Source: Odontesthes bonariensis (Eukaryota > Chordata > Actinopteri > Atheriniformes > Atherinopsidae). From it: a DNA stretch of 64,000 nucleotides. Each line of letters begins with the position of its first letter. The stretch's first letter is position 1. Shown one piece after another: positions 1 through 64,000 of the stretch. Below the pieces are notes generated by a model. It was not told the origin of the DNA. It made no database searches and saw only the letters and a list, made by a program, of their open reading frames with translations. The DNA lies in NCBI RefSeq assembly GCF_027942865.1, contig NC_134520.1, positions 3,718,501 to 3,782,500 of the forward strand. Reading direction: 5' to 3'. The position numbers and the translations under genes were made by a program.

Positions 1-3000
1 CTTAATAAAAGGCTTTGAGAAGTAGGCCAGAGGCAATGAAAGGCGTGGCGAAGATCAAAGTCATCCACCTGTAATCAGGAGAACTAAATAAAGATGAGCT
101 TATACAATAACCTGATGGCCCACCCACACTCTAAACATACATACGTGTCCGACACACCGTATACAAGTATATGCCTATATACACAAAAACCCCATACCAG
201 ATGTTCATGTGCAGTTCCACTAAAAAAGGAACTGCAAAGTCTCGGTCTTGCTCTTAGGCAAAGTTCCTCTGAGACGTGCTCGCTCTGCCACAACAAACAG
301 GCCTGTTGCCAATTTTCGGTGCTGACCTAGAGTTAAAGCAACACTGCTGTGGGGAAACAGAGCTCCTCTGTTCCACAGTGTTAGAGGACTGGAGATCTTA
401 TTGAACTTCAGGACTACAGGAGCCATATATCAACTAAAACTGTGCAGTCTGGTACTCATTCTACTCCTGGATACATGTATACATCAAAGTAATAATATAT
501 ATACATGTAAAGCTTCCAGTCTTTTATACTGGTGTAAAAATATGTTATCAGACACTCACATTAAACCTTTTGTTAAAGGGTATTCAGAAACTGTTGCAAG
601 AGACTTTTTAGTGTCAGAATGTGCACCATTATTTGCTTTTTACATGTCCTTTTCTTACAGTGTGGTAGTAGAAATATGCATGATATATACTTATATAGAG
701 AGCTGTCAGGCTTTAGTGTGGATAACGTTTATTTTTTTAGTTAATGACTGACAAAAAAGAACAGTAAAAGGAAAAGTTTTTTTTTTTAAACATGGACCTT
801 ATTTCTGGCAGCTGTGAACTAACAGTGCGATAGTACGCGTCCATTCATTCATTCGGCTTAAAGTATTGGTGAAATAAATACTGGCTGCTTCACGCTGGTT
901 TGTTTGAGGAAGTCGGGGGTGGGGATTCCCAAAGACGTAGCGGGGAGTGTGCGTTGGCTGTGTTTTCCGCACTGGAAACTAGTTCCCAAACCGACATGAG
1001 CAAAACAAGCCTTCTGTGTTGATTTACACAGTCATTTGCACTCGATGTGAAAGTACACCACTCACACAGTAATTAGAAGGTAAATCAAGTAAATTAATTC
1101 ACGCTGGGCGAAATATTTCGATTGGCGACGCTAGCATGTATGTATTACGCGCAACCAAGCAGTGGTCAGTGCTGTGAGATTCGGACAATGCCTGGTTCGC
1201 CAGGAAAACGCTCCCACACACTTATTTATGTCTCGGGAATGCGGGGATACACTTCATTTGGCCTGGGGGTGGCATATCCCTTTAACTCTGCAGCAGAGGA
1301 TACATTTGTCTGTTTCCAGCCACAGAAATCGTCTCAAATTAAGAGTCCGCATCAATGTTTGCCAGAGTACAAGTACCCGACATATCTGAACATCAGCTGC
1401 TGGCAGGCCACTGTGTGTGAGTCAGGCCTTCATGATCAAACTCCTGCAAAGAAACTATTACTGATTAAGAGCAAGAAGAAGAGAACTGTGTGGACAAAGA
1501 GACGCCAAAGCCCCTTTCAGACACATGCAACTAAATGTGTTTGTGTTATTTCTGAGTGAGCACTCTGGTGCTTTTCGACTTTTATCTGAAATCAATGAGA
1601 GAAAACTGTTTCTAAAAGAGTTTGAGCTGCAGCTGACATTATTCTCAACTAACTTCAACATTCTGTATTTTCTTTTAAGCTAAATATGAATTTCTAGGTG
1701 TGAGATAGCTGTCATTCTTACAGAGTTGTGTGTGGAGACCGTGTCCTCAGGTGAGGTAAAAGTTGAATGGGTTTATGGGGTTTTTGTTCAAAAAGAACAG
1801 CTCGTTGTCACTATGTTCTCCACAACCACAGCCTGCATGGCACACTATTATTATGATGGTTTTCCCCATTCCTTTCACAGGCATGTCAGAATGAAGTGTG
1901 AGGACCATTAAGGCCATTAAGGCTGCTTTCTCATTGGATGTGGTGTGAGCTGCACTCGCCAGGGAGCAAAGGCGCAGACCAAAAAGAAGCTCCGACGTTA
2001 ACTTTAGCTGAGGAGGAGGAGGAGGAGGATGAAGCCCATTCATATTATGTACCTCATGTCTAAAGAGCTCAAGAATGGGCATCGTCCTCGAGGAAATCTG
2101 TACAATATCTTCCCAAACAGTGTGTGGCATGCAGTATTTTGCTCTTTTATTCACTCCATGGCTCCATGATGTCAGTTCAGCTTTGATGTGCAGAGTATCG
2201 TTCTGTAGTTTTGTTGAGAAAGCACAAAGCTCCTTTGTCTCTTCTTAGTGCAGCAGTTGCCCAACTTTCAATCTGTTTTCACTGAAACTTGTTGAAGTGA
2301 TGCTCAGCCTAATGTCTCACTTTGGAGTGAAAACACTTTGAACCCCTGAAGCCTTGTCAGGTGAATGGAAAAGGTCTGTGCTGGCAGTTTGCCTCTTTGC
2401 ATAGGGGGAAAGAAAACAAACCGCCCAGCTTGAGTCCTGAGTGAATTCTAAAGCTCTTTTCAGACATCCACCTTAAAATGCAAACGTGATGGGAATTCTG
2501 CATGTTGACCCCACGTCGGAATAAGCATCCTTCATTTTTACACGTTAGTTCAACAATACGTTGCCAGGATTCAGTCCTCACCGAGAGCTTGTGACAGACG
2601 TGAAAAAAGAAAAACAAACCGCTCTAAAATCCTCACCGTCTTAGCAGAAGTGATTAAATCAAATTAGCGACACATGCCGGCTGGCTCCTGATTTGTGCAC
2701 CTTGTTGACTGCCAATTTGTATATTGCTCACTGCGACATTCATGTCTGCTTAAATTAAAAGTGTCAAGTTACGCACTGCCATATTTTAACCCCGAATGGG
2801 TGTGTTTTTTTTGCTCTGCCCCAGGTGCTGGTTCTCTCCACCCGGTTACTAAGACCGACGGATATCCCCGAGCTGCTCTTCACCACCCAGAGACTGGTGC
2901 CTGATATTGGCGTCTAAAAAGCCTTCACGTGGGAAAAACACAAGCACGAACATGTGCTCTCAGACAGACACCACGAGCCTCTGGACACCCGGGTGCGAGT

Positions 3001-4080
3001 CAAGAAATTAGATGGCGTGTTTGAAGCTGCGAAGGGGAAATTGAGGAGGCGGCGTGCGAATGAAGCAACATTCCTGTCCTGTGTGTCGACGATCAAAAGT
3101 CACCTCTCTTAACACGGAGTGTAGAATTCCAAAGTAATTGTTAAATATAAAACAATAAAGTCAGATGCTTTTCAGACGTCCGCATGTGTTGCCTTTTGTT
3201 TGTACAGTGCACGGGGGCTCGGTTGTTAGCCGTTTTTCAGACACTTGTGTGAACTTATTACAGGTGTGGCTGAGGGAATACACAGTCCCTTCAAACATTA
3301 TTCCCTCACCACATACAGTGAAAAAGAAGTTCACACCGCCTGCCAAGGCTGGAAATTCGCTCACACCTACACTGGATTCCCACCTCCGCTGCCTTCACTT
3401 TCTCTGGCATGAATCACATCAGCTTCAGCTCAGTAAATTCACCCACCTCCACAACCTGTGATTCTGAACGAGGGTCTTCCTCATTTAGTCGAACAGATTT
3501 ACAATCCAATGAATCTGCTCCTTAGTGCCTGACGGATATTAACAGAAGCTCCAGGACCTGATTAGGTTCCAAGTTGCAGATAAATGTAACGTAATCAGAC
3601 GTACAATAAGGTTTTGTTAGAAAAGCGCTTAATATCATTTTCTCCCCATTTGCAGGGGATTCAATTCACAGAAGAATCCCTGAGAAAACTACATTAGCTT
3701 TGAGAACATGAAACGTTTCAGTGGTGTCGACTCCACTTTACTCATTGTTTAATTGAATAGATTGTCCGAGGTCGAGCAATGCAGCGTACCTTTAGCCAGA
3801 TCACAAGATTCAGAAAGCGGCTGTACAGGCGTCGCTCTCTTGTCTTTGTGCTATTCATTGTTGCCAGGATTGTTCAAGGCCTTTTATTCATGGGGTCAGA
3901 CAACCTTTTTCTGCGTGCGTCATCCCTTCACAGGGGGAGTCTTAAGACTCCCAAGGACATCACACAGACTCAAAACCGTTTTTGGACTTGCAATGTTTTT
4001 TTTGTTAGATAAATGACATGTTTGACTACTTGTTTGATGGAGCTTCCAGCTACAAAAACAAAACCAAGACATTTCCATTT
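1..4080. other. Intergenic DNA downstream of rasl11b
   Basis: No convincing exon, RNA gene or intact transposon was recognised. Open frames here are short, lack plausible splice flanks and do not resemble known proteins. The sequence is of mixed composition with short homopolymers. It lies beyond the 3' end of rasl11b. Conserved non-coding elements could be present but cannot be seen without an alignment. Confidence 0.5.
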
Positions 4081-4087
4081 AAATCAT

Positions 4088-4093
4088 TTTATT
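4088..4093 (-). terminator. rasl11b: Candidate poly(A) signal of rasl11b
   Basis: TTTATT on the plus strand reads AATAAA on the minus strand. It lies about 690 bp downstream of the rasl11b stop codon and would define a 3' UTR of roughly 0.7 kb. It is the first good AATAAA I noticed in that direction. Transcript evidence would be needed to confirm it. Confidence 0.5.
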
Positions 4094-4781
4094 GTGCACA
4101 CGTGACTTTGTAACAAATAAATACCAATAGGCCCTTTGGACTATTCCTTTTCATAAAGTGCATCAGTGATCATAACACATGCTACATCCTGTGTCTGCTG
4201 CCCCCACTCAACCCCACCTCCCCCAATCTCATCATGGACAGTGATGATTCTGAAAAATCTGATAAAATACATGTACACACAGACACTGCAAATGTTGACG
4301 TAACAGAGACCGAGCAGACACTCTGCTCCACAAACCCCTGGCTTAAGTGGGTGGTATATTGCCAGCATTTAGCAGAACCGTGCAGCAGCAGTTTGAATAA
4401 AAACAGCCACAGCTAAAAATAAGCAGTCCTTCAGAGCGGCTGTTGCCAGGAGAGCTTGATTTACACTTTTTAAATACAGAGTTTCTGGTTCTTTCAGCCT
4501 CAGTCAACTGTCTCGGTGCCCTCAGGTGTCTTTTCTGCTCCCGAGCAGATGAACGTCGTCACTGCACCTCTGTACATGCCATCTGACATGACAGACTCCT
4601 GGCCAGCAGGAGGCCATTACCTCCATAAAGATTCCTCTGCCTCCTGCAGTAAAGATGCTAACACCATTCATCTCACACTTGCCTCCCCTCAGACTGGTAC
4701 AGGAATTTAGTAGAGAAGTATTCATCTTCTCCGTCCTCGTTGCTCTGTGGCCACTCTGGACCACTTTAAAATTGCCGTTCT

Positions 4782-6316
4782 TCACACCGAGGTGACGGTC
4801 CTAACTTTAGCCGACAGCGCCTGCTTAAATCGCCTCTTCAGGTCTTGCATATTGGGAGACTTTGGTCGAGGGATGAGGGGCGAGCGCCTCTTCTCCGTGG
4901 CAGCGCTGGCAGAGGTGTGGGAGGAGCCAGAAGGAGTGGGTGGCTGCTTGGCTAGCTGGCAGCACAGCCTGTGGAAAGCCCCGTGCACCTGGTTGTAGTC
5001 CTCGCTGGCAGACACTTCATAGAAGGAGCAGCCCAGCGTGCCCGCCAGCAAAGGGCCCTGCTGGGAGTCCACGCGCCTCAGGTGCAGCAGGTCTGCCTTA
5101 TTGGCCAGCAGGATTACAGGAGGCATGTTGGCGGCGCCGGTACGGACAACCAGCTGGTGCAGCTGATCGACCAAATCGAAGCTGCGGCGGTCTGTCACCG
5201 AATACACAAGCACCACAGCGTCAGCCCACTGGATGGAGCGGGTCACATGGTCAGGTATGCTGATACCATTATCAGTCATCTGAGGAGGAAAGAAAGGGAG
5301 AATGATTAAATCACTTTCCTCAAGGAGGCTCATTCAGCATTTTTTCTTTTGACTAAACTTTAAATTAAGACTGAACCAGTTTAAATGTCGTCTGACTTTC
5401 TGCAACTTAACTTCTGTAATGAATGGAACGCTCACTGAGGCAGACAAGAGCTATAAGATTACTTCTGCAGAACAGAGAGGTGTGGGCGACTGAGAAGTCT
5501 GGATCTGGACCAGGGTATCATTTACCCTGGCCCCAGACAGCCATTAGCCTAAATGGGAGATTAGACAGCCCGAATAAGGGCTTCCTTCAGGAGGAAAAAG
5601 ACGAGAGGAAAAAAAAAAAAAAAAAAAAAAGGGTTCAGTTTTGGATCAGCATCGAGTCAAGAAGTTCTTACATATTTTAAAAGGCACTGAATTAGATTGT
5701 ACCATTTGTCAGTTCTTTCACAGATTTTCCGGTTAAACCCCACGAGCGGTGCTACTTTACAGTCCGCCATAACAAAAGCAACTACACGGTCTGGTTTGTG
5801 TCTGAGGAGAAGGAGCACCCACCTCTGCACCGGGAGTGTCCTGCACCTGGATGGTGACCTGTTCTCCATCAAGCTGGACTTCTCTGGAGTACAGATTACC
5901 TGCACACACACAAGAGGAAGAAAGAAAAAAAGATCAACTTCAGCACTTTTTATTTTAGCAATTTTTTGCAAGAGCCTTTAACCTTTTTCTATCATACAAG
6001 CGTCTACTTTCACTTACCGGCATTTCGCTCATAGTCTCCGATGAAGCGCCTCGTTAGGAATCTCACCACGAGAGCTAAAATGGAAAAAAAAAAAAGCGAT
6101 AAGTATGAGGACATTACAACCACACAATTCGACCAAATATATCGCTCTACTGCCATGCTGTAAAATTAACTATGGCGCGTGTAATTCATCCATTTTCTTA
6201 CCTGTTTTGCCCACTCCGCTACCTCCAATAACAGCTATTTTAATGACCCGGTTATGGGCGGGATATTCAGGCGCTGTACACTCCGCAATGGTCGTCATGT
6301 TGTGGATGAGTCTCAT
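4782..6316 (-). CDS. rasl11b: Ras-like protein family member 11B, small GTPase, complete (4 coding exons)
   Basis: Coding exons, in transcription order, are 6316-6202, 6074-6018, 5899-5823 and 5279-4782. All junctions are GT/AG and the phases join cleanly to 248 codons, the same length I recall for human RASL11B. The start context encodes [12 protein letters not shown], typical of RASL11B N-termini. The P-loop GGSGVGKT is at residues 31-38, a switch-region ERNAG at about 54-58, DTPG at 78-81, NKAD (guanine specificity) at 143-146 and an SAS-type G5 motif further on. The C-terminus has the basic [17 protein letters not shown] tail that separates 11B from 11A. There is no CaaX box, so membrane anchoring by prenylation is not expected, as is known for this subfamily. 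The family consists of atypical Ras-like GTPases whose effectors are poorly defined. The gene is divergent to usp46. Confidence 0.95.
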
Positions 6317-6553
6317 TGTTTTCACGTATATCAGATCCGTCGTAAAAATGAGAAAAAATGTGAAGGAAACGAAGACAAAAGAATCTCTTGTCCAAACCTT
6401 TAGCCTCTCTAGGAAAAAAAGCTTTCAGGTGATACGGGTGAAGTCAGCCTGGTGTAACTCCAAAGGAGAAGGTGGAGAAGTGAAAGCTCGAGAAGAAAGA
6501 GGCAACAATTCGCTAAGCTCCGACTGACTGTGGCTGAAGAGGGGCGCACGCGG

Positions 6554-6590
6554 TATTTATAGTGCTCGAGCGGTGCTCACATCTGATTGG
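6554..6590 (-). promoter_or_regulatory. rasl11b: Core promoter of rasl11b: TATA box and CCAAT box
   Basis: On the minus strand CTATAAATA (6562-6554) lies about 240 bp upstream of the ATG, and CCAAT (6590-6586) about 25 bp further upstream in a GC-rich stretch. This spacing would place transcription start near 6530 and give a 5' UTR of about 210 nt with no visible intron. The start site is inferred from motif spacing only. Confidence 0.55.
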
Positions 6591-6599
6591 CGGCTGCTG

Positions 6600-6800
6600 C
6601 TGCCCCGTTTGCTCGTGCGCTCCCGCCCACACGTGGATATTCTGGAGCAGAAATGCTTTTGCAGCAGGTGGGAACTGACGCTGTGAGTCCTGACAAAACA
6701 GGCTTTCTTTTGGAAGCGTAGAGCAGGGGAATGAATAGTTTACCATTTACAGTGAGATTTGACATGCCATGGAAAGATATTGCCCTTGAGAAAAACACAT

Positions 6801-6831
<31 letters not shown>

Positions 6832-9800
6832 CGTTTTGGACACAAATTTAGTTCCGATGGATTCTGTTTGTCCTACCAGTGTTGTGTTGTAGCTGGTGAT
6901 CTGTTCAGACATGCCCCTCCACACAAAGGGTTAATGGCTGCTTCTCTTGAACCTCAAACACACACACTCACACACACACATAAATATCTCACAAGAACAC
7001 ATGCAAGCAACATTAAATAACTGTATAGTTAAACTATTTCAGTGCTAACAGATGGGTAAAACAGTATTTTTGGGGACAATATAACTGCACACTATGTTTG
7101 TTTTAACTGAGAAATGGGCTATCTTTGTCCCACTTTCCTTTTCCATCCTCTGTCACATTACCCACAAAGCTCCCCTTCCTTCCCCCATCTTTCATTTGGG
7201 CTCATGTACTTTGAGGTATTTTGGCATCCAGTCCTCCCATGATTACAGTCTGGTATGTATTTTTGATAAGAGTGCTGATGACAGGCGGCTGTGCTGAAAT
7301 ATGAAATTAGTGCCCAGGATTCACGAGCAGACACAGGCTGCTGGGTGTGCACACAGATGTCCCTCTAACCACATCACAGCCGACGCAGTGAACTCCACCC
7401 AGGCGGTGTTGGCCTGTTTTCTTGCTTATAGTGAGTGAAAACTGCACATTCTCCCATTTGATGGCATATAAATTAGGTTTATTGTGGTTCGCCTACTGCT
7501 CTGCATAAAGTTTTTTATTTGTACATTCAGCTCAAACTTCTTCTTTTTTTTTTTTCAACGAACGATGTGACAGATGTCACCATTTGAGAGGTTTAAGCCC
7601 ACGCTTCAGCATATTTCTAACAGAAAGATAAAAGGTTCCACGACTGTTCCCTCCTCTTGCAACCAAGCGGGAAAGCTAATGATGACAGATAACAAAGGGA
7701 GGATATCCTAATGGAGGGCGACAGTACACACAGCAACGGTAACACACATATCAGTGGTTAAAGCAGCAGTCAACCCAGAGACTGACGGAGGCAGTGACAC
7801 ATTGCTCGCTTTAATGTCTGAAAAGCAGCACTGTAACTCCAATAAACTCCACTTTTATGTGTTGTCATGCCTCCAGGGTGCCTTCACTGGCAGTGAGGGA
7901 TGGCTGCAGGTAAATGCCCATAATATCTTTGAGCCAAGACAGTTAACAGCCACAGCAGAGCAGAATAAGACCTGACTGAGAGATCGGGGTGTCACTCACA
8001 CAGAGGTGACAATAGGTGGTTAGCGAGGGTAAAATGCGGGGTAATCCTTTAGCCCGCATTTTGTCCCGCATGTATGTACCCACAATCCTTTGTGGGTAAT
8101 TGTCGGGGAGGATTCGGGGGATTCACTGCAAACAGAGGAATGTTGAGTTAATTAGGGAGAGGGAGAAGGACAAGGAAGAGGCTGGGATCAGAAGTATGTC
8201 CTTTTTGACACAGAAGTGAGGACTGATTTCCCGGACTGGCCTCACCTTTTTCAGTGGAGTTGAAAAGAAGCACATGGCCATTTCTTGCCTCTGGGCCTAA
8301 GCCCACAAAGGAGGGTCATTTAGGATATCAGAGAAATACTGGCACTTTAGAGGCTTCCCTTAGGGAAAACCTCATGGGTCACAGTCATGTGTTTATCAGC
8401 ATCATGATAGATGCTTATCATTCTCATTGCCTTTAATCATTGCCTGTAAAGGTGATTATTAGGATCCAATTATTTTTGCACTGAGCCCTAGTTTTAAAGA
8501 CTGATGACATCAAATCGGCGCGCTTCAACAAACCCTTGATTACCACTCCATCTTTGGGCTCCACCAAACTGCACTTATTAAAATAGTAGTAATTCCGTGT
8601 TTTTAACCATATTTTTCAAACTAGTGAAGTGTCATGTCTGTTTGTTGTTGACCTCTGTTTTCTTTGAGGATTTCACTGCCGATGCACTAAACGAGAGGTG
8701 GTGGGGGCAGAGGTAACCCTGAAATGCAAATCCATACACAAATCCTCTCATAGATCTCTACACTTTTGTTTATATCTACCACACATTTGCATTTCCACTG
8801 GCCAATGGAAATCATATTGGCCTGCCTACACAAGCAGCTCTGACCCGCACAAAGGAAGGGAGGTTGTTTTTTCTTATTGAAATGTAAACCTTCCAACATG
8901 TTCCGGCATTTGCATGCCTCTGAATGGTAACAGTGGTAGGGGGATGGCAGTGGTGGTTTTAGCTGGTTGTGTGTGCGATGGCACTAGCTTTGAATTACAA
9001 TGGCACACTCTCTCTCTCACACACCACCACCTCCTCCCTGTCAAGGAATGCCAGCTCCACACTGAAGTTAACCATTTAGAACCTCACTAGAAAAAATATT
9101 GAAATCTTTTATTCTCCTTCTCTTTCTTGGTGCCACTGTTTACATTCCTCTGCTGATCTATGTCATAACATTGGATAATTGGTTTCCACTTATTTTTGTG
9201 GACAGATTCTCAAACGCCAGAGCCCAGATATGTTTTTTTTTGCGTGTGTGCAACGTTTGGCCGCGTGTATGGGTGCATGTAGAAGAGACAGCAAAAACCA
9301 TCAGGTGGTGCAGTAATAACACAGCATAGGGGTGTTTTTGTTTGGCGTTCATGTGACCGTTGATATGTGTATTTAAGGCAAGACTTTAAACTCTGGGATT
9401 ATCCAGCTTTTGCTGATTGAGTATGTTTTCTTTTCTCCTCACGTGCAAAACCCTTGATTGAGCAAGCGGTGAAACTGCAGTGCACGACTGCATAGTTTGT
9501 ATATTAGTAATTATGCGAATTGGAAATTCGAAATCAAATTTTGATGCGAGAGAGGAAGTGGGTCACTCTTGTTGTTGTTTTTTTTGTTGATGAAAGAAAC
9601 TGCCCATTACCTGTTACCTTTGTGTAAGTTAATGAAGTCTCACAATCTCACAGGAACAAATTATAGTTTTATACTTCTTTTACAGTGGGTCTGAGAGAGA
9701 AAAGGATGGCAAAAGGACAGGGAAAGCCAAGAGCCATTTTGATACGGCACATCATTTATCCATGTACGGTAAGTAACAGTGTCATCTGACCACATTTTTA

Positions 9801-11355
9801 TATAAACAGAATTAGAATAGATGAAGAGAGGGGTTGGATCTCTTGGATTTTTCCTGCATCACTATTTCTAACACTCACACAGTTATTTATAATGTCATTT
9901 CAACATGTACATTCTTGAGGGCTGGGATGCAGTGAAATGAAATCATCATCATGAGTATGACATAGAGACACAGACAGAAAGGAACACTCTGATCTGGACA
10001 GATCATGTTGAGACATAGCGTTCATTGGTTGAGATTTATGGTTCAGAGCCTCTGTCAGTAATTCAGACTCTTCCCCCCCAGGGGCCCTGTCTGTGCGTCT
10101 AGCCAGGTTTACTGCCCAGGCTGAGCTGAGCTGGAGCGGCTTATACTGGAGTCCAGAGTATGGCCTCTATGCTGGTTTGATGGAGACAAACGGCCTCCTC
10201 GGGGGCTGATTCAGAGCCAAGCCTGGAACTCTGATCTATCTGATTGCCAAGCCCTGCTTCATATACTGGTTATTACACCGTACAAGTAGACACCATTGAA
10301 TAGTAGTTCTCTGCAGATGTGAAGTGGGATTTTTCTTTCTTTTCTTTGCTGTTTTTTGTGCGTGAAGCAAAGAGGAAAACTAAACGTGAGTGTCACATGT
10401 GATTCTGGCTTTGCCTCTGCCATACCGGCGGGACATGGTGACCTGTTCTGCTCGGTAGCCCGCAGGTAACAGGAGCTCACTGTTAAATAGGGATAAGCAT
10501 ACAAAAGGAAAAAAAATGGCTCTGTGGGTGTGTAACCTGATTCAGGTGTAGATTACATGTAAGTAAACATGAAAAAGTGAAAACAATCCCGTAAATGTTT
10601 GCACTGGTCATGTTTTCAGGCACATGCATTTTTCAAACAGCATCAGTAACCGTCCGTCATTACAATTTACCTACATCGTTGACCTTTAATCACCTGGTTA
10701 TTTAAACTCTTTCCCCATTCTTTTGTCTTTGCTTGTCAAAGTTTTGTGTGCAAACTGACAGACAGGCTGAGGGCTGTCACTACCTCCCGCAGGAAGAATG
10801 CAGGCGGATTAGACACCTGTGAACACAAATCTGACGGCATAAATCTACATCCAAAAGAAACCCCTGAAAGACACGGGGATGAAGTATAATTGCAGCAACA
10901 CAGCAGCAGTGATTTAGGCTCCTGAGATATTAAGTTAGGGCAAATAAGGTGACATGATGGCACCTCCTGGTGAATAAGCCCACAAAAGGAGCCTTTCACT
11001 AGCCGGGAGGCTTGTTGTGAATTGTTAATAATACGTAATTTTCCCATTTTTTCCAGTTTAGAAAATGGACAAATGAAAAATGGAAAGCCTTTTGATGAGA
11101 TGGAGCCTGAGGTGCTTCTCTAGAGGGCCACAGGATGCCTCTTCCAAATGGAAGAGGCTCACCACCTGTGGGGAGGAAATTCAAGGTCAGCTGAAATGTG
11201 AGCTGAGCAGCAGACGAAGACGAATACCTGCATGTGCTCATTCCCAGTGTCACAAACTGGCTCCTGGGTGTGGAATGTCATCTCTCTGGCAGAGAAAGAG
11301 CCTTACATTTGAGGTGGAGCGGTACCAACTCGGTTTAGTTAGCTCACCACTTACT
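6600..11355. other. Intergenic DNA upstream of rasl11b
   Basis: No gene was recognised. A run of 27 A residues lies at 6805-6831 and a CA-rich tract near 6958-6980. The open frames are short and unlike known proteins. Regulatory elements for the rasl11b/usp46 pair may lie here, but nothing in the sequence alone identifies them. Confidence 0.5.
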
Positions 11356-11359
11356 TTTC

Positions 11360-11545
11360 CAGCCTTTTGTTGCCCCCGTCCCAACTTTTTTTAAAACGTG
11401 TTGTGGCCACATGAGCTTTTAATATTTTTCACGAAATGGAAAATGTCTCACTTTCAACATTTGATATGCTCTCTATGCTATATTGTAAATGACATATCAA
11501 TTCTAAGATTTGTAAATAATTACATTCTTTTAGATTCCCAGTATT
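11360..11545 (+). mobile_element. 3' end fragment of an old DNA transposon with GTCCCAACTTTTT end
   Basis: The stretch carries GTCCCAACTTTTTTTAAAACG followed by a diverged AT-rich tail. It matches by eye the 3' portion of an abundant fish DNA-transposon family whose ends read AAAAAGTTGGGAC. I associate that family tentatively with Kolobok-type elements. No coding sequence remains. A 5'-side fragment of the same family appears at about 61705-62110. Confidence 0.4.
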
Positions 11546-11549
11546 TATA

Positions 11550-14500
11550 TATATGGCTTATGCCTCTTATCTCATTTCTCCGGTGGGCACTCTGACTCAG
11601 AGGAGCTTTATAAGAGTTCTTTGGAGAGGCAGGGAGGTAATTGCATATCTGATTACAGCTTGGACACTGAGCGTCCTCCTCTAGAGATCCACACTTGTTG
11701 CACTCTATGACCCATAAATGACGTGCATTTTCTAATGGCTAAGCTGAAAAAGAAAAACAGGCTTGACACCTGCTGTCTGTTCATGAGGAAATTTTACTGG
11801 ACTGCTTATTTTGCTTATTCATCTTCAGCCGAAGCACATGCAGACATTACTCAAGTACAGCAGACACATCCTCCAACACGTTCACCGCTTTCATTCATGC
11901 ATGCACAGCCTCGCAGGCGCCCATGTGCTGGCGTATCCTTAGTGATTGTGCTGCCAGCTCATGTATGTCACACAAACACATTTCCACATGAATGTGCGTG
12001 ATTCAGAGGCAGACTGAGATGAATCTTCTGGATTCTCAGGGTCGCTCTCTGTGTGAAGATGCTTAACAATGTTAAAAAAAGAGATGCTGCTGTTTTAATG
12101 TGTGAGTGCGTAAGCGGTAGTGAAATGAGAGTTGGGGAAACAGACTACGACCATCAACTCACATGTAAATTGAGTTGGAAGACGGATCTGAAGGCACTGG
12201 CTCACGAATGTGTCTGTTAACATTTCTATTTGAAGTCTTTAGCAAAGATGCTGCAGCTTTAGCCTCATGGATCATGTGCCTTTTGTATCTCCTTCATATT
12301 TTACCCCATTCTCTCTTTACTACTCCGACGGCAACTCACGAGGGCTCATGCCTCTGCCTCCTTTTAACCCCAACACAGAAAATACAAGAGGGCCGGTTCA
12401 ACACACGCTCCTTAATGCCTCTCAGAAACACAATGTGGTGTGGCTTGGCTATTGGGATGCCACAGTCTGAGATGAGGAAAAGAGATGAGCCAAACAGCCG
12501 CAGGCAGTAATGGAGGATGCGTGTTTGTGTTCTTGAAGGGTACATACTGTTCTCTATGCGAAAAATGTCACCATGTAGAAGAAAGAAAGACGTGCGTCAG
12601 ATGTGCTGGAGTAAGAAGCACTGCAGCAGCATGTGCACCTCAATCCCTTCATGAAATCAGTGAATTAACAGAAAGGGAGCTGTGCCTTCGTAATGCTTCT
12701 CTCATCACACATTGGGGGTGGGCAGGAAGGGGTGTTGGTTGGGACTTAAGATGACACTTGATAGTTTTAGCTGTTCTCCTCTGAGGGACACATTCTATGT
12801 TATTTTTTTTATTGTCTAAAAGTCTAAAAGTTTCCTAAAACTCACAAAAGTTCAAGCCTCATTACGTTTGATTGAACTGTAAGTGCCACACGGCCTCACT
12901 TAGGATGAGATATAAAAGGATTGCACAAGGGGAAAAAAAATCAATCGATTTTCTCTCTTTTTGTCTGCGAGTTGTTGTCAGTATCGGTACTCTGTGTGAG
13001 ACATTAAGGTCAGTAAACATTTGTGTCTATGAGGACCAAGTGAACTGTGCCCACTCTTGCAGCTCTGAGAGCAGCATGTTCGTCAGAAATTAGCACGAGT
13101 TCTCAAGTGTTGTGCCCCCTTAATGACGATCGTTAGAGCCAATATATACAAGAGTACTGCATTACATTATGTCGAACTCAGTAGTTTTATGCAGGATTGG
13201 ACGTCAATTAAACCATTTCTCACTGCACTCACTGCCAGGCGCTAGCAAGTGCTTTTTTTTGGCAAGGAGGCTCTAAACTCAGTGAGTTGCATCCTCTGAT
13301 TTAGGACATGACAGCACTAATGAAAATGTGTTAGACACTAAGTTGAAAGAACCATCTACTCAACTGACACTCTATGGAAGAACAGTTACTTAAACATGAC
13401 GCAGGAAGTGGATTGCTGCCTCCCACCGGTTTAAAACAGTCATACATTTAGGTTTGCAAACAGAAATTATATTTTTGTTTATTTGCATGATATCTTAAGA
13501 AATATGAAGAGACACATTGTAACACCATTTGTGGACTGTGATTGACTTGGAGCTGCCCAATGATGATGCAATAAACCAGCTAAGCATTACCGTGACCAAT
13601 TAACTTTGATAAGAATGTGATGACTTATTTTCAATAAAAGGTGGTGCAAGAGATTACGGTTTGAAACTAGATGCTTTGACAAATTAAAACGAAAAAACAC
13701 GAGCACATGACCCTCACAAGCGTTGTAGAGTCAATCCCTCAGCGCACGTCTAGCGGCATGTGGGGGCCCAGCTTCTCAATAAGACACTTTATGTGTCTTT
13801 ACACTGTCACACTGTGCATTCAAAGCACTGAATCTAGTAATGACAAGTTAACAGAGTTCCTCTTAACCTGGCACCATGGCGATTATGCCTTTACCAAAAA
13901 GAGAAGAAAGAAAACATTGTTATATTTGCTTGTAGTGTGTTCTTATCCAAGCTGCATTGCACATACATACGAAGAATAGTCTTTTACTAATACATGAAAC
14001 AGCTAATGTCCAAAACTTAGACATTTTCACATCTAACAGAAGCGGGCCTGGAAAGGATCTTCAAGTCCTGCGTTTCTGTAATCATGTTAAAAAAAAAATT
14101 TCTTCTTGCATTTTACCATGTTACATTACAACCCCAAGGTTGTGTTTGTGCTTTGTGAAGAGAAATTAGGTCTTGAGTAAGCTCACTAAGCGGACCTCGA
14201 GTATCCCGAGCACCTGGCTGGATGAATTTATGCGGTTCATTGCACAGGAAAGTGGGTCAAGCTCCAGTGCTTTCTGCAGCCATCTCATCTCACTGCAGAC
14301 ATGCAGTTATACAAGCAGATCTATTGTTATTGACTGTTCTCAAAACAAGATGCTCATGAGCCTCCAGAGGGTAAGAAAGGCAGCCCAGGAATCTGGAGCT
14401 GCAACAAAGATGTGGAATTATGCTTGGGATTTACGGTACATGTGTTTCTACCAGTGGGTTATTCTTCAAGTTGTATAGTAATTACTTGATTTACCATCAG

Positions 14501-17500
14501 TTTCAGCCCCATAAATGCACAGGCATGTGCTAAAAGTGTCCCATAGCATAAGATCAGCTTTTTTTTTTTTTTACTTTAACTCCCTGAGCTCATCCGACTT
14601 CTATTGTCCAAATGAATAAGCATCACATAAGCTCTTTGCTAGCCAAGAATCCCCCGTGACCTTATTGCAAACCCATTTGTGAATGTCACTGTTCATGTGA
14701 GAACTGAGTGAAAAGTTCATAATAAAACTAGGCCATTGCTTTATATAACTTGACCACCACACCTCCACTCTGCCTCCCGTCATGAACCTGAATGTTTGAA
14801 TGAACTGTTGTGCGAGAGTTGTATGAACGTCATGTTTGACCCTGTTTATTTAGATGCTTTACATCAGTTTGATTTTATCATTGGTCACTCAAATGAACAC
14901 ATGTATGGATCATGCTGTTTCTAGTGCTGCCCATTACAAGTGCCCATCTGATCTCTGCTTTGTTCAGTGAGAACAATGCAGGTATTGTTGTTGCTGTCTC
15001 ACGGGCTACAAGAGATTGTGGAGCAGAAAAGGTGAATTTGGAAAGGACGACAGAAAAGGCTGCTGGCAATATTTTTCACCTGAATGAATATTTTTGGATG
15101 TGTATTTTTTTAGCATTTTTGTTGTTATTGCTAGTACATTTTTCTGGCATAAATTCAAAGCTAAAGGCTAAATTGAATCCATCGATCAAGAATAGTTGAA
15201 AACACTGGAAATCTCTCTGATATTTCGAGTGGTTTAGAGAGATACAATAAAGCAGGCAAGAAACTAAACAAATAAAGCAAGTTCGCATGAAAAAGGAGAC
15301 ATATTTTCACAATGTGTATGTAGCACAATGAACAATGACATTAATTAGCCGACTTGTCAAATTGTGGTGCAACTGTTGTAACGTAAGGGCGACTAGAAGC
15401 TCAAGCTAGACAGTTTTGGCTGACGGTATGACAGCCAAAAGGGCCGCAATGCTCAGAATATGAAAAATGATCCCTGACTCAGTGTGGTAATCTACTTCCA
15501 ACTGTTGTGTTGGAATGGGGTGGAGAAAAACCAGGGACAAATATCATAAATTCGGGACAAATAACGATGAGCCCCAACCCAGCTTGCATGCACAGTTACA
15601 ATAAGAATCTGAGTTTATCTTAGCCAGTCAACAGCTAATGCCAGGGTGACGCATGTTATTTACTATAATGGCGGACCAATTCAGTTCAATTCAGTTTCAA
15701 CTGACATAATGCCAATTCACAACAAAAGTGATCATGGGGCACTTTACACTTGACAGTGGAGTGGAAACTATCTTTCAACAGGAAGAAGCCTGTTGAAAAA
15801 CAGAAAAACACTGTTTTTTCTTCTTTCTTTTTTCTTATTATCATCGTCTGAGAGCTCTGACACTTACATGGTGTTCCTCGTGTGAAGAGAGCCCTAACCA
15901 GCTCCACCTCCAGCAGTGAAAACGTTCACTCAAACACCACATAGGCATTTTCTGTGCTTACTTGTGTCTTTTATGGCAATACATGGCTTCTTTAAATCAT
16001 TTCCACATGTTCGGTCACTGAAGGCACAGAAAACAGACGCTGTGCCTGAGTGCCCACTGGGGTGAGGCTGTTGTGGTCCCGCAGAGTAGCCAACACGCCC
16101 TGCTCCTCTGTTTATAAAAGCAGGGGCACTGTACATGTGAACTGAGACTGCTTGGAACAGAGTGTACCAAAAGCCAATAATGTGCCAAATCGTGTGTACT
16201 AAACCCCTAAATCACCCCCTCTAGTCTCTGCTCTTCTCTCTTCTCTGGCCAAGTTCTTACTGCTTTTCTTCCTCCCTGCCTTAATATAACTCAGTGTAAC
16301 CTACCTCTCTGCCCCTAACATGAGGCAAAACATGGATATGAAAATTAAAATGTGTTACATTCATTAGCTGAAGATAGATTAGATATAGAATTTATAACTT
16401 AATCACGTAGAAAAAAGGTGAAAAAGAGGAATATTTGTATGTTCATTACCTTAGAACAAAGGGATTCATATCCAAAGAAGGTCTAGGTTGCTTCCTACTC
16501 TCTATGTGGGAGATCATTCCACATGTAAACATAGCCTAATTCACTGTGCAGATGTTTTTAAGTTACTTGAAGGGCGATTTTGTCAGACAGCGTTGTGGTT
16601 ATGAAATCAGGATTTTATTAGAGCAGAGCGACAGTCTGGAATTCCTTTCAGTGACCAAGAGTTGACACACAGACACAGTTTAGCTACCAGCACATTACCT
16701 TAGTGTGTTTATCCGGTTTGGAGAAGCTTTATTTCATACATTCATTTGGTCATATTTATGTATGCACATGCATTTTAAAAGTCCAGTTTTGGCCAGACTG
16801 ACAATAATCTGTTTGATGTGATCAGAGAAAGTGAGAACAGTAAGCACGCTTCATGTCACTCATAAAAAAAAAAAAAAAAAGATTGTGTTTGTCCAAACAA
16901 AACCCAACTTTTAAAATACGTGTCAATATGTTAGCCTGACCGAAATTGTAGAACAGACATACCTTGTTTGATAAATCAATTCCTCCTCCCGTGCATCTAT
17001 ACTGGGACAAGAACAGTGGTCCAGTTACCAGCCAAGTTGGTCTGTGACCGCAGCTTGACTCAACTGTGCGTTTAGGCACACTGAGTGAGAGAAAAGGCTT
17101 AATTACGGTGTATAAACCTGTCTTCACAAAGATTAATCCACATTTGAGATAACAGTAGTGCAAAAAACAATCTGCCCTGTTCTACAGTGATAAGATTAGA
17201 TGAGTCATTTGTCACCATATTATCAATAAATAGGCAACTACGTGTGTTTCACACACCATAGAAGCAGTACAGTCTGACCCTTACAGTGGGGGTACATTGT
17301 TATGCTCCAGGGGCCATTTTGCTGGTAACAGATCACTTTTATCCTATAATGAAATATTCCTAGGCTGATTGTAATGGGAATTATTTTTCAGAATGACAAT
17401 GCCCCACATCCAGGATGCCCGTGGTGCACATGGGTTGGTGAGAATGAAGATTATATGATAATAAGTGATAAAACAATGTCAATAACTGGCACGTTAAACA

Positions 17501-20213
17501 ACATAAGCGTGGGTTGTGACTCATATTGTGCTTGCAGCCAGCATGAGCACACAGTCCCTGGAACATAAAGCACACCAGCACTAGTCCAATGGGAATGGAT
17601 TGCTTCTCTGTGGTAAGTAAACTCCAATAGAGCAGTGCTAATAAACCATTCCTTACCCTGATGTTTGAGCCAAATATCACAAGGCTGCCGTGAAGCACAC
17701 AGTCAAATCTGAAGGATTGTTTTCGTGGCGTCAGGGAAATGATGCATAATTCATTTGCCTCTCTTTGTAGCAGCTGAACGACAGGAAGGTCATCAGTGCT
17801 TTTAGTCGAGCAGCCAGACTCTTTTACTGGAAACACTCACTGAGCTGGATTTTTTTTTTTTCCTCTGTGCGCATTTCATTTTCTGAGTGTCGTGCAAAAC
17901 TATTTGAGATCACGCTTGTGGTCTTAAACTAAGCAAACAGAGAAGGTCCTCTGAGGTTTGCATGCTGGCAGTATAAAAAAAGCCTGTTGTGGAAACAAAA
18001 GTCATGTCAGCTTGATTCTGACATGAGCAGGAAGCCTCCAAATAAGCAGAGAAATTGCATCCTCTCTTCATCTGTGTCCTTGTGTCAACACAAAAAACTG
18101 AAAAGAAAGCTCAGACGGATTTTGTGTCCTCACCGAGAATGGGAATGAATCAGCATCACATACAGAATGGGAGCTGCGTTTTTTTCCTGTGGTTTGCTGT
18201 GATCACGTCGTCCATAAATGTAAAGAAACAGCAAAAATGATACAAAGAGCAGAGTGAGTCAGGAAAGGGTAATCTGTATCCACAGTGTCCTTCAGTCCTA
18301 ATAATACTGAAATGGAAAGTAAGCCTGGGAATGTTTTCTTTCAAGAGCCCTCAAGCTTCCACTACATATAATTGTTTCCCTGCCCATTAAAGTATTAATA
18401 AATAAACATAACAGTACATCAATAAGCAGCTTTCTCAAAGAACAGCACAGTCGTCAGATCAACAATGAGGCTCTCCCATCCTCTGCAGGTCAAAGTGGCA
18501 GCCCTATTATTCTCTTATTTGTTTTTCCGTCAATACTTTTATCCTCCTCTCCTTTCCCATTCCTTTTGAAGTTCATCCACAACAATTGTTTGTTGTTTTC
18601 CCATCTTTTTTGTTCACATTCAAATGCTAAGAAGGTAATTGCCAAAGGAATGTTGTCAGAGCACAAACAAAACTGGAGGTAAGTGAGAGCGGCCTGAGGC
18701 CTCGGGATTTCTACAGGGCCCTGCAGGGAGGACACTCGCCTTATAATGCCCTCCCTCTTCCTACTGCTCACATAGCTGGTGGTTGGAGTGGAGAATACCT
18801 GCAGATTTAAATGGTTGGTAATTAAGTATGCAAAATGACATACAAAAGAATGATGGGCTGTGTCCAACACATGTTTTAGGCTCAACTGTAAGCATCAAAG
18901 GGCCTTTTGATTTTAGAGTGGAATCTGAAAAAAACAAAAAACAAAGTAACATCATCTCCAAACAATTGCATTTTCATCCAAAACGCTGCGTTAACTTACA
19001 GCTCTCACATGTGAGTTTAATGCTGGCGGTGAGGTTCAGTTGGAAGATCACATATAGTTGCATTATGGGATGTATATGAACCAAGATTTTTGGGGATTTG
19101 AGCTTTTGGTCATTCTTATCTACAAATATTTTAAGCAGGCGATAAGATGAGTGATTAATCCTTTCCTGATGGACAAATATGTCAGTTGACCACTAGCTCT
19201 TTATGGAGTACATTGATACTGAAATGAGTAAAAAGAATAACTGGCAGGAAATATATAATGATAAAATTAAAAATGATAAACTTTAATTTGAACACTTCTG
19301 GAAAAGTACTTTAATTACTCTATGCAACCACTGCTTATATGATATTTAATAGGTTCATTAATAAAACATCAACTATGTGATTGCTTGTTAAATTTTCACT
19401 TCAAAGCTCAGCGCTTTGTATCACAGAGAGTTATGACTTCATGCAGGAAAAATGATACAAAGTCCTATTTTTCTTCTTTTCTTAAATTTGAAATTGACAG
19501 AATAAGACTGAAATGCTATTTGGAAAATAAAATCAATACAATGGGAATAAAGCTTGCACACAGTTCAAAGTTAAAGTAGAAATTTTGAGAGTAAACTTAT
19601 CAATTCAAGATTAAAGTCAAATCACTGAGATTAAATTAAACCAGGCTGAGCAATTAACTACAATATGGTATGTCGACTAAATTAATCTTGGAAATTAACT
19701 GGTTACACTGTGTTTCCAAGAGGGTTTTAGGAAAAAGGATATTATTTCTCTTTTAACAGCTAAACACAGCCTAGTACATTTTTAAACAGATGTGCCAAAA
19801 AGAGTTGCTGCTTAGAAGGAGAAAACCACACAAATTTGGATTAAGTGGCAGCATTTCTTCAGGGTGAAATACTTCATAATGGCCAGATGCATCTGCATGC
19901 AGTAGTACATACATGATGTGTTGTATCTCAGGTTACAGAAAGACTCTTGGTTGAGTTGTTTGATCCTGATGGTGTGGAGCTCAGCAGACACAAGGTGTCT
20001 GAGACCCAAGCATTATCGCAACAAAGATCCTAATCTTTTAGGGCATACGTATTCTTATGATGAACAGAATCCATGTGACATTGTCATCAACAGTTGTTGG
20101 GGTTGATTTAATTGCAACGTTGCGTTGATGGTAGCCTACTGTTGCACCACTTCATAAACTCATTTTCGCATCCTGAGGATGCAGGAAATCTGATAATCCA
20201 AAGGAGTTTATTC
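11550..20213. other. Intergenic DNA, no gene recognised
   Basis: About 8.7 kb without a convincing exon. Small AT-rich stretches and homopolymers occur. The longest open frames are under 155 codons and have no recognisable domains. It ends at the left boundary of the large foldback element at 20218. Confidence 0.5.
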
Positions 20214-20217
20214 TTAA

Positions 20218-20334
20218 GCCTGGTTTATAGTCGGTAACGCAAGACGCAACGCAAGACGCAAGACGCAACGCAAGACGCAAGCCGCAACGCAAGCCCTTGC
20301 GCGGTTGCAAGCCCCCCCTTGCGTGCTTGCGTGT
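20218..20334 (-). repeat. Left terminal inverted repeat with GCAAGACGCAAC-type units
   Basis: This 117-bp end is packed with short GCAAGACGCAAC/GCAAGACGCAAG units on the plus strand. It is the reverse complement of 46993-47090 plus small length differences. The same sequence forms the 3' end of the 0.6-kb MITE at 27563-28185. It stops abruptly at 20335, where the arm-specific sequence ACTGCGGTCAAG begins. The repeated units could be transposase-binding sites, which is inference. Confidence 0.7.
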
Positions 20335-20615
20335 ACTGCGGTCAAGTGAGCCGCCACTCGTTCATCCGCCGTTAAGGCAGCCGCCACTTAACTTTCACAT
20401 GCGCTCATATTCTCTACTACTACGGTTTTAAACGGCGCGACACAACGTTATTAGTTCTAACCTAAACGACGTGTGAAAGAGTGGCGGCTAGCTTGACCAT
20501 CGTAAATGCACTGCCAGATGAGCGAGTTACAGCACCGTAAATAAACCACTCCCACACTCGAAAATGCGTCCCCAAATATGCTTGCTATATAATAATAGGC
20601 CTATGTGAATAGATG

Positions 20616-20620
<5 letters not shown>

Positions 20621-20670
<50 letters not shown>
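20621..20670. repeat. (CT)25 microsatellite in the left arm
   Basis: A pure CT dinucleotide run followed by a short TA run. The mirrored position in the right arm (45591-45648) carries AG repeats interrupted by a CA stretch. This shows the tract was part of the ancestral arm and has since diverged. Confidence 0.9.
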
Positions 20671-20674
<4 letters not shown>

Positions 20675-20694
20675 ATATATATAGGCTATATATA

Positions 20695-22095
20695 GCAAAT
20701 AATAATTAACGTTTGGATCAGAATTTCACTTCAAACATCTTGCATAATAAGTTTTGTCAAACATCTTGCATATTCAAGTTTTTGTCGTTTAGAAATCATG
20801 ATATGTAAGGTTTTTTAAGGACCTTAGCTCCAAAATTGTACAGTAAAATCTATTGGTTCTTTGTTCAGGCATGACTCAGTGGCACCAAATATATGTCCAT
20901 GTAATCCATTGCCAAGAATAATTCACATTTGGATCTGAATTTCACTTCAAACATCTTGCATATTCAAGTTTTTTCGATGAGAAATCGTGATATGTGAGGT
21001 TTTTGAAGGACCTTAGCTCCAAAATTGTACAGTAAAATCTATTGGTTCTTTGTTCAGGCATGACTCAGTGGTACCAAATATATGTCCATGTACTCTATTA
21101 CTAAGAATAATTGACATTTGGGTCAACATTTCACTTCAAAGTGCTTACATATGCAAGTTTTGCCCATCATAACATATGAGGTATTAGGACAATTACTCCA
21201 AATTTTTACAGTAAAATCTAATAAGTCCTCTTCCAGGCATAACTCAGTGGAGCTGTCAGTATGTCCATGTGATTCATTGTTAATAATAATGAACATCTGG
21301 ATAAGCACTGTACTTCCAAATACTTGCATATGATTTTTGTCTGCTAAAATGCAATGTTGTGTTTTTGAAGGACCCTAGCTCCAAAATTGTACAGTAAAAT
21401 CTATTGGTTCTTTGTTCAGGCATGACTCAGTGGCACCAAATATATGTCCATGTAATCCATTGCCAAGAATAATTCACATTTGGATCTGAATTTCACTTCA
21501 AACATCTTGCATATTCAAGTTTTTTCGATGAGAAATCGTGATATGTGAGGTTTTTGAAGGACCTTAGCTCCAAAATTGTACAGTAAAATCTATTGGTTCC
21601 TTTTTCAGGAAGGACTCAGTGGTACCAAATATATGTCCATGTAATCCATTGCCAAGAATAATTGACATTTGGGTCAACATTTCACTTCAAAGTGCTTACA
21701 TATGCAAGTTTTGCCCATCATAACGTGAGGTATTAGGACAATTACTCCACATTTTTACAGTAAAATCTACTAAGTCCTCTTCCAGGCACAACTCAGTGGA
21801 GCTGTCAGTATGTCCAAGTGATTCATTGTTAACAATAATGAACATCTGGATAAGCACTGTACTGCAAAATACTTGCATATGATTTTTGTGTCTGCTAAAA
21901 TGCAATGTTGTGTTTTTGAAGGACCCTAGCTCCAAAATTGTACAGTAAAATCTATTGGTTCTTTGTTCAGGCATGACTCAGTGGCACCAAATATATGTCC
22001 ATGTAATCCATTGCCAAGAATAATGGACATTTGGGTCAACACTTCACTTCAAACTGCTTGCATGCTTTTATTTGGCTAAAATACAATGTTATGTT
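20695..22095. repeat. About 185-bp satellite-like monomers, left arm (about 8 copies)
   Basis: Degenerate monomers repeat with a period of about 180-190 bp. Each contains a GTACAGTAAAATCTATTGG or TTTTTACAGTAAAATCTA core followed by GACTCAGTGG and TATGTCCATGT. Two subtypes alternate: one with TCCAAAATTGTACAG (cores near 20832, 21022, 21380, 21570, 21936) and one with TTTTTACAGTAAAATCTA (near 21200 and 21750). The right arm carries the inverted counterpart with about two fewer monomers once its LINE insertion is removed. Confidence 0.8.
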
Positions 22096-22098
22096 TCT

Positions 22099-25000
22099 AC
22101 ATGTCCCCAGCTACCTCTGTGGTGATTTTCAAGTTGTTTCACTGCATCATTGTTTAATAATCTGATGCTGAAATCTTGCCCAATGCATGATGTATATGGC
22201 CATATTAAAATATTCATAAAAAATTAAAAAAAAGGATTGTTTTCTGCAAACACCACCAGATTCTTGTTCTACATGTCCCCAGCTACCTCTGTGGGGATTT
22301 TCAAGTTATTTCACTGCATCATTGTTTAATAATCTGATGCTGAAATCATACCCAATGCATGATGTATATGGCCATATTAAAATATTCATAAAAAATTAAA
22401 AAAGGATTGTTTTCTGCAAACTCCACCAGATTCTTGTTCGACATGTCCCCAGATACCTCTGTGGTGATTTTCAAGTTGTTTCACTGCATCATCTTTTAAT
22501 AATCTGATGTTGAAATCTTGCCCAATGCATGATGTATATGGCCATATTAAAATATTCATAAAAAATTTAAAAAGGATTGTTTTCTGCAAACTCCACCAGA
22601 TTCCTGTTCTATATGTCCCCAGCTACCTCTGTGGTGATTTTCAAGTCATTTCACTGCATCATCTTTTAATAATCTGATGTTGAAATCTCACCCAATGCAT
22701 GATGTATATGGCCATATTAAAATATTCATAAAAAATACAAAAACCAATTGTTTTCTGCAAACTCCACCAGATTCTTTTTCGACATGTCCCCAGCTACCTC
22801 TGTGGTGATTTTCAAGTTGTTTCACTGCATCATTGTTTAATAATCTGATGTTGAAATCTTACCCAATGCATGATGTATATGGCCATATTAAAATATTCAT
22901 AAAAAATAAAAAAAAAGATTGTTTTCTGCAAACTCCACCAGATTCCTGTTCTATATGTCCCCAGCTACCTCTGTGGTGATTTTCAAGTCATTTAACTGCA
23001 TCATTGTTTAATAATCTGATGTTGAAATCTTGCCCAATGCATGATGTATATGGCCATATTAAAATATTCATAAAAAATTAAAAAAGGATTGTTTTCTGCA
23101 AACTCCACCAGATTCTTGTTCGACATGTCCCCAGATACCTCTGTGGTGATTTTCAAGTTATTTTACTGCATCATCTTTTAATAATCTGATGTTGAAATCT
23201 TGCCCAATGCATGATGTATATGGCCATATTAAAATATTCATAAAAAATTTAAAAAGGATTGTTTTCTGCAAACTCTACCAGATTCCTGTTCTATATGTCC
23301 CCAGTTACCTCTGTGGGGATTTTCAAGTCATTTCACTGCATCATTGTTTAATAATCTGATGCTGAAATCTTGCCCAATGCATGATGTATATGGCCATATT
23401 AAAATATTCATAAAAAATTAAAAAAAGGATTGTTTTCTGCAAACTCCACCAGATTCCTGTTCTACATGTCCCCAGCTACCTCTGTGGTGATTTTCAAGTC
23501 ATTTAACTGCATCATTGTTTAATAATATGATGCTGAAATCTTGCCCAATGCATGATGTATATGGCCATATTAAAATATTCATAAAAAATAAAAAAAAGGA
23601 TTGTTTTCTGCAAACTCCACCAGATTCTTGTTCTACATGTCCCCAGCTACCTCTGTGGGGATTTTCAAGTTATTTCACTGCATCATTGTTTAATAATCTG
23701 ATGCTGAAATCATACCCAATGCATGATGTATATGGCCATATTAAAATATTAATAAAAAATTTAAAAAAGGATTGTTTTCTGCAAACTCCACCAGATTCTT
23801 GTTCGACATGTCCCCAGCTACCTCTGTGGTGATTTTCAAGTTGTTTCACTGCATCATTGTTTAATAATCTGATGTTGAAATCTTGCCCAATGCATGATGT
23901 ATATGGCCATATTAAAATATTCATAAAAAATTAAAAAAGGATTGTTTTCTGCAAACTCCACCAGATTCTTGTTCGACATGTCCCCAGCTACCTCTGTGGT
24001 GATTTTCAAGTTGTTTCACTGCATCATCTTTTAATAATCTGATGTTGAAATCTTGCCCAATGCATGATGTATATGGCCATATTAAAATATTCATAAAAAA
24101 TTAAAAAAGGATTGTTTTCTGCAAACTCCACCAGATTCTTGTTCTACATGTCCCCAGTTACCTCTGTGGTGATTTTCAAGTCATTTCACTGCATCATTGT
24201 TTAATAATCTGATGTTGAAATCTTACCCAATGCATGATGTATATGGCCATATTAAAATATTCATAAAAAATACAAAAACCAATTGTTTTCTGCAAACTCC
24301 ACCAGATTCTTTTTCGACATGTCCCCTCTGTGGTGATTTTCAAGTTGTTTCACTGCATCATCTTTTAATAATCTGATGTTGAAATCTTGCCCAATGCATG
24401 ATGTATATGGCCATATTAAAATATTCATAAAAAAATAAAAAAGGATTGTTTTCTGCAAACTCCACCAGATTCCTGTTCTATATGTCCCCAGCTACCTCTG
24501 TGGTGATTTTCAAGTTGTTTCACTGCATCATTGTTTAATAATCTGATGCTGAAATCTTGCCCAATGCATGATGTATATGGCCATATTAAAATATTCATAA
24601 AAAATAAAAAAAAGGATTGTTTTCTGCAAACTCCACCAGATTCTTGTTCTACATGTCCCCAGCTACCTCTGTGGGGATTTTCAAGTTATTTCACTGCATC
24701 ATTGTTTAATAATCTGATGCTGAAATCATACCCAATGCATGATGTATATGGCCATATTAAAATATTCATAAAAAATTAAAAAAGGATTGTTTTCTGCAAA
24801 CTCCACCAGATTCTTGTTCGACATGTCCCCAGCTACCTCTGTGGTGATTTTCAAGTTGTTTCACTGCATCATTGTTTAATAATCTGATGTTGAAATCTTG
24901 CCCAATGCATGATGTATATGGCCATATTAAAATATTCATAAAAAATTAAAAAAGGATTGTTTTCTGCAAACTCCACCAGATTCTTGTTCGACATGTCCCC

Positions 25001-25205
25001 AGCTACCTCTGTGGTGATTTTCAAGTTGTTTCACTGCATCATCTTTTAATAATCTGATGTTGAAATCTTGCCCAATGCATGATGTATATGGCCATATTAA
25101 AATATTCATAAAAAAATAAAAAAGGATTGTTTTCTGCAAACTCCACCAGATTCCTGTTCTATATGTCCCCAGCTACCTCTGTGGTGATTTTCAAGTTATT
25201 TCACT
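22099..25205. repeat. Tandem array of about 170-bp units, 19 copies (left arm)
   Basis: The unit begins ACATGTCCCCAGCTACCTCT and continues through TTTAATAATCTGATG, CCAATGCATGATGTATATGG and CCATATTAAAATATTCATAA to an A-rich stretch and CTCCACCAGATTC. Unit starts occur near 22099, 22268, 22443, 22612, 22782, 22955, 23125, 23295, 23467, 23636, 23807, 23977, 24148, 24318, 24483, 24654, 24823, 24993 and 25162. Units differ by a few substitutions and A-run lengths. The copy near 24318 lacks AGCTAC. No stable reading frame is conserved. Confidence 0.95.
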
Positions 25206-25209
25206 GCTT

Positions 25210-25431
25210 CATTTTGTGATTATTTGATGCTGAATTCATCGGTGACATCCCCCCATCTCTTTATATCACTCTTCTTCTTTCCTTTTTCATAATGTTATTT
25301 CATTTCACCATTTTTGCCTTTTACTTGCTTGATGTCCTTGTATGTGTGTGTGTGACCATATTCCTTATTGGACATCCAGCCCTACCTGCACCAGCCCAAA
25401 TCAACTGGTCATCTCTACCTTGTCTGCACCT
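25210..25431. other. Central unique DNA of the outer foldback, left part
   Basis: This stretch lies between the 170-bp array and the inserted 740-bp foldback. It has a TG microsatellite near 25340-25355 and no coding potential. It continues after the foldback at 26188 and, after the KDZ element, at 42295. Confidence 0.5.
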
Positions 25432-25439
25432 CTCATCAG

Positions 25440-26179
25440 GGATACAGGTCGTTTAGGCCACAGTCGTTTAGGCCCCCCTGCAGTCGTTTAGGCCAACAGA
25501 GGAGTCGTTTAGGCCACAGGGAGCAGTCGTTTAGGCCCCCCTGCAGTCATTTAGGCCAGGCTACCTGAGCAGCTGAAATCTTTATTATTGTACATTCGTT
25601 ATTATAAGATATAAGTCAGCTCTACTGGTCTGTCTGGGTAGCCTACATATCTATGGTAAATTATTTAATAACCAACTTTAGTGTGGAAACGTTTTTTTTT
25701 TATTTAATAAATGGTGATTTATAAATTCATAAAATTGTGGAAATAATCATCCGCATTGCCACATTCATTGGACAATAATGCTGTAATTATTTAGAAGCCC
25801 GTTAGATTCGCGCGGTTTGTGAGAATTAAAATAGTGATTTATAAGATAAGCATGCATTGTCATCGAGCTACCTGAGCAGCTGAAATCTTTATTACATCAC
25901 TTTATAAATCACCATTTATTAAATAAAAAAAACGTTTCCACACTAAAGTTGGTTATTAAATAATTTACCATAGATATGTAGGCTACCCAAACAGACCAGT
26001 AGAGCTGACTTATATCTTATAATAACAAATGTACAATAATAAAGATTTCAGCTGCTCAGGTAGCCTGGCCTAAACGACTGCTCCCTGTGGCCTAAACGAC
26101 TGCAGGGGGGCCTAAACGACTCCTCTGTTGGCCTAAACGACTGCGGCCTAAACGCCAATGGCCTAAACGACCTGCTCCC
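25440..26179. mobile_element. 740-bp foldback element of GTCGTTTAGGCC units with 8-bp target duplication
   Basis: The element is almost entirely palindromic about a centre near 25800. Its outer arms hold about six GTCGTTTAGGCC units on the left (25446-25560) and the inverted GGCCTAAACGAC units on the right (26065-26172). These are separated by spacers such as CCCCCTGCA and ACAGAGGA. The inner arms mirror each other from GGCTACCTGAGCAGCTGAAA inward. CTCATCAG stands immediately outside both ends (25432-25439 and 26180-26187), an 8-bp duplication as produced by hAT-type transposases. The terminal 20 bp match in inverted orientation with a few mismatches. No coding sequence is present, so it is non-autonomous. 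Confidence 0.8.
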
Positions 26180-26187
26180 CTCATCAG

Positions 26188-26701
26188 TGCACTACAGCCA
26201 AACAGGGAAGAGACAGAACCAAACTTAAATTATCAACACAACACCTCACAGTGAGCAGTTTAAAAAATAAGCAAGCTAACTCAAAACTGTGTATCAAGGA
26301 GGCCCAGGCATGACCTGATTCTTGACTTGAAATGATGTGACGTTGTGGAGCTTTAGCACCATGGACTGGCAATTCCAGAGCTCAGAGCAACAGTGGATGT
26401 GACAAATATATATGCAGCATGTAATCTACAACACATCTCCAGATACTCCTATCCTGGCTTTCATGTTGCTTTACTGCTGCATATTCCTAAATATTGAGAT
26501 TTCAAACACAAGGTTCACGGCTACTTCTGACATAGCTTTTAATTTTGCTTTACTGCAGGAATTTCCTATAAAGACATTTTGGAATTAAAAAATACACTGT
26601 TAAATAAACAAAACAAACAATTTGTCCTTTCTTTTCAGCTGTTGCCCATATATTCCTATGTAATACCATGTATTTTATCGAGATGTGGTTTTATGGGGTT
26701 A
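26188..26701. other. Central unique DNA of the outer foldback, middle part
   Basis: AT-rich DNA without recognisable coding content, ending at the target site of the KDZ element. The junction sequence GTTAAATATACC here continues as ATATCTCTCC at 42295, which reconstructs the pre-insertion site. Confidence 0.5.
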
Positions 26702-26709
26702 AATATACC
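26702..26709. repeat. Left target-site duplication AATATACC of the KDZ element
   Basis: AATATACC directly precedes the left end AACCCAGTCTCACAGC. The same octamer follows the right end CTGGGTTG at 42287-42294. Because flank and element share an A, the duplication could be read as 7 to 9 bp. Eight is the simplest reading. Confidence 0.75.
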
Positions 26710-27342
26710 AACCCAGTCTCACAGCAAAGCGTGTAATACCTACGTTGGTCCACGGGGGAAAACGTGGTATATTCACGATAAAGGCTCTAAAATTGTGACA
26801 TACTTACGTTTAATGTGGCCATTCATTTACATTGGCCTCGGCACTGGTCACGTGACCGTCAAGTTTCCCCCCGGTAAAAACAAAAAGAATGGCGGACACT
26901 CCTTACATTTTCTGTGGAAAATGTAATATTTTGAGCTACCATGCACATTTACATACATTTAGATGACATTTCTGACGAGAAGTTTGCATTATATTTTCAT
27001 AATCTTCTATCAGAGAATGTAGACGACCTTCCTTTTATTAGTTTCTACGAAGATTTTAGCATCTCTTTAGAAAATCGTTGCAATGCAACGATTTGCACCG
27101 TTGTTAAGGTGGTTGCTATGGACGCTGCTATCTCTGCTCGGCCACCTAGTTGCATATTATCTAATGATTTGTATTTGTTAATTATATTATTTGATGTAAA
27201 CGTTTAATGAGGGGTCCCGGATAACAAACGAGAAAAATATTTAAAAAGCATATTAAAATATAGCTACGCCAAATCTGTATGCCGCATGCGCGAGCGGATC
27301 AGGCACAGTACGGCAACTCAACTAGGACAATACATATTAGCT
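26710..27342 (+). repeat. Left terminal inverted repeat of the KDZ element
   Basis: It pairs with 41066-42286 after removal of the MITE at 41582-42181. Correspondence runs from AACCCAGTCTCACAGC to CTAGGACAATACATATTA. It contains a 23-bp near-perfect palindrome, AAATCGTTGCA then TGCAACGATTT around one base (27072-27094), which is conserved in the other end. A small insertion near 27290-27315 distinguishes it from the right end. Confidence 0.8.
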
Positions 27343-27562
27343 GGGGCTCATGGTGGTTGCTATGGACGCTGCTATGGCTGCTAGGCCACCTCGTTGCATA
27401 TTGTCTGATGATTTGTATTTGTTAATGATATTATTTGCTGTAAACCTTTAAAGAGGGGTCGTACATCTAATCCCGGATAACAAACGAGAAATATTTTAAA
27501 AGATCATTAAGAGATAGCTGCACCATATCTGTATAACGCATGCGCAAGCAGGTCAAGTCTAT
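27110..27562. repeat. Direct duplication of about 200 bp at the inner edge of the left KDZ end
   Basis: GGTGGTTGCTATGGACGCTG at about 27110 recurs at about 27351. The following segments (GCCACCT, GTTGCATATT, GTATTTGTTAAT, AGAGGGGTC, CCGGATAACAAACGAGAAA, GCATGCGC) run in the same order in both copies up to about 27310 and 27550. The second copy keeps CGTACATCTAAT, which is also present in the right end and missing from the first copy. This suggests duplication followed by separate decay. Confidence 0.7.
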
Positions 27563-28185
27563 AGGCTGAGTTATACTTCTTTTAACTGCCCTTGCGCTTG
27601 CGTCTTGCGCGTATGTTAATGGCTCGAGACGTTTATACTTCATTTTGCTTTGTCGGCGCTTGCGTGTGCTGCGTGGCGATTCACCGCCAGGACAGTAGGT
27701 GGAGTAGCGGGTTTTTTCAATGACAAGCCTACTATGATGAAAGCAAATTCACCGCCAGGACCTCTTCGAGTGGATTCATGCTTCTTCTTCTTGTAAATAG
27801 CCGGTATTTTGTCAGATTTTCAACACCTTGGGGGTCTAAACGACTACTTTCTCGCCTGAAAATGTTTCAAATGTTGCTATAGTTATATATTTACAGAGTT
27901 TATAGCTTAAGGGAAATCAGCTTTTCAGGCTGGCTGATTTGGGCTCGGACAGGAGTGAAGTGCACTGTGTGTAAACGCTCTGCATACTGTCAGATCGATG
28001 AGTGCCGTTTTCAAGTAGTAGGCGGTTTCGAACACAGCCAGTGGCTTGTGCTTGCGTCTTGCGTAAAGTTTAGAAAATTGAGGTGACACACGCAAGCACG
28101 CAAGGGGGGACTTGCAACCGCGCAAGGGCTTGCGTTGCGTCTTGCGTCTTGCGTTGCGTCTTGCGTTACCGACTATAAACCAGGC
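27563..28185 (+). mobile_element. 0.6-kb MITE (GGCTGAGTTATAC ... CTATAAACCAGGC)
   Basis: The ends are imperfect inverted repeats (GGCTGAGTTATAC against GCCTGGTTTATAG). The interior contains GCTTGCGTC-type repeats near both ends and no credible coding sequence. Two further copies, inverted relative to each other, form the right end of the outer foldback (45946-47090). Its last 100 bp equal the outer element's terminal repeat. No convincing target duplication was seen. It lies about 125 bp upstream of the transposase start codon. Confidence 0.7.
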
Positions 28186-28309
28186 TTATCAGTTTGTCGC
28201 TGTCAATAAAGTTGAAAAAAAAAAAAAGAAAAAAAAAAAGGTTAAAAGGGCCCCGCAGCTGGCTGGCTCACTCTTGTATTTTAAACAGGTAAACACCGTG
28301 TTAGGTACA

Positions 28310-30206
28310 ATGAGTAGGCCAGAGGACGACGATGAGTTATTTCTTGCCGACATGCTTTTGGGAGAATGTGAGGTAAGAAAAATATCTTCTTTGATATGTT
28401 CCTTTCTTAAGAAATGTGGGTGCCGAGTTTTTTTACTGAATTTCTACCTGAGTTTTTGTCATCAATTCGGCAGTCGCCATTTTGGGGGTACTCGGTCAGA
28501 CCGTTCAAAACATTTTGGAGTTTTATAGACTGCCAAAAAATACATTTATCAGAGGAAATGAGGCGTGTGTGGTCAGCGAAGCTAGAAGCCAGGATCGACA
28601 AAGGCAAAACTCTGGACGCCCCTAGGCGTTTGATAATTGCGCATACTCAGTGGAGTTACAGGGCACTGTAAAATTCGGATTAAGGGCTGAATTACAATAA
28701 GAATGAGTTATTAAATGGATGTATACACCTTAATCTGAAGAGAAATTGCGGATATTGTTACTCGTGGTCGGATTAAGACACCGAGATAACTTGGTTTACA
28801 GTCACACTAAACGTGATTTTAGACTAGTGAAGCACGTGGTGAATTGGACATTGCGTTCTGCGCATGCTCGAGATGGTTTTTTTTCTGCTACAACAACGGT
28901 AATACCGGCTGTGTTCGAAACCGCCTACTACTCCTACTAACTTTAACGTTTTTTAAGTTCCCGGATGCATACTAGATTCTCCTAAATGTTGGGTATGCAT
29001 CATGGGATTACTACTCATACTCAAACTACACAGGATGCAACGTAACGTGACGTTGCCGATCGTTATTTCCTGTCAAAACGGCAGTTTCAAGCTAGCTACC
29101 GGCTACCATATCTATGCTAGTTACGAGGGTAGGTTCACTTCCTGTTTCAAAACAAAAGCACCAATTGTATCGTAATGGCTTTCCCTATGATAAAAGGCAA
29201 CGGGTATTTTATTTTGTGAAAATAACCGGAAGTGCGTTACTCGCTGCGGCTAGCTTTAGTAGCACTATACAGCATACTGTCTGATCGAATGAGTATGCCG
29301 TTTGCAAGTATGTAGTAGGCGGTTTCGAACACAGCTACCGTCTCTTTTGACTTCCGGTTTACGGCTCTGTGAAAAAATCTCGATGCACCACACTGAGCTT
29401 ATATCTGATTGGTAAACCGAGGAACCTCTGCCCCGGAAGTATTTTTCTCACTATTTTAAGGATTTCTTTTAATGATATCACAACATTTCTCAACACAAAC
29501 GTGTCAAAGTTTCACTGATAATTCAACAATAAAATAGATTATTGTTGCCCTCAGAATTTTTTATTTTTTCTCCATCGATTCTGATAAATAAAGTTTTATT
29601 CGTATTTTTGGATGGCGGAAAGGCCTACACTACCCATAATCCTTGACCACCAACTATTTGTCAGACAGAGGGTGCAGATCCAATCCGATTGAACGGCACA
29701 TATTTTTCTTTATTTGCTTAAATATTTTGAACATTGATTCAAGTAATGTGGGTTTCAAACTGAACATTTATTTTTACATATATGTAACATTTTTACATAT
29801 ATGTAACATTTGTAAGTTGAATACATAATAAATTCTCACAACCATTATGCTGCTGTGGCCCTCGTTGACAATGAGTTTGACACCCCTGGAGGCAATTTGA
29901 AGTTATTATGTAATATTAAATATGTCTCGCCAGAAATTTGTATGTATGGAACATTTTTTTTTACAGTTGCCTGTTCATACGGATGCTGCTATTGCCTGAT
30001 ATTAAAGTGGTGTGTTTCACGTCAAACAGAGTCAAAGTAAAGAGTCAGCGACAGGGTCTGAAACTCGGACAGAAAAGGTTGTTTGGCTTGAGGAAGACGA
30101 GGACGGCCAACCTCTCCATAAAAGACAGAGGACTGGGGAGAAACGGAAACGGGGACAAGTCACTGGTTGGTGGTCTTCAAGCTAATTGTTATTATATTTT
30201 TTTTTA

Positions 30207-30263
<57 letters not shown>

Positions 30264-33200
30264 TAAATGATTAATTACAAAATGAATCATTATACTTTCG
30301 CAGTGACATCTGGGAGCACAGAACCTTCCTGTTCTTCGACATATGGACAAGAGACGGAGACCATCCAAAACTTAGGTTACTTTTCTTCTTCTCCCTACTT
30401 GTTTTTTTTTTTTTTCTTCACTTGTTGTGCTTAGCTACATTGAACCTTACTTTACAGCAGATTTTCTCCTTTGTCTTTTAGACTCCCTTATCCAAGAAGT
30501 ACAAGATCTCTTGGGATGTCCTGCTGAAGAACCCGTCTCATCACAGTGGAAGGAAAGGCAAAGTTCAACCTTGCAAAAGTGGACTATGTTAAGGCCCTTT
30601 ATGGTTAACCATATGTTATCATCAGAGAGGCCTAAACAGGGATTATGCCAACACTGTGGACAAAAGCTTGCAGTAGTGACATGCAGAGATTGTTTGCCAA
30701 GACCACGTTACTGTACTGCATGTGATGTTACAACACATGAGTCTATTGCACTCCATAACAGAACATCTATGATGGAGGGTTTTTTTAGGCCATTGTCACC
30801 TTCCACATACATCAAGGAAGATGAGGGAGGAAAATTCTCCTACCATGAAAAAGGTAACCATTGTTAATAACTATATAGGCTATTTTGTAATTAAAATGTG
30901 TTAAATACAATATTAAGTTATATCACCCTGAAAGAACACCCTTATTTTCCAATTATTTATAATGTGAAATGTTCTTATTTCATTCCTAGAGTGCGTCTTA
31001 CCAATCATGTATCCTCACTGTGATTGTTCTACTGGGCAAATGAGTGTTTCCCCAGGAAAGCAAGTAATTTTGATTGGAATGAATGGTAAGGATTTTCCAA
31101 AATAGTCTTTTCATACAGTATCAACTTTTTATATTCCTTGTGTTTTGGAATAACTTTTCTTTTGATATTCAGGCCGTTACAATCTGTCCCTCCCACGTGT
31201 CAGCTGCCCCTGTGGAAAGTCCTTGTCAGTGGACATGGGTGATCTGGTTGATAGTGGTTATTGGCTAGCCACAGCCAATTTTGACACTTTGTACACTGTG
31301 GATTTGTTCAGTACATACGAGGATCTCAAGATCACTGCCCCAGGAATGTCACGGCAAGCTTTTGTTAGCATGCTAGACCATCGCACAAAAGTCTTTGGTC
31401 GGGTGAGTACAAGATGTTGTTCAAGAAAACAACCAAGTTTGCTGAGGTGGTGCAGGCTTATTGGAATTGAATGCAGAATCCAGGGTCAGAGAACAGATAT
31501 ACCCTGTCCTCATGCCTTTTATGTTTTGCTTTTAGAGCGGCAAGATATGTGGGGATACTATGCAGAAGTCATTTCTGGAATGGACCTATGCCAAATACGA
31601 AGTGGAAAGGCTGTCTCAGGTGCAGCATTTTCAATGTCCTGCATGCACACCCTCCATGCTGGCTGTTGCAGTGGATGGAAATCGGAAACTTTACCGCTTC
31701 AAGAGCCAACCGGGGTGTGTAGAATTCTGTTCCATATAAATTCTACAGTGCTACTGTAATTGTCATTTTAATCCTTTCTATTTTTTTTTTTTTTTTTTTT
31801 AAGACCTGATGGATTTTTCGATGGTGTGTTTCTGGCCAAGGATGCCGAAGTGTCCTCCTTTGTTGACTACATCCATGGGACAACCAAACATGTAAATTTA
31901 CATTTTATTTTTAAATTTTGATAAACACTTGCAGTCTACTTACAATTTTTATTTACTATGACCACAACATTGACATTTACAGCTTTATTCATACAGTTTG
32001 AGTTTATCTACATATATCTGCTTTCATCTCTTTTTAGAATCCTGCAAAAGGGACTTGTGGTACAGGTCAATGGGTGGCAGCACGAGAGTCTGCAAGCAAG
32101 TCGGCAAGCAAATTGGATGAGGAAGGTGTTGAAGTTGCGGTCTGCCGTCATGGGGTCTTGCTCAAAGGACTGAATATGTTCCGTGGTGAAATATTTGCGT
32201 ACCCGTTATATCTTCAGAAACAGTTGGCGTCACCGACTGAAGTTTTTTTGCTCTGACGTAGTCTGCAAATACTGGCCATATCTGGAGAGGGTTGTCCGTT
32301 TCTGTCCAGAGCTACAAGACCTGTTGAACATGCACCCATTTCTTTCAATTATGCATGCTAAAGCACATTCATGGATGTGTGAGGTAATTATTGACAAATT
32401 GTTTTTATAATACCCCCTATAAATCCCCAGTCTTGTGTTTTTTCAAAGTGTAACAATTCATTAAATGTTTTGTAGTTGAAGTGGGGAGGACGTAACCAAG
32501 AAGGAGCAGGTACAACCATGGGAGAGGAAGTAGAACAAGTCAACAGTTTCCTTTCTCGAGCAGCCATATGTTCTAAGTTCATGGCAAAAGCAGGTAAATA
32601 ATCTTTTCATCTAAATTGTGTAATTTGTTTAGTTTCTGGTTTCTTGGCCTAATGTGGTTTGTTTGTCAAGTTCGCACAGACATGCTAACGATCCAAGCAA
32701 GTGGCTGGAACAAGAGGAAGGCAGAAAACCTTGACTGGACATTGGCTAAAAGATACATCAAGGTATGGTATTGACGCTTTTTTTTTTTTTTTTTTTTTTT
32801 AATTAAAAAAAAAAATTTGTTGTTTTTGGAGAAAATGATACAATGCATTTGTTTTTGACAGACTGTACAGAGGATTGCAGACGCAACGAAGGACCTTCAA
32901 AAACTCACTACCGAGTTGTCTATACATGAAGACGCAGTCCAGCAATGGGTGTGTGATGTTCAGCAGTGGACCACAGGTAGTACGGGGAGAAGATTGTTCA
33001 TTATGCTTATTTACAGAACTCTGCTGGAACTCACTAATTGTAAATGACATCAATTGAAATTGTTTTGTTTTTTCACATTTATTTATGGTTCTGACAATGT
33101 TGCTTGTACTGAATAAATTTTGCCTCCGTCACTGAACTCTGTCACAACTTTACTTGTCTTCACAAGGAGCAACTGTTCAAAATGATAGGCAGAAGACCAT

Positions 33201-34074
33201 CGAAGGACTATATTTGAGCATCAAGCAGCGCAAGTTTCAGCTCTATCGTCAGACTGGTGAGACTATAAAGGCTATTTTTGTTTTTTAATTATTTATTACC
33301 TTGTAAATTTATAATTTCACGCAATCATTTTGTTTCATCCTTCAGTTGGCAGTAAGCGGAGGCATATACTTAGAAAAAAGATTGCTGCAGAAAAGAAAGC
33401 TTTGGATGATGCCATTGTTGACTACAACACTGTTGTGGGTGATGCTGACAAACTCCCTCCTCCTGATGAGTTCTTGGTTGAAGACAACTTCTCCTGGCCT
33501 TGGGAATGTAAGTAAGACTGAGTGTGTAAGATTGCTCATGCACAAACCTTAAAACCTTTCTATAATTGCTAACGTGTTTGATGTGATGAATTGCAGGTCA
33601 CGGTGATATGTGCCAGAAAAAAAAAGTTTTTGACAAAGTAATGCTGCTGAATAGACTTGAAGAAGAAGCGGTAATTGTGGTTCGTGAAATCAAGCAGCAC
33701 TGGGAGTACATGCGGAGCATGGCTGGAACGATTGAAACGCTTTCCTCCCAGCTCTCTGAAGGAATCACAGGTCAAAGTATGTATATATGCTTTTTTTTAA
33801 ATATTTTTAATGATTATTTGTAATGATAAAACTAACAAGTTCTTTTAATATTTGCTATCAAATAATCTTAGGCAGTACTGCAGCATTGACAGAGAGTGGA
33901 CGTGAGGGACTACTCTGCGTATTGAAACAAAGACTGTGCAAAGTTCAAGCTCAGCAGACTGCAGCACGCACAACATATCAGCGCATTCTGGGACAGCACA
34001 TGGTGTCTTTAGATGAGTCTTCCTCCGGGGAAGAAAACTTGGACAGTAGCTCATCAACGGATGAAGAGTTATGA
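28310..34074 (+). CDS. KDZ-class (Zisupton-like) transposase, 16 exons, one frameshift
   Basis: Exons: 28310-28372, 30045-30165, 30304-30375, 30482-30853, 30990-31085, 31173-31402, 31536-31714, 31804-31891, 32038-32383, 32476-32593, 32671-32762, 32862-32976, 33167-33256, 33346-33507, 33597-33770 and 33872-34074. Phases join throughout except for one surplus base in exon 9 (T7 at 32243-32249), giving about 839 residues otherwise. Exon 4 encodes a cysteine cluster (C141, C144, C153, C156, C163, C166, H171, H177) like the CxC domains of KDZ transposases. Exons 5-6 carry further Cys pairs. Candidate catalytic acids are D365 in VAVDGN, the D of SDVVCKYWPYL just after the frameshift, and E in GEEVEQVN. 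Other KDZ-like motifs are APGMSRQAF, MHAKAHSW and SGWNKRKAENL. The C-terminus is coiled and acidic. The join of exon 1 to exon 2 is the least certain part. Confidence 0.88.
28908..29335. mobile_element. 428-bp MITE with GCTGTGTTCGAAACCGCCTA ends, in transposase intron 1
   Basis: The first and last 24 bp or so are inverted copies (GCTGTGTTCGAAACCGCCTA inward from the left, TAGGCGGTTTCGAACACAGC at the right). TACCG flanks both ends (28903-28907 and 29336-29340), a probable 5-bp target duplication. A related half-element motif (GTAGTAGGCGGTTTCGA) is embedded in the 0.6-kb MITEs at 27563-28185 and 46492-47090. No coding sequence was seen. Confidence 0.7.
30210..30259. repeat. (TA)n microsatellite in a transposase intron
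   Basis: About 25 TA dinucleotides follow a T-rich stretch in intron 2, between exons ending at 30165 and beginning at 30304. It is not coding. The open frame translating it as an isoleucine/tyrosine run is spurious. Confidence 0.9.
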
Positions 34075-34215
34075 CGGCCATCTTTGCGCTCTGTTCAAGT
34101 CTGGAAAACACTCTGTACCTGCAGAGCCCACACCAACCTGCTCTCCACTCCAAATGTGTGGATTTGTTATACAGTTTGTGCATACTGTATGATGTTAAAA
34201 GATGTGCATATATAA

Positions 34216-34221
34216 AATAAA
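34216..34221 (+). terminator. Candidate poly(A) signal of the KDZ transposase gene
   Basis: AATAAA lies 142 bp downstream of the transposase stop codon, followed by T-rich sequence. This spacing suits a short 3' UTR. Confidence 0.6.
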
Positions 34222-34519
34222 TTACTTAAATTTGCACTATCGTGACATTTTCTTCCACTATGACATTATATAAATATATATACTGTAAATATGAGATGCA
34301 GATAAACTAATATAAAATACAGTACACAATATACAGTTGCATATGTGGGAATCACACTTCTTAATCTGAGTTATGTGGAATCACAGGAGGCTGTTGCGCC
34401 TCTTTATGACATGTAACAAAAACAAATGGATCAGGTATTCAGTACAGCTTTACTGTCGGTAGGCCTGGTCCCATAACCAGCGTTCTTATACTCACTTTTC
34501 ACTCACTGCCATTCATAAC

Positions 34520-35955
34520 ACTTAATATACAAATTTGCAGATGACACAGCTGTGGTGGGGATGAGAAGCAACAAGACAGGGAGGAGGTCCAAGCCCTCAC
34601 ATCCTGGTGTCAGAACAATCACTTGCTTCTCAACACCAAGACAAAGGAGCTTATCAAAGACTTAATAAAACACAGGTGTTGTGGAGAAATTGCTGAATTC
34701 AAAGGTCAATGGTAAGGTCAGGAGGGAAAAAGTGTTCAGGAGCCTCTGTCTTATGCTGTAATATTAACACTTTGACAAAGAGAATTGGAGACACTCACAG
34801 TACATCAGAAACCTGAGTCATTCTCACATTCTGCCCAACTCATGCTGGTGGATACTTTAAACCCCAAGATAACACCACAAATACTTTACGCCCAGAATTA
34901 GGCCAAAGAGTGTTGTTTTTTTTTCCCATGCAGGTGTTACTGTCAGCATATTGTAATCTGGAGACACTACCGTCTGTTTAGTCCAAAGTCGGTCCTCGAG
35001 GGCTGCTGTCCTGCAGGTTTTAGATGTTTCCCTACTTCAACACACATGATTCAGATTAACCATCAGATTAAACATCCACAACATGTGGACATCCCTGGTT
35101 TACGCCAATGTGAACGTCAACGGCCAGTTTTCTATTATGTCTAAGAAGGCGGCAACCGCTCTTTTCAACTCTGGCCACCACAGTGTTGAGATAGACTGGC
35201 ACCTGTTGTTTCCAGTCAAAGCCAAACAATAAATACTGCCAAGGACCTCAAGGCCCACACGTGACCTCATGTAACCTAAGGATATAAAATTTCATAACAA
35301 CAGGGACACAACACATGCCAGTCTGGTGATCACTGGAAGTGAAACAGATGGGAAGTTTCAGGTACATATGTTCACCTCTCAGGGGACCTGATATGGGAAG
35401 TGAACACCAGAGAAGTGTTGAAGAAGGCCCAGCAGAGACTCTTCCTACAGTGTACCCTCAGAAAAACTGGGCTCCCACAGATTCCTCACTAACTTCTACC
35501 AGTGGACCATAGAAAGTGACCTGGGCTATGGATGCATGGTGTGGTTCCCCAGCTGCACCTCAGAGGAGAGAAAGGACAGGCAGCGGGTCAATAAGAGTGC
35601 ATCTAAGATCATTGGTGTCCCTCTTCCATACTTTGAACAAATCTACTCTGCCCAGCTGAGAAACAGAGCCAAAAAGATCAGGTCTGACTGTTCACCCCCT
35701 GGACAATGTCGTTTTAGCACACTCCCCTCGGGCAGGTTCAGGGAGTTCAGGCCATGAACAGAATGACATCCCCAAAGCTTTATATGTTCTGCCGAAAGCA
35801 TGAGCTGGACTTGCACCTGACAATCTGCACTTTACATCCATCCCTAACCCACATCCACGTGTATTTCACTTTATTTTGTATGCTGCTCTTAACTTTATAA
35901 ACTTCTATTTACTTACTTTATATGCTTGTGTGATAAAGAGAACTATTAAACAAAA
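34520..35955 (+). pseudogene. Decayed LINE reverse-transcriptase remnant
   Basis: Translation in shifting plus-strand frames gives FADDTAVVG near 34540 (the reverse-transcriptase catalytic box), then KAQQRLFLQ and LRKTGLP near 35430-35480, and SASKIIGVPLP and LPSGRFREFRP near 35595-35755. This order is that of the C-terminal half of a fish non-LTR retrotransposon reverse transcriptase. Stops and frameshifts break it repeatedly, and another repeat near 34979-35090 interrupts it. The clade was not resolved. It lies between the two genes of the KDZ element, so it is a later insertion. Confidence 0.65.
34979..35090. mobile_element. Small repeat fragment with GGTCCTCGAGGGC end
   Basis: The sequence GGTCCTCGAGGGCTGCTGTC with CCTGCAGGTTTTAGATGTTT and CAACACACATGATTCAGATT matches by eye an abundant short repeat of fish genomes. 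Only one end is visible and it lies inside the LINE remnant. Its superfamily is uncertain, possibly hAT-derived. Confidence 0.4.
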
Positions 35956-36049
35956 TTCCCTATAGTTAGATGTTTACAGAAGGGGCGTTAGTGTAAACAT
36001 ATTTGGATTGTCAGAATATAAAAACGTAGTCCACATAATAGTTTGGGGT

Positions 36050-36240
36050 GGGAAGTCAGCTGATTTACCACGCGCCAGTCTTTGCTTTTGATCGGCTACT
36101 GCCCTGGTTATCTGTGTAGGTGATTGGTTACAGATCACAGTCAGCCAATCAGAGGCCTAATAAGGCGGGTCGTGAACATATTGGCGCTAATTTACGATTG
36201 TACGCGCTCTTCACACGGCAGTATAGCTGAAGCTGGACAG
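36050..36240 (+). promoter_or_regulatory. Putative promoter and non-coding first exon of the second KDZ-element gene
   Basis: A locally GC-richer block contains two inverted CCAAT motifs (GATTGGTTA near 36123 and AGCCAATCAG near 36145) and ends with GCTGGACAG|GTAAGT, a strong splice donor at 36240. A matching acceptor TTCCAG ends at 36746, just before the ATG at 36754. This suggests a 5' UTR exon. Transcription start is inferred, not seen. Confidence 0.45.
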
Positions 36241-36753
36241 GTAAGTTACAGATATTAAATGTAGTGTGAATATATTTTTATTAAATATAATTACAGTGAG
36301 CTAAGAATGTGGCAAAAATGATGTAAATTATTTTTTTTAATTGTTGTCCTAGTACTGTAACAGGAATTGCAATAATAACACAGTGCAACATTACTACTGT
36401 TTTTTCTTCTTAATACTAAGATGTAGTATACATCTTAATTTGTGCAATACTATCACTGTTTTTCTATTTCTTAATTAGTAGTATGCAACATACAACTTTG
36501 GACAGTAATGTGCATTTTTTATCAGCAATGTGCAATTTACACTAATTAACATGCAATATAAACCCTATTGATAACAACTGTCTATCCATCCTACCTCATG
36601 TAAGCAGGCTACTGTTATAGTTGATTTAATATCTATCTAGATATATTGATATAATATTGATATCTTACCTTATCTTAATTACACTGATAAGGCTGCTAAG
36701 AACATGGCTCTGGTTGCTAAAATATAAATATCGCTTCATATTCCAGGTAAAAA

Positions 36754-39700
36754 ATGCCAAGAGGGTCAACCACAACCATCTGCACTAGCTGCAATGCAGT
36801 CATTCCTGTGGCTGCCAAGACATGCAAGTCTTGCCAGGTGGTACAGCCTAAAAGGCAAAGACTTGAAAAAAAATTAAAAATATTTGAGGCAAAAAAAGAG
36901 GACTGGCTTAAAAAACAAAGGAAGAATAGAACCACCTCACATGTCATGGATGAGGCATCCATTTTGGTATGTGTTGCATGTCTCTGTGTTTAATTCATGC
37001 TTGTGATATTTCTGTATGAGATTTTAATTTACTTTTTTGATACCTAGGTTGAAAAGTTACATGCACTGGGGTACAAGGCCATCGTTATGGTCGGCAAACC
37101 AGGCAAAAAGCCTGACACCTGGTTTGCAAATATCCTGCACCCAAAGTGGCAGCTGTCCAACCAGGCTGTGCAGTGCCTAGACAGGACGAAGGCCTTATTT
37201 GAGGTGGTAGTTAAAGGTAAGCACATGAACTGTATCACTGATACCTTTAATTGTCAACATATCAGAGTACTACAAAATCTCATGAATACTTTATGCCTGA
37301 TGATCAGACAGCTATTTTCATTTTCCACACTTATGGATAAAAGACATTTATAATGGAGTCTAGGCTGTTATTTTATTATGTACCTTAATACTTATTTTAA
37401 CATGGTTTTCCAACATAAAAATGGTAATAGCCCACAAGGTACAACATTTACTTTCTCATTGAGAGCTGTGAAATTTCAACACTGCTGCTTCTGATATGTT
37501 GGACAAAAAGCATCATTGTTGAGATTGAGAAGCTGAATTGGGAATGAGGTTGTGTTTTGCATATTTCAGCCTCAGTCACACCTAGACTGAGATGATGAGT
37601 CGGTTGTGTAATAATCTCACATTTTACTTACGTGCAGAAAAATCTCTTCAGGTGGAGGAATATAAAAGTACCTCTTTAGTGACAACCTGTGCTCAGAAGT
37701 ATTGTGGGGCAGATTTTAGGTGATACATATACATTAAAAGTAGAAATTTGAGCAAGGGTCTTTCAAAATATATATATACATACATTATTTGTAACTGCTT
37801 ATGCTTAGTGGATCTCAGGAGTTGCTGGGGCCCATCACAGCTGTCAGTGGAAGAGGACGGGGTACACCTTAGACAAGTTGCTGCTTTATTGGAGGGCTGA
37901 CACATTGAGACAGACAACCATTCTACAGGCAGTTTAGAGTTACCAGTTAGCCTAAGCTGCATGTCTTTGGACTGTGACAGGAAACCAGAGTACCCGGAGA
38001 AAACAGACGCAGACATGGGGAGGACTTTCTAAATATATATTGCAGGCAATATAGGGTCTACTACTATTGAAAAATGAATTAAATTGTGTTTTGGTTTCAT
38101 TGAGGTTGGACTGACCAGCAACCATCCCCCAGCCTCACCACCACCAGCCCCGCCGTCCAGCCATCCACCAGCCTAGCTGTCCAGCCATCCACCAACCCAG
38201 CTGTCCGGCCATCCACCAGCCTAGCTGTCCAGTCATCCACCAGTCCCGCTGTCCAGCCATCCACCAGCCCAGCTGTCCATCCATCCACCAGCCCAGCTGT
38301 CCGGCCATCCACCAGCTTAGCCGTCCATCCATCCACCAGCCCCGCCGTTCAGCCATCCACCAGCCCAGCTGTCCGGCCATCCACCAGCCCCGCCGTCCAT
38401 CCATCCACCAGCCCCGCCGTTCAGCCATCCACCAGCCCCGCCGTTCAGCCATCCACCAGCCTAGCTGTCCAGCCATCCACCAGTCCCGCTGTCCAGCCAT
38501 CCACCAGCCCAGCTGTCCATCCATCCACCAGCCCAGCTGTCCATCCATCCACCAGCCCAGCTGTCCGGCCATCCACCAGCTTAGCCGTCCATCCATCCAC
38601 CAGCCCCGCCGTTCAGCCATCCACCAGCCCCGCTGTCCGGCCATCCACCAGCCCAGCTGTCCGGCCATCCACCAGCCCCGCCGTCCATCCATCCACCAGC
38701 CCCGCCGTTCAGCCATCCACCAGCCTCGCTGTCCAGCAATCCACCAGCCCCGCCATTCAGCCACCCACCAGCTCCGCCATCCGGCCATCCACCAGCACCC
38801 TCAGAGCCAGAGGTAAGCAATTAATATTTATTAATTAGTGGCTTGTTATAAGAATACTTTATAAATCCCACAAGTGGAAATTGCGAAAGTGCTTTTCATT
38901 GGTATAATCTCATACCAAAGTTATGCTGACGATACCCAGCTCCATCTGTCATTCCCACCTGATGACCACACAGTCTCAGCACAAATCTCAGACTGTCTCT
39001 CTGACAAATCAAAATGGATGAAAGCCCATCACCTCCAACTAAACCTCTCTAAAACCGAACTGCTTGTCTCTTCAGCCAAACCAACCATACACCACAGCAT
39101 CTGCATTCAAACTTCCAAACCACCCAGCTGCTGGTGCAGGCCATGGTCATCTCCCACTTTGATTACAGCAATGCTCTCCTAACTGGTCTCCCAGCCTCTG
39201 CTGTGAAACCGCTGCAGATGGTCCAGAACGTGGCAGCGCGTCTGGTCTTCGAACAGCGGAAAAGAGCACACGTCACCCCTCTGTTCATTGAACTCCACTG
39301 GCTACCCTTAGCCGCCCGCATCAAATTCAAGTCACTGATGTTAGCCTACAGACTCCTTAATGGAACGGCTCCCATCTACTTGAATGCTCTTGCAAAGGCT
39401 TATGTCACAACTCGGTCACTCCAGTTGTCACAGGATTGTCGTCTAGCAGCGCCTACACCACGCTTAAGACAATCCAGACTCTTTTCATGTGTCGTTCCAC
39501 GATGGTGGAATGACCTACTGAGCGCTACCAGAACAGGAGCATCCCTGAATATCTTCAAGAAACTCTTGAAGACCCAGCTCTTCAGAGAGCATCTCCTATC
39601 CTAGCACTTACCCTGTACTTCCCTACTCCATCTACTGCACTTTTATCTTTCTGTACTTCCCTCTATACCTGCACTCTATCTCTACACTGTCACCTCTGAC

Positions 39701-40757
39701 AGAATCTGACTTGTGGTTTCCTTCTATGCAGCTTATTGTTAGCTTTGATATTAGTTGTAATGTTATATATCTTTCAATTGAAAGTCGCTTTGGATAAAAG
39801 CGTCTACTAAATGCATAAACATAAACATAAACATAATTATGGCAGTTAATGTTACTTTCTCTGATAATTTTGGTAAGGGAAAACATGTATTAAATGTAGA
39901 AAAGAAGATAACCCAGTAAGAAACCCTGTGGGAACCCATACACAATGTCATGTTAAAGTGAAAAATTACAACCCAGTTTCTTGGCATTTTTAACATTTTA
40001 GGCATTTCATCCACTTTGTCCGACTTTATTTATTTTTGGCAAGAGGGTTAATATTAACATGCAAAACATTGTAACTGTATACTTTATTTTTCTCTTTTAG
40101 AATGCAGCCATAGGATGTCTGGTGGAGAACATTATTATCCTGTCAAGAGGGTCGTAAACCACAAAAGGCTAAAGGTTTGTTTTCTCATAACATGAGGTGA
40201 AATATGTTGAAGGGGACAGATACAGGAAATCTTTCCTGTCACATGCCATCACACTATACAATAAAAACTAAGATCACTGGTCATTACTTCTCTATATGCA
40301 GTTTATAAAAAAAAAAATATATATATATATATAAATTTGTCATCTGAGCACATGTTAACTTTCTAATGGTAGATATGTTTTAATACTTTCTAGGGAAAAC
40401 CAATGGAACTTGTGGAGTGGGAGCCCTGTTCTATGTGGTATGTTGGATGTCTCTTCATTTTATTTTATCATCTCAAATATTACCAAAGAAATAGAACAAT
40501 TATGAGAATAATGATAATGCTAACAGTTGAAGCATCAAAACAGTGTATGTTAACTCCTGAATCAAACTTTCATAATAATGTCAGCTACAGTAATCAGGTT
40601 ACTGAATCCATGTAAAATATTTCACTCAAAAATGTTCTTCTCATTGACATGTTTTGAATTTCATTCAATGCTGATGTAAGAAACAAATCTCCATCTTTCT
40701 CACAGTGGGAAGACCTGGCCCTTCGAGTGGGTAGCCAAGGAACACACAAAACAATAA
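36754..40757 (+). CDS. Unrecognised accessory protein of the KDZ element: zinc ribbon, octapeptide repeats, chromodomain-like end
   Basis: Six coding exons with GT/AG sites and consistent phases: 36754-36966, 37048-37216, 38105-38812, 40101-40174, 40394-40437 and 40706-40757. They give 419 residues and a TAA stop. Exon 1 encodes CTSC at 10-13 and CKSC at 24-27, a small zinc ribbon, followed by a Lys-rich helix. Exon 2 encodes a conserved-looking stretch (GYKAIVMVGKPGKKPDTWF) that I do not recognise. Exon 3 encodes 26 uninterrupted octapeptides of type PSTSPAVQ. The last three exons encode YYPVKRVVNHKRLKGKPMEL followed by VEWEPC and KTWPFEWVAKEH. The order of aromatic and basic residues resembles a chromodomain, with an added CxxC. 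A role in targeting the element to chromatin is inference. The intact frame across six exons suggests selection or recent origin. Confidence 0.7.
37795..38030 (-). mobile_element. Retroposon-tail type repeat in intron 2 of the accessory gene
   Basis: The stretch shows CCCATCACAGCTGTCAGTGG, GGGTACACCTTAGACAAGTT, CATGTCTTTGGACTGTGACA and AGAGTACCCGGAGAAAAC. These are in the order of a very common fish repeat, probably the 3' end of a non-LTR retrotransposon. No coding content. A degenerate relative lies near 61440-61625. Confidence 0.5.
38161..38784 (+). repeat. 26-copy, 24-bp minisatellite coding for octapeptides
   Basis: CCATCCACCAGCCCAGCTGT plus four further bases repeats exactly every 24 bp from 38161 to 38784 with no indel. 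One degenerate unit stands on each side. Variation is mostly at Pro/Leu in position 5 and Gln/His/Arg in position 8. On the plus strand the frame in phase with the neighbouring exons is open throughout. The opposite strand is also open (a Trp/Met/Ala/Gly-rich frame), but only because the unit length is a multiple of three. Confidence 0.9.
38900..39835 (+). mobile_element. 5'-truncated LINE-2-like retrotransposon fragment
   Basis: The translation begins at SYADDTQLHLSFPPDD (the catalytic YADD box) and, after one frame change near 39125, continues as VISHFDYSNALLTGLP, ELHWLPLAARIKFKSL and ending NIFKKLLKTQLFREHLLS at about 39604. The 3' end has the LINE-2-type tail (GTCGCTTTGGATAAAAGCGT) and short ATAAAC repeats. 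It lies in the intron between coding exons 3 and 4 of the accessory gene, so splicing can remove it. It is inactive. Confidence 0.85.
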
Positions 40758-40822
40758 ACATATATATATATCACATAAATGTCTTCATTATGTTATTATG
40801 TCTTATTATGTTCACTGATTGA

Positions 40823-40828
40823 AATAAA
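40823..40828 (+). terminator. Candidate poly(A) signal of the accessory gene
   Basis: AATAAA lies 66 bp after the TAA stop at 40755-40757 and is followed by GT/T-rich sequence. A second AATAAA overlaps the stop codon itself and is less likely to be used. Confidence 0.55.
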
Positions 40829-41065
40829 TGTTCAGTTGCCCCCATGTTGTTATTGTTGTTGTTATTTATGGAAAATGTAGAGACATTTTTATATTAAATA
40901 AGACTTATGTCTTATGTTTTGTAGGCTATGTATGTGAACTGCTAAAACTTATGTTGTTCCCATAAAAACAGTAAAACATGTAAGAATGCATGTTAGAATG
41001 ACACAATAGAAGTCAAGCATAATTACACAGAAAATAATATTCTTGTTCCTTTTCATGAGCCTTTG

Positions 41066-42286
41066 TTAATATGTATTGTCCTAGTTGAGTTGCGCATGCA
41101 GCATTCAGATATGGTGTAGCTATATTTTAATGTGCTTTTTAAATATTTCTCCTTTGTTATCCGGGATTAGATGTACGACCCCTCATTAAACGTTTACAGC
41201 AAATTATATCATTAACAAATAAGACAATTTGCAATGTGCAACGAGGTGGCCTAGCAGCGATAGCAGCGTCCATAGCAACCACCTTAACAACGGTGCAAAT
41301 CGTTGCATTGCAACGATTTTCTAAAGAGATGCTAAAATCTTCGTAGAAACTAACAAAAGGAAGGTCGTCTACATTCTCTGATAGAAGATTATGAAAATAT
41401 AATGCAAACTTCTCGTCAGAAATGTCATCTAAATGTATGTAAATGTGGATGGTAGCTCAAAATATTACATTTTCCACAGAAAATGTAAGGAGTGTCCGCC
41501 ATTCTTTTTGTTTTTACCGGGGGGAAACTTGACGGTCACGTGACCAGTGCCGAGGCCAATGTAAATGAATGGCCACATTAAAGCTGCAGTTCTGCAACTC
41601 TTTTTCAAGCATAATGCCTGGAACTGTCCGGGGATTCTGAAAGTAGTACATTAAATACCCCATTACAAAAAAAAATAGTTCTCTAGGTCCCCTATATGTC
41701 CCGCTAGGTCCCTCCAAAGCCAGCAGGTTTGTTTACAAAATTGCAGACCGGACCGGTAAAAGGTAACCAATCAGGTTACGAGCTGGGCTCTGCTGCCTGT
41801 CAATCACAGATTGTGCACGCGCGATACAAGGTAGGCTCGTCCCCACGCTTATTTATCTGGACTATTGAACTTCATTATGGGCTAGTCTACTTACTGTGTC
41901 TTCCATGATCGCAAATGACAGGTGAGTTGATGAATGAGGAGTCGTGTAGGCACATCTGGCGTGCACGTAAACGTGCACGAGTTCTCATGTGTTTTGATGG
42001 GGCGGGACAGGAAGTTGAATAACTTTTTATTTTTCGGTAAAAAAATAAGCATTTCTTGCATTTTGCGACTACGGAGGTCACCGTTTTCAAATTCAAACGT
42101 TCTGATAGATCATGTAAACTCTTAAAATGCCAAAAATTAGGACTTTACGTATGACAACAACAAATCCTGCAGACTGCAGCTTTAAACGTAAGTATGTCAC
42201 AATTTTAGAGCCTTTATAGTGAATATACCACGTTTTCCCCCGTGGACCAACGTAGGTATTACACGCTTTGCTGTGAGACTGGGTTG
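41066..42286 (-). repeat. Right terminal inverted repeat of the KDZ element, split by a MITE
   Basis: It is the reverse complement of 26710-27342 except for the 600-bp TTAA element at 41582-42181. The 23-bp palindrome AAATCGTTGCA/TGCAACGATTT is kept at 41297-41319. The terminus CTGTGAGACTGGGTTG abuts the target duplication at 42287. Confidence 0.8.
41582..42181. mobile_element. 600-bp TTAA-flanked MITE, copy 1
   Basis: The ends are AGCTGCAGT...CTGCAG and TGCAGACTGCAGCT. TTAA occurs on both sides (41578-41581 and 42182-42185). The corresponding site in the left KDZ end (near 26810, ACTTACGTTTAATGTGGCC) has TTAA once and no insertion, proving the borders. TTAA targets are used by piggyBac and Kolobok transposases. 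A second 600-bp copy, nearly identical by eye, is at 49529-50128. No transposase is encoded. Confidence 0.9.
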
Positions 42287-42294
42287 AATATACC
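42287..42294. repeat. Right target-site duplication AATATACC of the KDZ element
   Basis: It repeats the octamer at 26702-26709 directly outside the right element end. Sequence beyond it (ATATCTCTCC) continues the pre-insertion DNA of the outer foldback. Confidence 0.75.
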
Positions 42295-42680
42295 ATATCT
42301 CTCCATTATTTATCTGCACTCCTTCATTTTTTGACTTATTTCCCTTTTTTAAGTTTTACATCTCCATGTTAAACTTAAATTTCCAGCTTTTTAGAAAAAG
42401 TTTGCATTCATATTACACAGCAAATAAACTATTTCTTGATAACAATTTTATGTTGTACACAGCTAGCTAGATCACCTATACCCTTAAACCTATATCCACA
42501 CTATATCGACAGTTCAGTGTAGGCATTAGGATGGAAAAGAAATTATAGTTTGAGTTGTGAAACTAGTCTTAACTCTAATGTCCTCATTATGTGATCTTCA
42601 CTCATACATAGTTCTGTTAAATAATTTTTAAATATGTTGAGTTTTAAATGTGTTAAATCTGATTGCTACATTAGATTGAT
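42295..42680. other. Central unique DNA of the outer foldback, right part
   Basis: AT-rich DNA without coding potential, leading into the inverted 170-bp array of the right arm. Confidence 0.5.
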
Positions 42681-42689
42681 CAATATTCA

Positions 42690-43337
42690 GTTTTTTTATT
42701 TTTTATGAATATTTTAATATGGCCATATACATCATGCATTGGGTATGATTTCAGCATCAGATTATTAAACAATGATGCAGTGAAACAACTTGAAAATCAC
42801 CACAGAGGTAGCTGGGGACATGTCGAACAAGAATCTGGTGGAGTTTGCAGAAAACAATCCTTTTTTAATTTTTTATGAATATTTTAATATGGCCATATAC
42901 ATCATGCATTGGGTATGATTTCAGCATCAGATTATTAAACAATGATGCAGTGAAATAACTTGAAAATCCCCACAGAGGTAGCTGGGGACATGTCGAACAA
43001 GAATCTGGTGGTGTTTGCAGAAAACAATCCTTTTTTTATTTTTTATGAATATTTTAATATGGCCATATACATCATGCATTGGGCAAGATTTCAGCATCAT
43101 ATTATTAAACAATGATGCAGTTAAATGACTTGAAAATCACCACAGAGGTAGCTGGGGACATGTAGAACAAGAATCTGGTGGAGTTTGCAGAAAACAATCC
43201 TTTTTTTTATTTTTTATGAATATTTTAATATGGCCATATACATCATGCATTGGGCAAGATTTCAGCATCAGATTATTAAACAATGATGCAGTTAAACAAC
43301 TTGAAAATCACCACAGAGGTAGCTGTGGACATGTAGA
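42690..43337. repeat. Inverted 170-bp array, 4 copies (right arm)
   Basis: Reverse complement of the left array units. The AGAGGTAGCTGGGGACATGT borders fall near 42806, 42976, 43146 and 43317. Only four copies are present against 19 in the left arm, so the two arms differ by about 15 units. Confidence 0.95.
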
Positions 43338-45560
43338 AACATAACATTGTATTTTAGCCAAATAAAAGCATGCAAGCAGTTTGAAGTGAAGTGTTGACCC
43401 AAATGTCCATTATTCTTGGCAATGGATTACATGGACATATATTTGGTGCCACTGAGTCATGCCTGAACAAAGAACCAATAGATTTTACTGTACAATTTTG
43501 GAGCTAGGGTCCTTCAAAAACACAACATTGCATTTTAGCAGACACAAAAATCATATGCAAGTATTTTGCAGTACAGTGCTTATCCAGATGTTCATTATTG
43601 TTAACAATGAATCACTTGGACATACTGACAGCTCCACTGAGTTGTGCCTGGAAGAGGACTTAGTAGATTTTACTGTAAAAATGTGGAGTAATTGTCCCAA
43701 TACCTCACGTTATGATGGGCAAAACTTGCATATCAAATCAAATCAAATCAAATCAAATTTATTTGTATAGCACATTTCATGTACAAACAGTTCAAAGTGC
43801 TTTACATAAAATAAAAGCATTGCAGCAGGGAGTGCAAGAAGCATTAAAAATACATAAAATAATATAAAGAGAAACAAATAAAATCATTTAAATGAATTTA
43901 AAATCAGGCAACAGTCTAGATAAGTTAAAAGATATTTCATGCATAGACACATGAGAAAAGAAATGTTTTTAACCTGGATTTAAAAATGTCTACATTTGGT
44001 GAAAGTTTAATCTCCACTGGCAGTTTGTTCCACTTATTTGCAGCATAACAGCTAAATGCTGCTTCTCCATGTTTAGTCTGGACTCTGGACTGGACCAGCT
44101 GACCTGAGTCCTTGGATCTAAGAGCTCTGCTGGGTTTATATTCTCTGAACATATCACAGATGTATTTTGGGCCTAAACCATTCTGGGATTTGTAAACCAT
44201 CAGCAGGCTTTTAAAATCTATTCTATGACTGACTGGAAGCCAGTGTAAAGATTTTAAAACTGGTGTGATGTGTTCAGATCTCTTAGTCCGGGTTAAAACT
44301 CTAGCAGCAGCGTTCTGGATGAGCTGCAGATGTTTAATGCTCTTTTTGGGAAGTCCAGTTAAAAGAGCATTACAGTAATCGAGTCTACTGGAGATGAATG
44401 CATGGATGAGTTTCTCCTGGTCTTTTTGGGAGAGGAAACCTTTAATTCTGTTGATATTTCTGAGGTGGTAAAAAGCTGCCTTGGTGACAGCTTTGATGTG
44501 GCTGCTGAAAGTCAGATCTGAGTCTATCAACACTCCGAGGTTACGAACTTGGTCAGTGATTATAAGGTCCCGAGTCTCAAGATATGTACCAACGCTGACC
44601 CTCTTCTCTTTGCTGCCAAACAGAATGATCTCAGTTTTGTCTTCATTTAATTGTAGAAAATTCTCTCTCATCCAGGTGTTTACTTCCTCCAGACACTGAC
44701 ACAGAACGTCAGCTGGGCTGCAGTCGTCCGGTGACAGAGACACATGAAGTTGTGTATCGTCTGCATAACTGTGATAATTGATGTTAAAATTCTGTAATAT
44801 CTGACCCAAAGGGAGCATATACAAGTTAAACAGAAGAGGTCCAAGAATTGACCCCTGGGGGACTCCACAAGTCATGGCCACTCGCTCAGATTCATAGCTG
44901 CCAATAGTAACAAAATAACTCCGGCCTTCTAAGTAGGACCTGTAAGCACTTTGAAGTGAAATGTTGACCCAAATGTCAATTATTCTTGGCAATGGATTAC
45001 ATGGACATATATTTGGTGCCACTGAGTCATGCCTGAACAAAGAACCAATAGATTTTACTGTACAATTTTGGAGCTAGGGTCCTTCAAAAACACAACATTG
45101 CATTTTAGCAGACACAAAAATCATATGCAAGTATTTGGAAGTACAGTGCTTATCCAGATGTTCATTATTATTAACAATGAATCACATGGACATACTGACA
45201 GCTCCACTGAGTTATGCCTGGAAGAGGACTTATTAGATTTTACTGTAAAAATTTGGAGTAATTGTCCTAATACCTCATATGTTATGATGGGCAAAACTTG
45301 CATATGTAAGCACTTTGAAGTGAAATGTTGACCCAAATGTCAATTATTCTTAGTAATAGAGTACATGGACATATATTTGGTACCACTGAGTCATGCCTGA
45401 ACAAAGAACCAATAGATTTTACTGTACAATTTTGGAGCTAAGGTCCTTCAAAAACCTTACATATCATGATTTCTAAACGACAAAAACTTGAATATGCAAG
45501 ATGTTTGACAAAACTTATTATGCACGAAGTTTGAAGTGAAATTCTGATCCAAACGTTAAT
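43338..45560. repeat. About 185-bp satellite-like monomers, right arm, split by a LINE-2
   Basis: Inverted counterpart of 20695-22095. CCAATAGATTTTACTGTACA cores occur near 43476, 45046 and 45411. AGTAGATTTTACTGTAAAAA-type cores occur near 43661 and 45230. A LINE-2 copy occupies 43734-44941. Without it the block is about 1.0 kb, some 0.4 kb shorter than the left arm. Confidence 0.8.
43734..44941 (-). mobile_element. 5'-truncated LINE-2-like retrotransposon with intact RT C-terminal frame
   Basis: On the minus strand an uninterrupted frame from about 44940 to 43937 encodes the RT palm motif CGVPQGSILGPLLFNLYMLP, the catalytic SYADDTQLH, ISSRLDYCNALLTGLP and ITPVLKSLHWLPVSHRIDF, ending in TFLFSCVYA. 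The 3' end is the LINE-2-type (TTTGA)n tail, seen here as CAAATCAAATC repeats at 43734-43759. The 5' end is cut inside the RT domain. It interrupts GCATAT|GTAAGCACTTTGAAG, whose uninterrupted form is at 45301-45320. The extended ORF start beyond 44941 reads flanking monomer DNA and is not part of the LINE. Confidence 0.92.
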
Positions 45561-45586
45561 TATTATTTGCTATAGCCTATATATAT

Positions 45587-45590
<4 letters not shown>

Positions 45591-45643
<53 letters not shown>

Positions 45644-45648
45644 GAGAA
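45591..45648. repeat. (AG)n microsatellite in the right arm
   Basis: AG repeats with an internal ACACACAC stretch, the mirror of the CT tract at 20621-20670. Confidence 0.9.
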
Positions 45649-45945
45649 CTCCATCTATTCACATAGGCCTATTATTATATAGCAAGCATATTTGGGGACG
45701 CATTTTCGAGTGTGGGAGTGGTTTATTTACTTTGCTGTAACTCGCTCATCTGGCAGTGCATTTACGATGGTCAAGCTAGCCGCCATTCCCAGCCGCCACT
45801 CTTTCACACGTCGTTTAGGTTAGAACTAATAACGTTGTGTCGCGCCGTTTAAAACCGTAGTAGTAGAGAATATGAGCGCATGTGAAAGTTAAGTGGCGGC
45901 TGCCTTAACGGCGGATGAACGAGTGGCGGCTGACTTGACCGCAGT

Positions 45946-47090
45946 CTTGCGTGTGTCACCTCAATTTTCTAAACTTCACGCAAGACGCAAGCGCAAGCCA
46001 CTGGCTGTGGTCGAAACCGCCTACTACTTGATCGATCTGACAGTATGCAGAGCGTTTAACACAGTGCACTTCTCTCCTGCCCGAGCCGAAATCAGCCGGC
46101 CTGAAAAGCTGACTTCCCTTAAGCTATAGGCTAAACTCTGTAAATATATAACTTTAGCAACATTTGAAACATTTTCAGGCGAGAAAGTAGTCGTTTAGAC
46201 CCCCAAGGTGTTGAAAATCTGTCAAAATACCGGCTATTTACAAGAAGAAGAAGAAGCATGAATCTATGGAAGAGAGACTTGCCAAAGAGCTCCTGGCGGT
46301 GAATTTCCTTTCATCGTAGTAGGCTTGTCATTGAAAAAACCCGCTACTCCACCTACTGTCCTGGCGGTGAATCGCCATGCAGCACACGCAAGCGCCGACA
46401 AAGCAAAATGAAGTATAAACGTCTCGAGCCATTAACATACGCGCAAGACGCAAGCGCAAGGGCAGTTAAAAGAAGTATAACTCAGCCTTAAGGCTGAGTT
46501 ATATGGCTAAGTTATATGGTTAAATGGCTCGAGACGTTTATACTTCATTTTGCTTTGTCGGCGCTTGCGTGTGCTGCGTGGCGATTCACCGCCAGGACAG
46601 TAGGTGGAGTAGCGGGTTTTTTCAATGACAAGCCTACTATGATGAAAGCAAATTCACCGCCAGGACCTCTTCGAGTGGATTCATGCTTCTTCTTCTTGTA
46701 AATAGCCGGTATTTTGTCAGATTTTCAACACCTTGGGGGTCTAAACGACTACTTTCTCGCCTGAAAATGTTTCAAATGTTGCTAAAGTTATATATTTACA
46801 GAGTTTATAGCTTAAGGGAAATCAGCTTTTCAGGCTGGCTGATTTGGGCTCGGACAGGAGTGAAGTGCACTGTGTGTAAACGCTCTGCATACTGTCAGAT
46901 CGATGAGTGCCGTTTTCAAGTAGTAGGCGGTTTCGACCACAGCCAGTGGCTTGTGCTTGCGTCTTGCGTAAAGTTTAGAAAATTGAGGTGACACACGCAA
47001 GCACGCAAGGGGGGGCTTGCAACCGCGCAAGGGCTTGCGTTGCGTCTTGCGTCTTGCGTTGCGTCTTGCGTTACCGACTATAAACCAGGC
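45946..47090. repeat. Head-to-head pair of 0.6-kb MITEs forming the right end of the outer element
   Basis: 45946-46487 is an inverted copy of the MITE seen at 27563-28185, missing its last 100 bp or so. 46492-47090 is a direct copy with an altered start (GGCTGAGTTATATGGCTAAG) and an intact 3' end. They meet at the perfect palindrome ACTCAGCCTTAAGGCTGAGT (46480-46499). Compared with the left arm, the extra DNA is 45946-46992. Both arms share the border TTGACCGCAGT. Confidence 0.75.
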
Positions 47091-47094
47091 TTAA

Positions 47095-47960
47095 ACCAGG
47101 CTTTAAGCGTTACAACTTCACTCTTGAAACAATGTACCAACTTTATTGTCCAAATTTTGACTTTGCTCCCAACAACACGACTTCTGGCATATTTCCCCCC
47201 TGTAGGTATTTTTCCTAGAGGTGACCAAGATTCCTTTGCACTTTTGCATCAAATTATTAAGATAGTGTCAGAAATTTTGATCTCATTTGTTTTAGATACT
47301 TAGTCAGAAAATTAGTTTCCAATGAGTTTGAAATACTATGTAAATGTTAAAACACTAAATCTGAATTTTGCGTGGATTATATGTTTCCCCCCTCCCATCG
47401 CACTGGCAGAAAATGGGCTTCGATTAAAAAAAAAAAAAAACTACAATATCCTTCAAATTAGACCACATCTCCCTGAATCCATTGGTTCAAGTACTTCAGG
47501 ATGATTGGTTGCAGCTCAGTTAAACCTCCCCGTGCAGGTCTGTGTGTGGCCATATATTCCTGTCAATCAAATGGCTAAATGTGGGCCAATCACCTTTGGA
47601 CCTCTCCTCCAGTGGGCGGGACCAAGCCGCTTCCTCACACAGCAGGACTGTTTCCTGGTCGTTGCTAGCAACCTGCCCCCTGCAACTTGGTCAGTCCACA
47701 TTTCCCTCATGCACTGACATTTCCCAGCTGTGGTGTTTTCGACATGTGCGCGAGGATGAAAGCGTGTCGACGCTGAGCGCAGTGGGACCCTCGGCTCCGC
47801 GCTGGCCCGGCTGCACGGTGCTGTCTCTCTGCCCGCTCTCTGGCGCCCGGGGTTGCAGTCCGGCCTCCAGCTGTGGCTTGCGAATTAACTTCATTTCTCA
47901 GCGTCGGCCTTGCTCTGTTTATTTTATAAAGATGGCGGTGAGGGGGACACTGTAAACTAA
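47095..47960 (+). promoter_or_regulatory. usp46: Upstream region and probable 5' UTR of usp46
   Basis: Ordinary DNA follows the foldback element. From about 47560 it becomes GC-richer, with GGGCCAATCACC (CCAAT) near 47583 and a CpG-rich block at 47750-47900 but no TATA box. This suits a housekeeping-type promoter. The exact start of transcription cannot be seen. The foldback element ends only about 0.87 kb upstream of the start codon. Confidence 0.5.
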
Positions 47961-48059
47961 ATGACTGTCAGAAACATCGCCTCCATTTGTAATATGGTGA
48001 GTAACTCTCTGGTTTTCCGCGTTGGTATTGATTTGCCTGCAGCCGCTGTGTTGAACCTG

Positions 48060-48112
<53 letters not shown>

Positions 48113-51100
48113 CGCGCGGTGATAATGTTCATGGTTATATCGCCTCCCACCTGCGCCCGGAAGATGCACAGCGAGCTCATCACTACCCACTTTAAACAGT
48201 GTGTGCACAGAAGGGCCCAGGCCGTCGGATGGGAGCGCTATGCTGTCCCCCGCCATCAGCTTACTGTGCTGCAGCCTGACGGCGCGACACAATGAGCTAT
48301 TTGTTCAGCTGTCACCTGAGATTGACAGGGGAACGAAGCGGCGCCTTGCCCCTGACAGCTTGTCATGGTTGCGTAATGTGGTGCTGCTGCAGAGCAGGAA
48401 TCTGCACTAATCTGTGTTTACATTGTGTCCAGGGTCAGTGAAGAGTGGGAAAGAACAGATTTAACCGCCTGTGTTAATGCCGGTGGCCTTTGCTTTATTT
48501 AGACAGGACACTGATGTCAAAAGCCCGCAGTGTTAGTCTTCTGTGAGGGCTGCTTTAGTGCTCCGCACTGCATGCCTACAGTGTGCATTAAGTGGATTTA
48601 TTACTAAGATGGGCCTTTCAGTCAAACACCACTCAGTTGGGCTTTTACACCATGTTGAAGCTGAAAGGACGCATCAGTGACAGCTGTTTGTTTTACTGTA
48701 TGGGAAGTGTCAGTAGTTGAAACCATGAACATTTTTCCACAATGGTCTGAAACTAGCAAGAAGTGTGCTATAATTTTCTAAAACAAAACCCAAAAACTCC
48801 AAAGTCACAAGATGACACAAAATACTCTTCTCTGAGTGGCGGCCACTTAATTCCTTTGTTGGCAAATCGTTGTAACTCCACCATTATCTAATCGTGCACT
48901 CACATATAATAATGCAAAGAAATGTGCATAAATGCATTAATCTCAGATACAAAAGCCCTGCACTGGTATTAACATACAATGCGTCTTGATTTATTGAAGT
49001 GCATGTGCAAAAGTCTTAAGCTCACTCCTCATTTCTTTATCTTTTGCTTGCAAAAAACTTTCGAGTAATCTTTTAAAGTGACCTTGAGCACTAGTTCTCT
49101 GGGCTTTCTGGAGGTCTTTCAAATTTCTCTAATGACACTGGCTGCTTTTTCAAAAGTTTTCAGTTAAACACCGACTGCGTTGTGAATCATTCAAGTTTTT
49201 AAAAAAGGCTCCTTATTCTAGGAAACTGAATTATTGTGTTAGTCCAACCAGAACTGCATGTAAAGACATGAATATAAACATGTTCGTCCAACTGAAATCA
49301 TACAAAATCAAATTAATCAAGATAAAACGATTGGGGATCCAATCGGCCCTGTATGTAAACGCTCAACCAGGCTCAAATGCTCTGCACATGCTTCGAAGGT
49401 GATCTTTCAGCATCTTTTTGTATAAACAGTAAAGTGTATGAGCATATTTCATACAGCTGAATGTTTGTTTTCATAAAAATAGCATCATCTGTGGGAAAAA
49501 AAAAATAGTCACCATTCAGGTAACTTAAAGCTGCAGTCTGCAACTCTTTTTCAAGCATAATGCCTGGAACTGTCCGGGGATTCTGAAAGTAGTACATTAA
49601 ATACCCCAATACAAAAAAAAAAGAGTTCTCTAGGTCCCCTATATGTCCCGCTAGGTCCCTCCAAAGCCAGCAGGTTTGTTTACAAAATTGCAGACCGGAC
49701 CGGTAAAAGGTAACCAATCAGGTTACGAGCTGGGCTCTGCTGCCTGTCAATCACCGATTGTGCACGCGCAATACAAGGTAGGCTCGTCCCCACGCTTATT
49801 TATCTAGACTATTGAACTTCATTACGGGCTAGTCTACTTACTGTGTCTTCCATGATCGCAAATGACAGGTGAGTTGATGAATGAGGAGTCGTGTAGGCGC
49901 ATCTGGCGTGCACGTCTACGTGCACGAGTTCTCATGTGTTTTGAAGGGGCGGGACAGGAAGTTGAATAACTTTTTATTTTTCGGTTAAAAAATAAGCATT
50001 TCTTGCATTTTGCGACTACGGAGGTCCCCGTTTTCAACTTCAAGCGTTCTGATAGATCATGTAAACTCTTAAAATGCCAAAAAGTAGGACTTTACGTATG
50101 ACAACAACAAATCTTGCAGACTGCAGCTTTAAAGACTGTGTCTGCAGTGAATTCAGCACTACACGTACGGTGATTCCCCCCCCCCCACAGAGAAAGTTAG
50201 AAGCAGCAGAATGTCTCAAATCTTTTCTTTCACAGTCCACCGCGCCACGGCATCGCACACGCTTCGATTAATAACTCGATTCTGGCCCGGTGCGTGTATA
50301 CAAGGACGGTGGTCCCGTTAAAAAGCCAAGTTGAGCTTTAATCGTTGTTCAAGTTAGCAGTGTATGCAACCTTTCTGTGTCTGTGTATCCTGGGCTGTAT
50401 AAAGCCACTTTCAGTAGCGTGAACCCTAATGTGTCCTGGGTCACACTCAATGACCGCCCACTCAGATGACATGCCTCATACCTCCTGGTGAGAAATCCCA
50501 GCACACGTGTTCTTGATGATAAATTGTGGCTAATGGGTCGATTCTTCTACCAGGCAGGAGGATGCTGGTTTGCAAAACTGGAGCCACGTGGGAATTTGGG
50601 CCTTGCAAACAATAATGATGCGTCTCTTTATTTGCATGTGAAGCTCCAGTCACTCAGGTCGATTGTGGAGAATCATCGTTATCCCAGAAACTTACTGTGT
50701 GTTAATGGCGGGTGTGAAGTGAACAGGGCTAAAGGTTGATATGCGCCTGTTTGTGGGAGGCAAACCATGAGAGAAATGTGTGAACTCAGAGGAGCTTCAT
50801 TTTAATCATTCTGGATTTTTTTTTTTTTAAACATAAAACTGCATCACTTTTTACTTCATGTAATATATTAGACACGCTATCATGTCAAAGCAAATAGAAA
50901 ACATTTAGAACACCAGGCAATAATCATAAAGCAAAGCGCACAGTGACACAGTGACGCAGTGAAGGTGTTGGGGCAACAATGCCGCCGCCTGCTGCTGATA
51001 TTGAGGGGCTCAAACACCTAAATGTGGCTTCAAGAGTCAGTCGTTGTTGCATTCCATCAGTCCCTCACACAGGTTGGATCAAGATTATTTTTTCCAAAAT

Positions 51101-54100
51101 TTCAGGTCCTATTGAGTTACATTTTCCCAGCGTTTGCCACGGCTAAGTGTTTGCGCAGTGCACAAACCTGCAAATGTTCGGCAGCATCTGGGAGTGGAAG
51201 CAGTTAATCAGACAAAAGGGTTATTCAGAGTGTGCTTTGACAGGCAGAAATGGCTGCCATTAAAACGTCAAGGCCTTTCCGCATCTAATTGTCCCCTGCG
51301 TTCACTCAACAAAGATGCGCATGTTTGAGCCCTGACAAGCGAAAGATTAGTGCTCTCTGCTCCGCAATCAGGAGAGAAAGGCTCCTCACTTTTAACATGG
51401 CTCTACCTTTTTTGGACCATATCCATTTCCTACATTGACACAATATTATTTTGTACAATTTGTGGCAAGCTGATACTTCCAAACTTGAGCAGAGAGGATC
51501 ATTTTTATATCAGTCAGACTGTATTAGAAAGAATCTCATGTCACTGCTGCGGCTTTAAAGCTTAGCCAGCTGTTTAATGCTCTTCGACTGCATTTGGGTA
51601 CAAAGGCATTGGCCAAACGGACGAGGCTTTAATCTAACTCTGCATAAACACAAATGAGTGAAGTGCTCCAGCACATGAGTTGATGGTGACGATCCTGACA
51701 ACGTGTCTCCTGTTTTGTTCTCGCAGGGCACCAATGCCTCCGCTCTGGAGAAAGACATCGGCCCGGAGCAATTCCCAATCAATGAACACTACTTTGGATT
51801 GGTCAATGTGAGTAGCACTAAATCCTCTTGTGCATTAACAACAGTCATTGCCAAACAACACCGGTGTCATTTTTCAAAACAAAGCGCCACGGGACCAGAG
51901 GTGAGTCATGTCCACCTCTGGACAGCTGGCGGTGAAGGTGACGGTGCTGTTTGTGAGTCAGGGGATGTTCTGCTTCTTTAATGTGCCGTAAACACACAAA
52001 TCACTCATCACCTCAGGCACTGCGTCCTTCCAGTAGATCAACACAAAAAGAGGGCACTGTGGCATTTTTCCACAAGATTCAACAGCCCATCTTAGATGAT
52101 ATCCCAGGTTTTAATTCTCTCTTTGTGTGTTGCTTCCCTCCTCAGTTCGGAAACACATGCTACTGTAACTCAGTGCTGCAGGCTCTCTACTTCTGCCGGC
52201 CTTTCCGGGAGAACGTTCTGGCCTACAAAGCCCAGCAGAAGAAGAAGGAGAACCTGCTCACATGCCTGGCTGACCTCTTCCACTCCATCGCCACGCAGAA
52301 GAAGAAAGTGGGTGTCATCCCACCCAAGAAGTTCATCTCCCGGCTGCGGAAGGAGAACGGTGAGCTGGCACCATCTGATCAAAAGCAAGGGCAGTAAATT
52401 AGGCGGACAAGTGGTGCGCTCCACTTTGTTTCAGCAGGTCCAGGGCCTTGTGTGTATTTAGGAGAGCCATTGTTGGTGAGTTTTTGTGTATGTGGTGTGG
52501 TGTTGGATTATGCTGAACTCGTCTATTCTGGTTTTCACCGACTCCGTTCTGTGGATGTTGCACATGCGCTGATACCCGTGGTTTTGTTTTGTATGTTAGC
52601 AGCAGTGTTGGCTTTGATGCAGTGATTGTTTGAGGTGAAGGGCCAGGTGCACGTTCGCGGTAAGGTCATTCAGAGCAGGGCTGACAGAAAGGCCGGCTGT
52701 TCTCTGCTCTCCATATTGAGGAAACTCTTTATGTGACTGAACAATGTGATCTCTGTTGGGAGCCAGCTTTGGTCAGCTGCCTCATCTCTGGATGTTTTTT
52801 TTTTTTTTCCCTTCCCACCACCACAGCTTCTCAGTTTTCACCCTTCACATACAAAACTGTCAAAACGGGAGCGCGCTGGGATGTTTTTAATCACAGCAAA
52901 GAGTATTCACGTGATCGCTGTGGACCCTGGACTAAAAATCTTTTTTTTTTTTTTTTTTCAAAGCAAGACAAACACAGTTGGAGCCGGTCACAGAAATCAA
53001 ACCACCGGCGTCCTATGTGGTGCCAAGCAAACGTTAACATTACTGATTACACCTGAGCATGTCTCCTCCCCGCTATTATGGAAAATACTGTTTGAATTTC
53101 TATAAGAACGATTGAAGTGATTAAAAAAAGTAAATAAACTAAATTAGAGTAAATGTTTGTTTAAAAAAGCATTTTTTAAATTCGGCCATTTTGGATTTTG
53201 AGGTCAGGGCTGGTGAGGTTACTCGAACTTTCCAACTCAGAAATCCAACTTCAAGGGGTGCTGCAGTTGATTATTCACCACTTGGAACTTGGAAATGAAA
53301 ACTTCCAAGTTCTAATGGAAAGCAGAGTTAGCTTGGCATAAGATAGATGGAACCAGTTAGCTTTTTTCTAAAAAAATAATGCACCCAAGACTATTAAACA
53401 AAATGGGCACATGAATCCTAAGTTTTTATACATCGGAACGTCCCCATCATTGAGTGTTCTGCAATTCTGTTTTTATCCCTCCAGATCTGTTCGACAACTA
53501 CATGCAACAGGATGCCCACGAATTCCTCAACTACCTGCTGAACACGGTGGCAGATATCCTGCAGGAGGAGAAGAAGCAGGAGAAGCAGAACGGCCGTCTC
53601 AAGAACAACGGTACCGCCGTCAACACTGAGAGCGAGATGGAGAACAAGCCAGAACCCACATGGGTGCACGATATCTTCCAAGGCACACTGACCAATGAGA
53701 CGCGTTGCCTCAACTGTGAAACGGTGTGTGATGTTTCGCTTCTTTGTTTGTCTAGACAGGTTGTGGGTTTTTTTTTCTTTTGCCTTCGTCTTTCGACAGT
53801 TTTGCCACTCCCTATGTCACTTGAATAAGAGGCCTGCCCTGAATTAAAAAAAAAAAAAAAAAAAAAGGGATTAGAAAGACGCATGCAAGGTATATTTGGG
53901 TGGTCAGTAGTCTTGACGTATGCCGACCACCCAACGTACGTCAGCGCTGCTTCAGGCTTTGTCCTCACGACTCAGATGATGAGGAGTGGGGCGGGTTGCC
54001 CTGAACTACCCCTGTAAACACCCAAGACGCTGCACTGTGCGAAGACAAAAGCTCCTCAGTCAAATAAGCATTTCAAAGACCGGCGGCGTGGATTTACGTG

Positions 54101-56296
54101 TATTTGTAATTGTGGGCGTGTGATTGTTCTGTGGCAGCACAGCAGGCTTATTTTCTCTGACTGATTCAAAGAAACTGACGTCTGAGTAACATGGGCGTCC
54201 CTCCTGCTGTCTTCTAGGTAAGCAGCAAAGACGAGGACTTTCTGGATCTTTCTGTGGATGTGGAGCAGAACACATCAATAACACACTGTCTCAGGTAGTT
54301 CTAGTTGATTATACAATGAGTCACAGCCCAAAAAAAGGCTGCCATATTCCCTTTGGTGTGATTAAACCTTTGAGCCTCCTGTGGCATGCTCTTCTCTCCA
54401 GGGACTTCAGCAACACAGAGACTCTCTGCAGTGAATACAAATACTACTGTGAAACATGCTGCAGCAAGCAAGAAGCACAGAAACGGTCAGTGCACGGCAG
54501 AAATTTCACGGCAGCTGCGTAAAAAGGCGTTTTTTCCAAGCATGCGTGTGTTCTCTGCAGGATGCGCGTTAAGAAGCTCCCGATGATCCTGGCACTACAC
54601 CTCAAGAGGTTCAAGTACATGGAGCAGCTGCATCGCTACACCAAACTGTCCTACCGGGTGGTGTTTCCCCTGGAGCTGCGCCTGTTCAACACCTCTGGGG
54701 ATGCGGTCAACCTGGATCGTATGTACGATCTCGTGGCGGTGGTGGTACACTGTGGAAGGTACAGTAAACAGAGCAGTCGCACTTTATTCAGCCGGGGGGT
54801 GTATACAGCTAATGAGCCAGAGGCCTCCTCTGGCGAAATTTGTTTAAATTAGTTGATTTCAGCCAACATTTCATGGGTGGTAACCAGAAAGATTTATCAC
54901 CAGTTGATGTGCCTCTGTTTCTTTACTGTCATTTGAAGTCTTTAATGGCGCTTTTCCACTAGCTCGCTTCGGCTCGGCTCGGCACGCTATTGCGTGTTTC
55001 CACTAGCACGCCATACCTGCAACCGGGACAATTTTCCGTATCACCCCAGCCCTGGTTCCAAGCGGGCTGAAGCGTTACTAAAGCGTGACATCAGCCGACT
55101 GCCTTCCACTGATTGGGCGAGGAGTGTCGTCACTGGAAGCGTCATAACGTGGATAATAAAAGCTAGCGTTAGCAACCGTTAGCTTACCTCCAAACGTCGT
55201 CTTTTTGAAGCTCGTAACAAAACTCTCCAGTACTTTTCAATACTGTTTTGTCTGGCGGCCAGGAGTCTTATCTGGCTCTCTTCTCTTGCCTTCTGTGTGA
55301 CAAAAAGCCACAGGGTGAGCAGCAACACGCGCAGCCGTGTTACGACGACCCCGGCCACGTTGAGGAGGCACGAAGTATACTCGTTTGTAATGGAAACACA
55401 ACTAAACCGAGCCATGTAGAGGTAGTGGAAAAGCGCCACAAGACTGCTGTTTGTAGGTTTTTACAATTTTGAATATGAACATGCTCCATATTTCCTAATA
55501 CTGATTCCTTATTTTACTTTCCTAACACTGAATAAAGATCAACAACCTGACCTAAAAATCTGCCTCTTTCTGACTGTCCCTATCTGAGCCCGTCTCTGTT
55601 CTCTGAGCTCTCTCCTGATGACACCACCATGAAACATTTTTGTACAAACTCCGCTCCTTTTCCCATATAGACTTGAGCCTTTAATGTCACTCGAGACAAT
55701 TTACTAATTTACTGCCGAAAAGGCAAGGCTCAGGCTCAGTTACAAGGTTGGTATAGTTTTCTTCTTTTTATCAAGGAGTTTCTGCATTACTGCTCAAAAT
55801 GACGACTAGCGTGGTGTACGAATGTTTTTTTTGTTTTTTTTTTTGGCAAACTGTGATGCTAATTCTCAAGACTGAATATGCTGTTGACTATATGTATATT
55901 TATGCAAACTGGGTTTCTTTCGCACAGAGAGAGCAGGTAGTGCGTGGGAGCCAGTAGATGGAAACATCTGTACAATAGTCATTATTTGTGTCTTGTCTCC
56001 CCCAGTGGCCCAAATAGAGGTCATTACATCACCATAGTGAAGAGTCATGGCTTCTGGCTGCTGTTTGATGATGACATTGTGGAGGTGGGTCGTTCGACCA
56101 AGCTTGGTCAGCCCAATGTTTTTTGACTCATCTATTTATCCATCCTGTATTACTGGCATTATCAGTAAAGCTCATCTTACCTCTTGTTGTGCAGAAAATC
56201 GACGCCCAGGCCATCGAGGAGTTTTACGGCCTTACCTCAGACATTTCCAAGAACTCTGAGTCGGGATACATCCTCTTCTACCAGTCCAGGGAGTGA
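47961..56296 (+). CDS. usp46: Ubiquitin carboxyl-terminal hydrolase 46, complete (9 coding exons)
   Basis: Exons: 47961-47996, 51727-51807, 52146-52359, 53485-53723, 54218-54294, 54402-54485, 54561-54758, 56006-56084 and 56195-56296. All are GT/AG with matching phases and give 369 residues and TGA. The protein starts [12 protein letters not shown] and follows vertebrate USP46 closely. The Cys box [18 protein letters not shown] has catalytic C44. Zinc-binding pairs are C185/C188 (RCLNCE) and C232/C235 (YYCETCC). The His box [11 protein letters not shown] has H316, followed by the acidic run D331-D333 and the C-terminal YILFYQSRE. Only the linker around residues 148-165 differs, being about three residues longer than I recall in human. 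USP46 is a cysteine deubiquitinase activated by WDR48/UAF1 and WDR20, and acts on neuronal receptors among other substrates. Intron 1 (3.7 kb) holds a 600-bp MITE and intron 7 a 0.5-kb MITE. Confidence 0.97.
48061..48118. repeat. (TG)n-(CG)n microsatellite in usp46 intron 1
   Basis: About 22 TG dinucleotides run into a CG-alternating stretch, 65 bp after the exon 1 donor. Alternating purine-pyrimidine tracts of this sort can adopt Z-DNA, which here is only a possibility. Cys-Val and Thr-His reading frames across it are artefacts. Confidence 0.9.
49529..50128. mobile_element. 600-bp TTAA-flanked MITE, copy 2, in usp46 intron 1
   Basis: Same length, ends (AGCTGCAGTCTGCAA and inverse) and flanking TTAA (49525-49528 and 50129-50132) as the copy at 41582-42181. 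By eye the two copies differ at only a small number of bases. Non-autonomous. Confidence 0.9.
54946..55438. mobile_element. 493-bp MITE with TGGCGCTTTTCCACTA ends, in usp46 intron 7
   Basis: The left end TGGCGCTTTTCCACTA is repeated inverted at the right end (TAGTGGAAAAGCGCCA). The inner sequence is GC-rich and non-coding. No clear target duplication was seen. It lies well away from both splice sites of the 1.2-kb intron. Confidence 0.7.
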
Positions 56297-57670
56297 CACT
56301 GAAGCTGGGTCAGTGACGTGGGAGAGGTCTGAATAGGAGGAAAGACCTTTTTCTTTTACCTTCAGCGTGCTTCAACAGGCTCAGACTCCTGCCATCTCAA
56401 CCTCCCCCCCCGCTCCTCCTCTCTGACATATGTGCCAATCCTCTGCCCTGACCTCATCCTCTGGGTTTTACCTGTGCGTCATCTCTTTTTCTCTTTCTCT
56501 GTGTAATTTGACTCTTGTCTTTTAGTCACCTGCATTTGGACTGCACTTTAAAACAAAAGCAAAAATGCTCAACAGCATGATAGAAAAGAAAGAGAAAAAA
56601 AAGGAATCAAGCAGATGCTTGATGTTGCTGCTGGGAGAAAGCCGCAGAGGTACGTCTCTGCCAGGAAACCGATGAGCTGGAGCGTCTGGTGCACAAACAA
56701 GACAGTTGTCGAGAATTGTACGATATCAGTTATGTGTACATAAGGTCTTCTTCCATGATGTGCCACCCAGTCATGATCCTTTTCATTAGGGCTATTTTCC
56801 CCATCACTGTCCAGTCTTTTGTCGTTTTCATGTCCCTAAAGGATGCGAACTTGGAGACAAACACTGTATATTATGCATAGAGAGATTTCATGCATTTCTC
56901 AAGGGTTTGAAGCAATATCTGAACAATAATCAGAGAGAACTCCCAAATTAGAAACTACCTGAAATGTAAAATGTTAGTTTGACCTGATATGATTGGAACT
57001 TTTAACACTATCTAATCAAGCTGCAATCTCTCAACACTACACACACAAATCCGGCAGCTTGAGCTCTTGAATCGGCTGAATCTTTATATTTTTATTCAGA
57101 AGGAAAATATTTATTACTGTTATTTTTTAATGCTGAATGATAGATAATGAAGGTATGTGTAAAATGCCGTCTAAACTCCCAATATGAAGGACATCGTGTA
57201 CATAATACACAACTTTATAAGACACCTAAATCACCTTGTAGCACACATATTAAATATAAGGATAAAAGTTTAATATGATGTGAGAGGCAAACATCCCACA
57301 ACTGCCTAATATTTTAATTGATACGAAAAAGTGGAAATAGTGCAATATGCAGTGAAGCTATCCAAAGTGGAGTTTCCTGATTAGATCGGTATCTGTGAAT
57401 TTGATTATCAGCGGCCACTGATGTTTTCCCAGTGCTGTGTGGCCATGGTAACCACAAGCAAGAGACACTACAGCGTACACTCGTGAAGAAGAAGGTGCAC
57501 TCTTTCAGTTTTAAGGTTTTAAATATCGGGTCATAAACTGAGGTAAATGCCACCTCAGATGAACACATAAAACACTGAATATTAGCAGCAAAAACTGAAC
57601 TAAAATAACTTGAAGTAATAGTTTTCTGTATTACGTTGTAAGGTCTACTTCCCCTTCATCGCGACGTTGC
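56297..57670 (+). other. usp46: usp46 3' UTR and downstream DNA
   Basis: The sequence after the stop codon is non-coding. No AATAAA stands close to the stop. ATTAAA occurs near 57248, and AATAAA at 58457 (inside a Tc1 remnant) and 59825. The 3' UTR end is therefore undecided and may be long. Confidence 0.4.
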
Positions 57671-57671
57671 C

Positions 57672-58470
57672 TCAGTTCACTGAAGTTTGCAGCATTCGTT
57701 GATGCACAGCTCTCTTACGGTCCCACCACAGCCTTTCGATCACATGGAGGTCTGGACTTTGACTGGACCATTGCAACACCTTTGTTCTTTTGGCCGTGTA
57801 GCTGCAAAACAAGCCCACATCATCGGACCTCCACCACCGTGCTTGATAGTTGGTATAAGGTGTCTGTGCTGATGTGCTGTGGGGGCTGTGCATTACGACC
57901 AAACATCTCCACTTTGGTCGCGTCTGTCCAGAAGTCTTGGGGTTTGTTCAGATGAAACTTTTCAAATCTGAACCGCCATGTTTTTTTTTCTTCCTTTAAG
58001 AGAGAAGAGGTTTTGTCCTCCAACTTCTAATTGTTCTGTCATTAACTGTAACATTTACCTTGCTAACTGAGATCTGTGAAGTCTGAGGTGTAGCTCTCGA
58101 TTTAAATTTTTTTTTATTTGTTGCTCTTTCTCTGAGCATTGCACAGTTAACTTGGGGGGGACTTGCTGGGATGTCCACTCCTGGAAGGATTGACAGCTGT
58201 CTTGAATATTCTTTACTTGTGAATCTTTTCTTAAAATAGAATGATGGACTCCAGACACAGTTTGTTTGGAAATGGCCTTTTAACTCTTCCCAGATTAATG
58301 GGCATCAACAATTTCTTCTCTAAGGTCATTGCTGGTGTCTTTCCTCCTTGGCATTGTGGAAACACTTACCTGAAGGCTCCAGATTGCTTTTAAAGAGAAA
58401 TGCATTCGATTAGCAGCACATGACTGCTACTTCCCTTCTTAATTCTTATGGAAGCAATAAAGGCCGACTT
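57672..58470 (-). pseudogene. Degenerate Tc1-like transposase remnant
   Basis: On the minus strand the transposase start MPRRKDTSNDLREEIVDAH is readable from 58354, followed by a stop. Further on are TDATKVEMFG (near 57940, from the DETKVEMFG box) and QWSSQSPDLHVIERLW with KRAVHQRMLQ (57780-57690, from the WPSQSPDLNPIE box). Frameshifts and stops separate these pieces, and the middle third, including the FQQDNDPKHT region, is missing or unreadable. This order is diagnostic for Tc1/mariner DDE transposases. The remnant is inactive. Confidence 0.85.
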
Positions 58471-58479
58471 TATGACTCT

Positions 58480-60396
58480 TAGTGGCGTTTTCCGCACTCT
58501 GCTTCTGCATTATGGCTTAGTTTTTGTTAAATAATGACACAGTGTAATATGTTGTGTTGTTCATCTCGGGTGGTATTTACCGGATTTCAAGACCCGGAAA
58601 GGAATAGTTGATTTTTACTGCGCCGTGACACATGAAACCTTACAACTGAAAGAGGCTGTACTTACTTTATTTTTACCACGATTGAATCTTTTTTTGCAAC
58701 CGTACATGGCTTTGTCAGTTTTTTTTCTCCTATTCCTACATTGACCTACATCTCAGTCATTTTCTCTGACTTTGATATTGTGAGAGGTGTTTCATTTGTA
58801 GCACACTGGAATCCTGAAATCCCACAGTTTAAACTCAAACTCCCTTGTTAACTCGATATCCTTTGTACTGTAGATTTTCCACCCAAGGGTTTTTTTGGGG
58901 GGCGTTTTTTTTTTTTTTTTTTTTCCCCTGTAGAGCAGCACAACATCAAACAACGTGTTTTCATCCGAGTAACATTCCTAACCGCTGCACATCAGAGAAA
59001 ATGACCATTTCAAACACATCTCATCATAAATAAGGGGTAGGAGTAGGATTATTTGTTAGGTTAGTTTGTATGTGTGTCTATATAGGAAGGGCAGACTTGA
59101 AGGTGAATAGGGAAGTTCGACGTGTTGAATGCACTTGTTCTGCTCTCTGTTCTTGCTGTCTGTGACTGGATGAAGTTGCGAGGAAAATGTGCCAAACTGG
59201 ATTCAATGCTGACTTTGCAACAGTCTCTGACAGAACATTATTTTCTTTTTAAAGATACAACTGTACATAAATCTTATGTAGAGAAACACTTCAGGAAATA
59301 GGAAAATATTTTTTTAAAGTGAAGCTCTTAAATGTAAAGACTCCCTTGGCAACAATTTTAGCCTAACACTGACCGTTGATGAAGAAATTTCGTTTCACAA
59401 TCACAACTACATAATCAGTGAGCCAATTATACAGACACCACCATCTGTCACCTTGTTGTTATGACTAGTTTCAACCATGCCAGAGAAGAAAGTAGTGGCA
59501 GGAGCAGTGGGAGACGTGAGAAGAAAGAGACTCTTAAATGCACCGATCTTCCATTAACACTTATGCACTCGCCCTCACTGAGATACTCAGTCGTTGCACT
59601 TGCTCCTACGTGTCCGGCCCCTGTGGTGCTCCACCAGAGAGAGCTCAGGTGCAGAGCCTCCTGCACCAGCTTGGACCTGACCGAGCCTCTGTGGGGCAAA
59701 GAGGAGACGACTCCGAGTCTCCAGTCGGTGGTTTATTGCAAGTGCACTTTATTAGTGATCTTCGACGCTTTAACATGACGAACCACAGCCTAACACACTC
59801 ATGTTGAGTTTTTTTCTCCTGTTCAATAAAATGACTATCAAATGGCTTTGTGTAGAACTAGTTTTTTTTTTTTTCGCGCTCTGCACCCCTGTCATCTGAT
59901 CAATCCAACACTTGATCCAGATCAAAGTACTACAACCAAAACTGGATGGATTACCATGAAACTTTCACATATATTCAGGAAAGCCCAACGATCTGAGCTG
60001 CTGGCTTTTTATAAGCAGCCGCCATGAAGTTCACTGTTGTGGTTTTGAACTGCAGTTCATTTTGAAAGACATTTCTGTTACGCCAGGATGGTTTGAAATA
60101 ACAGACGCAGGATAGTTGTGGGTTGAGGTTAAATACTTGGACAACTATTGGCTTTCTTATTTTCTACTATGTTAGCATGCTGACACATTAAGAGCAAGGT
60201 AACACCACACACTGCTTATGCACTGCAACGCTACCGTGTATTGAATCTCATGAAACGTATTAGTTCTTTTGGCACACAGTAACATTTTAGTGTTTGGACA
60301 CACATGCTCATGAAGAATAAATGGGTAATCGTGTCCAAACTTCTGAACAGTAATATTGGTGGTGATTTTGATTTCATCCTCCTTGTGAGGTTGCCT
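58480..60396. other. Intergenic DNA, no gene recognised
   Basis: T-rich homopolymers (58904-58924, 59861-59872) and short open frames only. AATAAA at 59825-59830 could be a distal poly(A) signal for usp46. Confidence 0.4.
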
Positions 60397-60398
60397 TA

Positions 60399-60846
60399 AA
60401 GGGATAGTTCGGCTCTTTTGACATGAAGCTGTATGACATCCCATTCTAGCAATATCATTTATGAACATCCCCCCCCCCCTGCTGCGTGCTTGCCTCGTTT
60501 TGGTGTTGGCGAAGGTAGTCCGGCTAGTGGGCTGGGATTTAAAAAATAAAGCGTTTTGCTTCTCAAAACAATATGCGTTCAAAAGAGTAAAATCGTTGTC
60601 CAGGAAAAAGTCAGACCTCTCAATCGCTTGGCGCTATTTTCTCTCCCTTCGTATCACTGCGTGCTGCCGCCTGCCGACAGCCGCGCCTGTTACGGTGTTT
60701 GCTGCTCGGAAGCAGGGGGCTGCTCATTCTGCACTTTGGTCTGCACGGTCTACACAGCCCAGCGAAGGGTAAGAAAATGTTCATAAATGATATTGCTAGT
60801 ATGGGATGTCATACAGCTTCATGTCAAAAGAGGCAAACTATCCCTT
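60399..60846. mobile_element. 448-bp MITE with AAGGGATAGTT ends and TA flanks
   Basis: The left end AAGGGATAGTTCGGCTCTTT pairs with the inverse of the right end, read inward as AAGGGATAGTTTGCCTCTTT. The inverted match continues for about 45 bp (ACATGAAGCTGTATGACATC). TA flanks both sides (60397-60398 and 60847-60848), as expected for a Tc1/mariner-type target duplication. No coding sequence. Confidence 0.75.
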
Positions 60847-61439
60847 TACGATGAGGGTAAACATCAAGCAAATGATAAATAAATTCAACTTTCAACCTCA
60901 GGGTTTGGTGAATCTCGAGGTTTCAGATTAAATGCCAGTGATTCAGACTTTTTTTGGGAGTGACTTGTTTATTTTAACCACTGACAACTTGGTCTTTGTG
61001 TTTTATTTGTTGCTGAAAAGTCTCCTTTAACCACACGTGCATCACAGGATCGCTTGCAATTTGACTCAATAGGCGGGATGTGAATCCAGAAGGCCCGTGC
61101 ACACATTTGACCTAGATGGCAGGCGCTCGGGATGAAAGGCTTAGCAGTCCAAAAAGAAAATTATAGCAGTTTTCCAATAAAAATAAATACAAAGGCGAGG
61201 TCTTTGGAATTATGTGTCCTCGGCAGATAACTCGAAGAATTAGATGTCTGGCTCCAATGACAGTTAAATTCTTTGCTCCAGACCAAAAACAGGTTTTCAG
61301 CACAACGTGCTACACGTTGGATGAAAATGTTATGGCTTTTATTTACTTTATTGCCTCAGAGACTGGGCAGCAAATTGACTTAAATGTAGTTTATATGTTG
61401 AATTTCCTTGAATTTTACAAGTAGAATCTAATATAGACA

Positions 61440-61625
61440 GAGACAAAAAAGACTGACAACCACACTTGCTTACACTCAGTCCTTAGAATGACCAATTAAC
61501 CTAGTATGCGTGTTTTTTGTCCGCTGGAAGAAACTTCCACATTCCTCACAAACGGCCCGGCCAAGATCGGGACTGGGAATCTTTTTTTCTGTGAAGGCAC
61601 ATGGCTAATCCCACACCACCGTGCA
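61440..61625. mobile_element. Degenerate retroposon-tail repeat
   Basis: Pieces such as GACAACCACACTTG, GACCAATTAACCTAGTATGC and GGAAGAAACTTCCACA follow the order of the common fish repeat also seen at 37795-38030. Strongly diverged. Confidence 0.35.
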
Positions 61626-61704
61626 GCTCCTCCCAAAAAATAATATTTCATTCATAGAAGAACTTAGAAAACATGTCAAATGTTGAAAGTTTGATGGCAG
61701 CTAT

Positions 61705-62110
61705 GTGTTTTTAAAAAGTTGGGACAAGGGCATGTTCACCACTGTATAGCATCCCCTGTTCTTTTAACACCAGTTTATAAACATCTGGGAACTGAGGACA
61801 CCAGTTGTTGGACCTTTGGGACAGCAATGGTCTCCTATTTTTGTCTGATGGAGGATTCAAGCTCCTGGGTCTTCTTTCTCAAAAATTTGCATTTCACGAT
61901 GCACCAAACATATTCAGTTCTGAAAGATCTGGACTGCAGGCGGGTCAGTCCAGTCTTCTTCTTTAAAGTGATGATGTTGTAATAGATGAATTGGTTTGGG
62001 ATTATCTTGCTGAAATATGCACGGTCTTCCCCTGAAAAGACGTCATCTGGATTGATGGAGTCGTTCCAGATATGCAAGTTGCCAGTTTAATGAGCACTAA
62101 TGCAAGAATT
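61705..62110 (+). mobile_element. 5' part of an old DNA transposon with AAAAAGTTGGGAC end
   Basis: AAAAAGTTGGGACAAGGGCAT is followed by AACATCTGGGAACTGAGGAC, GATCTGGACTGCAGGCGGGT and TTATCTTGCTGAAATATGCA. By eye this matches the interior of an abundant fish DNA-transposon family, possibly Kolobok-like, whose 3' end is found at 11360-11545. No intact frame remains. Confidence 0.5.
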
Positions 62111-63100
62111 ACCAAGAATTTCAATTCCCCCAGAGCACAGTTTGCTGAAAAAGGTGTCATTTCTGGATCATGTTCACATATGGCTGCCTCTCTGCATGAT
62201 ACAGCTGCAATCTGCACTTGTGGAAGACAGAGTCAACTTTGTACACCGAAAATGTTTTCTGGAAGTATTCTTCAACCAAAAGAGTTATTTCAATAACAAT
62301 CATGTCAGAGCAATGATTTATTTATCATACTGTATTTTATCATGTTGCAGTATATTGAACGACTGAAGATTTAATTAGACATGCAAATATTCATGAGAAA
62401 GAGTCAGTATGTGAAGTTACTGCTGTTGGCAGAAATGACCTGTAACAATTCTTATTGCAGTGGAGCTGAGGAAGCCTCTGGCTGAAGGGAGCGTTATTTG
62501 ATCAATATGCTGTGTGGAGGGTGTTCTGTGTTGTCTGTTATGTTCAACAGCCTGTGCACCATTGTTCTTTGCACAATCCCCCTACAGTGCCCCCAGAGCA
62601 GTCCCCAGCACAGAGCCAGCTTTCTTTCTCTATCTGTTTCTTTGAGTCACTGGCTCGGATGCTGCTGCCCCAATAGATGGCTGCAAAGAGAATTGAACTC
62701 TCTTTCACAGACTTATGGAAGATATGCAACATCTTGCTGCAAACATTGAGGGATCTAAACTTCCAGGAGAAGTAGAGTTTGCTCTGTCCCTTCTTATCGG
62801 CATCCTCAGTGTTTCATCTCCAATGTGAGAACTGAAACCTTTTTAGTGATCAGTTAATAATCTCTTAGATCACCGTACTGTATATCCAGTTTGTTGTCAC
62901 ACCTACGAACAACATACAATTAAATTGCAACTGTTGTGTCTGCAATATAAATGTAAAGTTCCCCCAAAAAATCACCTGAAAAATCAGGATTCCATATCTT
63001 ATATGTAAACCACGACAAGTTCATCAAAGCCATTTACACACTTCTCTGCAGCTTCCCACCTGCTGCTACCCCCCCAATCGATTAACACAAAAGGAGCAAA
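62111..63100. other. Intergenic DNA, no gene recognised
   Basis: No exon or repeat could be identified with confidence between the transposon fragment and the LINE-2 start. Confidence 0.4.
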
Positions 63101-63107
63101 TCCTCTT

Positions 63108-64000
63108 GTGCAAAAAGAAATTATTAAAACAAAAACTTTAACTGAACAAAAACATCAAACTATTAAATGTGGTTTGCTGAATATCAGATCTCTCCTTTCC
63201 AAGTCTCTGTTAGTGAATGAGTTGATTTGTGATCATCATATTGATATATTTAGTCTTACAGAAACCTGGCTGCAGCAGGAGGATCATGTTAGCATTAATG
63301 AAGCAACTCCCTCTGACTGTTTAAATGTTCACGTTCCTCGAACCACAGGCAGAGGAGGAGGAGTGGCAGCTATCTTCAGATCAGGGTTACTAATCAGTCC
63401 CAGACCCAAGATTAGTTTGAGCTCTTTTGAATCTGTGATTCTCAGTTTTTCCCACGCAAAGTGGAAATCACAGAAACCTCTTGTGTTTGTTGTTGTGTAT
63501 CGTCCACCTGGCCCTTATTCTGAGTTTCTGTCTGAATTCTCAGAGTTTTTATCCCAGTTAGTGCTGAGTACAGATAAAGTCATTGTTGTGGGTGACTTTA
63601 ATATTCATGTAGATGTTGAAAATGACAGCCTGAATATGAACTTTAATTCTATATTAGACTCTATTGGATTTTCTCAGTGTTCACAGACCGACTCACTGCC
63701 TTAATCACACCCTTGATCTTGTGCTGACTTATGGCATTGAGAGTGAACAGTTAACAGTGTTCCCTCATAACCCTGTCTTATCTGACCATTTTCTGATAAC
63801 CTTTGAGTTTACATTACTTGACTATACAGTTTCTGAGAAGAAATTTACGTATAGAAGGTGTCTATCAGAGGATGCTGTAACCAGATTTAAAGAATTAATT
63901 CCATCATCCTTTTCTTCACTGCCATGTGCAGATATGACAGAGGACGACTACATAAACTTTACTCCAGCAGCACTTGACTCTCTTGTTGACAGCACTATAG
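63108..64000 (+). mobile_element. LINE-2-like retrotransposon, endonuclease domain, cut by the window end
   Basis: The frame from 63108 encodes an APE-type endonuclease: [18 protein letters not shown], the metal-binding glutamate in [30 protein letters not shown] and the catalytic GDFNIHVDV. Near 63680 the frame shifts, ending the first ORF. In the next frame [20 protein letters not shown] and LSDHFLITFEF (the SDH motif) continue to the edge. A one- or two-base deletion therefore inactivates this copy. The reverse transcriptase should lie beyond 64000. It is probably of the same family as the RT fragment at 43734-44941. Confidence 0.9.

Follow-up and report, generated by a model that had tools for sequence, protein, structure and literature searches.

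Nested transposons in Odontesthes bonariensis: a KDZ element inside a foldback element with tandem-repeat arms, inside a palindromic element

We analysed a 64,000-nucleotide stretch of the Odontesthes bonariensis genome (C20:3718501-3782500 in an assembly of 945 Mb and 187 contigs; hereafter the window), which carries a block of nested repeats. The preliminary description of this DNA had proposed that large inverted arms enclose the block, and self-alignment bears this out: 21700-22744 pairs with 42690-43733 at 96.8% identity over 1045 bp, and 20335-21328 pairs with 44941-45945 at 83% over 1021 aligned columns, against a total of 3 inverted matches at E<=1e-3 in 20 mononucleotide shuffles of 20001-47500. 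The enclosing element, which we call FB, spans 20335..45945 and measures 25.6 kb including its insertions. Both of its ends start with the tip ACTGCGGTCAAGT, and an exact 9-bp target duplication, CTTGCGTGT, flanks it on the left (20326..20334) and on the right (45946..45954). The duplication, together with the tip seen in other copies, places the borders at 20335 and 45945, some way inside the 20218 and 47090 first assigned to them.

The sequence beyond these borders belongs to a separate palindromic element, X. Positions 20214-20334 and 45946-47094 are the two halves of X, split by FB. The left piece (20214..20334, + strand) matches 46993-47094 in inverted orientation at 84%, and the palindromic remainder lies at 45955..47094. 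An FB-empty version of the target is present in the other arm of X (46785-47071) and in an X-type copy within the KDZ element (27881-28166), at 90-91% identity. The FB borders and the 9-bp duplication rule out that X belongs to the outer foldback; the outermost sequence is an additional layer and not foldback arm.

Three modules build the FB arms: A, a degenerate repeat of ~189 bp; T, a repeat of 170 bp; and a further module that we call B. In the left arm, A occupies 20757..22063 (+, TRF) and is followed by ~18 copies of T at 22095..25239 (+, from self-alignment and TRF, which reports 18.3 copies at 22095-25213). Module B lies on either side of the KDZ element, at 26172..26708 and 42294..42697 (both +). 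The right arm holds 3.8 inverted units of T (42690..43338, -) and, further out, module A with the tip (44941..45945, -). Inverted arms of great length that contain tandem repeats characterise foldback elements, and FB has them. Near-identical tandem-repeat arms of such length also assemble poorly, and a misassembly or a local inverted duplication could have made them with no outer element present. We regard this as very improbable: the FB-empty site is observed, an exact 9-bp duplication borders 5 of 14 loci, and the preliminary description, which had named a lack of other genomic copies with the same outer borders as the sign of such an artefact, is answered by FB tips at both ends of further loci in the same genome.

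These dispersed loci carry target duplications. Where both ends were checked, 8 of 14 loci are flanked by duplications of 8-9 bp (exact 9 bp at five, 9 bp with one mismatch at two, exact 8 bp at one), compared with 0 of 182 mispaired control ends; the count includes the window and leaves out a locus on C161, which has the same flanks as one on C19. The duplication is absent at the other 6 of the 14. At C27 a second tip lies within the left flank itself.

Within FB lies an element of 15,578 bp (26709..42286, +) with CAACCC...GGGTTG ends and relatives elsewhere in the genome. Its inverted ends (26709-26813 and 42182-42286) agree at 99.0% of 105 bp, in keeping with the earlier account of a ~15.6-kb KDZ element with inverted ends of its own. 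The KDZ identity also stands, with PF18758 and PF18804 both above their curated Pfam cut-offs. An open frame with the CxC3 domain (PF18804, E 1.9e-8) is located at 31166..31759 (+), and the KDZ transposase domain (PF18758, 29.2 bits vs a cut-off of 26.6) at 32038..32410 (+). The latter is split over two frames in the window copy, and is in one frame in relatives, so that the window copy probably cannot move itself. Ten genome places match PF18758, nine without an internal stop and one with a stop; the window is absent from these ten.

The target duplication of the KDZ element is AATATAC, 7 bp, at 26702..26708 on the left and 42287..42293 on the right. A flanking repeat of 8 bp had been reported; the ends of two other copies dismiss it, showing that the eighth base is the first C of the element. 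These two copies, on C15 and C7, have CAACCC..GGGTTG ends and 7-bp duplications, and they are two of the three other copies with both ends read; the third, on C26, shows no duplication. On C23 a single end of the copy was read, and no end lay within the bases read on C1.

The transposase domain places the element in the KDZ superfamily. Two fungal Kyakuja families are described, in the part of the account that we cite, as lacking inverted ends, with termini of the form CA..TG and target duplications of 7 bp (PMC12730594). The element shares with them the superfamily, the CA..TG ends and the 7-bp duplication. It differs from those two families, as that part of the account presents them, in having inverted ends, and relatives in the genome match the first 853 bases of the element at both ends. 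The same excerpted source gives 8-bp duplications for Zisupton (PMC12730594), with which the element shares the superfamily and from which its 7-bp duplication sets it apart. We class it as KDZ only, because its inverted ends break the Kyakuja description.

The KDZ element was thought to sit in a unique centre of the foldback. It does not, because it interrupts arm module B, which seven long FB relatives carry in each of their arms. All 15 alignments obtained, 14 of them to full arms and one to a fragment, show the KDZ-empty site; they come from 7 of the 11 other FB loci, and the remaining 4 yielded no alignment. This uninterrupted site in FB relatives agrees with the order foldback then KDZ that had been read from the layout, and with the empty sites for both the FB and the KDZ insertions the full order becomes X, then FB, then KDZ. 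The material compared in this search for empty sites was paralogous copies of the same genome. The stretch offered as the left pre-insertion site (25210-26709) is not itself intact: it contains a ~730-bp insertion with long inverted ends (25440..26171) that is missing from all seven long relatives. At the junction there is an overlap of ~15 bp.

Since the KDZ element lies wholly within FB, a transposase acting on FB might move the two together, as one composite giant element. The genome gives this little room, and we consider it highly unlikely: seven long FB copies are without KDZ, two KDZ copies at other loci possess ends and 7-bp duplications of their own, and among the matches listed there is no second copy of the FB and KDZ combination. 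Independent transposons, with FB in X and KDZ in FB, account for the block far better.

The seven long FB relatives are 7.5-19.1 kb in length, and each arm carries all three modules, around a centre of 693-751 bp (five measured). Aligned FB arms reach 5.7 kb, and one T array runs to 59 units (C24, TRF). The window copy has a single B module and is therefore a rearranged form or a member of another subfamily. Among the seven, module A is 98.6-100% identical, module B 99.1-100% and the tip 97.6-100%. Set against the seven, the window copy reaches 93.3-94.3% in A and 99.1-100% in the tip. The FB family is apparently young and recently active.

The longest stop-free frame in six of the seven long copies is 141-170 aa. 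In the remaining copy, C24b, it extends to 710 aa and matches RVT_1 (Pfam, E 4.5e-36); the 160-aa frame of the C25 copy matches ALKBH8_N (E 3.8e-13), with a weak RVT_1 match below cut-off. No transposase match was found by Pfam in the unspliced frames of C24b and C25, the two of the seven copies scanned, and in this sample the middle part is free of recognised transposase, as in other foldback elements. A separate 18-kb locus (C24:32867257-32885207) has short FB arms and an exact 9-bp duplication, tctggggcc, around ~15 kb of other DNA. As a candidate coding, autonomous FB it was rejected: of six frames, chosen from those of at least 90 aa, five were without any match and the sixth matched ALKBH8_N and, weakly, RVT_1, so that none of the six is a transposase by Pfam.

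Drosophila FB/NOF elements have a foldback shape and repeats in their arms. FB resembles them in both respects, and resembles Galileo likewise, as far as the excerpts on that element go; no NOF-like or P-type protein was demonstrated for FB. A closer parallel comes from Drosophila virilis, whose foldback transposon Tetris carries tandem repeats in its arms and makes duplications of 8-10 bp; its authors, in the sections we draw on, found neither an autonomous copy nor the mobilising enzyme (PMC4079207). By those sections, Tetris and FB have in common inverted arms with tandem repeats (TIR-220 in Tetris, 170 bp in FB), 8-10-bp duplications, a transposase-free middle and a variable repeat number. 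FB departs from Tetris, as there described, in its aligned arms of up to 5.7 kb and its array of 59 units, and in having, in the same genome, a candidate parent whose frame is intact, where the Tetris authors found no autonomous copy. Published abstracts link foldback elements with chromosome inversions and satellite DNA. The titles and abstract openings of the open-licence literature searched name no fish or vertebrate foldback family.

Among described kinds, FB stands nearest to foldback transposons of the Tetris sort, and the inner element to KDZ transposons whose ends resemble those of Kyakuja. The layout had been called unusual and without known description. For this very locus we too found no description; foldbacks that have tandem repeats in the arms and make duplications of 8-10 bp have been described, at least in the part of the Tetris report cited above, and the nesting is ordinary and of known kinds.

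The candidate parent is a family of elements of 11-17 kb with tips ACTGCGGTCACGCC, the 170-bp arm repeat of FB and a frame of 406 aa. In one copy (C6:11324910-11336660) the tips read ACTGC[A/G]GTCACGCC, T repeats lie ~100 bp inside the tips in inverted orientation, and the end of the 406-aa frame adjoins a GTAAGT donor-like site. Across the genome the tip pattern occurs 267 times, and the reversed control 0 times. Seven full-length copies of the frame are uninterrupted and 100% alike (rounded), out of 49 matches in total that include more distant relatives; relatives of the 406-aa protein range from 24% to 54%. Among the tip matches listed, two tips accompany four of these seven frames and a single tip accompanies the other three. 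Both ends were read in four copies: a clean 8-bp duplication flanks one of them, and the other three are without. In the C17 copy the expected right tip was not found within the 250 bases read there. On C1, inverted FB-type arms stand ~133 kb apart (C1:93245-226215) and enclose a relative, 49% identical, of the 406-aa frame (C1:145180). The idea of a 133-kb giant element bounded by C1:93245 and C1:226215 was set aside, the expected right tip not being within the 161 bases read.

The 406-aa frame has no family match in Pfam, whether searched whole or in pieces, and its 14 matches to solved structures are weak and all to stathmin-4 (best E 0.08). It contains the motifs LDATGS at position 268, ICDGSM at 343 and RCLSHIMKN at 390, a D..D..CxxH arrangement that may be Mutator-like. 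Mutator-like elements have target duplications of 8-10 bp, and those of FB, at 8-9 bp, fall in this range, as does the 8-bp duplication of one in four candidate-parent copies.

The candidate parent family is the probable source of transposase for FB. Because the tips of the two families share only their first 10 bases and diverge beyond, mobilisation in trans is something that we infer. It is possible, if rather unlikely, that FB is moved by another transposase, of P/Galileo type or a canonical MULE, and that the two families have the 170-bp repeat in common simply as satellite DNA. The unbroken agreement of the tips over 10 bp only speaks for this, as do the eight genome places with the MULE domain PF10551, none of which is at the 406-aa frame, and the example of Galileo, which by the excerpts available combines foldback-like arms with a P-type transposase (PMC3573991, PMC3688188). 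Against it, the candidate parent has the 170-bp repeat ~100 bp inside both tips and in inverted orientation, and the duplication, where present, is 8-9 bp in both families. A bolder proposal, which we put forward tentatively and hold to be doubtful, is that the 406-aa frame represents a transposase lineage outside Pfam, associated with satellite-like repeats near the tips, that drives active long foldbacks in a vertebrate.

Taken as a whole, the block is with high confidence best explained by independent transposons, FB in X and KDZ in FB, with FB probably mobilised in trans. The palindromic X was split by FB, which is without recognised transposase and left the 9-bp target duplication; the KDZ element then inserted into arm module B and made the 7-bp duplication. 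FB would move by cut-and-paste, with transposase supplied in trans by the related family, and its tandem repeats may let the arms grow and shrink. The value of the system is that a foldback family, apparently young, shares one genome with its candidate parent, and the nesting supplies clean empty sites for the FB and KDZ insertions. Because seven copies at least 98.6% alike share a genome with a candidate parent that has an intact frame, the question of what mobilises FB is directly testable.

Further insertions are present in both FB and the KDZ element, as had been claimed. Several KDZ relatives lack, at the corresponding position, the X-type copy found within the KDZ element (27563..28186): the match of other KDZ copies breaks off at query 853 and restarts at 1478, with a single weak match inside the gap (C7, 76%, query 1082-1329). 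The KDZ element also holds a reverse-transcriptase fragment (RVT_1, 38865..39182, +, E 6.8e-4, below the Pfam cut-off) and a GC-rich tandem repeat at 38104-38838 that is open in several frames. Element Y, ~600 bp long by self-alignment (41583..42181), lies in the right inverted end; a second copy lies outside the nest at 49525-50133, and it is 97% identical to 41578-42186. The right FB arm contains a retroelement fragment (43734..44940, -, bounds by self-alignment) with an RVT_1 frame at 43940-45040 (E 8e-18), and this sequence recurs at a different position in the C1 copy. Beside the nest, a Ras-family match (4785-5333, -) and a UCH ubiquitin-hydrolase match (51981-52397, +) are probably host gene exons, and an Exo_endo_phos endonuclease domain at 63108-63704 (+) is probably part of a retroelement.
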